A model generated the notes under the pieces. That model did no database searches and was not told where the DNA came from. It saw nothing but the letters and a program-made list of their open reading frames with translations. A stretch of 64,000 bases of DNA from Komagataeibacter sp. FNDCF1. GTDB lineage: Bacteria > Pseudomonadota > Alphaproteobacteria > Acetobacterales > Acetobacteraceae. The stretch covers positions 2,650,501-2,714,500 of the forward strand of contig NZ_JAIWOT010000001.1 in assembly GCF_021295335.1 (NCBI RefSeq), given 5' to 3'. Below are positions 1-64,000 of this stretch, piece after piece. The first letter of the stretch is position 1, and each line of letters opens with the position of its first letter. The position numbers and the translations under genes are program-made.

Positions 1-1325
1 AGCTTTTCCTAGAATATCGTGAAAGCGAGGCAATTTCCCTTGATGAAGGCGTGATCCGCTCCGCAACGTTCGATACGTCATCCGGCTTCGGTCTGCGCGC
101 CGTGCTGGAGGAGGAAACCGGCTTCGCCCATTCCGATGAAATCAGTGAAAGCGCGATCCGCCGCGCGACCGAGACCGTAACCCAGATCCGTGCCGGTCGT
201 AGCGGCACGCTGGCCGTGGGGCCGCGCGCGACCAACCACCGCCTGTATCCTGACATCAACCCGCTGGCGGAGGGCACGTTCGCCTCCCGCGCGGCCATGC
301 TGTCCGAACTTGATGCCTATGCCCGTGCGCGTGACCCGCGCGTGGTGCAGGTCATGGCGTCCCTCTCGGCGGAATGGCAGGCCGTGCAGATCATCCGCCC
401 CGACGGCCAGCGCATGGCCGATATCCGCCCGCTGGTGCGCATGAACGTATCGGTGGTGGTGGAGCAGGACGGGCGGCGCGAAAGTGGCGGCCACGGCCTG
501 GGCGGGCGTTATGCCTATACCCGCCTGCTGGCGCCGCAGGTGTGGCAGGGCGCGGTGGATGAGGCCCTGCGCATGGCGCTGGTCAACCTGGAAGCCCGTC
601 CGGCCCCCGCGGGCGAGATGGAAGTGGTGCTGGGGGCCGGCTGGCCCGGCATCCTGCTGCATGAGGCGGTGGGCCACGGGCTGGAAGGTGATTTCAACCG
701 CAAGGGGACCTCGGCCTTCGCCGGGCTGATGGGCAGGCGGGTGGCGGCACCGGGTGTTACCGTGGTGGATGACGGCACCCTGCCCGAACGCCGGGGCAGC
801 CTGACCATCGATGATGAAGGCACCCCCACCGGCCGCACCGTGATGATCGAGGACGGCATCCTGACCGGCTACCTGCAGGACCGGCTCAATGCCCGGCTGA
901 TGGGCGTGCCGGCCACGGGTAACGGGCGGCGGCAGTCCTATGCCCATGCGCCCATGCCACGCATGACCAACACCATCATGCTGGGTGGTGACGCCACGAC
1001 CGAGGACATGATCCGCAGCACGAAGCGCGGGCTGTATGCGGTCAATTTCGGCGGTGGGCAGGTGGATATCACGTCCGGCAAGTTCGTGTTCGCCGCATCC
1101 GAGGCCTACCTGATCGAGGACGGAAAGGTCACATCCCCCGTGCGCGGCGCCACCCTGATCGGCAATGGCGCGGATGCCATGACCAAGGTTACCATGATTG
1201 GTGGCGAACCCGCACTGGACCCCGGCATTGGCACTTGCGGCAAGTCGGGGCAGGGCGTGCCGGTGGGCGTTGGCCAGCCCACGCTCAAGATGACCGGCCT
1301 GACCGTGGGCGGCACGGGCGGCTGA
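1..1325 (+). CDS. tldD: TldD metalloprotease, 5'-truncated by window edge
   Basis: Zinc metalloprotease of the TldD/PmbA family. With TldE, TldD degrades unfolded peptides and processes modified peptides in the cytoplasm. The frame is open from base 3 upstream of the first possible start (GTG at 51), and the upstream residues (LFLEYRESEAISLDEG) read as TldD sequence, so the true start lies before the window. The zinc-binding HExxxH motif (HEAVGH) is at bases 660-677 and the family C-terminal GTCGKSGQG motif is near the end. About 440 residues are visible against roughly 480 for complete proteins. The gene is followed directly by intergenic repeat copy A and converges on pdxJ. Confidence 0.95.
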   Translation, partial: LFLEYRESEAISLDEGVIRSATFDTSSGFGLRAVLEEETGFAHSDEISESAIRRATETVTQIRAGRSGTLAVGPRATNHRLYPDINPLAEGTFASRAAMLSELDAYARARDPRVVQVMASLSAEWQAVQIIRPDGQRMADIRPLVRMNVSVVVEQDGRRESGGHGLGGRYAYTRLLAPQVWQGAVDEALRMALVNLEARPAPAGEMEVVLGAGWPGILLHEAVGHGLEGDFNRKGTSAFAGLMGRRVAAPGVTVVDDGTLPERRGSLTIDDEGTPTGRTVMIEDGILTGYLQDRLNARLMGVPATGNGRRQSYAHAPMPRMTNTIMLGGDATTEDMIRSTKRGLYAVNFGGGQVDITSGKFVFAASEAYLIEDGKVTSPVRGATLIGNGADAMTKVTMIGGEPALDPGIGTCGKSGQGVPVGVGQPTLKMTGLTVGGTGG

Positions 1326-1345
1326 GCCATAAAAAATAAGGAACA

Positions 1346-1423
1346 GAAGTTTGTGGGTGCCGCCTTTTTTCAAAAGGCGGCGTTCCTTGAAGCTTTCTGG
1401 AAAAAAGCTTCACCAGAAACTTC
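1346..1423 (+). repeat. Intergenic three-arm repeat, copy A (forward)
   Basis: Copy of a 78-bp repeat found six times in this window. The ends GAAGTTTGTGGGT (1346-1358) and ACCAGAAACTTC (1412-1423) form an imperfect inverted repeat. Inside are arm 1, GCCGCC...GGCGGC (1359-1381), and arm 2, GAAGCTTT...AAAGCTTC (1389-1411). It lies 20 bases after the tldD stop and 9 bases from the pdxJ stop, at a convergent junction. The short A-rich flank on its left (CATAAAAAAT) recurs beside copy D. Confidence 0.85.
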
Positions 1424-1432
1424 TTATCTTTT

Positions 1433-2182
1433 TCAAGCACTTCGTGCCGCCGCCATTACCGCCTTCATGTGGCGGATCACGGCGGGCAACCCGTCAAAGA
1501 TGGCCTGACCGATCAGGAAATGCCCGATGTTCAGTTCCATCACCTGCGGCAGCGCCGCGATCGGGCTGACGTTCCCGTAGGTCAGGCCATGGCCCGCATG
1601 GACCTCCAGCCCACACCGCGCCGCGTGCTCCGCCCCGGTGGCCAGGCGGCCCAGTTCCACGGCGCGCGCGGTGTCATCCGCCGCATCGGCATAGGCGCCG
1701 GTATGCAGTTCCACCACGGCGGCCCCCAGTTGCGCTGCGGTTTCGATCTGCGCGGCATCGGGGTCGATGAACAGGGAGACCCGGATCCCCGCATCGCGCA
1801 TGCGGGCAATGCGTGGGGCAAGGCTGCCTGCCTGCCCGCGCACGTCCAGCCCCCCTTCGGTCGTGACTTCCTGCCGCCGCTCGGGCACCAGGCAGCAGGC
1901 ATGCGGGCGCAGGCGGGTGGCGATGGTGGTCATTTCCGCGGTGGCCGCCATTTCCATGTTCAGTGGAATGGAAAGTTCCGCGCGCAGGCGTTCAAGGTCC
2001 GCATCGCGGATATGGCGACGGTCCTCACGCAGATGGGCGGTAATGCCGTCCGCCCCGGATTGCTGGGCCAGCAGCGCCGCCAGCACCGGGTCCGGATGCG
2101 TGCCGCCACGCGCGTTGCGCACCGTGGCCACGTGGTCGATGTTCACGCCCAGCCGGATCGTGGCGCAAGGGAATGTGCTCAT
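1433..2182 (-). CDS. pdxJ: Pyridoxine 5'-phosphate synthase PdxJ
   Basis: Cytoplasmic TIM-barrel enzyme that condenses 3-amino-2-oxopropyl phosphate with 1-deoxyxylulose 5-phosphate to give pyridoxine 5'-phosphate, the last ring-forming step of DXP-dependent vitamin B6 synthesis. The 249-aa length is normal. The N-terminal family signature is clear ([16 protein letters not shown] near residue 13), as are [16 protein letters not shown] and the later [14 protein letters not shown] segment. Its ATG overlaps the pdxA stop by 4 bases, so the two are almost certainly translationally coupled, and PdxA supplies its substrate. This tight pdxA-pdxJ pairing supports both calls. Confidence 0.97.
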
Positions 2183-3168
2183 GTCGGGTTCCTGTGTTCG
2201 GCCATCCGGGCTGCCATGTGCAGGGCGGCGACAAGGCTGGCGGGATCGGCCACGCCGCGTCCGGCTATGTCAAAGGCGGTGCCGTGATCGGGCGATGTAC
2301 GGATGATCGGCAGCCCCAGCGTGGTGTTGACCCCCTGTGTCATGTCGATGGTCTTGAGCGGGATCAGCGCCTGGTCATGGTACATGCACATCGCCACGTC
2401 GTAGCGTGCCCGCGCGGGGGGCGTGAACATGGTGTCCGGCGGCCATGGGCCGGTAATGTCCATGCCCTCGGCACGCAGGGTTTCCATGGCGGGCATGATG
2501 ATGGTCTGTTCTTCCGTCCCCATGCTGCCGCTCTCGCCCGCATGCGGGTTCAGCCCGGCCATGGCGATGCGGGGGGCCGCAATGCCGAAATCGCGGACCA
2601 GCGCCGCATGGGTGGTGCGGGTGGCGGCAATGATGCCATCGGTGGTCAGTTCATCCAGCGCACGGCGCAGGCTGACATGGATGGTAACGGGCACCACGCG
2701 CAGTTCCGGGCAGGCCAGCATCATCACCTCGCGCCCCGGCACGTTGCACAATGCGGCAAGGTATTCGGTATGGCCGGGATAGGCGAAGCCCGCCTTCTTC
2801 AGCACGATCTTGCTGATCGGGTTGGTCACCACCGCGCCAGCCTGTCCGTTGCGGGCCAGTTCCACCGCGCGTGCGATGGATGTGGTGATGGCGTCCGCAT
2901 TGCGGCTGTCTGGCTGGCCAGGCAGCACGGTGGTGGCAAGGGCAACCGGCAGCACGGGCACCGCGTGGGCAAACACCTCCGGTGTCTCCCCGATGGTCCC
3001 GATCTCGCGCACCGGCACGCCGTGGCGGCCGATCAGGCCCGCGTCGCCAATCACGGCAAAGCGGGCCGGGCCCGTCCGCATGGCCTGCCACGCGCCTGCC
3101 GTGATTTCCGGCCCGATCCCCGCCGGGTCGCCCATGGTCAGGGCGAGGGGAGGGTGGACCTCAGCCAT
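2179..3168 (-). CDS. pdxA: 4-hydroxythreonine-4-phosphate dehydrogenase PdxA
   Basis: NAD-dependent oxidation and decarboxylation of 4-phosphohydroxy-L-threonine, giving the amine partner used by PdxJ. The family N-terminus [16 protein letters not shown] is present, together with the metal-binding histidine regions (GHTEYLA and the [12 protein letters not shown] segment). I chose the ATG at 3168, which gives 329 aa, the usual length. It lies inside the last codons of the upstream dipeptidase gene (8-base overlap) and suggests coupling. An in-frame ATG at 3186 would add six residues. The gene sits in a leftward dipeptidase-pdxA-pdxJ operon. Confidence 0.96.
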
Positions 3169-4567
3169 CGTGCCGCACCATGGCATGCAGGATACGGACC
3201 CACGAGCGCATGCCCTTGTGGAAGGAAGTCAGTTCATATTTTTCGTTAGGCGAATGGGCACGGTCATCATCCAGCGCAAAACCCACCAGCAGGGCGGGCA
3301 TGCCCAGTATGCGCTGCATGTCGCCCGCCACCGGGATCGAGCCGCCACAGCCAATGGTCACGGCAGGCGTGTTCCATTCATCCCCCAGTGCGCGCAGGGT
3401 CGGCTGCAGGCCGAACGCGTCATCGGGCAGCGCGCTGGCGGTCGACCCGCCACAGGGGGTGAAGGTCACCGTGCAGTCGGCGGGCAGCATGGCGCGGACA
3501 TGGGCACAGAAGGCCTGCCGGATATGGACGGGGTCCTGCCCCGCCACCAGCCGGAACGAGACCTTGGCCACCGCCTCGCCCGGCAGCACGGTCTTGAACC
3601 CTTCGCCGGTATAGCCGCTGGAAATGCCGTTGATCTCGAAGCTGGGGCGGCACCATGTCTGTTCGATGGCGGTATAACCCTTCTCACCCACCGGGACGGA
3701 CAGCCCGACCTCACCCAGGAAGGTCGCGTCATCGGGCGCGATCTCGCGCCAGCGCGCACGCAGCGCGGCCGGGGGCTCTTCCACGCCCGTATAGAATCCG
3801 GGCAGTACGACACGGCCGGTTTCCCCGTCACGGATGGAGGACAGGATGCCGCACAGCAGTTCCGCCGGGTTGCGCGCGGCATTGCCGTACACGCCGGAAT
3901 GCAGGTCACGGCTTGCGCAGCGCAGATGGATTTCCTCCCCCAGCATGCCGCGTAGCGTGGTGGTGACGGCAGGCACGCCGGGCAGCATGGCGGTATCGCA
4001 GATCAGCCCCACATCGGCGCGCAGTTCGTCACGATGGCTGTCCATGAAGGGAACCAGGCTGGGGCCGCCGCATTCCTCCTCCCCCTCGATCAGGAGCGAG
4101 ATGCGCACCGGCATGGTGCCCGTGGTGGCGCGGATGGCGCGGATGGCCTCGATGAAGGTCATCACCTGACCCTTGTCGTCCGATGCCCCGCGCGCGACGA
4201 TGCGTTTTGCGCCATTCGTGCCGGTCACCAGTTTCGGCTCGAACGGGCCGCTGTCCCACAGGTTCAGCGGGTCGACGGGCTGCACGTCGTAATGGCCATA
4301 GAACAGCACATGCGGGCCGGCAGGTGGCGTCCGGTCATGGGCGACCAGAATGGGGTGGCCGGGTGTCGCGTGCAGGGTCACGTCGAACCCGAGTTCGTCA
4401 AGCTGGTCACGCAGCCACGCCGCCGCCCGCCTGCAGTCATCCGCATGTTCGGGCTGGGTGGAAATGCTGGGAATGCGCAGGAAGGTGAACAGCCGCTCCA
4501 GCGCCGCATCAAGCGTGCGGTCCGCCTGTTCCAGAACGGGAGCAAGGGAAGGGGAGGAACTGGTCAT
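3161..4567 (-). CDS. M20 family metallopeptidase (dipeptidase)
   Basis: Zinc-dependent peptidase of the M20/M25/M40 family, of the carnosinase-like dipeptidase type. Visible motifs are [11 protein letters not shown] (first metal site), [10 protein letters not shown] (bridging Asp), and [10 protein letters not shown] (catalytic Glu pair), followed by a lid domain and a C-terminal metal His region with [10 protein letters not shown]. The start at 4567 is preceded by GGAGA at a good distance. An upstream in-frame ATG at 4651 would add 28 residues without family character. The protein is 468 aa. It is the first gene of the operon with pdxA and pdxJ. A physiological substrate cannot be read from sequence. 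Confidence 0.92.
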
Positions 4568-4888
4568 GCATTCTCCGTTATCTGGCAGGCATCGGATGGC
4601 CCGGACGGGCAGTATGCGATTTTGCCTGTTATGGGGGTAAAAGCAACTCACCCACAGGGGGTGGCAAGCATGCGCCGGCCCGGCCGTTGCCTGCCCGCCA
4701 TCACGCAGGGATAACGCAGGGGTGGCGGGCGCGCTTCATGTCCGTGCATGAGACCGGAGCGGCGTGCCCCTGCTTTTTGGCCGGCATTTTCAGACACCCT
4801 GAAGAAGAATCTGGAATTGAGGAATTGATGGCGGCAGGAAATCATTTATCATGGCGAGAATTAAAATAAGGTCTTGAAGTTATTCCAG
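4568..4888. other. Intergenic region, dipeptidase / membrane protein
   Basis: About 320 bases between divergent genes. The right half (from about 4790) is noticeably AT-richer than its surroundings and probably carries the promoter of the downstream membrane-protein gene. Short open frames here show no family character or convincing ribosome binding site. I see no repeat or terminator. Confidence 0.5.
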
Positions 4889-6439
4889 ATGACAGTTGGG
4901 AAAAACCTAGGATACCTGTTCCTGTCATTTGCCTTGACCGTTATTTCGTATTTTTTTTATACGAGAATATTTTTCAACGCGCCCGGCGCCATCGGGATAA
5001 TCATCAATTCGGACAGTCTCGTCCTTCCCCAGATGGGGTGGGAAATGTCGCATGTACCGGATGCCTGGCGGCATTTCCAATGGCCCCGTGTTCCAAGCCT
5101 GTTTCCGGACATGCTCTGGTTCTGGGGGGCTGAAGGGCTCGGGGTCGGCTGGCGTCCTGCCTGGAACGGTTTTTTCCTTTTTTCCCTGTCGCTGATGACC
5201 CTGTGCCTGGGGGCCGTCGTCTGGCGTATGGGAACGCTGTCTTTCAGCAGGGCGCTTTTCGTGTCTGCCCTGACCCTGGCGGCATATGTGGCGTTCGTGT
5301 CGTCCGGGGCCCATGTCAGTGCATTGAGCGATATATCGGGCCTGCTTGAAATATTCCTGCCCGCCTTCCATGGCAGTTCATTCATGCTGTCCCTGCTGGC
5401 CGCGACGACAGCGAACATGGCCTGTGACCGGGGCGACCGGATTGCGGATTTTGTTCCGACCGCCTGTCTGTGCGCTGTCGCGACCTTCAGCGACCCCATG
5501 TTCATCACGACGTTCGCCGTTCCCTTTTTCCTGTCGACCCGTATGTTCGCGGTGCGGCACAGGGGGGCGAATTCACTCACCAGGTCCATGTGCCAGGGGG
5601 TCGGGATCCCTTTGTTCCTGCTGTTCTCATGCCTTGTCGGGTTCGTGGGTCAGGAATTTCTGTACAAGCAAAGCCTGTCCGGCACGGTCAAGCATTTCCC
5701 GCTGGTTGCTTTTCCAGAAATCATATATTTTTCATTGTTCAGCGTCCGGGCATCCTTCTGTCTGGTATTTGCTCTGCTGTCGGTCATACCGTTCCTGAAA
5801 ATCCGGTCAGAAATATCCGCAAATAAAATCAGGCCACACAGGGAACGACTGTTCTACCATGGCTATGCGGCATCAATCATATCCCTGTTCATATTGTCGG
5901 TATCATATGTTGACCTGTCAATTTACAGATATGCATTGCCAGCGACATGGTGGTCGATAATCTTCATCATTTCAAATATTGATTCGGAATCTGTCAGGAA
6001 AATATCGAAGATTTTTCTGGTATCCCTGCCATTCATCATCCTGTTTTTCATATTCATGGGCTGGAAGGGCGACAGGAATGCACTGGATGGATGGCACGCC
6101 CCGCTGGAAACCTGCATCTCGCGCAATCATGACGGGCTGGGACTGCGGGACGGACTTGCCGGTTACTGGGTATCGCGGAAAATAGAAGCGTCATCGGACT
6201 GGAAACTGCAGGTCGAGCAGGTAACGGGCGGGAACCATATGTTCATATGGGGCAATAACCCGGACCTTTATACGCACGGCCTGCACCGTTTTGATAAACC
6301 CCCGTATTTCAATTACGTCATCGATGATGGAAAGGATGAGATGCAGGGATTGTACAGGGAGATCGGCCCGCCTTCCCATATCCTGCACTGCCCTGAAGCG
6401 GATGTGCTGATGTTCAGCCGGCAGATCAGGGTGGAATGA
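4889..6439 (+). CDS. Multi-pass membrane protein, possible GT-C-type glycosyltransferase
   Basis: About 516 aa with roughly ten hydrophobic segments spread through the first 400 residues, then a soluble C-terminal part of about 115 residues that is likely periplasmic. An acidic/aromatic loop follows the first membrane segment (NSDSLVLPQMGWEM), the arrangement seen in polytopic GT-C glycosyltransferases and related polymer proteins, but no diagnostic motif is certain. The ATG at 4889 has a weak GAAG upstream, and a TTG at 4874 is the alternative start. Codon use is unusual for the window (ATA, AGA, many T-ending codons), which suggests acquisition by transfer. It is flanked by unrelated genes. 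Function is not known. Confidence 0.75.
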   Translation: MTVGKNLGYLFLSFALTVISYFFYTRIFFNAPGAIGIIINSDSLVLPQMGWEMSHVPDAWRHFQWPRVPSLFPDMLWFWGAEGLGVGWRPAWNGFFLFSLSLMTLCLGAVVWRMGTLSFSRALFVSALTLAAYVAFVSSGAHVSALSDISGLLEIFLPAFHGSSFMLSLLAATTANMACDRGDRIADFVPTACLCAVATFSDPMFITTFAVPFFLSTRMFAVRHRGANSLTRSMCQGVGIPLFLLFSCLVGFVGQEFLYKQSLSGTVKHFPLVAFPEIIYFSLFSVRASFCLVFALLSVIPFLKIRSEISANKIRPHRERLFYHGYAASIISLFILSVSYVDLSIYRYALPATWWSIIFIISNIDSESVRKISKIFLVSLPFIILFFIFMGWKGDRNALDGWHAPLETCISRNHDGLGLRDGLAGYWVSRKIEASSDWKLQVEQVTGGNHMFIWGNNPDLYTHGLHRFDKPPYFNYVIDDGKDEMQGLYREIGPPSHILHCPEADVLMFSRQIRVE

Positions 6440-6485
6440 CGCAGCAGGCTTCACCGTGAGCGTTTCATTCCATCCATGCGGGCAC

Positions 6486-6770
6486 TCAGCATTGTCCGTG
6501 CAGGAACCCCAGCGCGGGCAGGGGGCGCCATGCGCGCGGCAGGTCCGCGCGGCGGTAGGGGCGGATGCTGTAATGTGGTATCGCGATTTCATTGCGTTCA
6601 AGGAAATTCCGGTAGGCTGCGACCTGCCGGGTGCGCCATTCACAATCCGCCTCGGCGGCGGCGCGGGTGGGGTAGATGCTGGCGATGCGCGTGCCGCGCC
6701 GGGTTGTGGCCACCACCGCCCAGGATTCATCACGTCGCGCCACGGTCCGGAATGCGACAACCTTGCCCAT
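6486..6770 (-). CDS. Hypothetical small protein, 94 aa
   Basis: A small soluble protein beginning MGKVVAFRTVARRDE, basic overall, with an internal Ala-rich helix (TRAAAEADCEWRTRQVAAYR) and an Arg/Pro-rich C-terminus. The start at 6770 is preceded by a GGGG-type ribosome binding site. The reading frame has normal high-GC codon use and the opposite frames look poorer, so I accept it as real. It is divergent from the LapA-domain gene. I recognise no domain and infer no function. Confidence 0.6.
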   Translation of the reverse strand: MGKVVAFRTVARRDESWAVVATTRRGTRIASIYPTRAAAEADCEWRTRQVAAYRNFLERNEIAIPHYSIRPYRRADLPRAWRPLPALGFLHGQC

Positions 6771-6914
6771 TGTTCTGCCCCTGTCCCGGTTGCAAGGGGG
6801 CCGGCAACGGCCCTGCCGTTCAGGCAAGCATGGCTGTGGCGTGCAATGCAAGCAGTGCGCGGCATGAATTGATTTTCTTGCAGGGGCCGGTTGTTGGGGG
6901 TAGGGAACAGGATC

Positions 6915-7337
6915 ATGATACGTCTTTTCATTACCCTGCCCGTCATCGTGGCACTGATCGTTTTCGCGGCCTGCAATCAGGCGCCGGTGGAACTGTCATG
7001 GCTGGAATGGAAATGGACGTCATCACCCGGCGTGCTGGCCCTGCTGGTGGCCGCCCTGTTCTATGCCACCGGGTCGGCCAGTGTCTGGATCGTGGTGCTG
7101 CGCCAGATGCGCCGCGCCCGCCGCGCCGAACAGGAACTGCGCACCCTGCGTGCTCGCCTGCCGGAAAATGACGTGACCACGCCCCGGACGCCGGGGCTGG
7201 CTTCGGCCCCGGCCAGTTCACCCATGGTGCAGGCCTATGCGGCGGGGCAGGCCACGCCAGCGCAACCGGCGCCAGTGGCCGAGGGCACTGCGGTAACGGA
7301 GTCCCCCGTCACGCCGGAACGTCCCCCGGCTTCCTGA
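6915..7337 (+). CDS. LapA-domain (DUF1049-like) inner-membrane protein
   Basis: A 140-aa protein with two N-terminal transmembrane segments (residues about 1-20 and 37-58), separated by a short loop containing PVELSWLEWKWTSSP. A charged Arg-rich coiled-coil-like stretch (RRARRAEQELRTLRARL) follows, then a Pro/Ala/Thr-rich tail. This matches small lipopolysaccharide-assembly LapA-domain proteins (two helices and a cytoplasmic coil), which in E. coli act with LapB on LpxC stability. The start at 6915 has AGGA close upstream. It lies 52 bases before pyrF and may share its transcript. The LapA-pyrF neighbourhood is common in alphaproteobacteria. Confidence 0.75.
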   Translation: MIRLFITLPVIVALIVFAACNQAPVELSWLEWKWTSSPGVLALLVAALFYATGSASVWIVVLRQMRRARRAEQELRTLRARLPENDVTTPRTPGLASAPASSPMVQAYAAGQATPAQPAPVAEGTAVTESPVTPERPPAS

Positions 7338-7389
7338 GCTTTTCAGCCTCTCCTGTCATAACCCGCTGCCTGTTTCTGGAGTGCCGCCA

Positions 7390-8097
7390 ATGCATGGACG
7401 GTCCACCCGCCTGATTATTGCCCTCGATACCAAGGATACGGCGCAGGCCACGCGCTGGCGGCAGGATACGGCCAGCCATGTGGGCGCGGTCAAGCTGGGG
7501 CTGGAGTTCACCTATGCCCGTGGATTGGAAGCCGTGCGCGCGGTCGCGGGTGACAGCCCGCTGTTCCTTGACCTGAAGCTGCACGATATTCCCAACACGG
7601 TTGCATCCGCCATTGGCAGCCTTGCCGCCGTGCGGCCTGCCATGCTGACCATCCATGCATCGGGGGGGCGGGCCATGATTGCGGCGGCCCGCGCCGCAGT
7701 GGATGCGACCTTTCCGGAAAATGCCCGTCCGCTGCTTCTGGCCGTGACCGTGCTGACCAGCATGGATGCGGCTGCCCTGCATGAAACCGGGGTCACGGGC
7801 AGCGTGGAGGCACAGGTGGTGCGCCTCGGGCGGCTGGCCATCGAATCGGGTGCGGATGGACTGGTCTGCTCCTCGCACGAGATCGCGCCATTGCGGCAGG
7901 CACTGGGTGACGGGCCTGTACTGGTAGTGCCGGGCATCCGTCCCGCCGGGAGCGCCGTGGGGGACCAGAAGCGTGTGATGACCCCGGCACAGGCCCGTGC
8001 GGCAGGGGCTGACTGGATCGTGGTGGGTCGTCCCATCACCCGTGCCACCGACCCGGCCGCTGCCGCTGCCGCCATCGCGCGCGAACTGTCGGCCTGA
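7390..8097 (+). CDS. pyrF: Orotidine 5'-phosphate decarboxylase PyrF
   Basis: Converts OMP to UMP, the last step of de novo pyrimidine synthesis; cytoplasmic TIM-barrel. Signatures are LIIALDTKD at the N-terminus, the catalytic FLDLKLHDIPNTV motif (Asp-Lys-Asp charge network), and the C-terminal phosphate-binding VVGRPITRA. Length 235 aa is normal. The ATG at 7390 is preceded by GGAG eight bases away, so the in-frame GTG at 7381 overlapping that site is unlikely. It is followed after 19 bases by trpF, so the two form a small nucleotide/tryptophan operon. Confidence 0.97.
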   Translation: MHGRSTRLIIALDTKDTAQATRWRQDTASHVGAVKLGLEFTYARGLEAVRAVAGDSPLFLDLKLHDIPNTVASAIGSLAAVRPAMLTIHASGGRAMIAAARAAVDATFPENARPLLLAVTVLTSMDAAALHETGVTGSVEAQVVRLGRLAIESGADGLVCSSHEIAPLRQALGDGPVLVVPGIRPAGSAVGDQKRVMTPAQARAAGADWIVVGRPITRATDPAAAAAAIARELSA

Positions 8098-8116
8098 ACC
8101 GTACGGAGGGGACATC

Positions 8117-8746
8117 ATGACGGTGCGGGTCAAGATATGCGGCCTGCGGGACCGCGCGGGGCTGGATGCCGCCTGTGCCGCCGGGGCGGACTGGGTGGGG
8201 TTCGTGTTTTTTGCCCGTTCACCGCGTCATGTCACGCCGGAGGGCGCTGGCAGTCTGGCGCGTACCATGCTCCCCGCCGGGCCACGGCGCATCGGTCTGT
8301 TTGTCCGGCCCACGGATGACGAGATCCGGCATGTCCTGGACCACGTGCCCCTTGATGGCCTGCAGGTTTATGGTGATGCGGTGCGTGCCACGACCATCCG
8401 GGCGCGTTTTGGCCTGCCGGTGTGGCAGGCCGTGGGCGTGGCCAGCCCGGCCGACCTGCCGCATGGCTGCGCGGTGGACGGGCTGGTTGTCGAATCATGC
8501 CCCCCCGCCGGGGCTGAGCGGCCGGGCGGCAACGCCCGCAGTTTTGACTGGACCCTGACGGCACGGTGGCAGGCACCTGTACCATGGCTGCTGGCCGGGG
8601 GGCTGACCCCTGATAACGTCCAGCGCGCCATACGGCAGAGCGGGGCGCGCGCCGTCGATGTCTCATCGGGCGTGGAAACCGCCCCGGGCATCAAGTCCGC
8701 GTCACTGATCCGCCAGTTCGTGCAGGCGGCCCGCAGCGGGGCCTAA
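8117..8746 (+). CDS. trpF: Phosphoribosylanthranilate isomerase TrpF
   Basis: Amadori rearrangement of N-(5-phosphoribosyl)anthranilate in tryptophan synthesis. It begins VKICGLRD, the family signature with the catalytic Cys, and ends with phosphate-binding LAGGLTPDNV and AVDVSSGVE motifs. The protein is 209 aa. A strong GGAGGGG lies six bases before the ATG. Unlike in many alphaproteobacteria, no trpB/trpA follows. Its stop codon overlaps the stop codon of the opposite-strand Gly-rich gene (8743-8745), leaving no room for a separate terminator between them. Confidence 0.97.
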   Translation: MTVRVKICGLRDRAGLDAACAAGADWVGFVFFARSPRHVTPEGAGSLARTMLPAGPRRIGLFVRPTDDEIRHVLDHVPLDGLQVYGDAVRATTIRARFGLPVWQAVGVASPADLPHGCAVDGLVVESCPPAGAERPGGNARSFDWTLTARWQAPVPWLLAGGLTPDNVQRAIRQSGARAVDVSSGVETAPGIKSASLIRQFVQAARSGA

Positions 8747-9087
8747 CGGTAATAACCGCCGTAATAGCCCCCGTAATAAGCCGGTGGCGGTGGTGGCGGC
8801 GGCGGGTAGCCATAGGCTGCATAGGGCGGTGGCGGATAGCCATAACCATAGGCGGGATAGGGATAGCCGTAACCCCGGTAGCGGTAGGGCGACATGGCAA
8901 CACCCAGCGCCGTGCCCGCGGCAATTCCCATGCCGAAGCCACCCCAGCCCCAGCCCGGACGCCAGCCCCAGCCGCCTCCATGCCATCCGCCACCCCAGCC
9001 GCCGCCGCGCCAGGCATAGGCGGCAGGCGCGGGCATGACGCCTGCCAGCCCCACGGACACAGCCAGCAAAAGGGCCAATTTACGCAT
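8743..9087 (-). CDS. Exported Gly/Tyr/Pro-rich protein
   Basis: A 114-aa protein with a clear Sec signal peptide (MRKLALLLAVSVGLAG, cleavage near AYA-W). A GGGW/WHGGGWGW-rich part, a short hydrophobic glycine-zipper-like stretch (GMGIAAGTALGVAM) and a Tyr/Pro-rich repeat tail (YGYP, PPPP, YYGGYYGG) follow. AGGAAG lies at a good distance before the ATG at 9087. Low complexity rules out a firm family. Similar exported Gly-rich proteins occur in acetic acid bacteria, and the protein encoded at 12249-12788 has the same design. A surface or envelope role is a guess. Confidence 0.75.
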   Translation of the reverse strand: MRKLALLLAVSVGLAGVMPAPAAYAWRGGGWGGGWHGGGWGWRPGWGWGGFGMGIAAGTALGVAMSPYRYRGYGYPYPAYGYGYPPPPYAAYGYPPPPPPPPAYYGGYYGGYYR

Positions 9088-9247
9088 CTGGTCGCTTCCT
9101 TTTCCGAAACCTCGTGCTGCTCCGATATTGGCACGTCGCGGGCGAATATCCAGCCCCCGCACGCATTCCTGCGGGACGGGCCGCATGCAGCATTCCCATG
9201 ATATCGTGCGGCGGCGGCATACCATCAAGGGAACCGGCTGGCCGCGT

Positions 9248-9751
9248 CTATCGTCGCCCCGGACCGCGCCGCGTGCTTACCCACCCGCCCAGCCGTTCCA
9301 GCGCGTCCTTCAGCGGGCCGTCCGGCATGTCGTCAATCCGCACCGGTGGCGGGGGGGCGGGGCGTTGTGGCGGGACCTGCGGGCGGGGCTGCACGGTCAT
9401 GTCCTGCACCATCTTCAGACGGCTGACCACGCCCTGGCCGCATGTGGTGTTGATGCGCGCGATAACGGTGGGGGCCAGGTGCTGCAGTTCCATCGCCACG
9501 GGCCCCGAGCAGGCGACCGTAAGGGTTCCGGCACTCAGCCGGCGCGGGACGGTCATGGCCGCAAGGTGGGGGCCGACAATATCCGCCCAGTCCGTCATGA
9601 CCTGCACGGCGGCGGGGGACTGCCTGCGAAAGACGGGACGGCTGATCGCGGGCAGGAGTGCCGCCATGCTGCGCGCGCGCATGGCCCGCCGTGGCGGCTC
9701 TGGCGGGGTGGGGGCATTCTTTCGCTTGCTGCCGGGCGGCTGGTTCGTCAT
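9248..9751 (-). CDS. dciA: DciA family (DUF721) protein
   Basis: About 167 aa. The DUF721 core spans roughly residues 40-115: DWADIVGPHLAAMTVPRRL, then LTVACSGPVAMELQHLAP, then a Pro/Gln-rich linker and a short C-terminal helix. DciA proteins help load the replicative helicase DnaB in bacteria that lack DnaC. The ATG at 9751 is only 10 bases from the proposed GTG start of the divergent mutY, so promoters for one or both genes must lie within the opposite coding sequence. An adjacent mutY-DUF721 pair is frequent in alphaproteobacteria and supports both calls. Confidence 0.85.
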   Translation of the reverse strand: MTNQPPGSKRKNAPTPPEPPRRAMRARSMAALLPAISRPVFRRQSPAAVQVMTDWADIVGPHLAAMTVPRRLSAGTLTVACSGPVAMELQHLAPTVIARINTTCGQGVVSRLKMVQDMTVQPRPQVPPQRPAPPPPVRIDDMPDGPLKDALERLGGWVSTRRGPGRR

Positions 9752-9761
9752 AAACGGGTCC

Positions 9762-10841
9762 GTGTCACCTTCTGCTGCCGATCTGTTACGCTGGTATGAC
9801 CGGCACCGTCGCACTCTGCCATGGCGCGCCCTGCCGGGCCAGAGTGCAGACCCCTATCGGGTCTGGTTAAGTGAGATCATGCTGCAGCAGACTACCGTCA
9901 CGGCGGTCATTCCCTATTTCGACCGCTTCCTTGCGGCATTCCCCGATGTAACGGCGCTGGCCCGTGCCCCGCAGGATCGCGTCATGACGCTGTGGGCGGG
10001 CCTGGGCTACTACGCCCGCGCCCGGAACCTGCATGCCTGCGCGCAGGTCGTGGCCGGACGGGGCGGCCGGTTTCCCGATACGGTGGAGGGGCTGCTGGAA
10101 CTGCCGGGAATCGGAACCTATACCGCCGCCGCGATTGCAGCCATCGCCTTTGGCCGCCCCGTCGTGCCGGTGGACGGGAACGTGGAACGCGTGACCACGC
10201 GCCTTTTTGCCCTGACCGATCCGCTGCCCGCCGCCCGCAGGGCCATAGCCCGGCAGGCCATGACACTTAACGACGATGCGCCGGCCCGTGCCCGCCCGTC
10301 CGATTTCGCGCAGGCGCTGTTTGACCTGGGGGCGGGGATCTGCACGCCGCGCACGCCTGCCTGCGTGCTGTGCCCGTGGCGGGACGCCTGTGCCGCGAAC
10401 CGGCAGGGAATCGCGGCTACCCTGCCGCGCCGCGCGGCAAAGGCGGCGCGCCCGGTGCGCCACGGGGTACATTTCTGCCTGACGGATGCGGCTGGTGGGC
10501 TGCTGCTGGTCCGTCGCCCTGAAAAAGGGCTGCTGGGTGGCATGATGGGCCTGCCCGGCCCGCACTGGCGTGATGCGCCATGGCTTCCGGCCGAGGCCCT
10601 CGCCCACGCACCCGCGGCCCCCCGCCTGCGTCCGCAATGGCAAAAAGTGGGGCAGGTCAAACATGTATTCACCCATTTCACCCTGCTGGTCGATGTCTAT
10701 GCCGCCCGTGTGGATACATTTCCCAACAGCCTGGTCGGGGCGGAGGGCATGGTCCACCCTGCGGGGGACGGCGCCGTCGCGCTGCCCTCGCTCATGCGCA
10801 AATGTGTGGCGCTGGCGCAGGCCGCGCATGTTTTTGATTGA
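9762..10841 (+). CDS. mutY: A/G-specific adenine glycosylase MutY
   Basis: Base-excision repair enzyme removing adenine mispaired with 8-oxoguanine. Order: N-terminal helix-hairpin-helix glycosylase with SEIMLQQTTV (catalytic Glu) and VPVDGNVERV (catalytic Asp), a [4Fe-4S] cluster with C-X6-C-X2-C-X5-C spacing (CTPRTPACVLCPWRDAC), and a C-terminal NUDIX-like 8-oxoG-recognition domain (HVFTHFTL). I chose GTG 9762 because it places about ten residues before the conserved WYD motif, as in E. coli MutY. The frame is open much further upstream but without family character. The protein is 359 aa. Confidence 0.95.
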   Translation: MSPSAADLLRWYDRHRRTLPWRALPGQSADPYRVWLSEIMLQQTTVTAVIPYFDRFLAAFPDVTALARAPQDRVMTLWAGLGYYARARNLHACAQVVAGRGGRFPDTVEGLLELPGIGTYTAAAIAAIAFGRPVVPVDGNVERVTTRLFALTDPLPAARRAIARQAMTLNDDAPARARPSDFAQALFDLGAGICTPRTPACVLCPWRDACAANRQGIAATLPRRAAKAARPVRHGVHFCLTDAAGGLLLVRRPEKGLLGGMMGLPGPHWRDAPWLPAEALAHAPAAPRLRPQWQKVGQVKHVFTHFTLLVDVYAARVDTFPNSLVGAEGMVHPAGDGAVALPSLMRKCVALAQAAHVFD

Positions 10842-10898
10842 CGCGGACGCGATACGCGCGGTTCACTGGGAACCATTCCGATCAGGAAAGGGACCGTG

Positions 10899-11036
10899 AT
10901 GTTCACTTTTGTCCAGATGCTTTCCCCCGTTGTCGCCCTGCTGGGGCTTGTCGGGCTGACGCGCTATCTCATGGCGCCAGCGCAGGCACTGCAGCCCGTA
11001 CGGGTCCGTACCCGCCGTCAGGGCCGAGATATGTAA
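10899..11036 (+). CDS. Small membrane protein, 45 aa
   Basis: A short reading frame beginning MFTFVQMLSPVVALLGLVGL, with one transmembrane helix (about residues 4-26) and a basic tail (VRVRTRRQGRDM). A good purine-rich ribosome binding site (GGAAAGGGA) lies 8-14 bases before the ATG. It sits between mutY and hemH in the same direction, 57 bases after mutY. Signal-anchor topology with positive residues at the C-terminus suggests a C-in orientation. No family is recognised. The evidence is size, a well-placed binding site and a plausible helix. Confidence 0.5.
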   Translation: MFTFVQMLSPVVALLGLVGLTRYLMAPAQALQPVRVRTRRQGRDM

Positions 11037-11102
11037 TCCCGGGACAGGAGACCTGTCCCCGCCGCTTTGCATCCTGCCGCCGCTTCCTGTAGCAGCCGTG
11101 GC

Positions 11103-12164
11103 ATGACATTCATTACCGTACATCGCGCGGCGCAATACCAGGCCGCCGCGCCACGCGTCGGGGTGCTGCTGAGCAATCTTGGCACCCCGGATGGTACCGG
11201 CTACGCCGCCGTGCGGCGCTATCTGGCCGAATTCCTGTCGGACCGCCGCATTATCGAAGCCAGTCCCCTGATCTGGAAGCCGATCCTGTACGGGCCGGTC
11301 CTGACGTTCCGCCCGCGCAAGTCGGGCGAGGCCTATCACCGGATCTGGCATCATGACCGTGATGAAAGTCCGCTACGGACCTATACCCGCGAACAGGCGC
11401 AGCAACTGGGCGCGCGGCTGGCGGCGGATGACGTGCCGGTGGCATGGGGCATGCGCTATGGCACCCCGTCCATCAGGCAGGGGGTGCATGAACTGGTCCA
11501 GCAGGGCTGTGACCGCATCCTGCTCGCCCCGCTTTACCCGCAGTACAGCGCCACCACCACGGCTACGGCCAATGACCAGGCTTTCCGCGTGCTCATGCGC
11601 ATGCGCAACCAGCCCGCCATCCGCACCCTGCCTGCCTTTGCGGATCATCCAGCCTATATCGCGGCACTGGGCCGCTCGATTGCCGCGCGGCTCGGAACAC
11701 TGGATTTCACGCCGCAGATGATCGTGGCATCCTTCCACGGGCTGCCCAAGGTATATGTGGACAAGGGCGATACCTACGCCGCTGAATGCGCACGCACCAT
11801 AACCGCCCTGCGCCGCGCCATGGGGTATGATGCGCAGATGATGCCCCTGACGTTCCAGTCCCGCTTCGGTCCGGCAAAATGGCTGGAACCCTATACCGCA
11901 CCGTTTATCGAATCCCTGCCCGCGCGTGGCATCGAGCGTATTGCCGTGATTACCCCCGGCTTCATTTCCGACTGTATCGAAACGCTGGATGAAATCGGGA
12001 ACGAGGCAGGCGACGCATTTATCAAAGCCGGGGGCAAGGAACTGGCGCTGATCCCGTGCCTGAACGATTCCCCCGATGCCATCGACCTGCTTGAAATCCT
12101 TGTGCGTGAGCAGTTGCAGGGCTGGCTGCCCGGCCCACGGGCTGCGCACGGGCCCGCCGCCTGA
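11103..12164 (+). CDS. hemH: Ferrochelatase HemH
   Basis: Inserts Fe2+ into protoporphyrin IX, the terminal step of protoheme synthesis, at the inner face of the membrane. Visible are VGVLLSNLGTPD at the N-terminus, LLAPLYPQYSATTTA, the catalytic His in SFHGLPK, and the catalytic Glu region DCIETLDEIGNE. The 353-aa length is normal. The ATG at 11103 has only a weak upstream site; an in-frame upstream start at 11067 would add 12 low-similarity residues. The heme A synthase gene ctaA lies a few kb away and uses heme derived from this product. Confidence 0.96.
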   Translation: MTFITVHRAAQYQAAAPRVGVLLSNLGTPDGTGYAAVRRYLAEFLSDRRIIEASPLIWKPILYGPVLTFRPRKSGEAYHRIWHHDRDESPLRTYTREQAQQLGARLAADDVPVAWGMRYGTPSIRQGVHELVQQGCDRILLAPLYPQYSATTTATANDQAFRVLMRMRNQPAIRTLPAFADHPAYIAALGRSIAARLGTLDFTPQMIVASFHGLPKVYVDKGDTYAAECARTITALRRAMGYDAQMMPLTFQSRFGPAKWLEPYTAPFIESLPARGIERIAVITPGFISDCIETLDEIGNEAGDAFIKAGGKELALIPCLNDSPDAIDLLEILVREQLQGWLPGPRAAHGPAA

Positions 12165-12248
12165 AGACCCGGCCCGTTTCCGGGCGGCATGCCATGACGG
12201 AACCGGCCTGTTGCTGGCCGGCCCGTCGCTTGCGTGGTCCAGGCCAAT

Positions 12249-12788
12249 TCAGGGCCGGTCGCAGCTTTCCGTCAGGTCGTTGTAAACCTGTCCCGCCGGG
12301 CATGTGGGGCGCGGTTTTGGCGCGGCGGCCGGTGGGCTGACCAGTGTGGACAGGTCCCTGTCATACACGGAATCATCCTCGGGCGCCGTATTGCCGGTAG
12401 CGTTATAGATTTCAGGCGAGGCGCGGTAGCTGGCGCTGGCGGCAGCAGCCCCCATCGCGGCACCGGCATAGGCACCACCCCATCCCCAGCCCCAACCGCC
12501 GCCCCAGCCACCCCAGCCCCATGGATAGGCAGGATACCCCCATCCCCAGCCGGCATAGGCGGGCGAATAGTAACCACCCCAGCCACCCCATCCCCAGCCG
12601 CCGCCACGCCAGCCCCCCCCGCGCCAGCCACCACCACCGCCATGCCAGTCGCCGCCACGGCCGCCGCCGCCACCATGCCAGCCACCACCCCCGCCGCCAT
12701 GGGGTCCGGCATGGGCCTGCGGGGTCAGTAGCCCGCACATGGCCAGCGCCAGCATCGCGCCTGTCGCGACATGTTTCAGCTTGTGCAT
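12249..12788 (-). CDS. Exported Gly/Trp-rich protein
   Basis: A 179-aa protein with a Sec signal peptide (MHKLKHVATGAMLALAMCGL, cleavage after AHA). A long GGGGGWHGGGGG / GWGWGGWGG low-complexity domain, a small hydrophobic segment (YAGAAMGAAAASASY) and a more ordinary C-terminal part with two cysteines (PTCPAGQVYNDLTESC) follow. AGGAATGG precedes the ATG at 12788. The same design (signal peptide, Gly/Trp block, glycine-zipper segment) is found in the protein at 8743-9087. No enzymatic function is suggested. Confidence 0.75.
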   Translation of the reverse strand: MHKLKHVATGAMLALAMCGLLTPQAHAGPHGGGGGGWHGGGGGRGGDWHGGGGGWRGGGWRGGGWGWGGWGGYYSPAYAGWGWGYPAYPWGWGGWGGGWGWGWGGAYAGAAMGAAAASASYRASPEIYNATGNTAPEDDSVYDRDLSTLVSPPAAAPKPRPTCPAGQVYNDLTESCDRP

Positions 12789-13213
12789 ATTCCATTCCTG
12801 CATATCTGAGGCCGAAGTACCGTAGAAAATCATCCGTCCGGAAAAGAGATGGCGTACCATGCGTCCTGCCTGTTCCCTGACGCCGGGTTTACCACCGGCG
12901 GCCATGCTCCCTGCCATCCGAAGCCGTGCTATGTGTCCCATATGGTGATTTTCCGTCCGGTTTGAACCTGCACGCAGGGGGGATACGGTGCCATGAAAAA
13001 TGACTGGCGTAACATATGGAATTATTAAGCCACATTCCGAAGGTATCGGTTTGGCGCGGTGTGGGTCAGGATGGGATATTCACTTCCGGCCCGTGGTGTG
13101 CGGACCATTGTCAGTGCGGGAGCAAAAGAATATCCAGATGAGTCATATCCCTGCCTTTTTTATGGTTTGTGAGGCATTGAATTATTCTGAAAGAGAAAAG
13201 TCGCATATAAACT
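12789..13213. other. AT-rich divergent intergenic region
   Basis: About 425 bases separating the Gly-rich gene from the downstream membrane-protein gene. The right part (13090-13213) is strongly AT-rich and probably holds the promoter of the latter. An 11-codon frame at about 12994 and a 74-codon frame starting at 13000 are open but show no protein character. No terminator or repeat is evident. Confidence 0.5.
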
Positions 13214-14680
13214 ATGAGTTCTAAAATAAAAGAAATAAAAAACAACCATCTGATATGGATTTCTGCCGGAATAATTTTTGTTTTTATCCTTCTTTTGCCG
13301 CATGTCGTATTTATTGCCAGCCATGTCTCGTTATCCAGTAACGAAGGCTGGAATGCCTATCTGGCCCGCAGCGCCATGGGGCTGGACCCTGTGCCGCTTT
13401 ACCCGCCGGCGGATCAGATGGTGTTCAACAACTATCCGCCCAGTTCCTTTTATATCGTAGGTCTGTTTGGCTGGCTGCTGGGCGACATGATCGTGGCGGG
13501 GCGCATCATTTCGCTGCTGGCGCTGCTTGCATGCGCCGGTGCGGCGGGGCGGCTTGTCCGCATCTGTGGCGGCACACGGACCGGGGCATGGTTCGCGGGA
13601 CTGCTGGTGGTCCTCTACAGCGCGGTCTTCTACAGCGATTATGTTGCCATGGATGACCCGCAATGGCTGGGGCAGGCCATTGTCATGCTGGGGTTCCTGC
13701 TGCTGCTGGGCAAGGGATGCGGACCGGGGCAGATCACCACGTGGCGGTCTTTTGGCGCGGGCTGCCTGATGGTGGCCGGGCTGACGGTCAAGCATAACAT
13801 ACTCGCCCTGCCGGTCGCGACCTTCGTGTGGCTGCTGCTGGTCGACTGGCGTCGCGCCATGTCCTGGCTGTCAGGCTGCCTGCTGGCCACCTGCGTGCTG
13901 GGGGGCATGTTCTATGCAGCCTTCGGGCCCGATTTCATTCATGGTGTCTTTGGTCACAAGCGGGTTTTCTACCTGCATGGCATGCTCAAGGGCGTGGGCA
14001 ACACGCTGGGGCTGGCTGGCATGGCGGTGTCGTGCGTGTTCCTGCGCCGGATGCGCCTGCCCGGCCGCTTCGGCCTGCTGCTGGGGCTGTTCGTGTTCCT
14101 GTCGATTGCATCGGCCATCGTGCAGCGCATGGGCATGGGGGTATCGCACAATTCCTGTTTCGAGGCGCTGGTCGCCGTGGCCCTGTGCGCGGGGCTTGCG
14201 GTGTCGTACCTGCAGGGGAAAGCGGGCGGGCCGCCTGGCCGCCTGCCCGCACGCACCGTCCTGGCCGGAATGGTGGGGCTGAACCTGCTGCCCGTGGTGG
14301 TCAGCCTGCCGGGCTACCTGCCCTACCTGTATCGCACGACTGCGGCCGACATCGCCCGGCATCAAGGGGCATGGAACGAAACGATTACCGCCGTGCACGA
14401 TATTGATGGCAGCGTGGCGTGCGAGACACTGGCCCTGTGTTACTGGGCGCACAAGCCCGCGGTGATCGATTTTTTCAACTACTCCCAGCATGTTGCGGTC
14501 ACGCATGACGCGACGGCGCTGGAGCGGGCCGTGAACCGGCGCGACATCGCGGCATTCGTGAGCAGTTCCCGCTTTGGCGCGCCGGGCGATGTGTGGGAGT
14601 TCTCGGATCTGTGGCGTATTGTCCGCACGCGTTATACCCATGTGCGCCTGCAGGGTGCGGCCTATATCGTAACGCCATGA
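13214..14680 (+). CDS. GT-C-fold glycosyltransferase-like membrane protein (GT39/PMT type)
   Basis: A 488-aa polytopic protein. The first transmembrane segment (about residues 13-35) is followed by a loop containing SSNEGWNAYLARSA, an acidic/aromatic motif in the position of the catalytic loop of GT-C glycosyltransferases such as ArnT/PMT family members. An NNYPPSSFY loop and about ten further helices follow, with a C-terminal soluble domain of roughly 120 residues. It probably transfers sugars from a polyprenyl-phosphate donor on the periplasmic side; the acceptor is unknown. The 5' end is AT-rich compared with the rest of the gene. A convergent GC hairpin separates it from ctaA. Confidence 0.75.
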   Translation: MSSKIKEIKNNHLIWISAGIIFVFILLLPHVVFIASHVSLSSNEGWNAYLARSAMGLDPVPLYPPADQMVFNNYPPSSFYIVGLFGWLLGDMIVAGRIISLLALLACAGAAGRLVRICGGTRTGAWFAGLLVVLYSAVFYSDYVAMDDPQWLGQAIVMLGFLLLLGKGCGPGQITTWRSFGAGCLMVAGLTVKHNILALPVATFVWLLLVDWRRAMSWLSGCLLATCVLGGMFYAAFGPDFIHGVFGHKRVFYLHGMLKGVGNTLGLAGMAVSCVFLRRMRLPGRFGLLLGLFVFLSIASAIVQRMGMGVSHNSCFEALVAVALCAGLAVSYLQGKAGGPPGRLPARTVLAGMVGLNLLPVVVSLPGYLPYLYRTTAADIARHQGAWNETITAVHDIDGSVACETLALCYWAHKPAVIDFFNYSQHVAVTHDATALERAVNRRDIAAFVSSSRFGAPGDVWEFSDLWRIVRTRYTHVRLQGAAYIVTP

Positions 14681-14682
14681 AG

Positions 14683-14712
14683 GCGGCGCGCGGGCACGGG
14701 CCCGCGCGCCGC
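14683..14712. terminator. Strong GC hairpin between convergent genes
   Basis: A 12-bp perfect stem (GCGGCGCGCGGG, 14683-14694, with CCCGCGCGCCGC, 14701-14712) and a 6-base loop. It lies between the ends of the glycosyltransferase-like gene and ctaA, but no T-run follows on either strand. It may be a transcript-end stabiliser or weak bidirectional terminator. Confidence 0.5.
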
Positions 14713-14719
14713 ATGGCCC

Positions 14720-15820
14720 TTACGGGCGGCCGACCCCGCGCAGCCGGTGCAGGGTGACGATGGCCCCCGTCAGCACGATGGCCGCACAGGTCTGGTGCAC
14801 CGTTCCCGCCCAGACCGGCACCACCAGCAGCAGTGTGGTGATGCCCAGCGCATACTGAACCAGCACCAGCCAGCCCAGCACCGCCAGCGCGCCATGCACG
14901 GACTTGCCCAGTTGTGGCGTGCGCAGCCCCAGCAGGATGGTCAGACCGATCACGACAGCAGTGGTGGTGGCCAGCAACCGGTGGTCGAACTGGATGGCGG
15001 GAATGTTCTGGAACCAGTTGAGCCAGAACGGATGCAGCCGGGCATAGCCCGCCGGGATCAGGTGCCCGTCCATGAGCGGAAAGGTATTGTAGGCAAAGCC
15101 CGCATGGGTGCCGGCGGTAAAGCCACCGGCAATGACCGTAATGCCCACCAGCAGGCAGATCGCCCAGACCATGCGGTGGATGCGCACCACTTCGGGCGTT
15201 GCGGGAATGAAGGCGGGCTGCGGTGTGCGCACCGACAGCGCAGTCCACAGGATGGCGATATACAGCGCAAAGGCGCAGCACAGGTGCAGCACCAGCCGCA
15301 CCGGGGCCACGGCCGTGCTGTCCGGGTTGAAGCCCGATGCCACCATGAACCACCCGATCGCACCCTGCAGCCCCCCCAGCACGAAGAACAGCACCAGCCG
15401 CAGCGCAAGCCGCCGGTCCAGCGCCCCGGTAATGGAGAACCACACCAGCGGCACCAGCAGCACCATGCCCATCAGCCGCCCCCAGAAGCGGTGCGTCCAT
15501 TCCGCCCAGAATATCTGCTGGAACCCTGCCAGGCCAAAGCCATCATGCAGGATCTTGTACTGCGGGATGGTCTTGTACAGCGCGAACTGCCGTTCCCACT
15601 CCGCATGGCTCAGCGGCGGGATCATGCCGGTAATCGGCCGCCAGTCCATTATGGACAGGCCCGACCCGGTCAGGCGGGTATAGCCGCCAAGGGCGATCAT
15701 GCCGACAAGCATGAAGCAGATTGCAAACAGCCACGTCGAGATACGCTGCCGGTTGCGCAGCGCCTGCGCGGACGGGGGCGTGCGGCCCATCAGGGAGCCG
15801 GTTCGGGAATATGCGGACAT
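14720..15820 (-). CDS. ctaA: Heme A synthase CtaA (COX15 type 2)
   Basis: Inner-membrane enzyme that oxidises the C8 methyl of heme O to formyl, making heme A for aa3-type oxidases. Eight helices are visible. Heme-ligand histidine regions include the [11 protein letters not shown] motif, VRIHRMVW, the FDHRLLA stretch and the late VHQTCAA segment. The N-terminal [19 protein letters not shown] motif is characteristic of the alphaproteobacterial/mitochondrial type. At 366 aa it is near normal length; a second ATG ten codons in (15790) is an alternative start. Confidence 0.95.
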
Positions 15821-15906
15821 AACCGGATTTAGACTGCCCTTGCAGTCCGCTGCAAGGCGGTGCTAGGCGCGGAAGGACATATATTGCCGAAGCACGGGAT
15901 GCATGC

Positions 15907-16617
15907 ATGACAGTACCGCACGTGGCACAGCCCGCACCGCCGCCACCGGACAGCCTGCGCGTACTGGCGCGGCCGGTTGCGCTGCTGGTGGTGTTTGTCG
16001 CCCTTGCGGCGGTGGCAGGCCGTGTGCCGTGGGTGCGGCAGATGCTTGTCATGGGGCCAGGGCTGCATTCCGGCCCCTACGGGGTCGTGCTGTTCGTGCT
16101 GGCGGCCAGCATGTTCTGTTCCTTCGGCCTGCCGCGGCAGGCAGTGTGCTTCGCCGCGGGCGCCGCCTACGGAATCGGGGCCGGCTGCGCGCTGGCCACC
16201 GTGGCCACCGTTACCGGATGCCTGTGCGGTTATGGCTGGGGGCGATGGGTGGGTGGCGTGCGCCTGCCTGCCCGGCTGGGGGGCATCCTGGCGCGGCTGG
16301 GCGGCTTCGTGCGCCGCGAGCCGTTTGCCGCCGTGCTGGCGTGGCGGCTCATGCCGGTGGGGTCGGCGCTGGTGCTCAACCTGGCCTGCGGCTTACTCGG
16401 GGTCAGGGTACTTCCCTTTACGCTTGCAACCGCGCTGGGTAGCCTGCCGCAGACCGTGGTGTTCGTGCTGGTGGGCGCGGGCATGCGGCTGGACGGGCCA
16501 TGGCGTACCGCCATTGCCGCCGTGCTGTTCGGCCTGTCCGCGCTGGTGGGGCTGTGGCTCATGCGGCGGCTGCGTACGGATGGCATTGCCACCGACACGG
16601 GACGGTTATGGCAATAA
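15907..16617 (+). CDS. VTT-domain (TVP38/TMEM64 family) membrane protein
   Basis: A 236-aa protein with about six membrane segments. The SNARE-associated VTT/DedA-like core includes FGLPRQAVCFAAGAAYG and WRLMPVGSALVLNLACGLL, with the conserved Phe-Gly and Arg-Pro-type motif that lines the re-entrant loops in this fold. Family members act as lipid or small-molecule transporters/scramblases, but the substrate is not predictable here. It is divergent from ctaA (86 bases between starts) and 90 bases upstream of the Bcr/CflA gene. Confidence 0.85.
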   Translation: MTVPHVAQPAPPPPDSLRVLARPVALLVVFVALAAVAGRVPWVRQMLVMGPGLHSGPYGVVLFVLAASMFCSFGLPRQAVCFAAGAAYGIGAGCALATVATVTGCLCGYGWGRWVGGVRLPARLGGILARLGGFVRREPFAAVLAWRLMPVGSALVLNLACGLLGVRVLPFTLATALGSLPQTVVFVLVGAGMRLDGPWRTAIAAVLFGLSALVGLWLMRRLRTDGIATDTGRLWQ

Positions 16618-16706
16618 TGAATTGCTGGAATGTCCTAATTAGATGGTGAAAAAGTGGACCCTGCTGGTCTACTAGTCCGTACAGTCTTTTGATATTGGAG
16701 TGCCTC

Positions 16707-17999
16707 ATGGGCTCATCCGCAACGGCGGGTCAAGCATCCGAAACATCCATGCAGGGCACCCCCGCCCGCCCGATGGGCTGGATTGCAATCCTGCTGGGGT
16801 TCCTGACCGCGGTCGGCCCTGTTTCCACCGATATCTACCTGCCGGCCTTCCCCGAACTGGAAGCCACGCTGCACGGTCGCGCCGGCTCGGCGCAGATGAC
16901 GCTGGCCGTGTGGTTCGTGGGGCTGGCGATCGGGCAGATCACCATGGGGCCGCTGTCGGACCGCTTTGGCCGCCGCAGGCCCATGCTGCTGGGCACGATT
17001 GTCTATACGCTGGCCTCCGTCGGGTGTGCCATGGCGCGCGACATTCCCACCTTTTCGCTGTTCCGGCTGGTCGCATCGGTCGGGGCATCCGCCAGCCTGA
17101 TCATTCCCAGCGCCTGCGTGCGCGACATGTCGCATGGCAATGAATCCGCGCGCCTCATGTCACGGCTGGTGCTGGTGATGGGGGTCGTGCCCATCCTGGC
17201 CCCCACGCTTGGGGGGATGGTGCTGTCCATTGCCTCGTGGCGGTCGATCTTCTGGGCATCGGCGGTGTACGGGCTGGTCTGTATCGTGCTGATCTGGCGC
17301 GTCCTGCCCGAGACGCTGCGGCCGGAGAATCGCAGTGAGTTCTCCCCCGTCACCCTGTTCAGCCGGTATGTCATGCTGGCACGCGACCGCGGGTTCATCA
17401 CCCATGCCATGATCGCGGGTTTCTCGTGCTTCATGTCCTTTACCTACCTGTCGGCCGCCCCTTCGGTGTTCCGGGGCCAGTTCGGGCTGTCGGCCGCGCA
17501 TTTCGGCATGCTGTTCGGCGTGTTCGCGGTGTGCATGATCGGGGCGTCGCAGCTCAATGGCGTGCTGGTGGGCCGGATCGATGCATCGCGCATCCTGGGT
17601 GTATCGGTCATGGTCGCGCTGCTTGGCACCATTGCCATGACCGCCATGGCCACGGTCATCACCTTTGCCATGCAGCATGGGGGGCACCCGCCATTATGGA
17701 TGCTGGGCGTCCTGATCCTGACCATGATGGTGTCACTGGGTACCACGGGCATCATTGGCCCCAACGCCACGGTGGGGGCGCTGGCCGACCATCCGCGTTT
17801 TGCGGGCAGTGCTTCGGCGTTTGTCGGCACGCTGCAATATGTGCTGGGGGCCATCGCAGGGGCGTTCGTGGGCATGCTGCCCGCCAATTCACCCATTCCC
17901 ATGGCCGGGGTCATGCTGATGGGGGCCGCCATCATGCTGCTTATGGTGCTGCTGCGCCCGGCTCGTCCGCCAGGCGGCGGCGCCGCTGCGGAGGAATAA
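16707..17999 (+). CDS. Bcr/CflA family MFS multidrug exporter
   Basis: A 430-aa major facilitator with twelve predicted helices. The Bcr/CflA signatures are the first-helix stretch GPVSTDIYLPAFP and the loop 2-3 motif GPLSDRFGRRRPML. Drug/H+ antiport at the inner membrane is the family role; substrates in E. coli include bicyclomycin and others, so specificity is not assignable. The ATG at 16707 has GGAG six bases upstream; the in-frame TTG at 16689 lacks one. Confidence 0.9.
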   Translation: MGSSATAGQASETSMQGTPARPMGWIAILLGFLTAVGPVSTDIYLPAFPELEATLHGRAGSAQMTLAVWFVGLAIGQITMGPLSDRFGRRRPMLLGTIVYTLASVGCAMARDIPTFSLFRLVASVGASASLIIPSACVRDMSHGNESARLMSRLVLVMGVVPILAPTLGGMVLSIASWRSIFWASAVYGLVCIVLIWRVLPETLRPENRSEFSPVTLFSRYVMLARDRGFITHAMIAGFSCFMSFTYLSAAPSVFRGQFGLSAAHFGMLFGVFAVCMIGASQLNGVLVGRIDASRILGVSVMVALLGTIAMTAMATVITFAMQHGGHPPLWMLGVLILTMMVSLGTTGIIGPNATVGALADHPRFAGSASAFVGTLQYVLGAIAGAFVGMLPANSPIPMAGVMLMGAAIMLLMVLLRPARPPGGGAAAEE

Positions 18000-18182
18000 A
18001 ATCTTCCTGTCCCGTGTTCGTCCCCGCCTGCGCGCCAAAGCATGCCGGAGGGCGCTGCGCGGGGTTGTCGCCCCGCCGTGTGACGGCTACAGCGGGGGGC
18101 GTCCGTACGGGCGACATTTTCATGAACGGGGCACATCTGTCCCGGATCTGTATGACCACGCAACGGGGGCCGCGCACCGATC

Positions 18183-18713
18183 ATGACGACTGCCAAGATC
18201 GACCTTAAACAATACATCCGCAACATTCCGGACTTTCCCAAGCCCGGTATCCTGTACTACGATATCTCGACCCTGATGCGGAATGCCGATGCGTGGCAGA
18301 TCGCCATGGGCCGCCTGACCGCCGCCGTGGCGCCGTGGGCGCCGGACATCCTGGCCGCCATCGAATCGCGCGGGTTCCTGACGGCGGCACCACTTGCCAG
18401 CCGCCTGGGCTGCGGACTGGTCATGCTGCGCAAGCCCGGCAAGCTGCCCGGTGGCACCGTATCCTACAGCTACGACCTGGAATACGGTTCCGATTCGCTG
18501 CATATCCAGTCCGATGCGATCAAACCGGGCCAGCGCGTGGTGGTGATGGATGACCTGCTGGCCACGGGCGGCACGCTGTCGGCGTCGGTGCACCTGCTGC
18601 GCAAGGTGGGCGCGGATGTGGTTGGGGCCGCGACCCTGATCGAACTGACGGGCCTGGGTGGTCGCGGGCGGCTGGACATTCCGGTCAGGACCCTTCTTTC
18701 CTACGACGAATGA
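18183..18713 (+). CDS. apt: Adenine phosphoribosyltransferase Apt
   Basis: Purine salvage: adenine plus PRPP to AMP. A 176-aa single-domain type I PRTase with the Apt N-terminal region ([18 protein letters not shown]), an IESRGF motif, the RKPGKLPG flexible loop and the PRPP-binding [13 protein letters not shown] loop. The start lacks an obvious Shine-Dalgarno site, although no better start exists. It is separated from the exporter gene upstream by about 180 bases and followed after 135 bases by the FUSC gene. Confidence 0.96.
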
Positions 18714-18848
18714 CCGGCAGGCCGGGTGCGCGGGCATGTGGTACACGCGTGCCTGCATGCCGCCATCCGGCTGCCCGCCTGTTTGCCGTTGCCGGTATGA
18801 TGTAGTGTGTATGGATCGTGCAAGGATTAGGGGAGGCCGGGTACGGGG

Positions 18849-21083
18849 ATGAGAGGGCTGGAACTTTCCCTGATCCGTTTCCAGGACCAGATCCGGGGTT
18901 TCTTCAGGCGGCTGTGGCCGCCGGGTGCCACGCCACGGCAGGATCACCTGCGCTGGCTTTACGCGCCCGGGCTCTTCACCTTCGGTTACGCGCTACGCAC
19001 CACCATCACCTCGCTCATCGCGCTGGGCATTGCCCTGTGGTGGGAACTGGGCAGCCCGCAATGGGCGGCGCTGACGGTATGGATGGTGGCCCAGGGCACG
19101 CGCGGCAAGAGTGTGGCCAAGGCGCGGTGGCACCTGTTTGGCATGGTCGTGGGCACCATCTGCGCGGTGCTGCTGGTGGCGGCCTTTCCACAGGCGCCGC
19201 TTATGTTCATCCTCATGCTGGCCGTGGGGATCGGGACATTCTGCTTTATCGGCACGCTGCTGCCCGGCCCCGCCACCATGACCAACTACCGTATCCATGG
19301 CATGCGGGCGAGCGGCTTTACCTACGCCATCATCTCGCTGGACGGGATTGCCGATCCGCAGCACATCTTCATGACCGCCATGTCGCGCGCGACCTATATC
19401 GTGCTGGGCATCGTGCTGGAGAGTACCGTTTCCTCGCTGTTCCAGTTCAAGCTGGAAACACGCGCGCAGGAACGCCTGGCCGCCAATTTCATGACCGCCA
19501 TCAATGGGGCGGGCCAGACGCTGGCCGCCGTGCTGGCAGGTGATTCACAGGTTCTCAAGAAGGCGCGGGGCGTCTTTTCCAACATCACCACGCTGAGTGA
19601 CCAGATCGAATTCGCGGAAGTGGAAATGGGCGCCCACCATGGGCATGAGGGCGACCATGCCCGCGCGGCACTTGCGCGCGTGGCCATGCTGCTTTCACGC
19701 GGGCTGGACCTGGCGGCGCTGATGCAGGGGGCCAACATGGTTCCGGACGCGGCCTTCAACGCGACATCGGCGCAGGTGCAGGCTTTTCTGAAGGATATGG
19801 CATCCCGGCTCGAAGCCAGTGACGACATTGCCCCCGTGCTGGCCCAGCTGGCCGAACTGCAGGCCGCATGCAGGCAGAGTGTTGCCGACTCGCTGGATGA
19901 GGAAATGGGCAGCCCCGGCAGCCCGCATGTCGACCCGCAGCTGGTCAGCCTGCTGTCACAGCAGCGCATGCTCAATACCGCGCTGGGGCAGATGCTGGAG
20001 GAACTGGAACAGGCACTGATCCAGTTTGACGCCAGCCGCAATCCCCTGCTGCACGACCATTTCCATTACCGGATCAAGACATTCCGGGACTGGCAGCAGG
20101 CCTTTACCAACAGCCTGCGGGCATCGGTCACCATTTTCGGGTCCGGTGTCATATGGGTGACCACGTCATGGTCGGCGGGGCTGACATTCATGATGTTCGT
20201 CTCCATCGTGTGCAGCCTGTTCTCCACGCTTGAAAAACCGGCGCTGGCCACGCGGGCCTTTCTGGGTGGGGCCATCATTGCCTCGATCGTGGCCGGGGTG
20301 CTGGTCCTGTGGCGGCTGGCCGAGCCGACCACATACGAGATCATGGCCGTGTGCCTGTTCCTGCCCATGCTGGCGGGGGGGCTGGCCTTTGCCTATCCGG
20401 CGCTGATACTGGGGGCGGTTTCGTACAATCTGTTCCTGCCGATCCTGCTTGGGCCGGGCAATCAGTCCCGGCTGGATGAGGTGGCGTTCTTCAACACCGC
20501 CATGCCGCTGGTGGTGGGGCTGTGGTATGCGATGTGGGCGTTCCGGCTGGTGCTGCCATTCGATACGAACGATATGCGCTGGCAGATGCGTACCGGCATC
20601 CTGCATGGGCTGCGCTATGTCGCGCGCGCACGCACGCTGCCCACCACGCTGTATGTGGTCGAGCATAACGTGGACCGTTTTGTCCGCCTGCTGACCAATG
20701 CGGAAAACACGCCCGACCTGATTATCGACGCCTATCTGCAGGGCATCCTGTCTGCCATGACAATCGGGCTGAACGTTATCCGCCTGCGCGCCATCCTGGA
20801 GCGGCACATGTTTCCAACCGAGGCCCAGCGCGTGGTGGGAGAGATGATGAATCGCATGGCGCAGTTCAGTGGCCGCTATGGCGGGCATTATGGCCGCACC
20901 GCGCGCGCGGCCAAATTCGCCATCGCCCATCTGCAGCAGATCGCGGGGCAGGAGGAGAATCTGGGTGTCAGGCTGGAAATCGACAATGCACTGGCCTGCC
21001 TGTACGTGATTTCCTTTGAACTGGATCACAACCAGAAATTCTTTGATGCCTCCAGTCCCTATCTCGACCCGGTCATGGCCTGA
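18849..21083 (+). CDS. FUSC family transporter (aromatic acid exporter-like)
   Basis: A 744-aa protein of the fusaric acid resistance / AaeB type. Two blocks of about five to six membrane helices (residues roughly 40-190 and 420-580), each followed by a long soluble cytoplasmic region. The first soluble region (about 200-400) is helix-rich and acidic. The FUSC pattern WWELGSPQWAALTVWMV near residue 60 and its counterpart at FGSGVIWVTTSWSAGLTFMM support an internal duplication. Such proteins export aromatic acids or similar compounds. GGGGAGG precedes the ATG. No membrane-fusion (AaeA-type) partner is adjacent. Confidence 0.85.
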   Translation: MRGLELSLIRFQDQIRGFFRRLWPPGATPRQDHLRWLYAPGLFTFGYALRTTITSLIALGIALWWELGSPQWAALTVWMVAQGTRGKSVAKARWHLFGMVVGTICAVLLVAAFPQAPLMFILMLAVGIGTFCFIGTLLPGPATMTNYRIHGMRASGFTYAIISLDGIADPQHIFMTAMSRATYIVLGIVLESTVSSLFQFKLETRAQERLAANFMTAINGAGQTLAAVLAGDSQVLKKARGVFSNITTLSDQIEFAEVEMGAHHGHEGDHARAALARVAMLLSRGLDLAALMQGANMVPDAAFNATSAQVQAFLKDMASRLEASDDIAPVLAQLAELQAACRQSVADSLDEEMGSPGSPHVDPQLVSLLSQQRMLNTALGQMLEELEQALIQFDASRNPLLHDHFHYRIKTFRDWQQAFTNSLRASVTIFGSGVIWVTTSWSAGLTFMMFVSIVCSLFSTLEKPALATRAFLGGAIIASIVAGVLVLWRLAEPTTYEIMAVCLFLPMLAGGLAFAYPALILGAVSYNLFLPILLGPGNQSRLDEVAFFNTAMPLVVGLWYAMWAFRLVLPFDTNDMRWQMRTGILHGLRYVARARTLPTTLYVVEHNVDRFVRLLTNAENTPDLIIDAYLQGILSAMTIGLNVIRLRAILERHMFPTEAQRVVGEMMNRMAQFSGRYGGHYGRTARAAKFAIAHLQQIAGQEENLGVRLEIDNALACLYVISFELDHNQKFFDASSPYLDPVMA

Positions 21084-21456
21084 GCCCGGGCGGGCGGGGC
21101 GGACGTGTCATGCCGTCATCGGCCTGCCGTAACAAAGCCGGCAGGCTTATCTGCTGGATGGCGGGTCTTTTTGATGACGGGAATGCTGGCAGGGCCGTGC
21201 CCGGCGGACTTTTTCTGTCCTGTGCCGTGCCTGCAGACTGGCTATCCCGCGCCGGAACAGGCAGGCAGGGCTGACGCATGGGTGTTGATCCGGAGGGAAT
21301 GGTCATGATCCACGGCATTCGCCGGGGCCAGCGACTGCATTGCCATGATGGATGCCGAGATGGACCAGATATGGCGCACCATAACGGATGGCACGGTGAT
21401 CATCATCAAGCCGTGACAGGTGTGCATCCCCGTTGGGGGAGGAAACTTAAAAAAAG
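21084..21456. other. Intergenic region without recognisable gene
   Basis: About 370 bases between the end of the FUSC gene and the terminator shared with accC. Short open frames on both strands have no protein character or ribosome binding sites. No repeat or RNA gene is evident. Confidence 0.5.
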
Positions 21457-21485
21457 GGCGGCACCGGAATGGTGCCGCCTTTTTT
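21457..21485. terminator. Bidirectional intrinsic terminator (FUSC gene / accC)
   Basis: Perfect 9-bp stem GGCGGCACC / GGTGCCGCC around the loop GGAAT. It has TTTTTT on the plus side and an A-run (about 21449-21455) that supplies U's on the minus strand. It lies 31 bases beyond the accC stop, so it most clearly serves aroQ-accB-accC. Confidence 0.9.
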
Positions 21486-21515
21486 CATGGTTCCTGTTTT
21501 CAGGTGTGGCCGGGT

Positions 21516-22868
21516 TCAGTTCTTTTCCTGCTGCCGGGCCACGAAGTTTTCCAGCCAGTGAATGGTGTAGTCACCCTTGCGGAACTGGGGATCATCCAGA
21601 ATTTTGCGGTGCAGCGGGATGACCGTCTTGACCCCTTCGATCACGAACTCGTCCAGCGCACGGCGCATGCGCTCGATGGCCTCGATCCGGGTGGGCGCGC
21701 GTACGATCAGCTTGGCGATCATGCTGTCGTAATACGGCGGCACACGGTAGCCGGCATACAGTGCGCTATCGATTCGCACCCCCAGCCCGCCGGGCGGGTG
21801 GTAGACGGTAATCGTGCCCGGCGTGGGCATGAATGTCTGCGGGTCCTCGGCGTTGATGCGGCATTCGATCGCATGGCCGGAGAAGTGGATGTCCGACTGG
21901 CTGTAGCCCATCGGCTCGCCTGCGGCGATGCGGATCTGCTCGCGCACCAGATCCACGTCGCACACCATTTCCGTCACCGGATGTTCCACCTGCAGGCGGG
22001 TATTCATCTCGATGAAGCAGAACTGCCCGTCCTGGTACAGGAATTCCAGCGTGCCGGCGTTGCGGTAGCCCAGCTTGGTCAGCGCGGATGTTGCGATCTG
22101 GCCAATCTCGTCACGCTGCTGCGCGGTCAGGGCGGGGGAACCCGCTTCCTCCAGCAGCTTCTGGTGGCGGCGCTGCAGCGAGCAGTCGCGCTCGCCAAAA
22201 TGCACCACGTTGCCATGGGTGTCGGCCATGATCTGCAGTTCGATATGGCGCGGCTTGTCGAGATATTTCTCGAGATAGACCTCATCATTGCCAAAGGCGG
22301 CGCGGGCCTCGGTGCGGGCGACGCTCCATGCCTCTTCCAGGTCGGCCTCGGTGGGGGCGACCTTCATGCCGCGCCCGCCACCACCAGCCGCCGCCTTGAT
22401 CAGCACGGGATAGCCGACCTTCGCCGCCACCTCGCGCGCCTGCTCAAGGCTCTCCAGCGCCCCGTCCGATCCGGGAACCAGCGGCACGCCCAGCGCCATC
22501 ATGGTGGTCTTGGCGGTAATCTTGTCGCCCATCATGCGGATATGTTCCGCCGTCGGCCCGATGAAGGTGATGCCGTGGGCTTCCACCGTTTCGGCAAAAT
22601 CGGCATTTTCCGACAGGAAGCCGTAGCCGGGATGGATGGCGTCCGCCCCGGTGATGGTGGCGGCCGACAGGATGGCCGCGACATTGAGGTACGAGTCGCG
22701 GCTGGCTGGCGGCCCGATACAGACCGCTTCATCCGCCAGGCGGACATACATGGCATCCGTATCCGCCGTGGAATGCACGGCAACGGTGGGAATGCCCAGT
22801 TCACGGCAGGCCCGCAGGATACGCAGGGCGATCTCGCCACGATTGGCGATGAGGATCTTGGAAAACAT
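21516..22868 (-). CDS. accC: Acetyl-CoA carboxylase, biotin carboxylase subunit AccC
   Basis: ATP-dependent carboxylation of biotin on AccB, the first half-reaction of fatty acid synthesis. 450 aa. Order: pre-ATP-grasp domain ([17 protein letters not shown]), ATP-grasp with the glycine-rich [12 protein letters not shown] loop, [11 protein letters not shown], the catalytic [13 protein letters not shown] motif, and the C-terminal biotin carboxylase domain. Its ATG overlaps the accB stop by one base (TAATG), indicating tight translational coupling and matched subunit output. Confidence 0.98.
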
Positions 22869-23326
22869 TACTCTATGATGACCAGCGCTTCGCCGAATTC
22901 GACCGGTTCACCCGATTCGATCAGCACCTTGCTCAGCGTGCCCGCGCGGGGTGCCTTGATCTGGTTGAAGGTCTTCATCGCCTCGATCAGCAGCAGGGTC
23001 TGGCCCGCGGTGACCTGCTGGCCTTCGGTCACGAAAGGGGGAGAGGACGGGTCGGGCGCCAGATAGGCCACGCCCACCATGGGGCTGGTCACGGCACCGG
23101 GGTGCTTGGACAGGTCGCCAACGGGGGCCGCCGCAGGGGCTGCAGGCGCTGCCGCGGGGGCCGCCACGGGTGCCGGGGCCGGCACGGCATGGGCCACGGG
23201 TGCCGCCGCGCGGACGACACGGATGCGGTTGTCCTTTTCCGCGATCTCGATTTCGGTCAGGCCGGTATCGGTCAGAATCTCAGCCAATGCCCGAATGGCA
23301 TCCGCATCCACGAGCAGTCGGCTCAT
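22868..23326 (-). CDS. accB: Biotin carboxyl carrier protein AccB
   Basis: A 152-aa carrier: N-terminal region ([15 protein letters not shown]), an Ala/Pro-rich flexible linker, and a C-terminal biotinyl domain with the target lysine in EAMKTFN. The usual AMKM context is AMKT here; the biotinyl Lys itself is kept. The start overlaps the aroQ stop by 4 bases (ATGA), and its own stop overlaps the accC start. It is the middle gene of the typical alphaproteobacterial aroQ-accB-accC operon. Confidence 0.97.
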
Positions 23327-23778
23327 TGATCGTCCTCGTCCAGAATCATGTCTGTCATGGCCTGAAGCGCCAGTGCATATCCCCGTACGCCCAGCCCGCA
23401 TATGACGCCAATGGCGGCGCGGGAGACATAGGAGTGATGACGGAAGGCTTCACGGCGGTGAATGTTGGAGATGTGCACCTCGATCACGGGCAGATCAACG
23501 GCAAGAAGCGCATCGAGGATCGCAACCGAGGTATGGGAATAGGCCGCCGGGTTGATGATGATGCCGCGTGCGCGGCCCCGGCATTCCTGTATCCATGAAA
23601 CGAGTTCCCCCTCACCATTCGTCTGGCGGAAGTCGATGGCCACGTCCAGCCGTTCGGCGGCCTGGACACAGACCTGTTCCACGTCATCAAGCGTGGCACG
23701 ACCATATATCTCGGGCTGCCGGAGTCCGAGCATGTTGAGGTTGGGGCCGTTCAGCACGGCAATAAGGGGGCGCTCCAT
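23323..23778 (-). CDS. aroQ: Type II 3-dehydroquinate dehydratase AroQ
   Basis: Shikimate pathway: 3-dehydroquinate to 3-dehydroshikimate through an enolate. The 151-aa length is typical of the dodecameric type II enzyme. The N-terminal signature [17 protein letters not shown] contains the flexible catalytic loop, [10 protein letters not shown] is in the active site, and [20 protein letters not shown] carries the catalytic His region. I place the start at 23778 (MERPLIAV); upstream in-frame ATGs add unrelated residues. First gene of aroQ-accB-accC. Confidence 0.97.
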
Positions 23779-23995
23779 GATGCACGCGCCTAGCACGCTC
23801 GCCGCCGTGTTCCAAGTCTGTTGATGCGCGCCGTGGCCCGCATGTACGTTCTTTGCGCCATCCGTGGCCGCCCTGCATGCAGGCGGAACCGGGGCGTGCG
23901 TCCATAATGATAGGATATTGGACCATGTCGTGCTATGCCGGGGCATGACAGGGCATTCGGGACATCAGGCCAGTGGCGCGGAAACCGGCCAGGCC

Positions 23996-24493
23996 ATGAC
24001 GGTACGGCGGGCATGGTCGGTTGTCATGGCCTGCCTGATGCTGACGGCGTCGGGGGCCGTGAATGTGGCCTGTGCCGTGGCGCGGCACGGTGCGGTCATG
24101 GGGCGGCACGGCGGGCGCGGCGTGATGCGGCGGCCGCCCGTCATGTCACGCGTGCCCCCGCACTGGAGCCAGCACGGGCTGGCAAGCTGGTATGGCACCG
24201 GCCGGCAACTGGGTCATGCCACGGCATCGGGTGAGATGTTCGACCCCGACGCCCTGACGGCGGCCCACACCCAGTTGCCGCTCGGCACGCGGCTGCTTGT
24301 CCATTCACGACGGACCGGGCGGTCGGTCGTGGTGCGTGTCAATGACAGGGGGCCGTTCCGTGGCCACCGCATCCTTGATCTCTCGCCCGAGGCGGCGCGC
24401 CAGCTTGGCATTCTGGGCGTGGGCACGGCCCCGGTCGACATAGAACCCGCCGACATGGCTGCGGATGAGGAGGTGGCCAGCGCGCCGCGCTGA
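23996..24493 (+). CDS. RlpA-like double-psi beta-barrel protein
   Basis: A 165-aa exported protein. A hydrophobic N-terminus (about residues 8-28) is followed by an Arg/Gly linker and an RlpA DPBB domain with GLASWYG, TASGEMFDPDALTAAH, LPLGTRLLV, VVRVNDRGPF and ILDLSPEAARQLG, all family motifs including the catalytic-type Asp of RlpA lytic transglycosylases. No SPOR domain follows, and the lipobox around the cysteine of NVAC is poor, so it may be soluble periplasmic. An alternative ATG at 23945 exists. Likely acts on peptidoglycan at the septum. Confidence 0.88.
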   Translation: MTVRRAWSVVMACLMLTASGAVNVACAVARHGAVMGRHGGRGVMRRPPVMSRVPPHWSQHGLASWYGTGRQLGHATASGEMFDPDALTAAHTQLPLGTRLLVHSRRTGRSVVVRVNDRGPFRGHRILDLSPEAARQLGILGVGTAPVDIEPADMAADEEVASAPR

Positions 24494-24506
24494 TCCACGC
24501 CCGCAC

Positions 24507-25448
24507 CTACAGTTTCTGGTGCTTGGTCCAGCCTTCCATGTTGCTGTCGGGTGAGCAGCGCAGCTGCATCTCGATTTCCAGCCCGGCATTCAGTTCCGCG
24601 CCCAGCAGCACGACATAGGCCGAGACATAGAACCACATCATGATGGCGATGAACGCCCCCAGCGGCCCGTATGTGGCGCTGTAGCCCGCAATGTGGCTGA
24701 CATAATAGGAAAACCCGGTGGACGAGAGCAGCCACAGCATCGTGGCCCCGACCGAGCCGGGCAGGATGCAGCGCCAGTAGGTATGGGGCCGGTTCGGCCC
24801 GAAACGGTACAGCGCCGAACACAGCGACAGCACGAACAGCAGCATGAGCATGGGCCCCCCCATGCGGATCAGCAGTTCCACCGAGCCCGGCGGCGGCGCA
24901 AGCGAGAGGTGCTGCGGCAGGTAGTCGATCAGGAACGGCAGCCCCACCATGAGCGCAAGCGTAAGGATTCCCCCGCAGATCGAGCAGAAGGTCAGCGCCA
25001 TGCCCATGGCCTGGAAGCGCAGGAAGCTGCGTGTCTCGGGGGTATTGTAGGCCACGTTCATCGCCATGATCAGCGAACGCGTGGCCGCCGAGGCCGACCA
25101 TGTGGCGATCGTGGTCGACACGATCAGGTTGAACGTGAGGGAGGAATGCGATTCGGCCACCAGCAGGTGGATCCGGTCGCCGATCACATCATAGGCGGAG
25201 GGCGGCAGCAGGTTGCGCAGCACGACAAGCTGCGGCTCCACCGTCTGCAGGTCGAACAGAAGCCCGTAGAGCGAGATGAGCGTACTCATGGCCGGAAACA
25301 GCGAGAGGGTGGCATAGAACGCGCACCCCGCCGCAGCCAGCGTGATCTGGTCGGATACGATGTTGTGGGCAACCTGCCGCAGCACCTTCTTGACCTGGGT
25401 CCAGGAAAACTGGGGCAGGTGGGGGGGTGGTGACGTGGTTTCCGTCAT
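24507..25448 (-). CDS. YihY/BrkB family membrane protein
   Basis: About 313 aa with six predicted helices. The family pattern is clear: FYATLSLFPAMSTLISLYGLL in the first core helix (residues about 40-65), IMAMNVAYNTPETRSF, LPGSVGATMLWLLSSTGFSYYV, and YGPLGAFIAIMMWFYVSAYVVLLGAELNA. Long annotated as virulence factor BrkB or as ribonuclease BN (incorrectly); the function is unsettled. ATG 25448 is taken as start; an in-frame TTG at 25478 would add ten residues. It converges with the RlpA-like gene with 13 bases between stops. Confidence 0.88.
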   Translation of the reverse strand: MTETTSPPPHLPQFSWTQVKKVLRQVAHNIVSDQITLAAAGCAFYATLSLFPAMSTLISLYGLLFDLQTVEPQLVVLRNLLPPSAYDVIGDRIHLLVAESHSSLTFNLIVSTTIATWSASAATRSLIMAMNVAYNTPETRSFLRFQAMGMALTFCSICGGILTLALMVGLPFLIDYLPQHLSLAPPPGSVELLIRMGGPMLMLLFVLSLCSALYRFGPNRPHTYWRCILPGSVGATMLWLLSSTGFSYYVSHIAGYSATYGPLGAFIAIMMWFYVSAYVVLLGAELNAGLEIEMQLRCSPDSNMEGWTKHQKL

Positions 25449-25559
25449 ATCGATTTCAGTGGATGTGGAACCAATCAAGGGGGGCTTCTTGTCCTGCTGT
25501 GAAGTCTGGGGCGCCGGCCGGAAATCAGGGCCGGCCCCTGTGTGTATTGTGCCACGATG

Positions 25560-25832
25560 ATGTGAGCCTAGGCTAAAAACTGCGTAACGGGATGATTTTT
25601 CTATTGCATGGCGCGCGTATTGTCCTCATATGCGCTTCCTACGCAACAACGCACGTGCCACTGGCCCTCTGAGGTTACGCAACGACGTCAAGCGTTCTGG
25701 CAATCGGGCCGCCACGCAGGTGGGGGTCCTTATTGGTCGCTGGTCCGTTAGACCGTTTCGCAACATCTGTCCGTTTGTGCAATTCCAGAATTGTATTCAT
25801 TCGGGCGGCAGAACAGAAGGGATTTGGGTGCG
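25560..25832 (+). promoter_or_regulatory. Long leader of the decarboxylase gene (candidate speF-type leader RNA)
   Basis: About 270 bases without a convincing gene directly upstream of the ornithine/lysine-type decarboxylase. Three near-identical segments, TACGCAAC at 25640 and 25676 and TTCGCAAC at 25757, recur in it. A 68-codon frame starting at 25630 begins MRFLRNNARA and is Arg/Asn-rich, but has no Shine-Dalgarno site. A conserved RNA motif named speF is known upstream of ornithine decarboxylase genes in alphaproteobacteria. I infer that this leader may be a member, but cannot match its consensus by eye. Confidence 0.5.
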
Positions 25833-26963
25833 ATGACTCCCAAAATCGCTCGTTATCTGGCTGAGCAGTCCCCTGCAACGCCTTGCCTTGTCGTTGACGT
25901 TGACCGGGTGGAGGAACGCTATCGCGCCCTGCGTGAAGCGCTGCCGCTGGCCCGGATATATTATGCGGTCAAGGCAAATCCCGCCAATCCGATTCTCAGC
26001 CGTCTCGTCAGCCTTGGCTCGGCATTCGATGCCGCGTCGTGGGAAGAGATTTCCATGTGCCTCGAAGCGGGGGCCCGCCCGGCGGACATCTCGTTCGGCA
26101 ACACGGTAAAGAAGGCGTCCAACATCGCCCGCGCCCACAAGGCGGGCGTGGACATGTTTGCCTTCGACTGCGCCGAGGAACTGGACAAGCTGGCCCGCCA
26201 CGCGCCGGGATCGCGCGTCTACTGCCGCCTGATCGTGGAAAACGAAGGGGCGGACTGGCCGCTGTCACGCAAGTTTGGCACCACGCTGGACAATGCGCGT
26301 GATCTCATGCTGCGCGCCCGTGACCTGGGGCTGGACCCGTATGGCCTGTCCTTCCACGTTGGCAGCCAGCAGACGGAAACCGGGGCGTATGAAGCCGCGA
26401 TCTCGCGTGTCGGCATGCTGTTCACCGACCTTAAGGCGGCGGGGCTTGACCTGCGCATGGTCAATCTGGGTGGCGGATTCCCCATCCGCTACCGTGATGA
26501 CGTACCGGGCATCGACCGCTTCGCGGTGGCGATCAGCCACGCCATGACCGAGCATTTCGGCAATGACCTGCCGGAAATGATCATCGAGCCGGGCCGCTTC
26601 ATGGTGGGGGACGCGGGTGTGGTCTCGTCGGAAGTGGTGCTGGTCAGCCGTCGTGGCATGGAAGATGGCGTGCGTTGGGTCTATCTCGACATCGGGCGTT
26701 TCGGTGGCCTGGCCGAGACCGAGGGCGAGGCCATCCGCTACGGCATCCGCACCCCGCATGATGGCATGGCAACCGGCCCGGTCGCCATTGCCGGCCCCAC
26801 CTGCGATGGCGCGGACATCATGTATGAAAAAACCCCTTATGCCCTGCCGCTGGGGCTGGAGTCGGGGGACCGGATCGAACTGCTGTCCACCGGTGCGTAT
26901 GTCTCGACCTACTGCTCCACCGGGTTCAATGGGCTCAAGCCGATCATGGAACACTATATCTGA
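25833..26963 (+). CDS. Type III PLP-dependent ornithine (or lysine) decarboxylase
   Basis: A 376-aa alanine-racemase-fold decarboxylase that would make putrescine from ornithine (or cadaverine from lysine). Visible: YYAVKANP with the PLP Schiff-base lysine (about residue 51), the HVGSQ motif, VNLGGGFP phosphate-binding loop, EPGRFMVGDAG, and the dimer-interface active-site GPTCDGADIM with the catalytic Cys. This matches eukaryotic-type ornithine decarboxylases common in alphaproteobacteria. The short length argues against arginine decarboxylase or LysA. GAAGGG lies upstream of ATG 25833. The long leader suggests polyamine-responsive control. Confidence 0.9.
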   Translation: MTPKIARYLAEQSPATPCLVVDVDRVEERYRALREALPLARIYYAVKANPANPILSRLVSLGSAFDAASWEEISMCLEAGARPADISFGNTVKKASNIARAHKAGVDMFAFDCAEELDKLARHAPGSRVYCRLIVENEGADWPLSRKFGTTLDNARDLMLRARDLGLDPYGLSFHVGSQQTETGAYEAAISRVGMLFTDLKAAGLDLRMVNLGGGFPIRYRDDVPGIDRFAVAISHAMTEHFGNDLPEMIIEPGRFMVGDAGVVSSEVVLVSRRGMEDGVRWVYLDIGRFGGLAETEGEAIRYGIRTPHDGMATGPVAIAGPTCDGADIMYEKTPYALPLGLESGDRIELLSTGAYVSTYCSTGFNGLKPIMEHYI

Positions 26964-26997
26964 ACCCTGTTCCCGAAATGCCCTGCTGAAATGTAGG

Positions 26998-27075
26998 GAT
27001 GTTTCTGGTGAAGCTTTTTTCAGAAAGCTTCACGGAACGCCGCCTTTTTTCAAAAAGGCGGCGTCCAAGAACTTG
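26998..27075 (-). repeat. Intergenic three-arm repeat, copy B (reverse)
   Basis: 78-bp copy in the opposite orientation to copy A. It runs GATGTTTCTGGT, then arm GAAGCTTT...AAAGCTTC, a spacer, arm GCCGCC...GGCGGC, and ends TCCAAGAACTTG. The A/T-rich flank on its right, read on the minus strand, is TTGATAAAAATTAC, like the left flank of copy E. It starts 35 bases after the decarboxylase stop. Confidence 0.85.
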
Positions 27076-27216
27076 TAATTTTTATCAATGAGTTATTTCA
27101 AAACACGCTTTCAGGAAGAATGCGATTTCAGGGCGGTGGGACGAAAGTCTTGCCGCCCTGCGTCCATCAGGGGGATACAGGCGGCAGTCCAGTCCAATAC
27201 CGGAGGTATCCCGCCC

Positions 27217-27654
27217 GTGTCCGTTCCCACAATGCTGCGCCGGATTGGCGTATCCGCCGTCCTGATGGGCGTCCTTGCCGCGCGGGCATACGCCACGCCG
27301 GTTCTGGTCCATGCGGAACCGGCGGCGGGCCAGCAGGTGCCTGCGGGCAATGTGGCGGTAAAACTGTCGTTCGACAGCGTGATCGACCCTTTCCGTGCCC
27401 GCCTGCTGCTGCTTGGCCCAAGCGGGGTACCGCAGCTGCTGCCCGCATCGCCTGCGGATGACGAACAGCATGGCCTGGCCACGACCGTGACCCTGACGCC
27501 AGGGCATTACGTGCTGCACTGGCGCATGCGTGGCCAGAGTGGCAGCCCGGTGCAGGGCACGCTGCCATTCGATGTCGGCACCGCTGCGGCCGCGGCAGCC
27601 CCGATAACCGCCCCCGCGACGGTTACGGCCGCCGCCCCGGTATCGGGGAAATAG
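27217..27654 (+). CDS. CopC-domain periplasmic protein
   Basis: A 145-aa exported protein: signal peptide (MLRRIGVSAVLMGVLAARAYA), then a CopC/YobA-type beta-sandwich beginning TPVLVHAEPAAGQQVPAGNV, continuing through VKLSFDSVIDPFRARLLLL and ending GHYVLHWRMRGQSG...GTLPFDV, followed by an Ala/Thr/Pro tail. CopC proteins bind Cu(II) through an N-terminal His after processing; the usual first-residue His is replaced here (mature start probably TPVLVHAE), so copper binding is uncertain. I chose GTG 27217 because GGAGG lies ten bases upstream; ATG 27232 is the alternative. Converges with ccmB. Confidence 0.75.
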   Translation: MSVPTMLRRIGVSAVLMGVLAARAYATPVLVHAEPAAGQQVPAGNVAVKLSFDSVIDPFRARLLLLGPSGVPQLLPASPADDEQHGLATTVTLTPGHYVLHWRMRGQSGSPVQGTLPFDVGTAAAAAAPITAPATVTAAAPVSGK

Positions 27655-27660
27655 CGCGGG

Positions 27661-28341
27661 TCATTCCACCGCGCCCCGCAGGCCCGCGCCCGCCGCCATC
27701 GGGCATAGCGGAATCGCCGCCGCAAGGAACGCCCCCAGCAGTTCAAGGTCGGGCCCCCATGAAAGGCCGGTCTGTGCCGCATCCAGCGCGGCCGCGCCAA
27801 AGATCAGCGCGGGCGTGGTCAGCGGCAGCACCAGCAGGGGGAGCAGCACGCCCCCGCGCCGCGCACCCAGCACCACGGATGCCGCCATCCCGCCAATAAG
27901 CGACAGGATGAGCGTGCCAAGCAGCAGCCCTGTCAGCAGCACCAGCATGCTGGTGGTGGGCATGCCCAGCATGATGGCCAGCGGACCCGCCGCCAGCAGC
28001 AGCGGCAGGCCGGTGGTCAGCCAGTGCGCGATCATCTTCGCCAGCGCGATCAGCGATGGCGGCAGCCCGGTCATGAGCAGTTGGTCAAGCGAGCCGTCCT
28101 CCAGTTCCGAGCCGAACAGCCGGTCCAGTGGCAGGAGTGCGGCCAGCAGCGCGCAGACCCACACAATCCCCGGCGCCATGCGCCGCAGCAGTTCGGGCGA
28201 GGGACCAAGGGCCAGCGGGAACAGCGCGCCGGCCAGGATAAAGAACAGCACGGCCCCCAGCGTATCCGCGCCATGGCGCAGGGCCAGGCGCAGGTCACGT
28301 TCCAGAATGGCCATGATGAGGGAGGGAATCCGGAATGTCAC
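27661..28341 (-). CDS. ccmB: Heme exporter permease CcmB
   Basis: Membrane subunit of the CcmABCD complex that handles heme for cytochrome c maturation (System I). 226 aa with six helices. Signatures are LERDLRLALRHGADTLGAVLFFI at the N-terminus, the LFGSELEDGSLDQLL cytoplasmic segment and LPLLVLPLTTPALIFG. The GTG start overlaps the ccmA stop (GTGA), so the two are coupled; an ATG nine codons in is possible. Other ccm genes are absent from the window. Confidence 0.95.
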   Translation of the reverse strand: MTFRIPSLIMAILERDLRLALRHGADTLGAVLFFILAGALFPLALGPSPELLRRMAPGIVWVCALLAALLPLDRLFGSELEDGSLDQLLMTGLPPSLIALAKMIAHWLTTGLPLLLAAGPLAIMLGMPTTSMLVLLTGLLLGTLILSLIGGMAASVVLGARRGGVLLPLLVLPLTTPALIFGAAALDAAQTGLSWGPDLELLGAFLAAAIPLCPMAAGAGLRGAVE

Positions 28342-28991
28342 AGCAGGTCGTCCTCGGGGAAATCCTCGATCGGTTGAGAGATGTCGGATTCGTTCAGGCC
28401 CGGCAGCGCCAGCGTGCGGGCGTTGGGGAGTGGCAGCGGAACGTGGGTGGTTGCGATCACGATTCCGCCAGCCTGCCGGTGGGCGGCAAACAGGCTGCCC
28501 AGCAGGTCCATGGTGCTGATATCCAGCCCCAGGCTCGGCTCATCCAGCAGCCACAGCGGGGCCTGCGCCAGCAGTACGCGCGCCAGTGCCGCCCGCCGCT
28601 TCTGCCCCGCCGAGAGCATGCGCGCAGGCAGGTCGGCCAGCCCAAGAATATTGAGTGATTTCATACACAAGTCAGGATTTCCGCCACTTGCGCGCATGGC
28701 CAGGGTCAGGTTCTCGCGCAGGGTCAGCCCCAGCTTGAGCGCATCCTGATGGCCCAGATAGGCAACCCGTTCGGCATGCTGGCTGCGGTCGGCCAGCGCA
28801 TCCACGCCAGACCACAGCACATGGCCGCCTTCCGGTTTGCGCAATCCGGCCAGCACACGCAGCAGGGTGGACTTTCCGGCACCGTTCGGCCCGGTCAGCA
28901 GCAGGGCGTCACCTGCCTCAAGCGTAAAGCCGACACGATCCAGAACCAGCCGTTCACCGCGGAAAACCGATATATTTTCCACTTCCAGCAA
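28338..28991 (-). CDS. ccmA: Heme exporter ATP-binding subunit CcmA
   Basis: ABC ATPase of the cytochrome c maturation system, releasing holo-CcmE from the CcmC complex. 217 aa: Walker A GPNGAGKST, ABC signature LSAGQKRRAALAR, Walker B with PLWLLDEPSLGLD, and the H-loop in IATTHVPL. It overlaps the downstream ccmB start by 4 bases. It is divergent from acnA, with about 270 bases between that carry both promoters. Confidence 0.95.
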   Translation of the reverse strand: MLEVENISVFRGERLVLDRVGFTLEAGDALLLTGPNGAGKSTLLRVLAGLRKPEGGHVLWSGVDALADRSQHAERVAYLGHQDALKLGLTLRENLTLAMRASGGNPDLCMKSLNILGLADLPARMLSAGQKRRAALARVLLAQAPLWLLDEPSLGLDISTMDLLGSLFAAHRQAGGIVIATTHVPLPLPNARTLALPGLNESDISQPIEDFPEDDLL

Positions 28992-29261
28992 TGGGCGGCC
29001 GGGGGGGGTAAAGGCAGGAATGACGGAAATCCTCCGATCAGTGGATGACAGGGCGGCCCATGCGAAAAAAATGCCTGCTCCCGGTTTCTTGTTACCGAGG
29101 CCAGCTTGTGTCGCAACCGCGTCCGGGTATGTTCTACCCCCGTTGGGAGATCAAGCAGGTTGTCCCCGACAAGGTCGCAAACCCCGCACCATGGAAATGG
29201 GCCGGGGGAAAGCGGTCATACGGGATGATCCGTTGCTGATGCCTCGGAGGAAACAAAGCCA

Positions 29262-31955
29262 ATGAAGACGGTTGGGCACGACTCAATGAAAACGGGCCGC
29301 ACACTCGATGTGGACGGCAAGACCTACCATTATTTCTCGATCCCGGAAGCTGAAAAGACGATCGGCTCCGTCACCCACCTGCCGGTCAGCCTGAAAGTGC
29401 TGCTGGAGAACGTGCTGCGGTTCGAGGACGGGCATTCCTACTCGGTCGAGGACGCGAAGGCGATTGCCGAATGGCTGAAGGAAGGGCGCAGCACGAAGGA
29501 AGTTCCCTTCAAGCCCGCGCGCATCCTGATGCAGGACTTTACCGGCGTTCCCGCCGTGGTCGATCTGGCCGCGATGCGCGACGGTATCCTCAAGCTCAAG
29601 GGTGACCCGCAGAAGGTGAACCCGCTGGTTCCCGTCAACCTGGTGATCGATCACTCGGTCATGGTGGACGTGGCTGGCACGCCCGATGCGCTGCAGGACA
29701 ACGTGACCATCGAGTTCGAGCGCAATGGCGAACGCTACGCCTTCCTGCGCTGGGGCCAGGAAGCGTTCGAGAACTTCTCCGTCGTGCCGCCCGGCACGGG
29801 GATCTGCCATCAGGTGAACCTGGAATACATCGCGCAGGCAGTCTGGACGGCAAACGTGGGTGGCAGGGACTACGCCTACCCCGATACACTGTTCGGCACC
29901 GACAGCCACACCACCATGGTCAATGGCATGGGCGTGCTGGGCTGGGGTGTTGGCGGGATCGAGGCGGAAGCCGCGATGCTGGGCCAGCCCATCGCCATGC
30001 TGATCCCTGATGTGATCGGCTTCAAGATGACGGGCAAGCTGCCCGAGGGTGCTACGGCAACCGATCTGGTGCTGACCGTGACCCAGATGCTGCGCAAGAA
30101 GGGCGTTGTCGGCAAGTTTGTCGAGTTCTTCGGTCCCGCCCTTGACCACCTGCCGGTGGCCGACCGCGCGACCATTGCCAACATGGCGCCGGAATATGGC
30201 GCGACCTGCGGCTTCTTCCCCGTTGACGACCTGACGCTGGATTACCTGCGCCAGACCGGCCGTGAAGAACACCGTATCAAGCTGACGGCTGAATACCTGA
30301 AGGCCCAGGGCATGTTCCGCCATGCCGACTCGGCCCATCCGAAGTTCACCGATACGCTGGAACTCGACCTGTCCTCCATCGTGCCGTCCATCGCAGGCCC
30401 CAAGCGCCCGCAGGACCGCGTCGTGCTGAAGGGTGCCGACAAGGCGTTCGAGACCGAGCTGACCGGCAGCCTGGGTGTGCCCGCGGCCGACAAGGACAAG
30501 AAGGCCAAGGTGGCTGGCACCAATTACGAGATCGGCCACGGCGACGTGGTGATCGCGGCCATCACCTCGTGCACCAACACCTCCAACCCCGCCGTGCTGA
30601 TCGCGGCAGGTCTGGTGGCGAAGAAGGCACGCGCGCTGGGCCTGAAGCCCAAGCCGTGGGTCAAGACATCGCTCGCACCGGGTTCCCAGGTGGTGACGGA
30701 CTACCTCAACCGCGCCGGCCTGCAGGATGAGCTGGATGCGATGGGCTTCAACACGGTCGGTTATGGCTGCACGACCTGCATCGGTAACTCCGGCCCGCTG
30801 GAAGATCACATCGTCGATGCGATCGAAGGCAACAAGCTGGTCGCGGTTTCGGTGCTTTCGGGCAACCGTAACTTCGAAGGCCGTATCTCGCCCAACGTGC
30901 GCGCCAACTACCTGGCCAGCCCGCCGCTGGTGGTCGCTTACTCCCTGCTTGGCACGATGCGTGAGGACATCACCACCACGCCGCTGGGAACATCCAAGGA
31001 CGGCAAGCCCGTCTACCTGAAGGATATCTGGCCGACCAACCACGAAATCGCCGCCCTGATGGGCTCCGCCATCACGCGTGAGGAGTTCATCAACCGCTAC
31101 AAGCACGTAAGCCAGGGCACGAAGGAATGGCAGGCGCTGAAGGTCGCCACCGGTTCCGAGACCTACAAGTGGGATGCGTCCTCCACCTACGTGCAGGACC
31201 CGCCGTACTTCCAGGACATCACGCCCGAGCCCAAGTCGCGTGGCGACATCATCGGTGCGCGCCTGCTCGCGCTGCTGGGTGACAACATCACCACCGACCA
31301 CATCTCGCCTGCCGGTGCGATCAAGGAAAGCTCGCCCGCCGGCAAGTATCTTGAAGAGCATGGCGTCGCGAAGAAGGACTTCAACTCCTACGGTTCGCGC
31401 CGTGGCAATGACCGCGTGATGGTGCGCGGCACATTCGCCAACATCCGCATCAAGAACGAGATGCTGCCCGGCACCGAAGGGGGCGTGTCCAAGCACTTCC
31501 CGGACGGCAAGGAAGGCTCCATCTACGATGTCGCGATGGAATACAAGAAGGAGGGCGTGCCCCTGGTCGTGATCGGCGGCAAGGAATACGGCATGGGCTC
31601 CTCGCGCGACTGGGCAGCCAAGGGCACCCTGCTGCTGGGCGTGCGTGCGGTCGTGGCGGAAAGCTTCGAGCGTATCCACCGTTCCAACCTGGTGGGCATG
31701 GGCGTGCTGCCGCTCCTGTTCGAGGAAGGCACGACGCGCAAGACGCTGGGCCTGAAGGGTGACGAAACCTTCGAGATCCGCGGCCTGGACAAGATCACGC
31801 CGCGCATGACGATGACGATGACCATCACCCGCGCCGATGGCTCCAAGCAGGACGTGCCCCTGCTGTGCCGTGTCGATACGCTGGACGAGGTGGAGTATTT
31901 CCGCAATGGCGGCATTCTCCAGACCGTGCTGCGTGGCATGACCAAGGCAGCCTGA
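29262..31955 (+). CDS. acnA: Aconitate hydratase AcnA
   Basis: TCA-cycle isomerisation of citrate to isocitrate; cytoplasmic [4Fe-4S] enzyme of the AcnA/IRP type. 897 aa, normal length. The cluster cysteines are in [10 protein letters not shown] and [11 protein letters not shown]. Other active-site segments are [34 protein letters not shown] and the C-terminal swivel domain [22 protein letters not shown] lies about ten bases before ATG 29262. Divergent from ccmA. The gene is highly biased in codon use, as expected for an abundant enzyme. Confidence 0.98.
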
Positions 31956-31997
31956 GCATAGGGATCATTCCGGCCCCGGCCGGAATGGACTGATCAG

Positions 31998-32032
31998 ACG
32001 GCGGCCCGTGTGAAGCGGGTCGCCGTTTTTTT
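31998..32032 (+). terminator. Intrinsic terminator of acnA
   Basis: Eleven-base stem arms ACGGCGGCCCG / CGGGTCGCCGT (one mismatch), a 7-base loop and a run of seven T's, 42 bases after the acnA stop. A second perfect 10-bp hairpin (CATTCCGGCC / GGCCGGAATG, 31966-31987) lies just before it without a T-run. Confidence 0.9.
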
Positions 32033-32187
32033 ATGGGCAGGGCATATATGCGTATTCAGCATAGGTTCCAGCGGTTACCGTTGCGTTTCACACATATCCG
32101 TGGTGTTTTTTCTCTGTATTGTGCATAAATAAGATGCCGTCTACAGCTATGGTTGTGTAATAACACATTTGGATGTGATGGAGCCCC

Positions 32188-33084
32188 ATGGATCTGCTTT
32201 CTGCCCTGCACAGCTTTGTCCGTGTGGCTGCCACGGGCTCGTTCTCCGCAGTCTCGCGTGAGACGGGAGCGAGCCAGCCAACCATCTCGCGTCATATTGC
32301 CCTGCTGGAAGCCCATTACGGCGCAACACTGTTCGCCCGTACCACGCGCAGCCTCATGATGACGGAAGACGGGCGCAGCCTGCTGCCCCATGCCTATGAA
32401 GTGCTGGAAATCCTGGAAACGGCGGAAACGGCGCTGGGCCGTCGGCGGGCTTCGGTTTCCGGGCTGGTGCGGCTGGGTGTAACCACGGCGTTCGGCCTTT
32501 ATCTGACCAGTCGGCTGAACTGCCTGCTGGAAGAACATCCCGACCTGTCGGTCGAACTGGTCATGCGCGACGGTTTTGGCGACCTGGTAGAAGAAGGGCT
32601 GGATCTGGCCGTAAGGATCGGTTCGATTGCCGAAGGCTCACTGATCGCACGCCGGCTCGGGTCGGTGCATCGCTGTGTCATTGCCTCGACCGACTACCTT
32701 GCGCGTCGTGGTACGCCCGAACATCCGCGTGACCTGCTCAACCACCCATGCATCGCCTACAGCTATGGTGGCTCACGCCATGACTGGCAGTTTACCCGCA
32801 GGGGTGAAGGCGAGACGGCGGTGGCGGCCAGCGGTCCCTTTCGCGCCAATAGCAGTGAGGCGGTGCTGCAGGCGGTCCGGGCGGGACTCGGTATTGGCAT
32901 GCTTCCCACCTTCCAGGTAGAGGAAGACATCGCGGCCGGGAAGCTGAAGCATCTGCTGCCGGAATGGACGATTCCGGAACTGCCTTTTTATGCCGTGCAT
33001 ACTGGCCCGCGCACCCTGCCGCTGCGCACGCGCACGGTGCTTGATTTCCTGATCGAGATTTCGAACGTACTGCGCCAGGGCTGA
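32188..33084 (+). CDS. LysR family transcriptional regulator
   Basis: A 298-aa LTTR. The N-terminal winged helix-turn-helix (residues about 1-60) reads FVRVAATGSFSAVSRETGAS...ISRHIALLEAHYGATLF, and the C-terminal periplasmic-binding-like effector domain spans about 90-295 (VRLGVTTAFG, LAVRIGSIAEGSLIARRLG). Its subtype resembles LTTRs of the CrgA/DsdC-like group seen widely in proteobacteria. No divergent target gene is adjacent: upstream is the acnA terminator and an AT-rich promoter region. The ligand and target are unknown. Confidence 0.93.
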   Translation: MDLLSALHSFVRVAATGSFSAVSRETGASQPTISRHIALLEAHYGATLFARTTRSLMMTEDGRSLLPHAYEVLEILETAETALGRRRASVSGLVRLGVTTAFGLYLTSRLNCLLEEHPDLSVELVMRDGFGDLVEEGLDLAVRIGSIAEGSLIARRLGSVHRCVIASTDYLARRGTPEHPRDLLNHPCIAYSYGGSRHDWQFTRRGEGETAVAASGPFRANSSEAVLQAVRAGLGIGMLPTFQVEEDIAAGKLKHLLPEWTIPELPFYAVHTGPRTLPLRTRTVLDFLIEISNVLRQG

Positions 33085-33132
33085 CAGAATCGATAAAAAC
33101 CATTTTGAGACAGGAAACTGGCGGGAAAACAA

Positions 33133-33215
33133 GAATTTCCAAAAGTCGCCTTTTTTCAAAAAGGCAATGTTTCCTGAATCTTTTTGAAAAAAGCTTTACC
33201 GCAAACGACGTCTTC
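33133..33215 (+). repeat. Intergenic three-arm repeat, copy C (degenerate)
   Basis: The most diverged copy. Arm 1 (GCCTTTTTTCAAAAAGGC) is intact as a hairpin, arm 2 (GAATCTTTTTG...AAAAAGCTTT) is decayed, and only parts of the outer stem remain. It sits at the convergent junction of the LysR gene and the 313-aa protein gene. Confidence 0.7.
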
Positions 33216-33251
33216 AATGACCTGCGGATGGGTGCTGCTGGCGCAGCCCGT

Positions 33252-34193
33252 TCAGTCCAGCGGGCTGCCCTGCCCCGGAGCGGTCGCCGCCGGGTCGCGT
33301 GAAAGACGGGCACGCTGTTCCTCGCTGGAGGCCAGCATGTCACTGTTGAACCCGTCATGCAGGACCTGCGCCCAGCCAGCCATCCATACATTGGTGCGCT
33401 TGACGAAGTCAGCCGCCGCCGGTTGCTGGCCCAGCGTATCCTTGTTCCAGAACTCGGGCGTACGCAGCATCTTGGTGCTGTCGGTATTGACCGGGTTGAG
33501 GAAGATGGTCACCGTCTCGACATTGACGTTATGGTCACCGGCCGGCGTGCTGTAGCTCCAGCCCGATTTCAAAAAGACCGGCGGCAGGATGAATCCTTCC
33601 TCCTTCAGCCGGGTGGCAATGATCGCCGTGCGGTTGATGGAAGCAGGATAGACCGCGGCCGTGAACCAGCATTCCATCGCGGGCGGATGGGCGGACAGCA
33701 CGCGCGACATGAAGTTGCGGTCATCATGACAGCTGGAGTCGATGGATGCGGTGGCTGTTTCCGGCACGGGCTGCGTGCTGCCTTCCGCACCGATCAGGCC
33801 GGTCACGACATGGCCCTCCACCCGTACCAGCACATTTTCCAGCACCTCGCCATGCGGGCCGTTGATGACATTCATGACCGGATGCCACACACCCGCCGGT
33901 AGCGGCAGGATCCGGCCGGCAAAGGGAATCGCCTTTGTCAGCCGGTCGGTAATGGGCATCATGGTGACCACGCCATCACTGCCATTGTTTTCACTGCCGG
34001 CATCGCCTTCCGCCGGGGCGTCGTGCATGCCCAGCCGGTTGTGGATGGAGGCGGAAACTGCAGCCAGTTTAGGCAGAAGCCGCGTCAGGTAAGCTGGCGG
34101 AAAGATGACCGTCAGCACCCCGAACGGCACGATGAGGTACAGGCAGAGCCGCCACAGGGGCGCGCGTTGCCACAAGCGTGAAAAAGCGGACAT
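33252..34193 (-). CDS. Hypothetical single-pass membrane protein, 313 aa
   Basis: One N-terminal transmembrane helix (about residues 14-33) and a large extracytoplasmic domain with two to three cysteines (SSCHDDRNFM, AMECWF), an LPLPAGVWHPVMNVI segment and a long aromatic-rich region. I recognise no family. It lies 111 bases downstream of the membrane AAA+ ATPase gene on the same strand, so it may be the third gene of that operon. Its stop is close to repeat copy C. The ribosome binding site is weak. Function unknown. Confidence 0.7.
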   Translation of the reverse strand: MSAFSRLWQRAPLWRLCLYLIVPFGVLTVIFPPAYLTRLLPKLAAVSASIHNRLGMHDAPAEGDAGSENNGSDGVVTMMPITDRLTKAIPFAGRILPLPAGVWHPVMNVINGPHGEVLENVLVRVEGHVVTGLIGAEGSTQPVPETATASIDSSCHDDRNFMSRVLSAHPPAMECWFTAAVYPASINRTAIIATRLKEEGFILPPVFLKSGWSYSTPAGDHNVNVETVTIFLNPVNTDSTKMLRTPEFWNKDTLGQQPAAADFVKRTNVWMAGWAQVLHDGFNSDMLASSEEQRARLSRDPAATAPGQGSPLD

Positions 34194-34304
34194 TCAGCCG
34201 TTCAAGCCGCGCACGGCCATGCCTTTCCGGACAGGAAGGTGCGGGGAAAGACAGCCGGGCGCGCGACCATGTCGGGACGGGGTGCGGGTCATGGCGGGCA
34301 TGGG

Positions 34305-35579
34305 TCAGGAACTGATCCGCGCGCGCTGGGCGTCTTTGTCCTGGTCCGCGATTTCGGCCACGATCCCGTCCTCGTTCGAGACGACGCGCACCAGCTTGGC
34401 ACCCTGCTGGCGGGCGGTGATGAGGGAATCGCTGATCATGTCCTCGATGGAGCGGGCCAGGTCGCGTGCACTGGCGGCCGGGCCCATGCGGTCCTGGCGG
34501 CGCATGACCTCGAACAGCAGGGCGGGGTCGATGCCGCCGGTTTCCACCTTCAGGCCATAGCTGTCGATCATCGCCTCGATCTCGAGCGCCGAGACACGGG
34601 CGATGTCCAGCCCCTCCAGCGGCCGGAAGACGAAAATGCGGTCCAGCCGGTTCAGCACTTCCGGTGCAAAGCCCGCCTGGCGCAGCGCCTCGACCGACTC
34701 GGCGCGCATCTTGTCGGGCTCATCCGCCAGCCGGTCCGCGATTTCGGACAGCGCATCGGTGGCGATGTTCGATGTCAGGATGAAGATGCAGCGCACGGTG
34801 GAGATCTGCTGCCCCGTCGAGGCCTCGGTCACGTGGCCATCGTTCCATGCGGTCAGGAATTTCTTGAAGACATCGGGGTGCGCCTTCTCGATCTCGTCCA
34901 GCAGCACGACCGCGTCAGGCTTTTCCTTCAGGCCGCCGGTCAGCTTGCCGTAGGTATCCGATCCCACATACCCCTTGGGCGAGCCGAACAGCTGGGTCGC
35001 GGCATGGGGGGAACTCATCTGCGTCATGTCGAAGTTGAGCAGCGGGCGGTCAAGCTGGCGGGCCAGCTGCTTGGCCAGATAGGTCTTGCCCGTGCCCGGC
35101 GGCCCGGCAAGGAGGAAGATCCCGACCGGCTTGCCGCGCACCTGCAGCGCCAGGCGGCGGCGCAGCTGGGTCGCCACGTCCTCGCATACCTGGTCCTGTC
35201 CGATCACGCGCGCGCGCAGGCTTGCGGCCAGTTCCTCCGCGTCGATCACGGTTTCTTTCTGTTCGCGCGCCAGCATTTCCTCCAGCGCGCTGCGATTGGT
35301 CAGCCTGGCGAGTACGTCCATTATCCATCCCCGTCTGCGTCGGATCCCCTTGCGGGCCAGTTTTTCGGCCCGGTTCTCAAACCACAGCCCGGCCACCGCC
35401 AGCAGGGCGCTGGCCGCTGCCACGACCGGATAGGCCGGGGCACACCATTCCATGAAATGCCGCAGGCTGGCGAGCGAAAGATGCAACGCCATGGCTGCCT
35501 GAAAGCTGCCCAGCACCAGGAAAATGACCATGATGAAGGGGACCAGCCGTTCCATCAGTCCCGGATAGAGCGGTTTCAT
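34305..35579 (-). CDS. Membrane-anchored AAA+ ATPase with Clp D2-like domain
   Basis: 424 aa. Two N-terminal transmembrane helices (about 13-34 and 50-66) are followed by a basic linker and one AAA+ module like the second domain of ClpB/ClpA. Walker A is GPPGTGKT (159-166), the aromatic pore loop is KGYVG (202-206), Walker B is VVLLDEIEKAH (224-234), sensor 1 is LTSN (268-271), and a C-terminal D2-small-type domain follows. No Clp N-domain, D1 domain, M-domain or ClpP-binding loop is seen. The pore loop suggests substrate threading at the membrane face. The start overlaps the upstream gene stop by 4 bases. Not FtsH: there is no zinc protease domain. Confidence 0.88.
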   Translation of the reverse strand: MKPLYPGLMERLVPFIMVIFLVLGSFQAAMALHLSLASLRHFMEWCAPAYPVVAAASALLAVAGLWFENRAEKLARKGIRRRRGWIMDVLARLTNRSALEEMLAREQKETVIDAEELAASLRARVIGQDQVCEDVATQLRRRLALQVRGKPVGIFLLAGPPGTGKTYLAKQLARQLDRPLLNFDMTQMSSPHAATQLFGSPKGYVGSDTYGKLTGGLKEKPDAVVLLDEIEKAHPDVFKKFLTAWNDGHVTEASTGQQISTVRCIFILTSNIATDALSEIADRLADEPDKMRAESVEALRQAGFAPEVLNRLDRIFVFRPLEGLDIARVSALEIEAMIDSYGLKVETGGIDPALLFEVMRRQDRMGPAASARDLARSIEDMISDSLITARQQGAKLVRVVSNEDGIVAEIADQDKDAQRARISS

Positions 35580-36214
35580 TGCACGACCACCCCGATTACG
35601 ATTTCGGTACCCCGGGTCAGCACCGGCAGGGGCGTCGGCCCCGGCACGAACACGGCACCCGCATGGATGCCGGTCGGACCCGGGTCGCCAGCTGCGGCGA
35701 TGGTCACGTTCCCGGCAATGCGGATGGGCAGGATCACGCTTTTGGGCTGCGCGCCCAGGTGTACGGTCTGCACCAGCCCGAGCGACTGCACGTTAACAAC
35801 CGCGTTGCCGCCCGTTATGTCATACATCGGCATGTCCGCCAGCACGATTTCCCGCCGTTTCAGCGCAGCCAGGATCTCGGCCTGCTGCTGGATGGAATAG
35901 GAAGTCTGGCGCAGCATGTCCACCGCGCGCTCGGGGGAGATCATGGGCATCTCGCCCATCATGTCCGGCTGGTTCTGCACCGGGGCGTTGAGCGTGAGGT
36001 GATTGCCGTCGCCGGTTCCCCCGCCCCCGGCTTCGGCCGCGACAGGGGGTGTCTGGCTGCCGCTGCCCCCCTCGCGCGCCGTCAGGAAGCCGCCGCTGCC
36101 CAGCCCGCCTGCCGCCACCACGGCCGCGATCAGCCCCACCACGACCAGCTTGCGGCTGGCCGGGCGTTCACTGCGGTCCCGTGCGGGTTCCGGGGGTGAG
36201 TGCAAGGGCGTCAT
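35576..36214 (-). CDS. Hypothetical single-pass membrane protein, 212 aa
   Basis: Cytoplasmic N-terminus of about 20 residues, one transmembrane helix (22-39), a Gly/Ala/Pro linker, a helical part (PERAVDMLRQTSYSIQQQAEI, LAALKRREIVLADMP) and a C-terminal beta-rich domain (VVNVQSLGLVQTVHLG, VILPIRIAGNV, TEIVIGVVV). No family is recognised. The start at 36214 is the best available; the frame is open far upstream only as a shadow of rimP-nusA. Its stop overlaps the AAA+ gene start (ATGA), so the two products are probably made together and may interact. Divergent from rimP. Confidence 0.7.
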   Translation of the reverse strand: MTPLHSPPEPARDRSERPASRKLVVVGLIAAVVAAGGLGSGGFLTAREGGSGSQTPPVAAEAGGGGTGDGNHLTLNAPVQNQPDMMGEMPMISPERAVDMLRQTSYSIQQQAEILAALKRREIVLADMPMYDITGGNAVVNVQSLGLVQTVHLGAQPKSVILPIRIAGNVTIAAAGDPGPTGIHAGAVFVPGPTPLPVLTRGTEIVIGVVVQ

Positions 36215-36320
36215 CACTTCATAATGCGGGTGAGGAGGGGGGCATGGCAAGACGTTAAGAAGCAGGAAATGTAACCCTGCAGCGTATATATAGTTCTTGC
36301 GGATATGATGGTCGTGACCT

Positions 36321-37043
36321 ATGTTGCGGATAATTCCTTCATCTCTGGTTTTTTCTTTGGGGGGTGGCCGCAGGGCTGCCTTTTTTGCATTGGACGCTGA
36401 TCTTCCTTTCCTGACGGGCCTTGATGCCCGCATTGCCGCGATGGTCGCCCCCGCGCTGGCCGACATGGGGTATGACCTCGTGCGCGTGGCGGTGCTGGGG
36501 CGTGAATCCCCCACGGTCCAGATCATGGCCGACCGGGCCGACGGTACGCTCATCGCCATTGAGGACTGTGAGCAGATCAGCCATGCGGTCGGTGCCATCC
36601 TGGATGTGGAAGATCCGCTGCCCGGGGCGTGGACGCTGGAAGTTTCCTCGGCCGGAATTGACCGGCCGCTGACCCGCGCCAGGGACTGGGAGCGTTTTGC
36701 CGGACACCTTGCCCGTGCCGAGATGAACATGCCCATCGAGGGCCGCAAGCGCTTTGCCGGAATCGTGCTGGGCGCGCGTGATGGCCATGGCCTGATGCGG
36801 CTTGATGATGGAACCGAGGTTGCGCTGCCTTTTGCCGAAATGCGCAAGGCGCGCCTTGTCCTGACGGACGAACTGATCGAGGCAAGCGCCCGGATGATGC
36901 AGCCGGACGCCGCCAGTGAGGAAAATGGGCCTGGAGACGGTCCCGGACGGGAAGATGAGCACTCCCCCGAAGGGGCCGCCCCGGCCGGAACGCGCAGGCC
37001 CGGCGTCAGGCCGGGCCGCAGGCCGGCCCGCAAGGCAAACTGA
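36321..37043 (+). CDS. rimP: Ribosome maturation factor RimP
   Basis: Assists 30S subunit assembly (S12 region). The core aligns with Rim[59 protein letters not shown], and a C-terminal SH3-like part ([21 protein letters not shown]). A basic, disordered C-terminal tail of about 55 residues follows. The N-terminus is uncertain: ATG 36321 gives an extension of about 25 residues without RimP character, and a TTG at 36390 would give a more usual start; neither has a strong ribosome binding site. First gene of the nusA-infB cluster, 20 bases before nusA. Confidence 0.9.
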
Positions 37044-37063
37044 ACGATGTTGTGGAGACACTG

Positions 37064-38611
37064 ATGGATACGTCCGTTGCCCGTCCCGAACTGCTGCTGG
37101 TGGCTGATGCCGTAGCGCGGGAAAAGTCGATTGACCGCGAGGAAGTGCTCGAAGCGATGGAGCAGGCCATCCAGAAGGCCGGTCGCGCCAAGTACGGTCA
37201 TGAAAAGGATATCCGCGCCACCATCGACCGCAAGACCGGCGATGTCCGCCTCTCTCGCTGGACCGAAGCGGTCGAGGCGGTGGAGAACGAGGAAACCCAG
37301 ATCCCGCTCTACATCGCGCGCAAGTTCAAGCCCGAGATCCAGCTGGGCGAATACCTGATCGACCCGCTGCCGCCCATCGACTTCGGTCGGATTGCGGCGC
37401 AGACGGCCAAGCAGGTCATTGTCCAGCGCGTGCGTGAATACGAGCGCCGCCGCCAGTTCAATGACTTCAAGGACCGCGTGGGCGAGATCATCAACGGTAC
37501 CGTCAAGCGCACGGAATATGGCAACCTGCTGGTTGAAATCGGCGATGCCGAAGCCCTGCTGCGCCGTGATGAGCTGATCCCGCGTGAGAGCTTCCGCAAT
37601 TCCGACCGCGTGCGCGCCTACATCTATGATGTGCGTGACGAACCGCGCGGCCCGCAGATTTTCCTCTCGCGCACGCATCCGGCCTTCCTCGCCAAGCTGT
37701 TCGCGCAGGAAGTGCCCGAGATCTACGATGGCATCATCGAGATCAAGGCCGTGGCGCGCGACCCCGGTTCGCGCGCCAAGATGGCCGTCATCTCGCGTGA
37801 TGCCGCCATCGACCCGGTCGGCGCCTGTGTTGGCGTGCGCGGCCGGCGCGTGCAGGAAGTGGTCAAGGAACTTCAGGGCGAGAAGATCGATATCATCCCA
37901 TGGAGCCCGCAGGCCGCGACCTTTGTCGTCAATGCCCTTGCCCCGGCTGAAGTCAGCAAGGTGGTGATGGACGAGGAAGCGGGTCGGGTGGAGGTTGTCG
38001 TCCCCGATGACCAGCTCAGCCTTGCCATCGGGCGCCGCGGGCAGAATGTCCGTCTGGCCAGTCAGTTGACGCGCTGGGACATCGACATCCTGACCGAAGC
38101 CGAGGAATCGGAGCGCAGGCAGGAAGAATTCCGTCGCCGCAGCGGCCAGTTCGTCAGCTCGCTGGATGTTGATGATGTGATTGCCGGGCTTCTGGTGACC
38201 GAAGGTTTCCATTCCGTCGAGGAACTGGCCTTTGCCGACCCCGAGGAACTGGCGAACATCGAAGGCTTTGATGAGGATGTGGCCGGTGAGCTCGTCCTGC
38301 GTGCCGAGCGGCATCTCGCCCACCAGGAAGAGCAGCTGGATGAAAAGCGCCGTGAACTTGGTGTCAGTGACGATATCGCGGTGCTGGGCGTGTTCACCAA
38401 CCAGATGCTGGTGACGCTGGGTGAAAAGGGCGTGAAGACGCTTGATGATCTGGCCGACCTGGCAGGTGACGAACTGGTCGAGATCCTTGGCAGCGATGCC
38501 ATAGACGAGGATGCGGCCAACGAAATCATCATGGCGGCCCGTGCCCACTGGTTTGAAGGCGACGAGACGGGTGATGCAAAGGCCGAAACAGGGGAGACGT
38601 CCGACGTCTGA
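37064..38611 (+). CDS. nusA: Transcription termination/antitermination factor NusA
   Basis: Binds RNA polymerase and RNA to modulate pausing, termination and antitermination. 515 aa: N-terminal polymerase-binding domain, S1 domain (about 135-200), KH1 and KH2 (VGACVGVRGRRVQEVVKEL and LSLAIGRRGQNVRLASQLT), and acidic C-terminal repeats with helix-hairpin-helix motifs (VEELAFADPEELANIEGFD, LDDLADLAGDELVEILG). GGAG lies six bases before ATG 37064, so the in-frame GTG at 37052 is unlikely. Operon with rimP, ylxR, infB and rbfA. Confidence 0.97.
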   Translation: MDTSVARPELLLVADAVAREKSIDREEVLEAMEQAIQKAGRAKYGHEKDIRATIDRKTGDVRLSRWTEAVEAVENEETQIPLYIARKFKPEIQLGEYLIDPLPPIDFGRIAAQTAKQVIVQRVREYERRRQFNDFKDRVGEIINGTVKRTEYGNLLVEIGDAEALLRRDELIPRESFRNSDRVRAYIYDVRDEPRGPQIFLSRTHPAFLAKLFAQEVPEIYDGIIEIKAVARDPGSRAKMAVISRDAAIDPVGACVGVRGRRVQEVVKELQGEKIDIIPWSPQAATFVVNALAPAEVSKVVMDEEAGRVEVVVPDDQLSLAIGRRGQNVRLASQLTRWDIDILTEAEESERRQEEFRRRSGQFVSSLDVDDVIAGLLVTEGFHSVEELAFADPEELANIEGFDEDVAGELVLRAERHLAHQEEQLDEKRRELGVSDDIAVLGVFTNQMLVTLGEKGVKTLDDLADLAGDELVEILGSDAIDEDAANEIIMAARAHWFEGDETGDAKAETGETSDV

Positions 38612-38645
38612 GCGGGATCATCTGAACGCGGAAGACGCGGGAGAC

Positions 38646-39278
38646 ATGGCGGAAGAGGAGCGTGGCCCGCTCCGCCGCTGCGCCGTTACCCGTGTCCGGC
38701 TGCCCAGGGAGCAAATGATCAGATTCGTCATTTCCCCTGATGGAGTCGTGATCCCTGATCTTTCCGCACGTCTGCCCGGACGGGGAATTTGGTTGAGCGC
38801 ACGTGCGGATGTGTTAGAAACAGCACGCACACGTGGCGTATTTGCCCGTGCGGCAAGGGGAAGGGTTGTTATTCACCCTGACCTGACCCATCTTGTAGCG
38901 GATGGGCTGCTGCGGCGCATGATGGATGTCGTAGGGCTGGCACGGCGGGCCGGACAGATTGTCTGCGGGTTCGCCAAGGTGCGTGAGTGGGTTGTGGGCG
39001 GTCGTGCCGGTCTGGTCATCCAGGCGGCCGATGGCAGTCCCGACGAGAGGAAGAGAGTTTTGTCTGGTGCACGGGACCTGCCGGTTACGGTTGTTCCTAC
39101 GGCATCGGGTCTGGGTGCGGCATTTGGCCGTGACCATGTTGTTCATGCAGCGATGCTGCATGGTGAACTGGCACGCCGTTTCCGTATCGAGAGTGAACGT
39201 TTTGCGGGCCTGTCCGGCAGGGCTGGCCCGAATTCGGCGGAGTGTTCCGCCGGACGGTGTGAACAGGCGGGTACATGA
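38646..39278 (+). CDS. YlxR-L7Ae fusion RNA-binding protein (DUF448)
   Basis: A 210-aa protein. The N-terminal YlxR/DUF448 domain is marked by [19 protein letters not shown] and [18 protein letters not shown]-terminal L7Ae/YlxQ-like RNA-binding domain follows ([23 protein letters not shown], with [11 protein letters not shown]). The two-domain fusion is the usual form in alphaproteobacteria, whereas Bacillus has separate ylxR and ylxQ genes in the same operon position. GGGAG lies close before the ATG. Its stop overlaps the infB start (ATGA). Confidence 0.92.
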
Positions 39279-41980
39279 GCGAAGGCAACGATCAGGATCA
39301 GGGTAAGGGACGCTTGTCCCTGCGGCCGGCGGGCCGGAGGGAAGTCGGACGGACGGTGGATGCCGGCTCCGTACGGCAGAGCTTCAGCCATGGTCGATCA
39401 AAGGTGGTTCAGGTCGAGGTGCGCAAGAAGCGCGGGGCCGGGGCCGCAGGTAACGGATCGGGGCCGGCTGGCGGTCGCGCCGGTGGCCGGGGCGGGCGCG
39501 CCCTGACGGCAGCGGAGCTGGCGACCCGCCAGCGCGTGCTGGAAGAGCAGCGCAACGCTGCCATCCAGCGTGAGAAGGAAGCCCGCGAGCAGGAGAAGAT
39601 CACCATTCTCTCCGCTGCGGAAGAAGCTCGCCGCCAGGAAGAGGAAAATGCCCGCCGTGCCGAAGAAGAGGCACAGGCGAAGGCAGACGCCGCGGCAGAG
39701 GAAGAAGCCCGCAGGCGGGAAGCCCAGGGCGCGGCACGAGCCACTCCTCCCGCAGCCGAGGCGGAGCCGCCCGGTCCTGTCGTGTCGTCCGTGCCCATTC
39801 CGGGTGAGGTCACGCTCGCGCCGCCAATGCAGCGCCTGCGTCCGCTGGCCGAACGTGCGATCATGCCGGCGCAGCCGGTTCGTCCGTCACGTCCGGCTAC
39901 GGGCGGCGGGGCCGCGCGCCCGGCGGGTGCCGCCGGTGCCACTGCAGGGGCAGGCGAGACGCTGCGCCTGCGTGGAGGCCGTGCGGAAGGGGGCGAGGAA
40001 GAACGCCGCCCCAGCCGCCGTCCCGGCAGCGCCACGCCCAGCCGCCGCCCCTCGGGTGGTGCGAAAAAGAACAGTGACAGCCGCCGGGCCGGTCGTATCG
40101 ACGTGCAGGCCGCAATCGAGGGGGATGACGACAAGACCCGTTCGCTCGCCTCGGTCCGCCGCCAGCGTGAGCGTGAACGCCGTCAGGCCGAGCTCGAGCG
40201 CCTGCGCTCCGACCAGGTGCGCGTGGTGCGTGATGTCGTGCTGCCTGAAACCATTACAGTGCAGGAACTGGCAAACCGTATGGCCGCCCGTCAGGGCGAA
40301 GTCATCAAGGCGCTCATGAAAATGGGTGTGATGGCCACAGTGACCCAGTCGCTCGATGCGGATACCGCTGAGCTGATCGTGCAGGAATTTGGCCACCGCG
40401 TGCGCCGTGTATCCGACAGCGATGTGGAAATCGGTATTGAGGGAATCGAGGACAGGCCCGAGGACCTCAAGCCGCGTCCGCCGGTCGTGACCGTGATGGG
40501 TCATGTCGATCACGGCAAGACCTCTCTGCTCGACGCGCTGCGCACGACCGATGTCGCCAATGGTGAAGCCGGTGGCATCACCCAGCATATCGGTGCGTAT
40601 CAGGTCACACTGGCATCGGGTTCGCGCATCACCTTCATCGATACGCCGGGCCACGAAGCCTTTACCGCCATGCGTGCCCGTGGCGCGTCGGTGACGGATG
40701 TCGTGGTGCTGGTTGTTGCGGCGGATGACGGCGTGATGCCGCAGACGATCGAGGCCATCAAGCACGCCAAGGCGGCGGATGCTCCGATTATCGTTGCGAT
40801 CAACAAGTGCGACAAGCCGGGTGCGAACCCCGACCGCGTGCGCCAGGAACTGCTGAACCACGAGATCGTGGTGGAAAGCATGGGCGGTGATACGCAGGAT
40901 GTCGAGGTCTCGGCCCTGAAGCGGACCGGGCTTGGCAAGCTTGAGGAAGCGATCCTGCTGCAGGCCGAAATCCTTGACCTGAAAGCCAATCCCGACCGGG
41001 TTGCCGAAGGTTCCGTGATCGAAAGCCGCCTTGACCGTGGCCGTGGTCCGGTTGCGACCGTACTGGTCCAGAAGGGCACGCTGCGTCGCTCCGATATTGT
41101 GGTGGCCGGTGCCGAATGGGGCCGTGTGCGCGCCATGATTGACGACCGTAACCGCCAGCTTGCCGAAGCCGGGCCGTCCATGCCGGTCGAGATCCTGGGC
41201 ATTACCGGGGTTCCGGGTGCAGGTGAGCCGTTCGTGGTGGTGGAAAACGAGAATCGCGCCCGCGAAATCTCGGAGTTCCGCCAGCGCGTGATCAAGGACC
41301 GCATGGCCGCGGGCCAGACCGCCGCGCGCGGTACGCTGGACCAGATGCTGGCCCGTATTCAGGCGGGTGCGCAGAAGGAAGTCGCCGTTCTGATCAAGGC
41401 GGACGTGCAGGGTTCGGCCGAGGCGCTGGAAGCCACGGTGCAGAAGCTGGAGCATGAAGAAGTCAAGATCCGCGTGCTCAACGCCACCGTCGGGCAGATC
41501 ACCGAAAGCGATGTGCAGCTGGCCAAGGCATCGGGTGCCATTATCGTGGCCTTCAATGTCCGCGCCACGGCGCAGGCCCGTGAACTGGCACAGCGTGAGG
41601 GCGTGGATATCCGCTACTATTCCATCATCTACCAGGTGGCGGATGATGTGGAACAGCTGGTTCGCGGCAAGATCGCGCCCAAGCATCGCGAGAAGTTCCT
41701 GGGTTACGCCGAAATCCGCAAGGTTTTCGAAATCACCAAGGTTGGCAAGGTCGCTGGCTGTTACGTGACCGAGGGTGTGGTCAAGCGTGGCTGTGGCGTA
41801 CGCCTGCTGCGTGACAACGTGGTGATCCATGAAGGTGACCTGAGCCAGCTCAAGCGCTTCAAGGACGATGTCAAGGAAGTAGCGCGCGGCTATGAATGCG
41901 GCCTGTCCTTTGCAGGGTATAACGACCTGCGTGAGGGGGATGTGGTCGAGTGCTATGAAATGGAACTGGTTCCGGCATGA
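39275..41980 (+). CDS. infB: Translation initiation factor IF-2
   Basis: GTPase that places fMet-tRNA on the 30S subunit. 901 aa: a long charged Ala/Glu/Arg-rich N-terminal region (to about residue 320), the IF-2 N domain ([20 protein letters not shown]), GTPase motifs GHVDHGKT (from residue 409), [15 protein letters not shown] and NKCDKPGAN, then domains II, III ([17 protein letters not shown]) and the C-terminal fMet-binding domain. Overlaps ylxR upstream and rbfA downstream by 4 bases each, so three genes are translationally coupled. Confidence 0.98.
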
Positions 41981-42423
41981 GCCGTAATGCATCCAGAAAA
42001 GGGATGAGCGAGAGCGGGCCGGCAGGGAAACTTGCCGGCCATTCCGCGTCAGGCCCCTCGCAGCGCCAGTTGCGTGTGGCGGAAGAAGTGCGCCGTGTGC
42101 TGGCGGAAATCTTCGCCCGTACGGAGTTCCGGGACCCGGATCTGGCGGATGTGCGCATTACCGTGACCGAAGTGCGTATTTCCCCCGACCTGAAGCATGC
42201 AACCGTATTTGTTGCACGCCTTGGCCGCAGCGACGTGGCGGAACTGTTGCCTGCACTCAAGCGTGTGACCCCGTTCCTCCGTACGCGCCTGTCGCATGCG
42301 CTGCGCCTGCGCGGTGTGCCCGACCTGCATTTCCAGCCCGATACCGCGCTGGATTACGCCATGGAAGTGGACACCATGCTGCGTCAGCCTGAAGTCCAGC
42401 GGGACCTGAAGGACGAAGACTGA
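41977..42423 (+). CDS. rbfA: Ribosome-binding factor A RbfA
   Basis: Cold-shock-type 30S maturation factor acting on the 16S 5' end. 148 aa with a KH-like fold: [43 protein letters not shown] and [19 protein letters not shown] are typical. A non-conserved 25-residue N-terminal extension ([17 protein letters not shown]) precedes the domain. The start overlaps infB. Last gene of the rimP-rbfA transcript: a repeat, a terminator and an opposite-strand gene follow before truB. Confidence 0.95.
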
Positions 42424-42460
42424 AGCGCGTTCGCAGGTCATCCTGTCATAAAAAATGATA

Positions 42461-42540
42461 AAAGTTTTCAGGGGTCACCTTTTTTCAGGAAGATGACGTT
42501 CTTCTGAAGCTCTCCAAAAAAGCTTCACCAAGAACCCCTT
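42461..42540 (+). repeat. Intergenic three-arm repeat, copy D (forward)
   Basis: Diverged copy. Arm 1 is GTCACCTT...AAGATGAC, where both sides have changed from GCCGCC/GGCGGC yet still pair. Arm 2 is GAAGCT...AGCTTC. The outer stem is partly kept. The left flank CATAAAAAATGAT matches that of copy A. Convergent junction of rbfA and the MCE gene. Confidence 0.8.
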
Positions 42541-42555
42541 TGTCACTTGCTAATA

Positions 42556-42592
42556 AAAAACCCGGTTCTGGCATCTGCCTGACCGGGTTTTT
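42556..42592. terminator. Bidirectional intrinsic terminator (rbfA / MCE gene)
   Basis: Stem AAAAACCCGGT (42556-42566) with ACCGGGTTTTT (42582-42592) around a 15-base loop. T-rich on the plus side and, by symmetry, U-rich on the minus strand. Lies 25 bases beyond the MCE gene stop and separates the rimP-rbfA transcript from the opposing gene. Confidence 0.85.
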
Positions 42593-42617
42593 GCTGCCTG
42601 TCCATGCAGGGCGTGGC

Positions 42618-43589
42618 CTAATTGCGTCGGCCCATCAGCAGCAGTTGCGGGTTGCGTTCCACATCGGTGGCGAAGCCACGCAGGGCGGCGGCGGCGGCGG
42701 CAAGGTCGCGCAGCGACGAATCGATATTGGAACGGTCGGCAGAACTGGGGGCCGTGATGTCGTGCAGGCCGGCCAGTGCCCCGCGTGCCTCGGTTACCGT
42801 ATCGTTGGAGTTGACCAGCAGGGTATGCAGTTCACTGCCGCGCGCATCCAGCTGTGCCGTGCCACTGTCAGCCAGATGATTGATGGAGGTCAGCGTGCTG
42901 TCCATCCGGTGGTCAAGATCCCGGATGGCATCGGTCGCGGTATCGACCGTGACCCGCGTGTGGTCGGACGTGGCGCGAACGCTGTCCACCAGCGGGGGGA
43001 GATCCTTGTCCAGCTTGTCGGCCAGCGTGCGGATGCTGACCAGCATGGCATCGGCATTGTTGGCAATGTTCTTGAGCGGCAGCGCGGTCAGCGCATCGGT
43101 CAGCTTCTGCATGTCCGATTCACGGGCGGGAATTTCGATCATGCTGGTCAGGCCGGGATGCAGCTTGGCGGGCACGCCGGGGTCGAATGTCAGGTCGATT
43201 TCTTCCTGCCCGGTCACGAAGCTCTGCATGTGCATTTCGGCCCGCAGCCCGTTTTCGATCAGGCGCGGCAGTTCCCGCGTGTCCAGTGCCTTGCCGTGGC
43301 CGCCTGCCATGCGCGCGCCATTGGCCTCCAGCTCCAGCGTGACCGGAATGTAGGCCTGATGGGTCTGGGGATCGAACTGAACGGCAATATGCTCCACATG
43401 CCCCACCTGCACCCCATCGAAGGTGACCGGCGCGCCAACACCCAGCCCGTTGACCGGGCTGTCGAATATCACCATGGCGTGGTTGGTGGGGGAAAAGGGA
43501 TGAAACTGTCCGAACAGCGCTATGGCGGTCACACCAAGCAGGGCCCCACCCAACACAAATGCACCGACCGTGGTCTGCCGTTCAGCCAT
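42618..43589 (-). CDS. MCE (MlaD) family protein
   Basis: 323 aa: one N-terminal transmembrane helix (residues about 8-27), an MCE domain (about 38-120, VNGLGVGAPVTFDGVQVGHV, then a second beta segment with TGQEEIDLTFDP), and a long helical C-terminal part with coiled-coil character. MCE proteins form periplasmic hexameric rings or tubes that carry phospholipids between membranes. The usual MlaE permease and MlaF ATPase genes are not adjacent. It lies on the opposite strand inside the rbfA-truB interval, which is normally continuous or close. Confidence 0.88.
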   Translation of the reverse strand: MAERQTTVGAFVLGGALLGVTAIALFGQFHPFSPTNHAMVIFDSPVNGLGVGAPVTFDGVQVGHVEHIAVQFDPQTHQAYIPVTLELEANGARMAGGHGKALDTRELPRLIENGLRAEMHMQSFVTGQEEIDLTFDPGVPAKLHPGLTSMIEIPARESDMQKLTDALTALPLKNIANNADAMLVSIRTLADKLDKDLPPLVDSVRATSDHTRVTVDTATDAIRDLDHRMDSTLTSINHLADSGTAQLDARGSELHTLLVNSNDTVTEARGALAGLHDITAPSSADRSNIDSSLRDLAAAAAALRGFATDVERNPQLLLMGRRN

Positions 43590-43843
43590 GGTGTTCAGGT
43601 CTCCCTAGACGCAGAATGAAAAAAACTCCCGAACACAATCAGCCATGCGCCCGTTTGCTGCAAGATGACACCACCTTTCCCCGAAACAAAGCGGGATACG
43701 GGGATGGCAGGCATGTGCCCGCCCTGCCTTTTACCATGTAGGGGGCAGGCCGCCAGCCCCCGTGGCGGAATGGGGCATTGCCGTGCATGCGTGCCTCGTC
43801 TAAACGCTGCCCACCCCCCTTACCCCGTACAAGGTGCCCTGCA

Positions 43844-44764
43844 ATGCGACGCAAACGTGGACGCCCGCTTGATGGCTGGCTGGTGATCGACAAGCCATCA
43901 GGCATGACATCCACCCAGGTCGTGGGCCGGGTGCGCTATCTGTTCGATGCGGCGAAGGCAGGCCATGGCGGCACGCTGGACCCGCTGGCTACCGGCCTGC
44001 TGCCCATAGCCTTTGGCAGGGCGACCAAGACCGTGCCCTACATCATGGATGGCACCAAGCGTTACCACTTCACCCTGCGTATCGGTGAAGCGCGCGATAG
44101 TGATGACGCCGAAGGTGCCGTGACGGCCACATCCGCCATCCGTCCGGACAATGCGGCGTTCGAGGCGGCGCTGGCGGCCTTCCGTGGCGAGATCATGCAG
44201 GTGCCCCCGGTCTATTCCGCGCTGAAGGTGGGGGGAAAACGCTCTTACGACATGGCGCGCGCGGGCCATGCGCCCGACCTGCCGCCGCGACCCGCGCGCA
44301 TCGACCGTTTCGAACTGATTGCGCGCCCCGACGCCGATACGGCCGTGTTCGAGGTGGAATCGGGCAAGGGGGTGTACATGCGCTCGCTTGCACGCGATAT
44401 CGCGCTGGCCTGCGGCACGGTGGGCCATGTGGCGGCACTGCGGCGGCTGAACGTGGGGCCTTTTGATGAATCCCATGCGATTCCACTGGACAAAATTGTC
44501 CCGAGCGCCGACAACGCGCCTGCCCCACCGGATCTGCTTCTTCCGGTCGCGACCGCGCTGGCCGACATCCCGGCGCTGGCCCTGACCCGGGAGGAAGCGG
44601 ATGCCCTGTCATTTGGCCAGGCGATTGACCTGAACCAGCTGGCGGACCGGATGCCGGAACACACCGATCCCCGCTCGGGTGTCGTGCGTGCGATGGATGG
44701 GGCGCGCGTGGTCGGGCTGTGCCGCCCCGAGGGTGGGTGGCTGCGATCCGTGCGCATGCTCTGA
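43844..44764 (+). CDS. truB: tRNA pseudouridine(55) synthase TruB
   Basis: Makes pseudouridine 55 in the T-loop of tRNAs. 306 aa. RGRPLDGWLVIDKPSGMTST at the N-terminus, catalytic Asp in GHGGTLDPLATGLLP, VPPVYSALKVGGKRSYDMAR and the GVYMRSLARDIA motif. A C-terminal PUA-like segment is short but visible. AAGGTG lies about ten bases before ATG 43844; an earlier frame start at 43778 adds non-conserved residues. Followed after 24 bases by rpsO. Confidence 0.96.
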   Translation: MRRKRGRPLDGWLVIDKPSGMTSTQVVGRVRYLFDAAKAGHGGTLDPLATGLLPIAFGRATKTVPYIMDGTKRYHFTLRIGEARDSDDAEGAVTATSAIRPDNAAFEAALAAFRGEIMQVPPVYSALKVGGKRSYDMARAGHAPDLPPRPARIDRFELIARPDADTAVFEVESGKGVYMRSLARDIALACGTVGHVAALRRLNVGPFDESHAIPLDKIVPSADNAPAPPDLLLPVATALADIPALALTREEADALSFGQAIDLNQLADRMPEHTDPRSGVVRAMDGARVVGLCRPEGGWLRSVRML

Positions 44765-44788
44765 ACCGGATGATCAATGGAGAGAATG

Positions 44789-45058
44789 ATGTCGATTACT
44801 GCTGAACGCCGCACGGCGCTTATTGGCGAATACCGCAATGCCGAGACCGACACGGGCTCGCCGGAAGTGCAGGTCGCGCTGCTGACCGAGCGGATCGTGA
44901 ACCTGACCGACCACCTCAAGACCCACGCGAAGGATTTCCATTCCCGCCGTGGCCTGCTGATGCTGGTCGGCCGTCGTCGCCGCCTGCTGGACTATGTCAA
45001 GCGCAAGGACCAGGCCCGTTACGAAACGCTCATCAAGCGCCTCGGCCTGCGTCGCTGA
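44789..45058 (+). CDS. rpsO: 30S ribosomal protein S15
   Basis: 89 aa, exact family length. Typical sequence: [69 protein letters not shown] lies five bases before ATG 44789, so the in-frame start at 44777 is not used. S15 binds the central domain of 16S rRNA and in several bacteria represses its own mRNA. Typical truB-rpsO-pnp arrangement. Confidence 0.98.
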
Positions 45059-45356
45059 TTTGCGGCATGGCGGGAACGCGTCCATAATGCGTACCCGCAC
45101 GGTCTGAACGGTCACGGCGCATGCATGGGCATGCCCGTGTCCGGTCGGGCCGGATATTTTCAGGCGCCCACCAGGGGCGCCGCCAACACGCTGCCACGCC
45201 ATGGCGGAGATGTCCGGACCCGGATCGCAGCGTTTCAGGCCACATGGTGTTCTGGCGGCCGTGCCGTCGCGCTCCATGCCGTCCGAGGCGCTGCCATCAT
45301 ACGTTCCCATGTCCGGCCCGCCTGCATTGCGGCAGTCAACGGACAGGGTTGTCTGG
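45059..45356 (+). promoter_or_regulatory. rpsO-pnp intergenic leader
   Basis: About 300 bases with no convincing gene. It holds a perfect 7-bp hairpin GGCGCCC/GGGCGCC (45163-45181) and the palindrome GGGCATGCCC at about 45127-45136. In E. coli this interval carries the rpsO terminator, the pnp promoter and an RNase III-cut stem used in PNPase autoregulation. Such a role here is inferred from position only. Confidence 0.5.
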
Positions 45357-47495
45357 ATGTTTAATTATTTTCGCAAGGAAATCGAATGGGGCGGCCGCCC
45401 GCTGGTGCTGGAAACGGGCAAGATCGCCCGCCAGGCCGACGGTGCAGTTGTCGTGACCTATGGCGATACGGTGGTGCTGTGCACGGCCGTTGGCGCCAAG
45501 AGCGTCAAGCCGGGGCAGGACTTCTTCCCGCTGACGGTCAACTATCAGGAAAAGGCCTATGCCGCGGGCAAGATCCCCGGTGGCTTCTTCAAGCGTGAAG
45601 GCCGCCCGAGCGAGGCCGAGGTCCTGAACTCGCGCCTGATCGACCGCCCGCTGCGCCCGCTGTTTCCCGAGAACTTCCGCAACGAAGTGCAGGTCATCGC
45701 CACCGTGCTCAGCCACGATATGGAGAACGACCCCGCCGTTGTGGCGCTGATCGGCTGTTCGGCCGCGCTGACGCTGTCGGGCATTCCGTTCTTCGGCCCC
45801 GTGGGTGCGGCCCGCGTGGGTTACAGCAACGGCAAATACGTACTGAACCCGACCATTTCCCAGCTCAAGGAAAGCGAACTGGACCTGGTCGTGGCCGGTA
45901 CGTCCGAAGGCGTGCTGATGGTCGAGTCCGAGGCGGTGGAACTGTCCGAGGACGTGATGCTGGGCGCCGTGACCTTCGGCCACGAAGCCTTCCAGCCGGT
46001 GATCGACCTGATCATCGACCTGGCCGAAAGTGCGGCAAAGGCCCCGTGGGACCTGGCCGAGCCGACGGCTGAGGAAGTCAAGCTGCGCAAGAAGGTGGAC
46101 AAGGCCGGTCGCGCCCTGATCGCCGATGCCTACAAGGAACGCGCCAAGCAGGTGCGTTACAAGAAGGTTGCCGCGGCGCGTGAAGCCATCCTGGCGAAGA
46201 TTGGCGAAGATGATGCCGCTGCCGCCAAGCCCATGATCAAGGATCTGGAAGCCGATGTGGTCCGCACCGAAGTGCTCGACACCGGTTTCCGCATCGATGG
46301 CCGTGATCTGGAAACGATCCGCCCGATCGTGTCCGAAGTCGGCATCCTGCCGCGTGCCCATGGCTCCGCCCTGTTTACCCGTGGGGAGACGCAGGCCCTT
46401 GTGGTCGCGACCCTTGGCACCGGGCAGGACGAGCAGATCGTGGATGCGCTGGAAGGCGAATACCGCAACAACTTCATGCTGCACTACAACTTCCCGCCCT
46501 TCTCGGTGGGTGAGTGCGGGCGCATGGGTTCTCCCGGTCGCCGTGAAATCGGCCATGGCAAGCTGGCATGGCGTGCGATCCACCCGCTGCTGCCGGGCAA
46601 GGACACCTTCCCGTACACCATGCGCGTGGTGTCCGAGATCACGGAAAGCAACGGCTCGTCCTCCATGGCGACCGTATGCGGCACGTCGCTGGCGCTGATG
46701 GATGCGGGTGTGCCGCTCAAGCGCCCGGTGGCGGGTATCGCCATGGGCCTGATCAAGGAAGACGAGGATTTCGCCGTCCTGTCCGACATCCTGGGTGATG
46801 AAGACCATCTGGGTGACATGGACTTCAAGGTGGCCGGCACCGAGCAGGGTGTCACCGCGCTGCAGATGGACATCAAGATCACGTCGATCACGCCGGAAAT
46901 CATGAAGATCGCGCTGGGGCAGGCCCGTCAGGGTCGCCTGCACATTCTGGGTGAGATGGCCAAGGCGCTGACCGAAGGCCGCACGGATGTCTCCTCCTCC
47001 GCCCCGAAGATCACCACGATCTCGGTTCCGAAGGAAAAGATCCGTGATGTGATCGGTCAGGGCGGTAAAGTTATCCGTGAGATCGTTGAATATTCGGGTG
47101 CCAAGATCGACATCAACGATGATGGCACGATCATGATCGCCGCATCCTCCGACGATCAGGCCGAAAAGGCCATCGAGCGGATCCGTGGCATCACGGCCGA
47201 ACCCGAAGTGGGCCACATCTATAACGGCAAGGTGGTCAAGACCGCCGATTTCGGGGCGTTCGTGAACTTCCTTGGCCCCCGTGACGGGCTGGTTCACATC
47301 TCCGAACTGGCGGAAGGGCGCGTTTCCAAGACGACCGACGTCGTCAAGCAGGGAGACGAGGTGAAGGTGAAGGTGCTGGGCTTTGACGATCGCGGCAAGG
47401 TCAAGCTGTCCATGCGCGTGGTTGACCAGAAGACCGGTGCCGACATTACCGACACCGTGGGCGCCAGGCCCGGCCGTGCCCCCGGCGCGCGGTAA
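45357..47495 (+). CDS. pnp: Polynucleotide phosphorylase PNPase
   Basis: Phosphorolytic 3'-5' exoribonuclease of RNA decay. 712 aa: two RNase PH domains (residues about 10-145 and 310-450, the second with [14 protein letters not shown]), an all-helical linker, KH domain ([20 protein letters not shown]) and S1 domain ([21 protein letters not shown]). The start [11 protein letters not shown] at 45357 matches the family; the frame is open upstream through the leader without homology. Follows rpsO in the same direction. Confidence 0.98.
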
Positions 47496-47579
47496 GACGC
47501 GGGCCCCGGCCTACTTAACCCGGCGGGATGGGGGTAGCACAGGCCGCACCCTGCCGCCGGGCAGATACATGACGATGGA

Positions 47580-49004
47580 ATGGTGATGAAGCCGATCAAT
47601 GCGATCCGCATGGGCGGAACGGATATTCTGCCCCTGGTAGAAGGGGGGAAGGGCGTCTCGATTTCGACCGGTGTGTCCGCCGGGCACTGGGCGGCGGCGG
47701 GCGGTGCCGGCACGATCTCGATCGTGAATGCCGATTCCTATGACGAGAACGGCAACATCGTTCCCCAGACCTATCACGGCAGGACCCGGCGTGAACGGCA
47801 TGAGGAACTGGTCGATTACGCCATTCGTGGCGGCATTGACCAGGCCCGCATCGCGCATGAACTTGCCGGCGGCAGGGGGCGGATACACGCCAACATCCTG
47901 TGGGAAATGGGTGGGGCCGAACGGGTCATTACCGGTGTGCTGGAAGGGGCTCCGGGCCTGATCCAGGGGCTGACCTGTGGCGCGGGCATGCCGTACCGCC
48001 TGTCGGAAATCGCGGCGCGCTTCGGCATCCATTACTATCCCATCGTATCTTCCGCCCGCGCGTTCAACGCCCTGTGGCGCCGTTCATACAACAAGACGGC
48101 GGAACTGCTGGGCGGCGTGGTGTACGAGGACCCGTGGCGCGCTGGCGGCCATAATGGCCTGTCCAACACCGAAAACCCGCTGGCGCCGGAAGACCCGTTC
48201 CCCCGCGTGCTGGCGCTGCGCAAGCAGATGCGTGCCTTTGGCCTGGATGACACCCCCATCATCATGGCCGGTGGCGTATGGTGGCTGGAGGAATGGCAGG
48301 ACTGGATCGACAGTCCCGAACTGGGGCCGATCGTCTTCCAGTTCGGTACCCGCCCGCTGCTGACGCGTGAAAGCCCGATTCCCGATGCATGGAAGCGCCG
48401 CCTGCTGACGCTGAAGAAGGGGGATGTGTTCCTCAACCGCTTCTCGCCTACGGGTTTCTATTCCTCTGCCGTGAACAACACCTTCCTGCGCGAACTGCGC
48501 GGGCGGTCGGAGCGGCAGGTACCGTTCTCGCCCGAGGCCGTGGGCGAGCATACCGCAGCCCTGGCCATTGGCGCGCGCGGGCGGCAGGTCTTTGTCACTC
48601 CCGCCGACCGTCAGCACGCACAGTTGTGGATGGAAGAAGGCCATACCGAGGCCATGCGCACGCCAGACAACACGCTGGTGTTCGTAAGCCCCGAAAAGGC
48701 GCGTGAGATCCTGGCTGATCAGGGGGCCTGCATGGGCTGCCTGTCCGAATGCCGCTTCTCCAACTGGTCGCAGCGCCCGCCCGCCTATTCCAACGGGCAC
48801 AAGGCGGACCCGCGTTCCTACTGCATCCAGAAAACCCTGCAGGCGGCAGCCCACGCCCATGGGCCGGATCAGGATGCGGTGATTGACAACAACCTCATGT
48901 TTGGCGGCACCAATGCGTGGCGGTTCGCGACCGATCCGTTCTATGCCAATGGCTTCGTGCCCACCGTGGCGCAGCTGCTGGAACAGATCATGACCGGTCG
49001 CTAA
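47580..49004 (+). CDS. NMO-family flavin oxidoreductase with C-terminal Cys cluster
   Basis: 474 aa, FMN-dependent TIM-barrel of the nitronate monooxygenase / FabK-like family. Visible are GTDILPLVEGGKGVSIS at the N-terminus, LIQGLTCGAGMPYRLSEIA, PIIMAGGVWW and the GPIVFQFGTRPL phosphate-binding end. The length exceeds the 320-350 aa of ordinary nitronate monooxygenases. The extra C-terminal part has four cysteines in C-X2-C-X3-C-X23-C order (residues 384, 387, 391, 415), which could bind an iron-sulfur cluster or zinc. The true substrate is unknown. Starts at 47583 and 47586 are also possible. Confidence 0.85.
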   Translation: MVMKPINAIRMGGTDILPLVEGGKGVSISTGVSAGHWAAAGGAGTISIVNADSYDENGNIVPQTYHGRTRRERHEELVDYAIRGGIDQARIAHELAGGRGRIHANILWEMGGAERVITGVLEGAPGLIQGLTCGAGMPYRLSEIAARFGIHYYPIVSSARAFNALWRRSYNKTAELLGGVVYEDPWRAGGHNGLSNTENPLAPEDPFPRVLALRKQMRAFGLDDTPIIMAGGVWWLEEWQDWIDSPELGPIVFQFGTRPLLTRESPIPDAWKRRLLTLKKGDVFLNRFSPTGFYSSAVNNTFLRELRGRSERQVPFSPEAVGEHTAALAIGARGRQVFVTPADRQHAQLWMEEGHTEAMRTPDNTLVFVSPEKAREILADQGACMGCLSECRFSNWSQRPPAYSNGHKADPRSYCIQKTLQAAAHAHGPDQDAVIDNNLMFGGTNAWRFATDPFYANGFVPTVAQLLEQIMTGR

Positions 49005-49028
49005 GCACCATTATTGATAAAAAAGAAT

Positions 49029-49106
49029 GAAAGTTTTTGGGTGCCGCCTTTTTTCAGAAAGGCGGCATTCCCTGAAGCCTTTTTCAAAAGGCTTCACCAA
49101 AGCTTC
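49029..49106 (+). repeat. Intergenic three-arm repeat, copy E (forward)
   Basis: Well-kept 78-bp copy. Outer ends are GAAAGTTTTTGGGT and ACCAAAGCTTC, arm 1 is GCCGCC...GGCGGC, and arm 2 is GAAGCC...GGCTTC. The C-G pair in arm 2 replaces the T-A pair of the other copies, a compensatory change. Left flank TTGATAAAAAAG. Convergent junction of the flavin oxidoreductase gene and rdgB. Confidence 0.88.
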
Positions 49107-49117
49107 TTTCTGCTTTG

Positions 49118-49147
49118 AAGGCCGGCCTCATGAGGCCGGCCTTTTTT
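49118..49147. terminator. Palindromic terminator (rdgB side / plus strand)
   Basis: Perfect inverted repeat AAGGCCGGCCTCA / TGAGGCCGGCCTT (49118-49143), followed by T's on the plus strand. Lies 17 bases beyond the rdgB stop and 12 bases after repeat copy E. It could end transcripts from both sides. Confidence 0.85.
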
Positions 49148-49164
49148 ATGCTGGATGCGGCAGG

Positions 49165-49785
49165 CTATGCCGCGTCCTTTGGCAGGCAGGCATTGCGGAA
49201 CAGGGCGAAGGCCAGCCCGCGATGGCTGATGGCGTTCTTTTCCCCGTCCGTCATGTCGGCAAAGGTGCGGGTGCCCGTGCCGGGGGCAAAAAGCGGGTCA
49301 TAGCCATGGCCATTCGTGCCATGGGGCGGCCAGACGACATGGCCGTCAATCCGGCCCTCGAATGTTTCGGTATGTCCGTCAGGCCATGCCAGGCACAGCA
49401 CGGAAATGAACCATGCCCCCCGGTCGGGGTTATCGCCAATCCGGTCATGGATACGGCGCATCGCATCGGGGTAGTCCTTGCCCGGCCCGGCCCAGCGGGC
49501 GGAGAAAATTCCCGGCGCGCCGCCAAGTGCTGAAACACAGAAGCCGGAATCATCGGCCAGTGCGGGCAGGTTCGCGGCTTTTGCTGCGGCCACGGCCTTG
49601 ATCGCGGCGTTACCCGCAAAGTTGTCGGCCGTCTCCTCCGGTTCCGGCAGCGAAAGATCCCCCGCGGACCGGACATGGATGCCGTAGCCGCCAAGGAGCG
49701 CCGCGAATTCCGCAATCTTGCCCCGGTTATGGGTAGCCAGCACCAGTGTATCGCCCCGGTTCAGGCGGCTGGAATGTCGTGTCAT
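49165..49785 (-). CDS. rdgB: XTP/dITP pyrophosphatase RdgB (Ham1 family)
   Basis: Removes non-canonical purine nucleotides (dITP, XTP) from the pool. 206 aa with [14 protein letters not shown] (triphosphate-binding), [26 protein letters not shown] (catalytic Asp), GYDPLFAPG and the [11 protein letters not shown] ending. Its start overlaps the rph stop by 4 bases (ATGA); the rph-rdgB pair is widely conserved and supports both calls. Confidence 0.97.
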
Positions 49786-50510
49786 GCCTTGAGCGCCTCT
49801 TCCACCGTGGCGGTCTGGATGCGGAACAGTTCCGCGGTTCCGGTGCGGGCAAGCCGCATGAGGGTATTGAACTCGGCCTCGGTAAAGGGGTCCTGTTCGG
49901 CGGTGCCCTGTATTTCCACAATACCGCCATCGGCGGTCAGGACAAAATTGGAATCGGCGCGCGCGTTGCTGTCTTCCCTGTAATCCAGGTCAAGCACCGC
50001 GCCATCTTCCGTCAGCCCGCATGATACGGCGGCGACCTGCCCCCTGAGCGGCACGGTATCCAGCGTGCCCGCGCGCACAAGCGTTTCCAGCGCAAGGCGC
50101 AGCGCCACCCATGCCCCGGTAATGGCGGCGCAGCGCGTGCCGCCATCGGCATTCAGCACGTCGCAATCCACCGTGATCGAGATTTCCCCCAATGCCTTCA
50201 GGTCGGTCACGGCACGCAGCGAGCGGGCAATCAGGCGCTGGATTTCCTGGGTGCGGCCGCTCTGCCTGCCCTTTGCGGCTTCACGCGGGCCACGGCTGTG
50301 GGTGGCGCGCGGCAGCATGCCATATTCCGCCGTGACCCAGCCCTGTCCCCTGCCGCGCAGGAAGGACGGGACACGCATCTCCACGCTGGCGGCGCACAGG
50401 ACTTCGGTCCCGCCCATGCGGATCAGGGCGGAACCTTCCGCGTGGCGGGCAAAGCCGGTCTGGATGAAGACGGGACGCAGGGCGTCAATGGCACGGCCGG
50501 ATGGGCGCAT
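49782..50510 (-). CDS. rph: Ribonuclease PH
   Basis: Phosphorolytic trimming of tRNA 3' ends. 242 aa, normal length. [14 protein letters not shown] start, [29 protein letters not shown], the phosphate-binding [18 protein letters not shown] stretch and [18 protein letters not shown] are all family motifs. Start at 50510 (MRPSGR) fits homologs; an upstream extension to 50588 does not. Operon with rdgB; divergent from hrcA across about 150 bases. Confidence 0.98.
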
Positions 50511-50661
50511 GGGGGTAACTCCGCAAGGTGATGGGGCGGCATAGCGTGCAATCCCCCTGCATTGCCAGTCCCGCGTGGGCAGGGGCATGGATCATCTGTT
50601 ATACTGGTGGGCATGCGAATGGTCGCATGGCGGATGAATGCGCAAAACAGGAGGCATGGCG

Positions 50662-51735
50662 ATGGAAACCCGACCACCGGTATCGCAGCCGGCCCTGCTC
50701 TCCGGGCTTGACCCGCGATCTGCCGCGATCCTGCGTGAGATCGTGGAGCAGTATGTCGAAACGGGTGAGCCGATGGGCTCGCGCACGCTTTCGCAGCGCC
50801 TGCCGCTTTCGCTCTCGCCGGCCACGATTCGCAATGTCATGGCCGACCTGACCGATGCGGGGCTGCTGTTTTCCCCCCACACCTCGGCGGGGCGCCTGCC
50901 GACGGAGAAGGGCGTGCGGCTGTTTGTCGATGGCCTGCTGCAGTTTGGCAGCCTGAGCGAGGACGAGCGCGAGAGCATCGCGGGCATGCTGGACGTAAAG
51001 GGCCGCTCGCTGGAGGATACGCTGGCGCAGGCGTCCTCCATGCTGTCGGGCCTGTCCTCGGCGGCGGGGGTGGTCATGGCGCCCAAGAGCGATGGCGCCA
51101 CCATCAAGCATATCGAATTCGTGGCGCTTGGTCCGGGGCGGGCACTGGTCATCCTGGTCAGTGCCGACGGGCAGGTGGAAAACCGCGTGATCGAGATTCC
51201 GCCCGGCCTGCCGCCTTCCGCACTGGTGGAGGCGGGGAACTACCTCAACGCCCACCTGTCCGGCCAGACGCTGGACCGCCTGCGCGAGACGGTCAGCACC
51301 GCCATGACGGCCAACCGCAACGAACTGGACCACCTGACGGCGGAAGTCGTGTCCAGTGGCCTCGCCACATGGAGTGACGCGGACGAGCGCGGGGGCACCC
51401 TGTTCATACGCGGGCAGGGGCGCCTGCTGGCCGATGTGACCGAGATCGAGCGCCTGACCACCATCCAGATGCTGTTCGAACGGCTGGAGACGCAGGAGAC
51501 CATGCTCCGCCTGCTCGACCTTGCGCGCGAATCCGAAGGGGTGCGGATCTTCATCGGGGCGGAAAGCGGGCTGTTCGGCATGGCGGGCATGTCGGTGGTG
51601 GTGGCGCCCGCACGCACCGACAGCAACCGCATCGTTGGCGCGATCGGGGTGATCGGACCCACGCGCATCAATTATGCCCGCATCATTCCCGTGGTGGACT
51701 ATACCGCCCGCGTGATCGGCCGCATGCTGGGCTGA
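50662..51735 (+). CDS. hrcA: Heat-inducible transcription repressor HrcA
   Basis: 357 aa. N-terminal winged helix (about residues 18-85; SAAILREIVEQYVETGEPMGS, LSPATIRNVMADLTDAGLL, HTSAGRLPTEKGVRLFVD), followed by the GAF-like/inserted-dimerisation domains. HrcA represses groE and dnaK operons through CIRCE operators and needs GroEL for activity. GGAGG lies seven bases before ATG 50662. The grpE-dnaK genes that often follow are absent; an aldo/keto reductase gene follows instead. I saw no CIRCE inverted repeat in the upstream region. Confidence 0.95.
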   Translation: METRPPVSQPALLSGLDPRSAAILREIVEQYVETGEPMGSRTLSQRLPLSLSPATIRNVMADLTDAGLLFSPHTSAGRLPTEKGVRLFVDGLLQFGSLSEDERESIAGMLDVKGRSLEDTLAQASSMLSGLSSAAGVVMAPKSDGATIKHIEFVALGPGRALVILVSADGQVENRVIEIPPGLPPSALVEAGNYLNAHLSGQTLDRLRETVSTAMTANRNELDHLTAEVVSSGLATWSDADERGGTLFIRGQGRLLADVTEIERLTTIQMLFERLETQETMLRLLDLARESEGVRIFIGAESGLFGMAGMSVVVAPARTDSNRIVGAIGVIGPTRINYARIIPVVDYTARVIGRMLG

Positions 51736-51855
51736 GGCGACGGGATTGCAATGCAACCCGCGCGGCTGGCGGTCCTTAATGGAAGGGCACAGACCAGCCA
51801 CACGCGCCCTGCGCTCGCGCGGGTGCGCGATGGCCCAACGCGCAAGGAGAATGGC

Positions 51856-52743
51856 ATGTTCACGCCCGATGCACGGCAGTCCGGATCGTTCATGATTGGT
51901 GGTGACCTGGAGGTCACACGGCTTGGTTTTGGCGCCATGCGCATCACCGGCCCCGGCATATGGGGTGAACCGGCCGACCGGAACGCGGCCCTCGCCACCC
52001 TGCGCCGCCTGCCTGAACTGGGCATCAACTTCGTTGATACGGCAGATGCTTATGGCCCGTTTGTCAGCGAGGACCTGATCCGTGAGGCGCTGCATCCCTA
52101 TACAAACACCATCATCGCCACCAAGGGCGGCCATACCCGCCACGGCCCGAACATATGGAAGCCGGTGGGCAACCCGGACTACCTGCGCCAGTGCGTGCTG
52201 ATGAGCATGCGCAGGCTGGGGGTGGAGCGCATCGACCTGTGGCAGCTGCACCGCGTGGGGGCCGACTGCACGCCCGAACAGCAGTTCGAGGCCATTGCCG
52301 CCATGCGCGCGCAGGGGCTGATCCGTCATGTCGGCCTGTCCGAAGTGACGGTGGAGATGATCGAGCGTGCGCGGCTGTATTTTCCCGTTGCGACCGTCCA
52401 GAACCGCTTCAACCTCGTCAACCGGTATTCCGAGGACGTGCTGGATTACTGCACGGAGGAGAATATCGGCTTCATCCCATGGGCGCCGCTGGCGGCGGGC
52501 AGCCTGACGAAGGGCGATACCCTGCTGACCCGCCTGGCCAGTGAGAAAGGTGTCCAGCCCGGCCAGATCGCGCTCGCATGGCTGCTGCGGCGCGCGCCGG
52601 TCATGCTGCCCATTCCCGGCACCGGCAGCCCCGACCACCTGGCCGATAACGCGGCGGCCGCCGCCATTGAACTGAGTGACGAGGAATTCCGCCAGCTTGA
52701 TAACGATGGCCGGGCCGAATGGGCCAGCCGGAACGATGCCTGA
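51856..52743 (+). CDS. Aldo/keto reductase
   Basis: 295-aa NADPH-dependent reductase with a TIM-barrel. Catalytic tetrad residues are visible: Asp/Tyr in [14 protein letters not shown], Lys in IIATKGG, and His in LWQLHRVG. The C-terminal cofactor-binding part is [30 protein letters not shown] lies six bases before ATG 51856. The substrate is not predictable. Downstream is repeat copy F. It may be read with hrcA (120-base gap). Confidence 0.93.
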
Positions 52744-52780
52744 CAGAAAGGCCATATTTGAAAATCCGTTAAAACATAAA

Positions 52781-52858
52781 GAAGTTTTTGGTGAAGCTTT
52801 TTTCGAAAAGCTTCAGGAAACGCCGCCTTTTTGAAAAAAGGCGGCACCCGAAAACTTT
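52781..52858 (-). repeat. Intergenic three-arm repeat, copy F (reverse)
   Basis: 78-bp copy in reverse orientation: GAAGTTTTTGGT, arm GAAGCTTTT...AAAAGCTTC, spacer AGGAAAC, arm GCCGCC...GGCGGC, ending ACCCGAAAACTTT. Starts 37 bases after the aldo/keto reductase stop, before mrcA. Confidence 0.88.
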
Positions 52859-53009
52859 TGCTGCTCCTATCGATGGGTCTTTTTGGAAATGGTCCCTGGG
52901 CGCGCAGGCGGGCACGAGCGGATGGATCAGGGGCGACGGCGGCGGCGGACAATGCTAGACAGGGGCCACCGACACATAACGGCCCCTTTCTTTGCCTATT
53001 GGATACCGG

Positions 53010-55577
53010 ATGACGCTTGCTGACGGATCAGGCCGCGATGGCCGGATTGATGGACCCTCCCGGCCCGGTACGGGTGGCCCACGCCGGCCCCGCTACCGGA
53101 TGGTGCGCTGGCTTGCCGGCACCACGCTGGCCGTGCTGCTGCTGGGTGGCGGCACCGCGGGCGTGGTGGCCTGGCGGGAATATGAACGCCTGAGCGAGGG
53201 GCTGCCCACCGTGGATGGCCTGCGCACCTACCAGCCGCCGGTGATGAGCCGCCTGTATTCCGGTGATGACCAGGTCATGGCGGAACTGGCGGCGGAGCGG
53301 CGCATATTCGTGCCCTACAGCGCCATACCCGAGCGTGTGCGCAGTGCCTTCCTGGCCGCCGAGGACCAGAAATTCTTCTCCCATGGTGGTGTCGACCCGC
53401 TGGCCATCCTGCGTGCCGGCCTGACCGACATGATGATGCATGGCACCAAGCATCGTCCCATCGGGGCTTCCACCATCACCCAGCAGGTTGCCCGCATCAT
53501 GCTGCTGGGGTCGAATGCGGTGTCGATCGACCGCAAGATCAAGGAAGCGCTGCTGGCCATGCGGCTGGAACAGACGCTGAGCAAGGAGCAGATCCTCGAG
53601 ATCTACCTCAACGAGATCTATCTGGGTGAAGGGGCCTACGGCATTGCCGCTGCCGCCCAGACCTATTTCAACAAGCCGCTCGACCAGCTGGACAATGCCG
53701 AGGCCGCCTTCCTTGGCGCGCTGCCCAAATCGCCCACCAACTACAACCCGCACCGCTTCGTGCAGGCGGCGACCAACCGCCGCAACTGGGTGCTGGACCG
53801 TATGGCGGATCTCAGGGTCATCACGCCCGAAGAAGCCCGCGCCGCCCAGCTCGAACCGCTGGTGCCCGCCAACTTCACCCGCCCCGGCCCGGTCCCCGCA
53901 TCCGAATGGTTTGCCGAGGAAGTGCGCCGCGAACTGATCGAACGCTACGGCATCGGCACCACGATGGAAGGCGGGCTTTCGGTCCATACCTCACTTGACT
54001 CCCACCTCCAGCAGGTGGCCACCACCGCCCTGCGTGACGGGCTGCTGCGTTACGACCGCGCCCATGGCGGCTGGCGCGGTGCATTTGCCCATGTGGATGC
54101 AGGCGAGACGACGGGTGACTGGGCCAATGCGCTGGCGCATGTCACCCCCCCGGTCGCCATGCTGGAGCAGTGGCGGGTCGCGGTGGTGCTGTCCGCCGCC
54201 ACGGGCCGTGTGGGCTGGCTGGAAGGGCGCGACCCGGTCATGCCCCGCACGGGCGAACTGCTGGCGCGTGACCGGGCATGGATGCGCAGCGGCAAGGGCA
54301 TTCAGACCGGTGACGTGCTGCTTGTCGAGCCGCAGGCCGATGGCAGCGGGGTCGCCATCCGGCAGGTGCCACGGGTGGAAGGGGCGCTGGCTACCATCGA
54401 TGTCCATACCGGCCGCGTGATGGCGATGGTGGGGGGCTGGTCGTTCAGGGAATCACAGTTCAACCGCGCGACACAGGCGGCGCGCCAGCCCGGTTCCTCC
54501 TTCAAGCCGTTCGTGTATCTGGCGGCGATGGAGCAGGGGATCTCGCCATCGCAGAAATTCGATGACTCCCCCGTAAGCTATGGTGAATGGCATCCGAACA
54601 ACTACGAGAAGGATTTCTGGGGCCCCACCACCCTGCATGACGCGCTGCGCGAATCGCGCAATCTTGTCACCATCCGCCTGGCCGCCCAGATCGGCATGAA
54701 ACCGGTGGCAGCACTGGCGCAGACGCTGGGGCTTGCGCATTCCATGCCGCTGGTGCTGCCCGCGGCGCTGGGTGCCGTGGAAACCACGGTCCTGCACGAG
54801 GCCGCCGCCTATGCCACCATCGCCAATGACGGCAGGCTGGTAACACCCACCCTGGTCGATGACATCAAGGACCGCAACGGCAACGTGATATGGCGGGCCG
54901 ACAGCATTGGATGGCAGCAGGCCGGCGGTACGCCCGCGGATGGCCCGCAGATGGTCGATACCCGGCCGCAGGTCGTGTCCGCCGCATCGGCCAGCCAGAT
55001 CGTGGCGATGATGCAGGATGTGATCCGTCGCGGCACCGGTGTGCGTGCGGGTGCGGGCATCGACCGGCCCATCGCGGGCAAGACCGGCACCAGCCAGGAT
55101 TTCAATGACGCGTGGTTCGCCGGGTTCTCGCCCGATCTGGTCACGGTGGTATGGGTCGGATTCGATACCCCGCAGTCGCTGGGCAAGAACGAGACCGGTG
55201 GCGTGATTGCCGGACCGATCTGGAACCAGGTGATGAAGGCGGCGCTGGCCACCCGCCCGCGCCTTGATTTCCGCGTGCCCGAGGGCGTGCAACTGGCCCG
55301 CTATGATACCGGCATGGGCATGGCGATCGATGCCTTCAAGCCCGGACAGGTGCCCGGCATAAGTGTTGATCTGGGTGCCGGCTCGGGCATGGCGCTGACG
55401 GCGGCGGATACCGGTGCCGAGAACATGCCCGACTCCGAGACGGACATGGCCACCACGCCAGGCAGCCCGATGGCGGTACCCGATGCGACGACCTCGGCGG
55501 GGCATGCAGCGGCACCCGGGGCCCCGGCGGCTTCCCAGCCATCCGGGGGTGACATTGGCATGGGCGGCCTGTATTGA
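53010..55577 (+). CDS. mrcA: Bifunctional penicillin-binding protein 1A
   Basis: Class A PBP: glycosyltransferase and transpeptidase building peptidoglycan. 855 aa. Basic N-terminus and one transmembrane helix (about residues 35-55), GT51 domain with EDQKFFSHGGVDP (from residue 118) and GASTITQQVARIMLL, an OB-like insert, and a transpeptidase with SxxK (SSFK, 496-499), SRN-type motif and KTGT (691-694). The C-terminal tail is Ala/Pro/Thr-rich. ATG 53010 is preferred; an in-frame TTG at 52992 is possible. Followed after 62 bases by prfB. Confidence 0.96.
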   Translation: MTLADGSGRDGRIDGPSRPGTGGPRRPRYRMVRWLAGTTLAVLLLGGGTAGVVAWREYERLSEGLPTVDGLRTYQPPVMSRLYSGDDQVMAELAAERRIFVPYSAIPERVRSAFLAAEDQKFFSHGGVDPLAILRAGLTDMMMHGTKHRPIGASTITQQVARIMLLGSNAVSIDRKIKEALLAMRLEQTLSKEQILEIYLNEIYLGEGAYGIAAAAQTYFNKPLDQLDNAEAAFLGALPKSPTNYNPHRFVQAATNRRNWVLDRMADLRVITPEEARAAQLEPLVPANFTRPGPVPASEWFAEEVRRELIERYGIGTTMEGGLSVHTSLDSHLQQVATTALRDGLLRYDRAHGGWRGAFAHVDAGETTGDWANALAHVTPPVAMLEQWRVAVVLSAATGRVGWLEGRDPVMPRTGELLARDRAWMRSGKGIQTGDVLLVEPQADGSGVAIRQVPRVEGALATIDVHTGRVMAMVGGWSFRESQFNRATQAARQPGSSFKPFVYLAAMEQGISPSQKFDDSPVSYGEWHPNNYEKDFWGPTTLHDALRESRNLVTIRLAAQIGMKPVAALAQTLGLAHSMPLVLPAALGAVETTVLHEAAAYATIANDGRLVTPTLVDDIKDRNGNVIWRADSIGWQQAGGTPADGPQMVDTRPQVVSAASASQIVAMMQDVIRRGTGVRAGAGIDRPIAGKTGTSQDFNDAWFAGFSPDLVTVVWVGFDTPQSLGKNETGGVIAGPIWNQVMKAALATRPRLDFRVPEGVQLARYDTGMGMAIDAFKPGQVPGISVDLGAGSGMALTAADTGAENMPDSETDMATTPGSPMAVPDATTSAGHAAAPGAPAASQPSGGDIGMGGLY

Positions 55578-55639
55578 CGCCCCATTGCCGGGCGCCATGC
55601 GCATCCGGCACTTATGACCGTTGACCAAGGAGCAAGCCC

Positions 55640-56771
55640 ATGTCTGCCGAGACAGAGGCCCTGAACGACCAGATCAAGCAGTCGGTGGCACTGCTGAGGA
55701 GGCATCTTTGACTGGGATGTCGCAATCGACCGCCTGGCGGAACTGAACAACCGGGCCGAAGATCCCGAACTGTGGAATGATTCCGAAACCGCCCAGAAGC
55801 TGATGCGCGAGCGCACGCTGCTGGCCAACCAGATCGAGGGCGTGCAGCGGCTTGAAGCCGATGTGAACGATACGCTCGAACTGGTCGAGCTTGCGGAGAT
55901 GGAAGACGATTCGGCTGTCGTGGCCGAAGCGGTATCCAGCCTGCGCGCGCTGGCCGAGGAAGCCAAGCGGCGCGAGACGGAAAGCCTGCTTTCGGGCGAG
56001 GCGGACAGCAATGACTGCTATCTGGAAGTCAATGCGGGTGCCGGCGGGACGGAGGCGCAGGACTGGGCCGAAATGCTGCTGCGCATGTACACCCGCTGGG
56101 CCGAGCAGCATGGCTACAAGGTGACCATGATGGAAAGCTCGGAAGGGGAGCAGGCCGGCATCAAGTCCGCCACCATCCAGGTCAGCGGCCCCAATGCCTA
56201 TGGCTGGCTCAAGACCGAGGCCGGCGTGCACCGTCTGGTCCGGATCTCGCCGTTTGATGCGGCGGCGCGGCGGCAGACTTCCTTCGCCTCCGTCTGGGTG
56301 TATCCGGTGGTCGATGATTCGATCGAGATCGAGATCAACGAGGCCGACCTGCGTGTCGATACGTTCCGCGCATCGGGTGCTGGCGGGCAGCACGTCAACA
56401 AGACGGAATCGGCCATCCGCATCACCCATGTTCCCACGGGAATCGTGGTGGCCTGCCAGACCGACCGTTCCCAGCACCGCAACCGCGCTACCGCCATGAC
56501 CATGCTCAAGGCACGCATGTACGAGCAGGAACTGCAGAAGCGTGAGGCAGCCGCCGCCCAGACCGAGGCGAACAAGACCGATATCGGCTGGGGCCACCAG
56601 ATCCGTTCCTACGTGCTCGCGCCCTACCAGCTGGTGAAGGACCTGCGCACCAACGTCGAGAAAACCAACCCGGACGCCATCCTTGATGGTGACATTGATG
56701 ACTTCATGGCCGCGGCCCTGGCCGCGCGCGTGGGGGCCACCCGTTCGGAGGCAAGTGCGCAGGCGCAGTAA
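55640..56771 (+). CDS. prfB: Peptide chain release factor 2 (programmed +1 frameshift)
   Basis: Releases peptides at UGA and UAA. The first 23 codons (55640-55708) end at an in-frame TGA at 55709. A +1 shift at CTT TGA C continues the protein in frame from 55710, giving 376 aa. The junction reads LLRRHL then [14 protein letters not shown]2 features are the SPF recognition tripeptide (VRISPFDA) and the catalytic GGQ (residues 248-250, GAGGQHVNK). Translation only reads through when RF2 is scarce, so the gene is autoregulated. Follows mrcA. Confidence 0.97.
55697..55712 (+). promoter_or_regulatory. prfB programmed frameshift signal
   Basis: Internal Shine-Dalgarno AGGAGG (55697-55702), three bases (CAT), then CTTTGAC. 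The element and its spacing are the same as in E. coli prfB (CUU UGA C after a three-base gap). Confidence 0.95.
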
Positions 56772-56795
56772 GCCCCGCGGTCCTGCCGCCATCAG

Positions 56796-56824
56796 ACCCC
56801 GCGGGCCACCCGCGGGGTTTTTTT
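56796..56824 (+). terminator. Intrinsic terminator of prfB
   Basis: Perfect 10-bp stem ACCCCGCGGG / CCCGCGGGGT with a CCA loop and seven T's (56818-56824), 24 bases after the prfB stop. Confidence 0.93.
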
Positions 56825-56993
56825 GGGCCATGCCGGATGAGACATTGTTCCAAAAAGGGAATTTTGTTGCGTATCTGTTGCATAACCGGCTTGACACGCA
56901 CCCCCCGACCACCCCCAATTCATGATCTGGTAATTGGTTGCGGGTCTGCGCGGCAGCGGCGGGCCCGCACTGTGATGGGTGATAAGGGACGGT

Positions 56994-57344
56994 ATGTGGT
57001 CTAACGAAGCGATGGGACAGGACTACGCCGCCCGGCAGCGCAGGCGGACACCGTACCTGCGCGTGACCGGGGTGATCGTGCTGGTTCACGTCGTTGTCCT
57101 GTCCGTGCTGGCCTACGGGCTGCGCCCCAAGGCCAGACCCATGTTTCCCGCCCCCTACCGGCCGCTGCCGCCCGTCACGCTCAGGATCATTCCCGAGCCA
57201 CTTCCCCCCGTTCCGGCCGCGCCCGTCCTGCCGCGCCCGGTCATGCTCCAGCCGGAGGTGCCTGTCATTCCCGCACCCGTCATCGGGGCGGACCGGCGCG
57301 TCCACCAGCCGAAAATTGTTCCGAAAACGTTACAGGTGGATTGA
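56994..57344 (+). CDS. Short TonB-like protein lacking the C-terminal domain
   Basis: 116 aa: short basic cytoplasmic N-terminus (YAARQRRRTPY), one transmembrane helix (about residues 20-40, VTGVIVLVHVVVLSVLAYGL with the helix His typical of TonB), then a Pro-rich periplasmic stretch (PYRPLPPVTLRIIPEPLPPV and more). It ends without the TonB C-terminal beta domain that contacts receptors. AAGGGA precedes the ATG. The exbB gene follows, which supports a TonB relationship. Either a short variant or a remnant; no frameshifted continuation is seen in the next 90 bases. Confidence 0.65.
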   Translation: MWSNEAMGQDYAARQRRRTPYLRVTGVIVLVHVVVLSVLAYGLRPKARPMFPAPYRPLPPVTLRIIPEPLPPVPAAPVLPRPVMLQPEVPVIPAPVIGADRRVHQPKIVPKTLQVD

Positions 57345-57432
57345 TTTTCAATGTCCGGACTGGTCAGATAGCAGCCATGAAGAGTGTGGCAGGCCAGAAC
57401 CAAGGCTTTATTCGTCAGAGGATTTTAGGGAA

Positions 57433-58203
57433 ATGACCCGACAGCATCGTAACTCAGTCATCGCGGCCGCGCTGCTTACCGCTCTGCCAGCCCTTGCGTA
57501 CGCAACCCCCGCCGCCGCGGCCGAGGCCAATCCCTACGGGCTGGGTGCGCTGTGGTCGAATGGTGATTTCATCGCCCGTACCGTGCTGCTGATCATGGTC
57601 GTGATGTCCGTTGGCACATGGTACATCATGATCATCAAGTTCCTGGAGCAGGCCCGCATCTTCAAGGATGTGAAGGAAGTGAAGGCCAAGTTCTGGCCCG
57701 CTTCCGACATCCGCCAGGGTGCCAGCCAGCTCGATACCGCATCACCGTTCCGCTATATTGCCGATACCGGCATCAAGGCCGCCGAGCACCATGAAGGCAC
57801 GATGCAGGAGACCATCGACCTGCCGTCATGGACCGCGCTGTCCCTGCAGCGCTCGGTAGACTTCGTGCAGAACCGCCTGCAGGGCGGGCTGGCCTTCCTC
57901 GGCACGGTGGGGTCCACCTCTCCGTTCGTGGGGCTGTTCGGCACGGTGTGGGGCATCTATCACGCCCTGACGGCCATCGGCATCGCGGGCCAGGCCTCGA
58001 TCGACAAGGTTGCGGGCCCGGTCGGTGAATCGCTGATCATGACGGCCATCGGCCTGGGCACCGCCGTGCCGGCGGTGCTGGGCTACAACATGCTCGTCCG
58101 CCGCAACAAGGGTGCGCTGGATGAAGTCCGCAACTTTGCCGCGGATCTGCAGTCCATCCTGATTGGCGGCTACCGCCATGAAACACACGATACGCCAAAA
58201 TAA
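57433..58203 (+). CDS. exbB: MotA/TolQ/ExbB proton channel family protein
   Basis: 256 aa. An N-terminal signal-like segment (residues 8-33) precedes the ExbB core with three helices: ARTVLLIMVVMSVGTWYIMII, the LAFLGTVGSTSPFVGLFGTVWGI motif that is diagnostic, and AIGLGTAVPAVLGYNML. Stator of the proton-driven energy transducer for outer-membrane receptors (or Tol-Pal). The start at 57433 has AGAGGA about 11 bases upstream. No exbD gene follows. Probably in one transcript with the TonB-like gene. Confidence 0.9.
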   Translation: MTRQHRNSVIAAALLTALPALAYATPAAAAEANPYGLGALWSNGDFIARTVLLIMVVMSVGTWYIMIIKFLEQARIFKDVKEVKAKFWPASDIRQGASQLDTASPFRYIADTGIKAAEHHEGTMQETIDLPSWTALSLQRSVDFVQNRLQGGLAFLGTVGSTSPFVGLFGTVWGIYHALTAIGIAGQASIDKVAGPVGESLIMTAIGLGTAVPAVLGYNMLVRRNKGALDEVRNFAADLQSILIGGYRHETHDTPK

Positions 58204-58375
58204 GCCACGCGCATGCGTGTGATCTGAATCCCAGCTTCTGGTACGGCGGGTACGCATGCGCGGCCTGCCGTATCTTCGGTTCAGGGGTGGATTGAATGAT
58301 GGGCCGCACGGGTCCATCCTGATGCCCTGGCCGATGATCATTCGGGCCATGACCCGTTCATGGAAGGACATCCAG

Positions 58376-59632
58376 TTGAAGAACATCACATCCAAATCGC
58401 TGTTCCGGTTGCGCGGGCGCCTGCTGGCAGGGGTCATGATGGTCCTGCCGGTGGCGGGCGTACTGCCCGTGCATGACGCTCACGCGGCGGACCAGCTGGG
58501 AGAGAAGGTCGGCACGGCGCTGCAGAAGGCCCAGACCGACCTTGCCGCCAAGAAATACCCGCAGGCCATGGCCGATGTGGATGCGGCGGATGCCGTGACG
58601 GGCAAGTCCGAGTACGAATCCTATACCATCGCGCAGATGCGTGCCGCCGTTGCCGCGCAGTCCGGCAACGTGCCTGCCGCGATCTCGGCCTATGACAAGC
58701 TGATCGCTTCCCCCCGCACGCCTGCCGCCACCAAAGAACAGATGGCCCTGGCCGAAGGCAGCATGGCGTTTACCGCCAAGGATTATCCCACGGCGATCAC
58801 GGTTACGGAAAAATACATCAAGGCGGGTGGCAAGAACCCGCAGATGCTGACAATCCTGATCCAAGCCTACTACCTGCAGCATGACTATGCCAATGCGGCC
58901 CGCGTGCAGCAGGCGCAGGTGGACGACACGATCAAGGCGGGCGGCAAGCCGACCGAGAACCAGCTCCAGCTTCTGGCCGCCTGTCAGGCGCAGCTGAAGG
59001 ACAACGCGGCGCTGACCAAGACCTATGTCCTGCTTGCCACCTATTATCCCAAGCCCGATTACTGGGCGCAGGTTGTCCATTCCGTGCTGAGCGCGCCCAA
59101 CATGGCGCCGGGGCTGCGGCTGGATATCGACCGCGTGCGGCTGGAAGCGGGTCTGGTCAAGACCCCGGCCGAATACATGGACATTACCGAACTTGCCATG
59201 CAGGCGGGCCTGCCGCAGATGGCGCTGGACATCATCAACCAGGGCTACAGCACCGGCGTGCTGGGTCATGACGCCAGCGCCCCGCGTGAGGAAAAGCTGA
59301 AGGCGCTGGTGACCCAGAGCGCCGCCGACCGCAAGGCGGGGCTTGATACGGCGGCGGCACAGGCCACCACCGGCAACGCGATGCTGACGGCGGGCTACAA
59401 CTACGTACTGTTCGGCCAGGCGGACAAGGGGCTTTCCCTCATGCAGCAGGGCATTGCCAAGGGACCGTCGGACGTGAACATCGCCCGCCTGCATCTGGGT
59501 CTGGCGCAGGCCGCGGCGGGCCAGAAGGCTGCCGCCATCGCCACGCTCAACAGCGTGGAAGGGACCAATGGCGCGCGTGACATTGCCCAGTTCTGGGTGC
59601 TGAAGCTCAACGCAGCCCCCGCCGCGCATTAA
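58376..59632 (+). CDS. Exported TPR-type helical repeat protein
   Basis: About 418 aa. Signal peptide (MKNITSKSLFRLRGRLLAGV..., cleavage near AHA-AD) followed by tandem helical repeats of TPR type (for example AAISAYDKLIA, MALAEGSMAFTAKDYPTAIT, MLTAGYNYVLFGQADKGLSL, NIARLHLGLAQAAAGQKAAA). I chose TTG 58376 because GGAAGGA lies at ideal distance and it gives a canonical signal peptide; upstream ATGs (58256, 58349) add non-secretory residues. Follows exbB by 172 bases, perhaps a periplasmic partner of the TonB system. Specific role unknown. Confidence 0.8.
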   Translation: MKNITSKSLFRLRGRLLAGVMMVLPVAGVLPVHDAHAADQLGEKVGTALQKAQTDLAAKKYPQAMADVDAADAVTGKSEYESYTIAQMRAAVAAQSGNVPAAISAYDKLIASPRTPAATKEQMALAEGSMAFTAKDYPTAITVTEKYIKAGGKNPQMLTILIQAYYLQHDYANAARVQQAQVDDTIKAGGKPTENQLQLLAACQAQLKDNAALTKTYVLLATYYPKPDYWAQVVHSVLSAPNMAPGLRLDIDRVRLEAGLVKTPAEYMDITELAMQAGLPQMALDIINQGYSTGVLGHDASAPREEKLKALVTQSAADRKAGLDTAAAQATTGNAMLTAGYNYVLFGQADKGLSLMQQGIAKGPSDVNIARLHLGLAQAAAGQKAAAIATLNSVEGTNGARDIAQFWVLKLNAAPAAH

Positions 59633-59661
59633 GCATCAGGCGCCACGCAGGGCCTGCATGG

Positions 59662-59692
59662 AACGGGGCGCCGGGTGATCCGGCGCCCCGTT
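59662..59692 (+). terminator. Terminator after the TPR gene
   Basis: Perfect 13-bp stem AACGGGGCGCCGG / CCGGCGCCCCGTT with a GTGAT loop, 29 bases after the stop. The following T-run is short (GTGCGTTT), so termination may be partial. Confidence 0.8.
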
Positions 59693-59847
59693 GTGCGTTT
59701 CATGGCCGGGCGGGTCATGGTCCGGTGGGAAAGACATTTTATGACATGAACGATGGTCTTATCCCGCCCCGGTGCGTTGGATATGCTGACGGTCATCGCA
59801 TGAATGGCATCATGCCTGTCCCGAACCCGAAACCATGGCCGAGAGTA

Positions 59848-60621
59848 ATGACACAGATACCTGCCACTGATGATCTGCCCGCCCGTATCCTCGTGGTGGA
59901 AGATGACCCTGGCATGCGCACCCTGATCGTTCGCGCGCTGCAGGGGGATGGATACCGCGTGCGTGGCGTGCAGGATGGACCCGAGATGTGGGACGCGCTG
60001 CGGGCGCAGGGTGCCGACCTGATCATTCTTGATGTGATGCTGCCGGGAACCAACGGGCTTGATCTGTGCCGCGGGCTTCGGGCGCAGGGTGAACCCGCAG
60101 GACCGGGCGAGGCGGCGCTGACGGAAGTACCGGTCATCATCGTTTCCGCCCGTGGCGAGGAACTGGACCGCGTGCAGGGGCTTGAACTGGGGGCGGATGA
60201 CTACGTGCCCAAGCCCTTTGGCCAGAAGGAACTGCTGGCGCGCGTGCGTGCCGTGCTGCGCCGCCGTGGTGGTGGGGTCACCATTCCCAGCGCCGGGCGG
60301 CAGCGCAGGGAGACCGTACGCTTCGCGGGGTGGATGCTGGACCTGCGGCGGCGCGAACTGACCGACCCTTCGGGTGTGGCGGTCGAGATATCGGGCGCGG
60401 AGCATGACCTGCTGACCAGCTTCCTTGACAATCCGCAGCGCGTTATCGGCCGTGACCGGCTGCTTGAACTCTCGCGCACCCGGCTGGGTGATGTGTCCGA
60501 TCGCAGCGTGGATGTGCTGGTCAGCCGCCTGCGGCGCAAGCTGGGGCCGGATTCGGATGGCCTGATCCGTACCGTGCGCGGCATGGGCTACATCTTCACA
60601 TCGGAAGTGGAGCGGATCTGA
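59848..60621 (+). CDS. OmpR/PhoB family response regulator
   Basis: 257 aa. Receiver domain (about 15-135) with acidic pocket VVEDD, phospho-acceptor Asp at residue 62 (LIILDVMLPG), Thr/Ser in IIVSARG and Lys in VPKPFGQKE. The C-terminal winged helix (about 155-255; EISGAEHDLLTSFLDNPQRVI, RSVDVLVSRLRRKLG) is of OmpR type. Start placed at 59848; further upstream ATGs add unrelated residues. The kinase gene follows nine bases after the stop. Related alphaproteobacterial pairs include those named OmpR/EnvZ; the signal is not identifiable. Confidence 0.93.
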   Translation: MTQIPATDDLPARILVVEDDPGMRTLIVRALQGDGYRVRGVQDGPEMWDALRAQGADLIILDVMLPGTNGLDLCRGLRAQGEPAGPGEAALTEVPVIIVSARGEELDRVQGLELGADDYVPKPFGQKELLARVRAVLRRRGGGVTIPSAGRQRRETVRFAGWMLDLRRRELTDPSGVAVEISGAEHDLLTSFLDNPQRVIGRDRLLELSRTRLGDVSDRSVDVLVSRLRRKLGPDSDGLIRTVRGMGYIFTSEVERI

Positions 60622-60629
60622 GCGCGCAC

Positions 60630-62015
60630 ATGACGGCGGGGCAGGGGGAGGCACAGCAGGGCCGCACGCCCATGCCCGTGCCGCGGCGTATCACGCTGTG
60701 GCCACGCGGGCTGGTGGGACGGGTCATGTTCGTGCTGCTTGTCGCGGTCGCCCTCGTTTTTGTCGGCAGTTCCGCTTTCTATGAGGAAGCCGAGACCTAC
60801 ACCATAGACGACGCCCAGCTGGAACAGGTGGGCGAGCGGCTGGTGATTGACGCACGCGTGCTGGCGGCCACGCCTACGTCGCAGCGCATGGTACTGGCCG
60901 CCATGCTGTCCACCGGGGACCTGACGGTGGACTGGCGCACCCAGTCGCAACAGGGGGTGATGAAGGTGCAGCCCCCCTCGCTGCGCAAGCTGCATGACCG
61001 CATGGCGGGTACGCTGCCCGTCCTGCAGGGGGATGCGCTGAACCTGTCGGGCACCATTGCGGGTACGACGGACGTGCGCGGCACGCTGCGCCTGCCCGAT
61101 GGCAGCTACATGGGGTTCATGGCGCCGGATATCCTACAGCCCCATCACATGCGGCGCGGCATCGTTTCGGCTGCGATCCTGGCGGGGGCGGTGCTGCTGG
61201 CGGCGGGCATGCTGGTGCGGGCACTCAGCATGCCGCTGCGCGCGCTGGCCGATGTGGCCGATACCGTAGGCTCCGGCCGGTGGGTGCCGCTGGCGGACAA
61301 GGGCCCGCGTGAGGTGCGCTACCTTGCCCATGCCATCAACGAGATGCAGGACCGCATCAACCGCCTGATCACCGACCGTACCGAGGCCCTGGCCGCCGTA
61401 TCGCACGACCTGCGCACCCCCCTTGCCCGCCTGCGGCTGCGCGCGGGCTTTCTGGATGATGCGAACGCCCAGAAGGAGATCGAGGCGGACGTTACGGAAA
61501 TGGAGGCCATGATCACCGGCGTGCTGGCCTACCTGTCGGGGGAGAAGGATCCCGAGCCGGCACGTTCGGCCAATGTTGCCTCGATTCTGGCCACACGGGT
61601 GGATGACGATGCCGATCAGGGCCGCGACGTGACCTATGCCGGCCCCGATCAGGCACGGGCCGTGGTGCGTCCGCTTGCGCTCAAGCGCGTGCTGGGCAAC
61701 CTGATTGACAATGCCGTGAACTATGGCGGCAATGCCCATGTCAGCCTGGCCGTGATGGCGGACAGCCTGCTGATCCGGGTGGAGGACAGTGGTCCCGGCC
61801 TGCCGGAAGCCGAGATCGGGCGTGTCACCACCCCATTCTACCGGGTGGAGGGTTCGCGCTCGCGCAGTACGGGCGGGCTTGGGCTCGGGCTTGCCATTGT
61901 CAGCCGCGAGGTCGCGCGTGATGGCGGGCGGTTCCGGCTGTACAACCGCCCGCAGGGCGGCCTGTGCGCCGAAATTGTCCTGCCCCGCAATGCCGTGATA
62001 CGTCAGGCCGGCTAA
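60630..62015 (+). CDS. EnvZ-type sensor histidine kinase
   Basis: 461 aa: first transmembrane helix (about 26-46), a periplasmic sensor region of about 130 residues, second helix (about 178-198), HAMP (MPLRALADVADTVGSGRW), HisKA with phospho-acceptor His 259 (SHDLRTPLARLRLRAG), and HATPase with N box NLIDNAVNYGG, G1 VEDSGPGLP and G2 GGLGLGLAIV. Pairs with the response regulator just upstream. An ATG 14 codons in (60672) is an alternative start. Confidence 0.93.
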   Translation: MTAGQGEAQQGRTPMPVPRRITLWPRGLVGRVMFVLLVAVALVFVGSSAFYEEAETYTIDDAQLEQVGERLVIDARVLAATPTSQRMVLAAMLSTGDLTVDWRTQSQQGVMKVQPPSLRKLHDRMAGTLPVLQGDALNLSGTIAGTTDVRGTLRLPDGSYMGFMAPDILQPHHMRRGIVSAAILAGAVLLAAGMLVRALSMPLRALADVADTVGSGRWVPLADKGPREVRYLAHAINEMQDRINRLITDRTEALAAVSHDLRTPLARLRLRAGFLDDANAQKEIEADVTEMEAMITGVLAYLSGEKDPEPARSANVASILATRVDDDADQGRDVTYAGPDQARAVVRPLALKRVLGNLIDNAVNYGGNAHVSLAVMADSLLIRVEDSGPGLPEAEIGRVTTPFYRVEGSRSRSTGGLGLGLAIVSREVARDGGRFRLYNRPQGGLCAEIVLPRNAVIRQAG

Positions 62016-62129
62016 AAGCGGGAATGCATGCCCCGCGTGGGGTTGGATTTGCGGCCGGGTCGATCATATAACAGGACCCGGGAAGTACTTTTGCCCCTCC
62101 CTGTCCCGTCATGTCTGGAAGACCGAGCA

Positions 62130-62693
62130 ATGTTCATCGAAACGGAAGACACCCCCAATCCTGCCACGCTGAAATTCCTGCCGGGGCGCGAGATCATGGC
62201 CAACGGCGCCACGGCTGACTTCATAAGCCCCGATTCCGTGGCCGGACGCTCGCGCCTGGCCGAACTGCTGTTTGATCTGGATGGCGTGGCGCGGATCTTC
62301 TTCGGCGCGGACTTCGTGGCGGTGACGCGTGCCGACAGCATGGAATGGGACGACCTGCGCCCGCAGGTGCTGGCGGTGCTGGCCGACTATCTGGCAACCG
62401 GGCAGGCGGTCGTGGAAAGCGGCGGGCAGGTCGTGGAAGACCTGATTGCGCCGGGCGATGAGGAAATCGTGCAGCAGATCAAGGAACTGCTCGACACCCG
62501 TGTCCGCCCTGCCGTGGCGGGTGACGGGGGGGACATCGTGTTCCGTGGCTACCGTGATGGCGTGGTCAGGCTGACCATGCAGGGTGCGTGCTCGGGCTGC
62601 CCGTCCTCACGCGCGACGCTGAAGCACGGGGTGGAGAACATGCTGCGCCATTACGTGCCGGAAGTGGTATCGGTGGAACAGGTAGAGGCCTGA
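62130..62693 (+). CDS. nfuA: NifU-family iron-sulfur scaffold/carrier NfuA
   Basis: 187 aa. N-terminal Nfu_N domain (MFIETEDTPNPATLKFLPG, typical of the alphaproteobacterial/mitochondrial Nfu1 type) and C-terminal NifU domain with cluster-binding CxxC (QGACSGCPSS) after RPAVAGDGGDIVFRGY. Transfers [4Fe-4S] clusters to target enzymes such as aconitase, whose gene is also in this window. The start at 62130 matches the family N-terminus exactly; the upstream frame is open but not conserved. Confidence 0.96.
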   Translation: MFIETEDTPNPATLKFLPGREIMANGATADFISPDSVAGRSRLAELLFDLDGVARIFFGADFVAVTRADSMEWDDLRPQVLAVLADYLATGQAVVESGGQVVEDLIAPGDEEIVQQIKELLDTRVRPAVAGDGGDIVFRGYRDGVVRLTMQGACSGCPSSRATLKHGVENMLRHYVPEVVSVEQVEA

Positions 62694-62726
62694 TCGGCAG
62701 GCCTGCGCGTAAACTGGGAATGTTTC

Positions 62727-63311
62727 ATGGCGCTTGACGACGCTGGGCTTGATCTTCTGTTCCGTACCGCACGCACCCCGGTCGCATGGAACGACCGGCC
62801 CGTGGGGCACGATACCCTGCGGCAGCTGTACGATCTGGTCCGTCTCGGGCCGACATCGGGCAACTGCTGCCCGGCCCGCTTCGTGTTCCTGACCACCGGG
62901 GACTGTCGCGAGCGCCTGCGCCCCGCCCTGTCGGCGGGTAACGTGCAGCCCGTCATGACCGCCCCGGTCACGGTTATCGTGGCGCATGATCCGCTGTTCT
63001 TTGACCGCATGGACAGACTCAACGACGTCCCGGGCATCCGGCAGTGGTTTGCCGCCGATGTGGGGCTGGCGGAGGAGACGGCCTTTCGCAACGGCACGTT
63101 GCAGGGGGGCTACCTGATCATGGCCGCGCGCGCGCTCGGGCTGTCGGTGCTGCCGCTGTCGGGGTTCGATGCGGCGATGGTGGAGGAGAGTTTCCTCTCC
63201 CGGCAGGGCTGGCAGGCCAATTTTCTGGTCAGCCTTGGCTATACCGACGGGCCGCTGCCCACGCCACGCGCGCCGCGCCTGGATTTTGATGACGCCTGCG
63301 TGGTTGTGTAG
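62727..63311 (+). CDS. RutE/HadB-like nitroreductase (malonic semialdehyde reductase)
   Basis: 194-aa FMN nitroreductase of the RutE subfamily: RTPVAWNDRPV, then the LVRLGPTSGNCCPARFVFL motif characteristic of RutE, and the NGTLQGGYLIMAARALGLSVLPLSGFD part. RutE reduces malonic semialdehyde to 3-hydroxypropionate in pyrimidine catabolism, but no other rut genes are here, so related aldehydes are possible. GGGAA lies upstream of the ATG. Two bases separate its stop from the tsaB start. Confidence 0.88.
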   Translation: MALDDAGLDLLFRTARTPVAWNDRPVGHDTLRQLYDLVRLGPTSGNCCPARFVFLTTGDCRERLRPALSAGNVQPVMTAPVTVIVAHDPLFFDRMDRLNDVPGIRQWFAADVGLAEETAFRNGTLQGGYLIMAARALGLSVLPLSGFDAAMVEESFLSRQGWQANFLVSLGYTDGPLPTPRAPRLDFDDACVVV

Positions 63312-63314
63312 CCC

Positions 63315-64000
63315 ATGCGGATGCTGGTGATGGATGGTGCCCCCGCCGGGGCGGATGCGCGTGCCGTGATCGCCTGCCTTGTGGTGCGCGATGGCGTGCC
63401 GTCCGTCCTGGCCACCCGCGTCGCCACGGGGCGGGGCGCGGCCGAGCAGTTTCCGCAGCTGGCCACAGAACTGTTTGCCCAATGCGGCTGGAACCACGCC
63501 ATGCCGGAACTGGTGGGCGTGGTCGTGGGGCCGGGGTCCTTTACGGGACTGCGGGCGTCGGTGGCCTTCGCGCACGGGCTCGCGGCGGGCTGTGGCTGCG
63601 CGGTGGTGGGCGTCACGGTGGGTGAGGCCATGGCCCCCGCCCTGCATGCGGCGGGCATGGCGCCCCCCGCGCGGCTGCTATGCTGCACCATCGCCCGCCG
63701 CGGGCGTGTCTTCATCGAAACATCGGGACAGGATGGAGAAGGTCAGGGCGGGGATGCCCGCGTATCCGCCCACATGCTCGAGACACTGGATCTGCCTCCC
63801 GGGCCGCTGCTGCTGGCCGGTAATGGCGCGCAATGGGTGAAGGACAGCATGCCGGACCGTGATGACGTGCGGCTTTTCCCCCTTGTGCAGCCCGACCCGA
63901 TGGGTATTGCCACCATTGCCCTGCGGCGCTGGCGCGGGGAACTGCCGCCGCGTCCGGCCCAGCCGCTTTATGTGGATGCGCCGGAGGCCCGGCTACCTGC
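63315..64000 (+). CDS. tsaB: tRNA threonylcarbamoyladenosine factor TsaB, 3'-truncated by window edge
   Basis: ASKHA-fold protein that, with TsaD and TsaE, makes t6A37 in tRNAs. The frame stays open from ATG 63315 to the end of the window (228 codons). Diagnostic are LVMDGAP, VGVVVGPGSFTGLRASVAFAHG (residues about 70-90), and the terminal PLYVDAPEARLP, which is near the end of the family, so only a short C-terminal piece is missing. In many proteobacteria rimI follows. Confidence 0.92.
   Translation, partial: MRMLVMDGAPAGADARAVIACLVVRDGVPSVLATRVATGRGAAEQFPQLATELFAQCGWNHAMPELVGVVVGPGSFTGLRASVAFAHGLAAGCGCAVVGVTVGEAMAPALHAAGMAPPARLLCCTIARRGRVFIETSGQDGEGQGGDARVSAHMLETLDLPPGPLLLAGNGAQWVKDSMPDRDDVRLFPLVQPDPMGIATIALRRWRGELPPRPAQPLYVDAPEARLP

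What the first reader, a model, noticed from the sequence alone, without database searches (positions are those of the whole stretch)
1346..52858. Six-copy family of ~78-bp intergenic repeats that can fold as a three-way junction
Copies at 1346-1423 (A), 26998-27075 (B), 33133-33215 (C), 42461-42540 (D), 49029-49106 (E) and 52781-52858 (F). Seen directly: terminal inverted repeats (consensus GAAGTTTTTGGGT / ACCAAAAACTTC) enclosing two hairpin arms, GCCGCC...GGCGGC and GAAGCT...AGCTTC. A, B, E and F are 78 bp each. Four are forward, two reverse; all are intergenic just after a gene end, and A, C, D and E sit between convergent genes. An A-rich left flank (TTGATAAAAAAG / CATAAAAAAT) seems shared. 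I know no published name for it; it resembles REP/BIME or MITE elements in style, but has no transposase here.
Basis: seen in the sequence. Interest (0 to 1): 0.85.

Follow-up and report, generated by a model that had tools for sequence, protein, structure and literature searches.

The report
Three-way-junction repeats at gene ends
Vinegar and cellulose-making bacteria carry about a hundred copies of a short, transposon-like DNA repeat that can fold into a three-armed shape; it sits just behind genes, mostly where two genes end face to face, and at some sites it faces opposite ways in related species.

Summary
A covariance model finds all six copies (59.8-100.6 bits). The genome holds at least 111 loci, all seen on the main contig. 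The element occurs in 19 of 19 genomes of the genus and in part of the family (73 of 397 genomes). Other Acetobacteraceae genera carry repeats with the same core ends but other arms, two or three of them. Of 247 unique copies classed, 161 lie between convergent genes, 78 behind a gene in tandem, 8 between divergent genes; none overlaps a predicted gene by more than 20 bp. Close species share most sites. At some sites orientation differs; one is a clean flip in place, and window copy E looks like another. No Rfam match, no Y1 transposase in 29 of 30 carriers, no longer element with the same ends in 2.2 Mb. Best reading: an old MITE-like element tolerated at gene ends. Mobility, target duplication and a terminator role are not shown. 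Ten literature searches found no description.

The parts
1346..1423 (+). copy A, 78 bp; between tldD/pmbA-type gene (+, ends 1325) and pdxJ (-, ends 1433)
   Evidence: R1 92.5 bits; Pfam PF19289, PF03740
26998..27075 (-). copy B, 78 bp; after an Orn/DAP/Arg decarboxylase gene (+, ends 26963), before a CopC-domain ORF (+): tandem
   Evidence: R1 86.6 bits; Pfam PF02784, PF04234
33132..33209 (+). copy C, decayed; between a lysR gene (+, ends 33084) and an ORF without Pfam match (-, ends 33252)
   Evidence: R1 67.4 bits; weak fold, z -1.18
42461..42538 (+). copy D, decayed; between rbfA (+, ends 42423) and an MlaD-domain gene (-, ends 42618)
   Evidence: R1 59.8 bits; weak fold, z -1.88
49030..49107 (+). 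copy E; between a gene with a sub-threshold NMO match (+, ends 49004) and a Ham1-type gene (-, ends 49165); opposite orientation in the five of six compared relatives that hold a copy
   Evidence: R1 86.9 bits
52781..52858 (-). copy F, 78 bp; after an aldo/keto reductase gene (+, ends 52743), before a penicillin-binding-protein gene (+): tandem
   Evidence: R1 100.6 bits; Pfam PF00248, PF00912 and PF00905
1346..1356 (+). left terminal inverted repeat of copy A (outer stem, consensus RAAGTTTTTGG)
   Evidence: structure used
1413..1423 (+). right terminal inverted repeat of copy A (consensus CCAAAAACTTY)
   Evidence: structure used
1359..1381 (+). arm 1 of copy A (GCCGCC...GGCGGC hairpin)
   Evidence: fold; pairs
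1388..1412 (+). arm 2 of copy A (TGAAGC...GCTTCA hairpin)
   Evidence: fold; pairs

Best explanation
The repeat is an old, non-autonomous, MITE-like element of Acetobacteraceae. A terminal inverted repeat (core AAAGTTTTTgg / ccAAAAACTTT, plus a lineage-specific outer stretch) encloses two hairpin arms, in one genome sometimes three. Copies spread in ancestors of the genus and survive almost only where they do little harm, behind stop codons. Shown: repeat family, ends, arms, gene-end placement, sites shared between close species, decay of old copies, and copies that face opposite ways at the same site in related species. Inferred: that the family spread by transposition using the ends, possibly in single-stranded folded form; that flips arise by strand switching or gene conversion between the two ends; and that the folded transcript may secondarily shape mRNA 3' ends of both neighbours.
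For: At least 111 loci in the genome, 89 with 40 bits or more; copies identical to each other over 78 bp at unrelated loci (L116 and L155; L038, L124 and L154). Placement: of 262 unique copies 247 could be classed, 161 convergent, 78 tandem, 8 divergent; 0 overlap a predicted gene by more than 20 bp, 14 by 1-20 bp. Background intergenic regions of 20 bp or more in the window and 40 syntenic stretches: 96 convergent, 346 tandem, 108 divergent. Patchy family distribution: 73 of 397 genomes, 20 of 102 genera at E <= 1e-4. Same core ends with different arms in other genera, so the ends are the conserved unit. At orthologous sites single changes that leave one of the two copies unpaired (203) outnumber those that keep both paired (69), as in decaying copies. 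Sites B and F are filled in G013 and G008 but hold no element in G002, G003 and G018.
Against: No partner transposase: Y1_Tnp absent in 29 of 30 genomes, and only 2 of 298 matches to the ends lie outside elements, none paired. No target-site duplication shown; the one site filled only in G018 (65831, absent in five others) shows no clean direct repeat by eye. Among three close species most 'absent' cases that I displayed keep a remnant (by eye), so no recent insertion is proven. The element is more conserved than its flanks (0.838 against 0.700 at 3-20 bp, higher in 50 of 66 pairs), and compensatory double changes exceed shuffles (26 against mean 13.5, maximum 22), which a useless relic would not need; gene conversion could also explain this.
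Confidence: 0.58

Rival explanations
1. A domesticated bidirectional gene-end module: the RNA of either strand folds as much the same structure and ends or protects both converging transcripts; selection keeps it at gene ends.
For: In the window and 40 syntenic stretches 65 of 112 convergent junctions hold a copy, 65 of 86 among those with a gap of 60 bp or more. Median distances to the two stops are 21 and 26 bp, and 28 bp behind the stop in tandem. A-rich left and T-rich right flanks. Either strand folds alike (186 and 200 of 268). Element more conserved than flanks.
Against: Only 15 (forward) and 2 (reverse) of 270 copies score as a canonical hairpin-plus-T-tract terminator. Canonical terminators are only weakly rarer at gene ends with a copy: 27 of 136 against 14 of 42 convergent (gap 60 bp or more), 3 of 33 against 34 of 249 tandem; short gaps without a copy have 0 of 24 and 0 of 80 (own scanner). 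No orientation bias in tandem, 36 against 42. By eye no hairpin with a T run replaces it at A in G001, G012 and G017 or at B and F in G003 and G018. A junction with an insert is longer by construction, and the placement is also what avoidance of genes and promoters would give.
Confidence: 0.3
2. A REP/BIME-type repeat spread by a RAYT (IS200/IS605-like) transposase.
For: High copy number, hairpins, intergenic placement behind genes.
Against: Y1_Tnp missing in 29 of 30 carrier genomes while the control search rings in 5 of 14 reference genomes. No GTAG or CGTC tag at the ends, 78 bp instead of 20-40 bp (definition from the abstract and passages of PMC3733652).
Confidence: 0.04
3. Ordinary intrinsic terminators that look alike by composition.
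For: Position behind genes, GC-rich arms with T and A runs.
Against: Sequence alike over 78 bp at unrelated loci (BLAST E-values down to 1e-25 within the genome), low canonical-terminator score, shared ends across genera.
Confidence: 0.03

Closest known systems
Correia/NEMIS elements of Neisseria
   Same: Short non-coding intergenic element with terminal inverted repeats and folded transcripts (PMC2229807, part 1 read); inversion of copies reported (passage in PMC10969869; primary paper not read).
   Different: The review table gives Correia 24-bp ends, TA termini and target duplication; here the ends differ, no target duplication was shown, and two or three arms branch from one stem.
RUP, ERIC and other bacterial MITEs
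   Same: About 100 bp, terminal inverted repeats, many copies (PMC2229807).
   Different: No target duplication or IS partner found here; three-way-junction layout with exchangeable arms. Sequences were not compared.
REP/BIME with RAYT
   Same: Extragenic, palindromic, predominantly downstream of genes (PMC3733652 passages).
   Different: No tag, no Y1_Tnp in 29 of 30 genomes, longer and branched. PMC3733652 says that CGTC repeats are missing from Acetobacteraceae.
SPRITE of Streptococcus pneumoniae
   Same: Repeat described as rho-independent-terminator-like (mentioned in PMC10969869).
   Different: Only the mention was read; sequence not compared.

Membership tests
MITE | short, non-coding, dispersed in many copies | tested here: met
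   78 bp, 111 loci; 0 of 247 overlap predicted genes by more than 20 bp
MITE | terminal inverted repeats | tested here: met
   11-bp outer stem, 81.4% of cells paired in 12 copies
MITE | target-site duplication at empty/filled sites | tested here: inconclusive
   one lineage-specific site, no clean direct repeat by eye; most other displayed absences keep a remnant
MITE | autonomous element with the same ends | tested here: not met
   2 of 298 matches to the ends outside elements in 2.20 Mb, no pair (some stretches of that set overlap); the rest of the genomes was not examined this way
MITE | presence/absence at orthologous sites | tested here: met
   B and F filled in G013 and G008, absent in G002, G003 and G018
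REP/RAYT | 20-40 bp palindrome tagged GTAG or CGTC | tested here: not met
   78 bp, ends AAAG/CTTY; definition
REP/RAYT | RAYT (Y1_Tnp) gene in the genome | tested here: not met
   0 in own genome, 1 of 30 carrier genomes
intrinsic terminator | GC-rich hairpin directly followed by a T tract | tested here: not met
   15 forward and 2 reverse of 270 copies
intrinsic terminator | transcripts end there | not testable with these tools
   no RNA data
Rfam families | score above gathering threshold | tested here: not met
   no match in window; best sub-threshold match in six loci 35.4 bits against a gathering score of 55, on an AT-rich relative

The most novel reading that the evidence does not exclude
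A family-wide class of branched repeats in Acetobacteraceae: one conserved pair of ends carries interchangeable hairpin arms (two or three), copies flip in place, and the element has become the common bidirectional gene-end module of Komagataeibacter, present at most convergent junctions that have room for it.
Probability: 0.3. Interest if true: 0.7.

Novelty: new variant of a known kind. Interest (0 to 1): 0.5.

Why it matters
It would be a new, abundant repeat family in industrially used bacteria (cellulose, vinegar), with an unusual layout: conserved ends, exchangeable arms and changes of orientation at a fixed site. That makes it a natural test of how folded DNA repeats spread without a visible transposase, and of whether such repeats become transcript-end signals. 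It also matters for assembly, strain typing and genetic engineering in these species.

Tried and rejected
REP/RAYT origin: rejected. Rfam membership: none. Phage carriage: no match in 50,697 phage records, none in viral contigs by one exact pattern. Autonomous partner with the same ends: none in 2.20 Mb. Private palindromic flanks (insertion into hairpins): suggested by single copies in other genera, rejected by shuffles in Komagataeibacter (2.63 against 2.65) and in four other genomes. Simple flip as the cause of every opposite orientation: not supported. In the first set opposite-orientation orthologs were no closer than paralogs (0.759 against 0.752 in 57 ordered comparisons; in the close trio 0.723 against 0.760 in 9). 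In the larger set with full-length copies they were a little closer (0.872 against 0.838, 6 pairs), but their near flanks matched less well than at same-orientation sites (0.64 and 0.64 against 0.73 and 0.75). Replacement by another copy therefore stays open.

Corrections and drops: alignment A2 had some copies in the wrong orientation and was replaced by A3. Searches failed on script errors and were redone. The set of 270 copies held 8 duplicates; the recount has 262 unique copies, 15 of which could not be classed. Searches also counted four plasmid loci (L234-L237) that had been fetched because they hold a copy; one search leaves them out of the background. The earlier figures were 166, 79 and 8 of 253 and 68 against 48 junctions. 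In other genera the gene context was judged with a gene finder trained on Komagataeibacter: G177 10 tandem, 5 convergent, 2 divergent, 3 without call; G054 14 tandem, 1 convergent, 4 divergent; G172 10 tandem, 1 convergent; G218 3 tandem, 6 convergent; so the convergent excess is not repeated in three of these four genomes. The one G054 locus shorter than 900 bases was skipped there.
Full report
OBSERVATION. The six copies exist at the stated coordinates. A model built from 12 copies (six from the window, six from elsewhere in the genome) finds them with 59.8-100.6 bits; the best other match in the window, reverse strands of the copies apart, has 12.5 bits. A, B, E and F fold much better than shuffles (z -4.7 to -6.8); C and D are decayed (z -1.2, -1.9). 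Not every copy prefers the junction: B, and E on its - strand, fold as two hairpins. Of 268 copies folded, 186 give the three-way junction on one strand and 200 on the other; among 21 weak copies only 7 do.

GENES AROUND THE WINDOW COPIES. A: tldD/pmbA type and pdxJ, convergent. B: decarboxylase, then a CopC-domain ORF, tandem. C: lysR and an ORF without Pfam match, convergent. D: rbfA and an MlaD-domain gene, convergent. E: a gene with a sub-threshold NMO match and a Ham1-type gene, convergent. F: aldo/keto reductase, then a penicillin-binding protein, tandem.

COPY NUMBER. BLAST with copy A gives 43 matches in the genome, with only 40 candidates scored. R1 gives 141 matches, many of them the second strand of one copy; I merge them to 111 loci, 89 with 40 bits or more, 53 on + and 58 on -. 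Only 150 of 1524 candidates were scored, so 111 is a lower bound. All 111 lie on contig C1; by length 6.6 would be expected on C2-C5 (chance of none 0.0016). They are unevenly spread: 9 in the first Mb, 50 between 2.25 and 3.0 Mb.

DISTRIBUTION. 19 of 19 genus genomes carry it, with 49 to 118 matches each, both strands counted and capped at 118 scored candidates. Of 5 sampled genomes from other genera of the family 1 matches weakly, and of 16 genomes from other families of the class none. In 397 Acetobacteraceae genomes 73 match at E <= 1e-4, from 20 of 102 genera (stricter filters, 11 candidates scored per genome). Six plasmid records match, five Komagataeibacter and one Novacetimonas; no phage record does. 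In the five plasmid records that I opened, the copy lies between convergent annotated genes in four (H2, H3, H4, H5; H4 and H5 look like the same locus in two strains) and between genes on one strand in H1, from an incomplete gene table.

A WIDER SUPERFAMILY. In the four genomes sampled in number, the weak matches in other genera are real repeat families: G054 (69-72 bp), G177 (68-75 bp), G172 (84-96 bp) and G218 (87-126 bp) share the core ends AAAGTTTTT...AAAAACTTT and have other arms. My end-finder located 19 of 20 copies in G054, 19 of 20 in G177, 8 of 11 in G172 and 8 of 9 in G218; in one G218 copy (L360) it chose a wrong right end. In G172 the GC arm differs from copy to copy (GTGGGGGC, GTGGCCCC, GTGGACCC), each with its complement. 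Four of the eight G218 copies carry a third arm. Outer stretches beyond the core are lineage-specific: ATTAACA in G177, GGATA in G054, and TAAAAAATAATA on the left with TTTATGATTTT on the right in Komagataeibacter.

PLACEMENT. After removal of 8 duplicates, 247 of 262 copies could be classed with a simple codon-model gene finder: 161 convergent, 78 tandem, 8 divergent; 0 overlap a predicted gene by more than 20 bp and 14 by 1-20 bp. In the window and 40 syntenic stretches alone: 39, 20 and 2 of 61, against a background of 96 convergent, 346 tandem and 108 divergent regions of 20 bp or more. Copies sit a median of 21 and 26 bp from the two stops, or 28 bp behind the upstream stop and 170 bp before the next start in tandem. 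Orientation relative to transcription is 36 to 42. Of 112 convergent junctions 65 hold a copy, all with a gap of 60 bp or more; of the 47 without one, 26 are shorter than 60 bp and 21 are not. The stretches come from seven genomes and share many sites, so the counts are not independent.

SITES IN RELATIVES. Site A in 19 genomes, read by eye: 8 filled as in the window, 3 filled in the other orientation with different neighbouring sequence, 1 relic, 3 without the element, 4 not placed because the two genes were not found together. For the six window copies: G013 4 same, 2 opposite; G008 5 same, 1 opposite; G018 1 same, 3 opposite, 2 absent; G002 4 opposite, 2 absent; G003 2 opposite, 3 absent, 1 not placed; G012 1 opposite, 5 absent (partial copies included). 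Copy E is opposite in the five of these six relatives that hold one; its near flanks line up by eye in G013 and G008, and turned round it is closer to its G013 counterpart than to any other G013 copy (0.859). In three closer species (91.5-93.4% alike at site A) over 380-480 kb each: G002 against G003 47 same, 10 opposite, 3 absent; G002 against G018 38, 4, 9. With full-length copies only: 64 same and 6 opposite pairs, from four sites. The cleanest case is G002 416393 against G003 409786: near flanks 0.92 and 0.80 alike, element 0.94 alike once turned. At the other three sites the near flanks match less well (0.44-0.68), so replacement is as likely there as a flip. Most displayed absences keep a remnant (by eye).

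EVOLUTION. Same-orientation orthologs are little more alike than paralogs (0.848 against 0.813, 64 pairs), yet the element is more conserved than its flanks (0.838 against 0.700 at 3-20 bp and 0.746 at 21-60 bp; 66 pairs). Changes are fewer at paired positions (0.127) than at unpaired ones (0.189). Of 280 base pairs with one side changed, 203 are paired in only one of the two copies, 69 in both, 8 in neither; of 56 with both sides changed 26 are paired in both (shuffles: mean 13.5, maximum 22; 51 ortholog pairs). I read this as copies born folded and slowly decaying, with some constraint or conversion; the data do not separate the last two.

MECHANISM. Spread by transposition is inferred from dispersal, ends and patchiness. 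No transposase is identified: Y1_Tnp is found in 1 of 30 carriers, and matches to the ends outside elements are 2 of 298. Flips are most simply explained by strand switching or conversion between the inverted ends (inference); inversion of Correia elements is a precedent (passage in PMC10969869). A gene-end function is possible and untested: the element does not look like a canonical terminator (15 and 2 of 270), and canonical terminators are only slightly rarer where it is present (27 of 136 against 14 of 42).

LITERATURE. Ten searches listed no paper on such a repeat in acetic acid bacteria. I read passages of PMC4686929, PMC3733652 and PMC10969869 and the first of three parts of PMC2229807; the rest was seen as search listings only. 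Most subscription papers are not in that library.

Noticed in passing
L362, L363, L364, L368 (G218): Copies of 123-126 bp with a third, different arm between the two usual arms, while the ends stay the same.
   Followed up: partly
L262, L269, L279 and L349-L359 (G172): The GC arm differs between copies in one genome, with its complement changing along: covariation between paralogs.
   Followed up: partly
G000 C1, 0-1.0 Mb against 2.25-3.0 Mb: Scored copies are very unevenly spread along the chromosome and none was seen on the other four contigs.
   Followed up: no
L193 (G010), site A: A relic of the element, cut to one end and part of an arm, now reads by eye as a small hairpin followed by a T run.
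   Followed up: no
window 21450-21490: Near-perfect hairpin with an A run before and a T run after, in the junction 21083/21516 that lacks the element.
   Followed up: no
window 8932-9015 and 12477-12710: GC-rich low-complexity repeats (GCC/CCA units) in two separate stretches.
   Followed up: no
G003, site A: The two genes flanking copy A lie about 6 kb apart in G003, so the convergent junction is broken there.
   Followed up: no
L369 (G174): The only Y1_Tnp gene among 30 carrier genomes, in a 140-codon open frame; not examined for nearby repeat ends.
   Followed up: no

Follow-up and report, generated by a model that had tools for sequence, protein, structure and literature searches.

The window, a stretch of 64,000 nucleotides from the genome of Komagataeibacter sp. 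FNDCF1, contains six copies of a short repeat positioned at gene ends (Table 1). An nhmmer profile built from 33 copies, the six of the window among them, recovers exactly these six and gives no matches in one Markov-1 random sequence with the length of the 464 kb stretch taken from the same genome. The positions given in the initial annotation are thereby reproduced, as are the four forward and two reverse orientations. The shared A-rich left flank described there is also present; it belongs to the terminal inverted repeat, of which it is the outer portion, and has a T-rich mirror on the right. Gene calls were made with our own hexamer model and are uncurated; they place copies A, C, D and E between convergent genes and copies B and F behind a gene end, as originally reported. 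The three-way junction proposed for the whole family holds as the minimum-energy fold of copies A, E and F. Copy B instead forms two hairpins without a closing stem, and copies C and D have decayed and fold otherwise.

Table 1. Copies of the repeat in the window, their gene context and associated hairpins.
Feature	Coordinates	Strand	Profile match and fold	Context or basis
Copy A	1346..1423	+	nhmmer 1338-1427, 87 bits; three-way-junction fold, z -5.1	Convergent genes 51-1325 + and 1433-2146 - (own gene calls)
Copy B	26998..27075	-	nhmmer 26993-27082, 83 bits; two-hairpin fold, z -6.8	Behind gene end at 26963
Copy C, degenerate	33133..33215	+	nhmmer 33125-33212, 60 bits; structure lost, z -1.2	Convergent genes, ends 33084 + and 33252 -
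Copy D, degenerate	42461..42540	+	nhmmer 42453-42543, 61 bits; z -1.9	Convergent genes, ends 42423 + and 42618 -; site compared in 19 genomes
Copy E	49029..49106	+	nhmmer 49021-49109, 85 bits; three-way-junction fold, z -5.2	Convergent genes, ends 49004 + and 49165 -; site compared in 18 genomes
Copy E, arm 1	49043..49066	+	GCCGCC...GGCGGC hairpin	Sequence and fold
Copy E, arm 2	49074..49095	+	GAAGCC...GGCTTC hairpin	Sequence and fold
Ordinary G+C-rich hairpin with A/T tracts, intrinsic-terminator-like, adjoining copy E	49118..49147	.		Sequence
Copy F	52781..52858	-	nhmmer 52774-52866, 98 bits; three-way-junction fold, z -5.1	Co-directional genes, ends 52743 + and 53100 +; site compared in 19 genomes

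In each unit of the repeat a conserved foot, AAAAGTTTTT(T)G, precedes a single hairpin, the stem of which varies between genera while its T-tract/A-tract centre is constant. Sequence and covariation show that the element in the window comprises two such units head-to-head, with the feet outside and pairing with each other, closing a three-way junction. The closing stem P1, which corresponds to the terminal inverted repeats, has 12 pairs, with 83% of the cells paired in the 33 copies. Both arms have stems of about 11 bp with an A/T core; in the consensus GTTC follows one arm and ACCAAAAAC the other, CCA stands behind the second arm as part of the closing stem, and a U-rich stretch occurs only beyond the A+T-rich closing stem. 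Half units (the foot AAAAGTTTTTTG and one hairpin) are also found alone or as outward pairs in other genera, and a single solitary unit was found in the Komagataeibacter stretches. An ordinary hairpin elsewhere in the window (21450-21490) has GGTGCCGCCTTTTTTCA in common with arm 1.

The apparent importance of the pairing rests on covariation across genera and not on the six copies of the window. In a set of 25 elements from eight genera 95.5% of pairs are kept. For the structure drawn by the analyst on the alignment, 63 cells were changed on both sides, a value reached in none of 500 shuffles and compared with at most 34 in slid controls; one of the five covariation measures (further pair types) was unremarkable, with 47 of 500 shuffles as high. 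Between orthologous copies the stems differ at 12.7% of positions versus 19.3% for unpaired columns. There were 86 double stem changes against 38 expected, with the pair kept in 45; these double changes could alternatively stem from hairpin-templated repair or from conversion between copies. Of the 513 stem cells that changed, 261 either break or restore a pair.

The genome-wide covariance-model search suggested in the initial annotation gave 132 matches in the source genome, corresponding to at least 105 non-overlapping places; this is a minimum, with 150 of 1271 candidates scored. All other copy counts are likewise minima (27 candidates scored per genome, 16 in the survey of 249 genomes and 10 elsewhere). 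Copies are present in all 19 genomes of the genus and on plasmids of Komagataeibacter and Novacetimonas, and the phage records searched gave no match. At least 37 of the 249 Acetobacteraceae genomes share the plan of the element, with stems that differ yet still pair. Outside the family ten candidates were scored, so that absence there carries little weight. Candidate single units and outward pairs, which may be kin or convergent, occur among the matches listed from Clostridia and other phyla; the search pattern used for Clostridia demands the foot and the loop, which leaves stem pairing and pair spacing as the independent features there. Four loci in a set of 24 were cut by contig ends and yielded nothing usable. 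Copies are unevenly spread in the source genome, where one 200 kb stretch has a single copy and none of its 12 convergent gaps filled. A gradient from the replication origin was considered and rejected: dnaA lies at C1:73 and the copies peak at 2.5-3.0 Mb.

Copies are strongly intergenic, and the lack of intergenic enrichment that the initial annotation had named as counting against its proposal was not observed. In 1.85 Mb from four genomes, 213 of 214 copies lie outside called genes; 209 are between convergent or co-directional genes, four between divergent genes and one within a gene. Among gaps of at least 60 bp in the stretch surrounding the window, the element fills 18 of 39 convergent, 15 of 139 co-directional and none of 56 divergent gaps; the corresponding values for three relatives are 98/125, 63/376 and 4/154. 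The stop of 40 of the 189 adjoining gene ends is within 10 bp of the G of the foot, and in 28 of these 40 it is TAA.

Occupancy differs between genomes. Site F is filled in four of 19 genomes, in two orientations, and site E (18 genomes) is filled to the left of the terminator in three, to the right in 12 and empty in three. Mobility is inferred from such differences, and close species have most sites in common: in 358 directed comparisons between three species of approximately 95% identity, a copy was present at the orthologous site in 292, absent in 33 and unjudgeable in 33, indicating little recent movement. The 33 absences lie in diverged intergenic DNA, several with remnants, and provide no exact junctions. 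No target-site duplication was detected around 42 copies, for which the longest direct repeat averaged 4.50 nt, compared with 4.43 nt in shuffled pairs, although the age of the insertions could hide a duplication. Some copies are decaying, with internal deletions. Once 77 pairs with a non-full-length copy had been left out, six of 70 full-length orthologous pairs, at four sites, had opposite orientations; the flanks at these sites are less alike than at most others, with one flank unmatched, and either an in-place flip or a separate insertion may account for them. In plastid genomes, small inversions of hairpin loops leave a stretch between inverted repeats in either orientation at one site. 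The present copies share this property and differ in that only the six pairs are affected and separate insertion is possible.

The initial annotation saw no transposase, in accord with the finding of no Y1_Tnp (RAYT) match in the 19 genomes of the genus. In the Acetobacteraceae a Y1 match is present in 26 of 249 genomes and is commoner in those that bear the element (9/37 versus 17/212, P = 0.006, uncorrected for kinship and assuming the same 249 genomes). No convincing unit was found within 500 bp of the gene at 18 Y1 loci from other genera, four of which are cut off before that distance is reached. Four of the 18 matches lie in open reading frames of 406-1285 residues, which are hardly small transposases, and one of these, the 1285-residue frame of genome G605, has one chance-like foot inside it. 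The nearest real units to Y1 genes are at approximately 0.9 kb (G096) and 1.2 kb (G110). With a genus free of Y1_Tnp matches and no convincing unit within 500 bp at the 18 loci inspected, the RAYT hypothesis is not supported, but may yet hold.

No Rfam covariance model matched the window above its gathering score, and a search of 12 element loci at E values up to 1 gave 15 matches, all far under it. The statement that the element has no published name agrees with these results and with the literature searched, which covers few subscription journals; a match to an already described element, the other finding that the initial annotation had named as refuting, did not turn up in these searches. 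The proposed resemblance to REP/BIME or MITE elements stands for REPs (tagged hairpin units, singles, inverted pairs and gene 3' ends) and is weaker for MITEs, given the lack of target-site duplication. REPs are extragenic hairpins with a tag at one end that occur as singles and inverted pairs (PMC3733652, PMC3116915), generally behind gene 3' ends in convergent or co-directional gaps, where the tag can give a stop codon (PMC3733652). Like GTAG REPs and REPINs (Bertels and Rainey 2011; Di Nocera et al. 2013), the element is short, palindromic, high-copy, extragenic and found in inverted pairs. In place of their GTAG tag it has its foot, and GTAG or CTAC occurs anywhere in only three of 33 copies; the two tags of a pair are complementary to one another and form the closing stem of a three-way junction; and GTAG REPs flank a RAYT (Y1) transposase, a link that is lacking in the 19 genus genomes. 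CGTC REPs, as described in their survey (Di Nocera et al. 2013, PMC3733652), are alphaproteobacterial, predominantly in head-to-head pairs and have no dedicated transposase known, all of which the element shares. They are reported there as missing in Acetobacteraceae and have the tag CGTC (or TGTC, CCTC), an 8-9 bp stem, a 4-5 nt loop and a CCA tail. The arms of the element, about 11 bp with an A/T core, are longer, while CCA does stand behind its second arm, there as part of the closing stem. CGTC itself is found between the arms in none of the 33 genus copies; in the multi-genus set it is found there in three of 25, all of them from genus g68, where it stands behind arm 1 in three of the five elements. 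The organisation is REP/REPIN-like, yet the comparisons with the tags and the transposase of known REPs came out negative.

A role in ending transcripts was considered from the distribution of terminators. In the convergent gaps of the three relatives, another terminator-like hairpin is present in 31 of 98 with the element and 15 of 27 without it (P = 0.03, overstated because most sites are common to the three). The same comparison gave no difference in the source genome (5/18 versus 9/33) or in co-directional gaps (13/63 versus 66/313), and 34 of the 150 divergent gaps also triggered the detector. In most genomes compared, a terminator adjoins the element at sites D and E; the 18 genomes compared at site E show, by eye, a terminator-like hairpin in that gap. 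The consensus arms contain no G+C-rich hairpin with an immediate U tract, and an A+T-rich closing stem before a U-rich tail is weak for an intrinsic terminator. The terminator argument for a transcript-end role is thin.

The element could be an ordinary bidirectional intrinsic terminator variant that arose in place many times with no dispersal, as might be suggested by the arm-1 sequence in the hairpin at 21450-21490 and by the few sites that have a terminator-like hairpin in place of arm 1, whether by change of the arm or by its replacement. This is scarcely credible given the constant order of two different arms within pairing feet at some 100 places of one genome, with no T tract directly behind either arm in the consensus. 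MITEs are small non-coding elements with terminal inverted repeats and high copy numbers, and the element has all of these features. Descent as a classical MITE, in which an insertion-sequence deletion derivative with the terminal inverted repeats GAATAAAAGTTTTTGG is moved in trans by a DDE transposase, would also suit the plasmid copies in Komagataeibacter and Novacetimonas, but is improbable given the 42 copies without target-site duplication and the half units, single or in outward pairs, of other genera, which are unexpected for a MITE.

A stronger contender, although still on the unlikely side, is a selfish REP-like parasite without function, its 3'-end bias being what selection tolerates. 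The decaying copies with internal deletions, the fact that sites D and E, where filled, already have terminators and the general location of REPs behind gene ends (PMC3733652) favour this explanation. The preference for convergent (98/125) over co-directional (63/376) gaps is beyond what tolerance alone suggests, and the orthologous stems also argue against it, being less diverged than unpaired columns (12.7% versus 19.3%) and showing 86 double changes, 45 of which keep the pair, compared with an expectation of 38. Its likelihood overlaps with that of the reading we prefer in the mode of dispersal, so that the odds are not exclusive.

We prefer, with a probability of roughly 0.58, a REPIN-like non-autonomous repeat that is spread by some enzyme and kept at gene 3' ends, where it may be a two-way transcript end. 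Spread through the genome would probably have been as single-stranded DNA folded into the three-way junction, on which an enzyme recognising both foot and hairpin would have acted; no such enzyme was found. Copies are observed almost only behind gene ends, where they would survive and where the foot can provide a stop codon. There the hairpins and U-rich tails on both strands would fold the 3' ends of both converging transcripts, which may limit read-through or exonucleases. Copy number, covariation, unit organisation, placement, stop codons near the foot, differing occupancy and the scarcer terminator-like hairpins in element-bearing convergent gaps of the relatives speak for this reading. 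Counting against it are the lack of a tied transposase, the small amount of recent movement, the 42 copies without target-site duplication, the thin terminator argument, the 261 changed stem cells that break or restore a pair and the nearly empty 200 kb stretch. A tentative and, taken as a joint claim, rather doubtful extension is a third super-family of tagged REPs, marked by the foot AAAAGTTTTT(T)G, which pairs between copies, and by a T6-C-A6 hairpin centre on stems that are free to vary. It would include the elements of Acetobacteraceae, a family reported to lack CGTC REPs, together with the single units and outward pairs of Clostridia and other phyla; a non-Y1 enzyme would move it, and in some acetic-acid bacteria it would be the usual two-way transcript end where genes converge.

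If the preferred reading is correct, acetic-acid bacteria, cellulose producers included, carry a repeat that fills most convergent junctions in the stretches examined from one clade. This repeat would be new to the catalogues compared, the main REP survey listing Acetobacteraceae as without CGTC REPs (PMC3733652), and would widen the REP concept past the GTAG and CGTC tags. It would provide a system whose stems have diverged among genera although its foot and loop have not, and would sharpen a question already posed by CGTC REPs, namely which enzyme spreads REPs that have no tied RAYT.

An alignment of the six copies of the element in the window, all turned the same way, shows that they have their feet (the terminal inverted repeats), both hairpin arms and the order of the arms in common, which bears out the six-copy family recognized in the initial annotation. 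A profile built from 33 copies, with the consensus AATAAAAGTTTTTGGGTGCCGCCTTTTTTCAAAAAGGCGGCGTTC-n-CTGAAGCTTTTTGAAAAAAGCTTCACCAAAAACTTCTTT, matched the window at exactly these six places and gave no match in a single Markov-1 random sequence 464 kb long. The proposed fold as a three-way junction, in which the paired feet form a closing stem, was retained for three of the copies.

Positions of the element copies and of a further hairpin in the window
Feature	Positions	Predicted fold or character
Copy A	1346-1423	three-way junction
Copy B	26998-27075	two hairpins
Copy C	33133-33215	decayed
Copy D	42461-42540	decayed
Copy E	49029-49106	three-way junction
Copy F	52781-52858	three-way junction
Hairpin AAAAAAGGGCGGCACC...GGTGCCGCCTTTTTTCA	21450-21490	ordinary bidirectional terminator-like hairpin; 17 letters common with the first arm of the element

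The genome-wide search with a covariance model (R1), suggested as a check of the family, gave at least 132 matches at no fewer than 105 non-overlapping places in the genome of the same strain, a minimum as 150 of 1271 candidates were scored. A blastn search with copy E found at least 40 places and four palindromic echoes (best 40 of 92 candidates scored). The density is uneven, with 34 places in the 2.5-3.0 Mb interval versus two in the first 0.5 Mb; positions 200001-400000 of contig C1 of this elsewhere copy-rich genome hold one copy in 200 kb, and no convergent gap there is filled. Copies are present in 19/19 genomes of the genus, and plasmid matches were found in four Komagataeibacter records and one of Novacetimonas. 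On the three annotated plasmids the match starts past the nearest gene end listed in an incomplete gene table, by 31 bp and about 390 bp in two convergent contexts and by about 320 bp in a co-directional one.

Placement was assessed in three related genomes (388-400 kb of each) and in 600 kb of the own genome (664 kb including the window), with genes called by a hexamer model. Almost all copies are, as first described, intergenic and behind gene ends: 128 of 214 are convergent, 81 co-directional, four divergent and one genic. Among gaps of at least 60 bp, copies occupy 98/125 convergent, 63/376 co-directional and 4/154 divergent gaps in the pooled relatives, 18/39, 15/139 and 0/56, respectively, in the own stretch including the window, and 0/12, 1/51 and 0/22 in a second own stretch. 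Several convergent gaps of 79-120 bp are almost nothing but element. In a separate earlier gene-calling run on the relatives and the window, co-directional copies were oriented with the upstream gene in 34 cases and against it in 32, showing no preference. A total of 189 gene 3' ends are located -40 to 120 bp from the G of a foot; the distance is no more than 30 bp for 142 of them and no more than 10 bp for 40. The stop codons of these 40 are TAA (28), TGA (nine) and TAG (three), some of them supplied by AATAAAAG (TAA) or TGATAAAAG (TGA) in the foot itself. Gene-end placement and stop codons supplied by the repeat are shared with the GTAG REPs, for which Di Nocera et al. (PMC3733652) describe like placement and tag-supplied stop codons.

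The same plan occurs in other genera with different stems (GTTC/GAAC, CTCCC/GGGAG, GCTTC/GAAGC and GTGGCCCC/GGGGCCAC). Across 25 elements from eight genera, 95.5% of the cells in stems pair, and changes on both sides affect 11 pairs and 63 cells, compared with 5.7 and 21.4 in shuffles; neither value was reached in 500 shuffles, and a partner-sliding control gave at most 34 such cells. The count of further pair types was unremarkable (as high in 47/500 shuffles). Covariation is weaker within the genus (21 both-side-changed cells versus 12.4 in shuffles). Between the members of 72 orthologous pairs, 12.7% of stem sites differ versus 19.3% for unpaired columns; 86 double changes were observed versus 38 expected under independence, the pair being kept in 45 of the 86, but another 261 changes are on one side only and break or restore a pair. 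Hairpin self-templated repair, or conversion between copies, could be the source of part of this stem-pair signal.

At an E value of 0.001, R1 matched 24/150 family genomes, some weakly. The broader model R2, at 1e-6, found the element in 37/249 Acetobacteraceae genomes and 17/102 genera (16 candidates scored per genome), and across the class in 1/385 genomes, the own one, a weak test with ten candidates scored per genome. A pattern scan of named genomes (80 of 120 stretches listed with names) adds, among the matches listed, Acetobacter, Asaia, Acidiphilium, Acidocella, Roseomonas, Rhodovastum and Nguyenibacter; unexpected additions were records from Clostridia, Aminicenantes, Cloacimonadota and Acidobacteria, mostly metagenome bins whose taxonomic assignment may err. 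Many of the stretches are single units, a foot and one hairpin with the second arm missing. From the 120 stretches, 66 loci were grouped by hand. Their inward pairs are spaced by -3 to 10 nt in 13 of 14 cases (the remaining one, in Clostridia, by 107 nt), and their outward pairs by 37-71 nt in Acetobacteraceae and Rhodospirillales records (44-49 nt in 11 of 16) and by 51-52 nt in four from Clostridia. On this basis, the most fitting reading of the window element is a head-to-head pair of units. At three loci, clostridial metagenome contigs have multiple single units as well as outward pairs spaced by 51-52 nt, and further hairpins come after them.

The element works like a REPIN. It was set apart from the GTAG and CGTC REPs because the tag and transposase tests were negative, and from MITEs because no target-site duplication was found at the 42 copies examined. 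Y1_Tnp, the transposase domain of RAYTs, had no match in the 19 genus genomes searched (control genomes were positive) and matched in 26/249 Acetobacteraceae genomes; beside 18 of the family matches there was no convincing unit within 500 bp of the gene, four of these loci ending less than 500 bp from it. The Y1 matches in ten genomes lie in ORFs of 177-220 residues with weak Pfam scores; these are possibly RAYT-like, and the element is not beside them. CGTC follows arm 1 in 3/5 elements of one genus (g68), so the element may be remotely tied to the CGTC REPs. According to Di Nocera et al. (PMC3733652), CGTC repeats are missing in Acetobacteraceae and their mobiliser is not known. No published description was found in searches of open-licence literature, and we call the element a further variant of the REP kind.

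Comparison of gene junctions across the genus indicates varied occupancy. Site F (19 genomes) is filled in the own genome, G158 and G153 and, with the copy turned round, in G060; the other 15 genomes have an empty site. At site E (18 genomes) the copy is left of a terminator in the own genome, G158 and G153, those of the latter two being reversed with a left flank resembling that of the own genome; it is right of the terminator in 12, and three are empty. Site A (15 genomes) has eight forward copies (one with an internal deletion), one forward remnant, three reverse copies within a different flank and three empty junctions. Site D (19 genomes) has matches in 15, several weak or partial and in both orientations, and none in four. 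The same junctions have therefore received copies repeatedly, or have been rearranged after being filled. In 358 directed comparisons among three species at about 95% identity, however, the orthologous site held a copy in 292 (by best strand, 247 in the same and 45 in the opposite orientation), lacked one in 33 and was not judgeable in 33; full-length orthologous pairs agree in orientation in 64 cases and differ in six. Internal deletion is another route of copy loss. Four copies (three at site E, one at site A) have internal deletions, some of which fuse the T/A tracts of the two arms, as if by recombination between tracts.

In the convergent gaps of the three relatives, another terminator-like hairpin is present in 31/98 with the element versus 15/27 without (P 0.03, from genomes that are not independent). 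There was no such difference in convergent gaps of the own genome (5/18 versus 9/33) or in co-directional gaps of the relatives (13/63 versus 66/313), and the detector called a terminator-like hairpin in 34/150 divergent gaps without a copy; the difference in the relatives is therefore weak evidence. The A+T-rich closing stem and the ordinary terminators beside the element at sites D and E also count against a terminator role. On both strands, the element ends in a U-rich stretch after the folded domain. The fold and these ends suit an element that ends transcripts from both directions or blocks exonucleases, and we infer that it may act in one of these ways.
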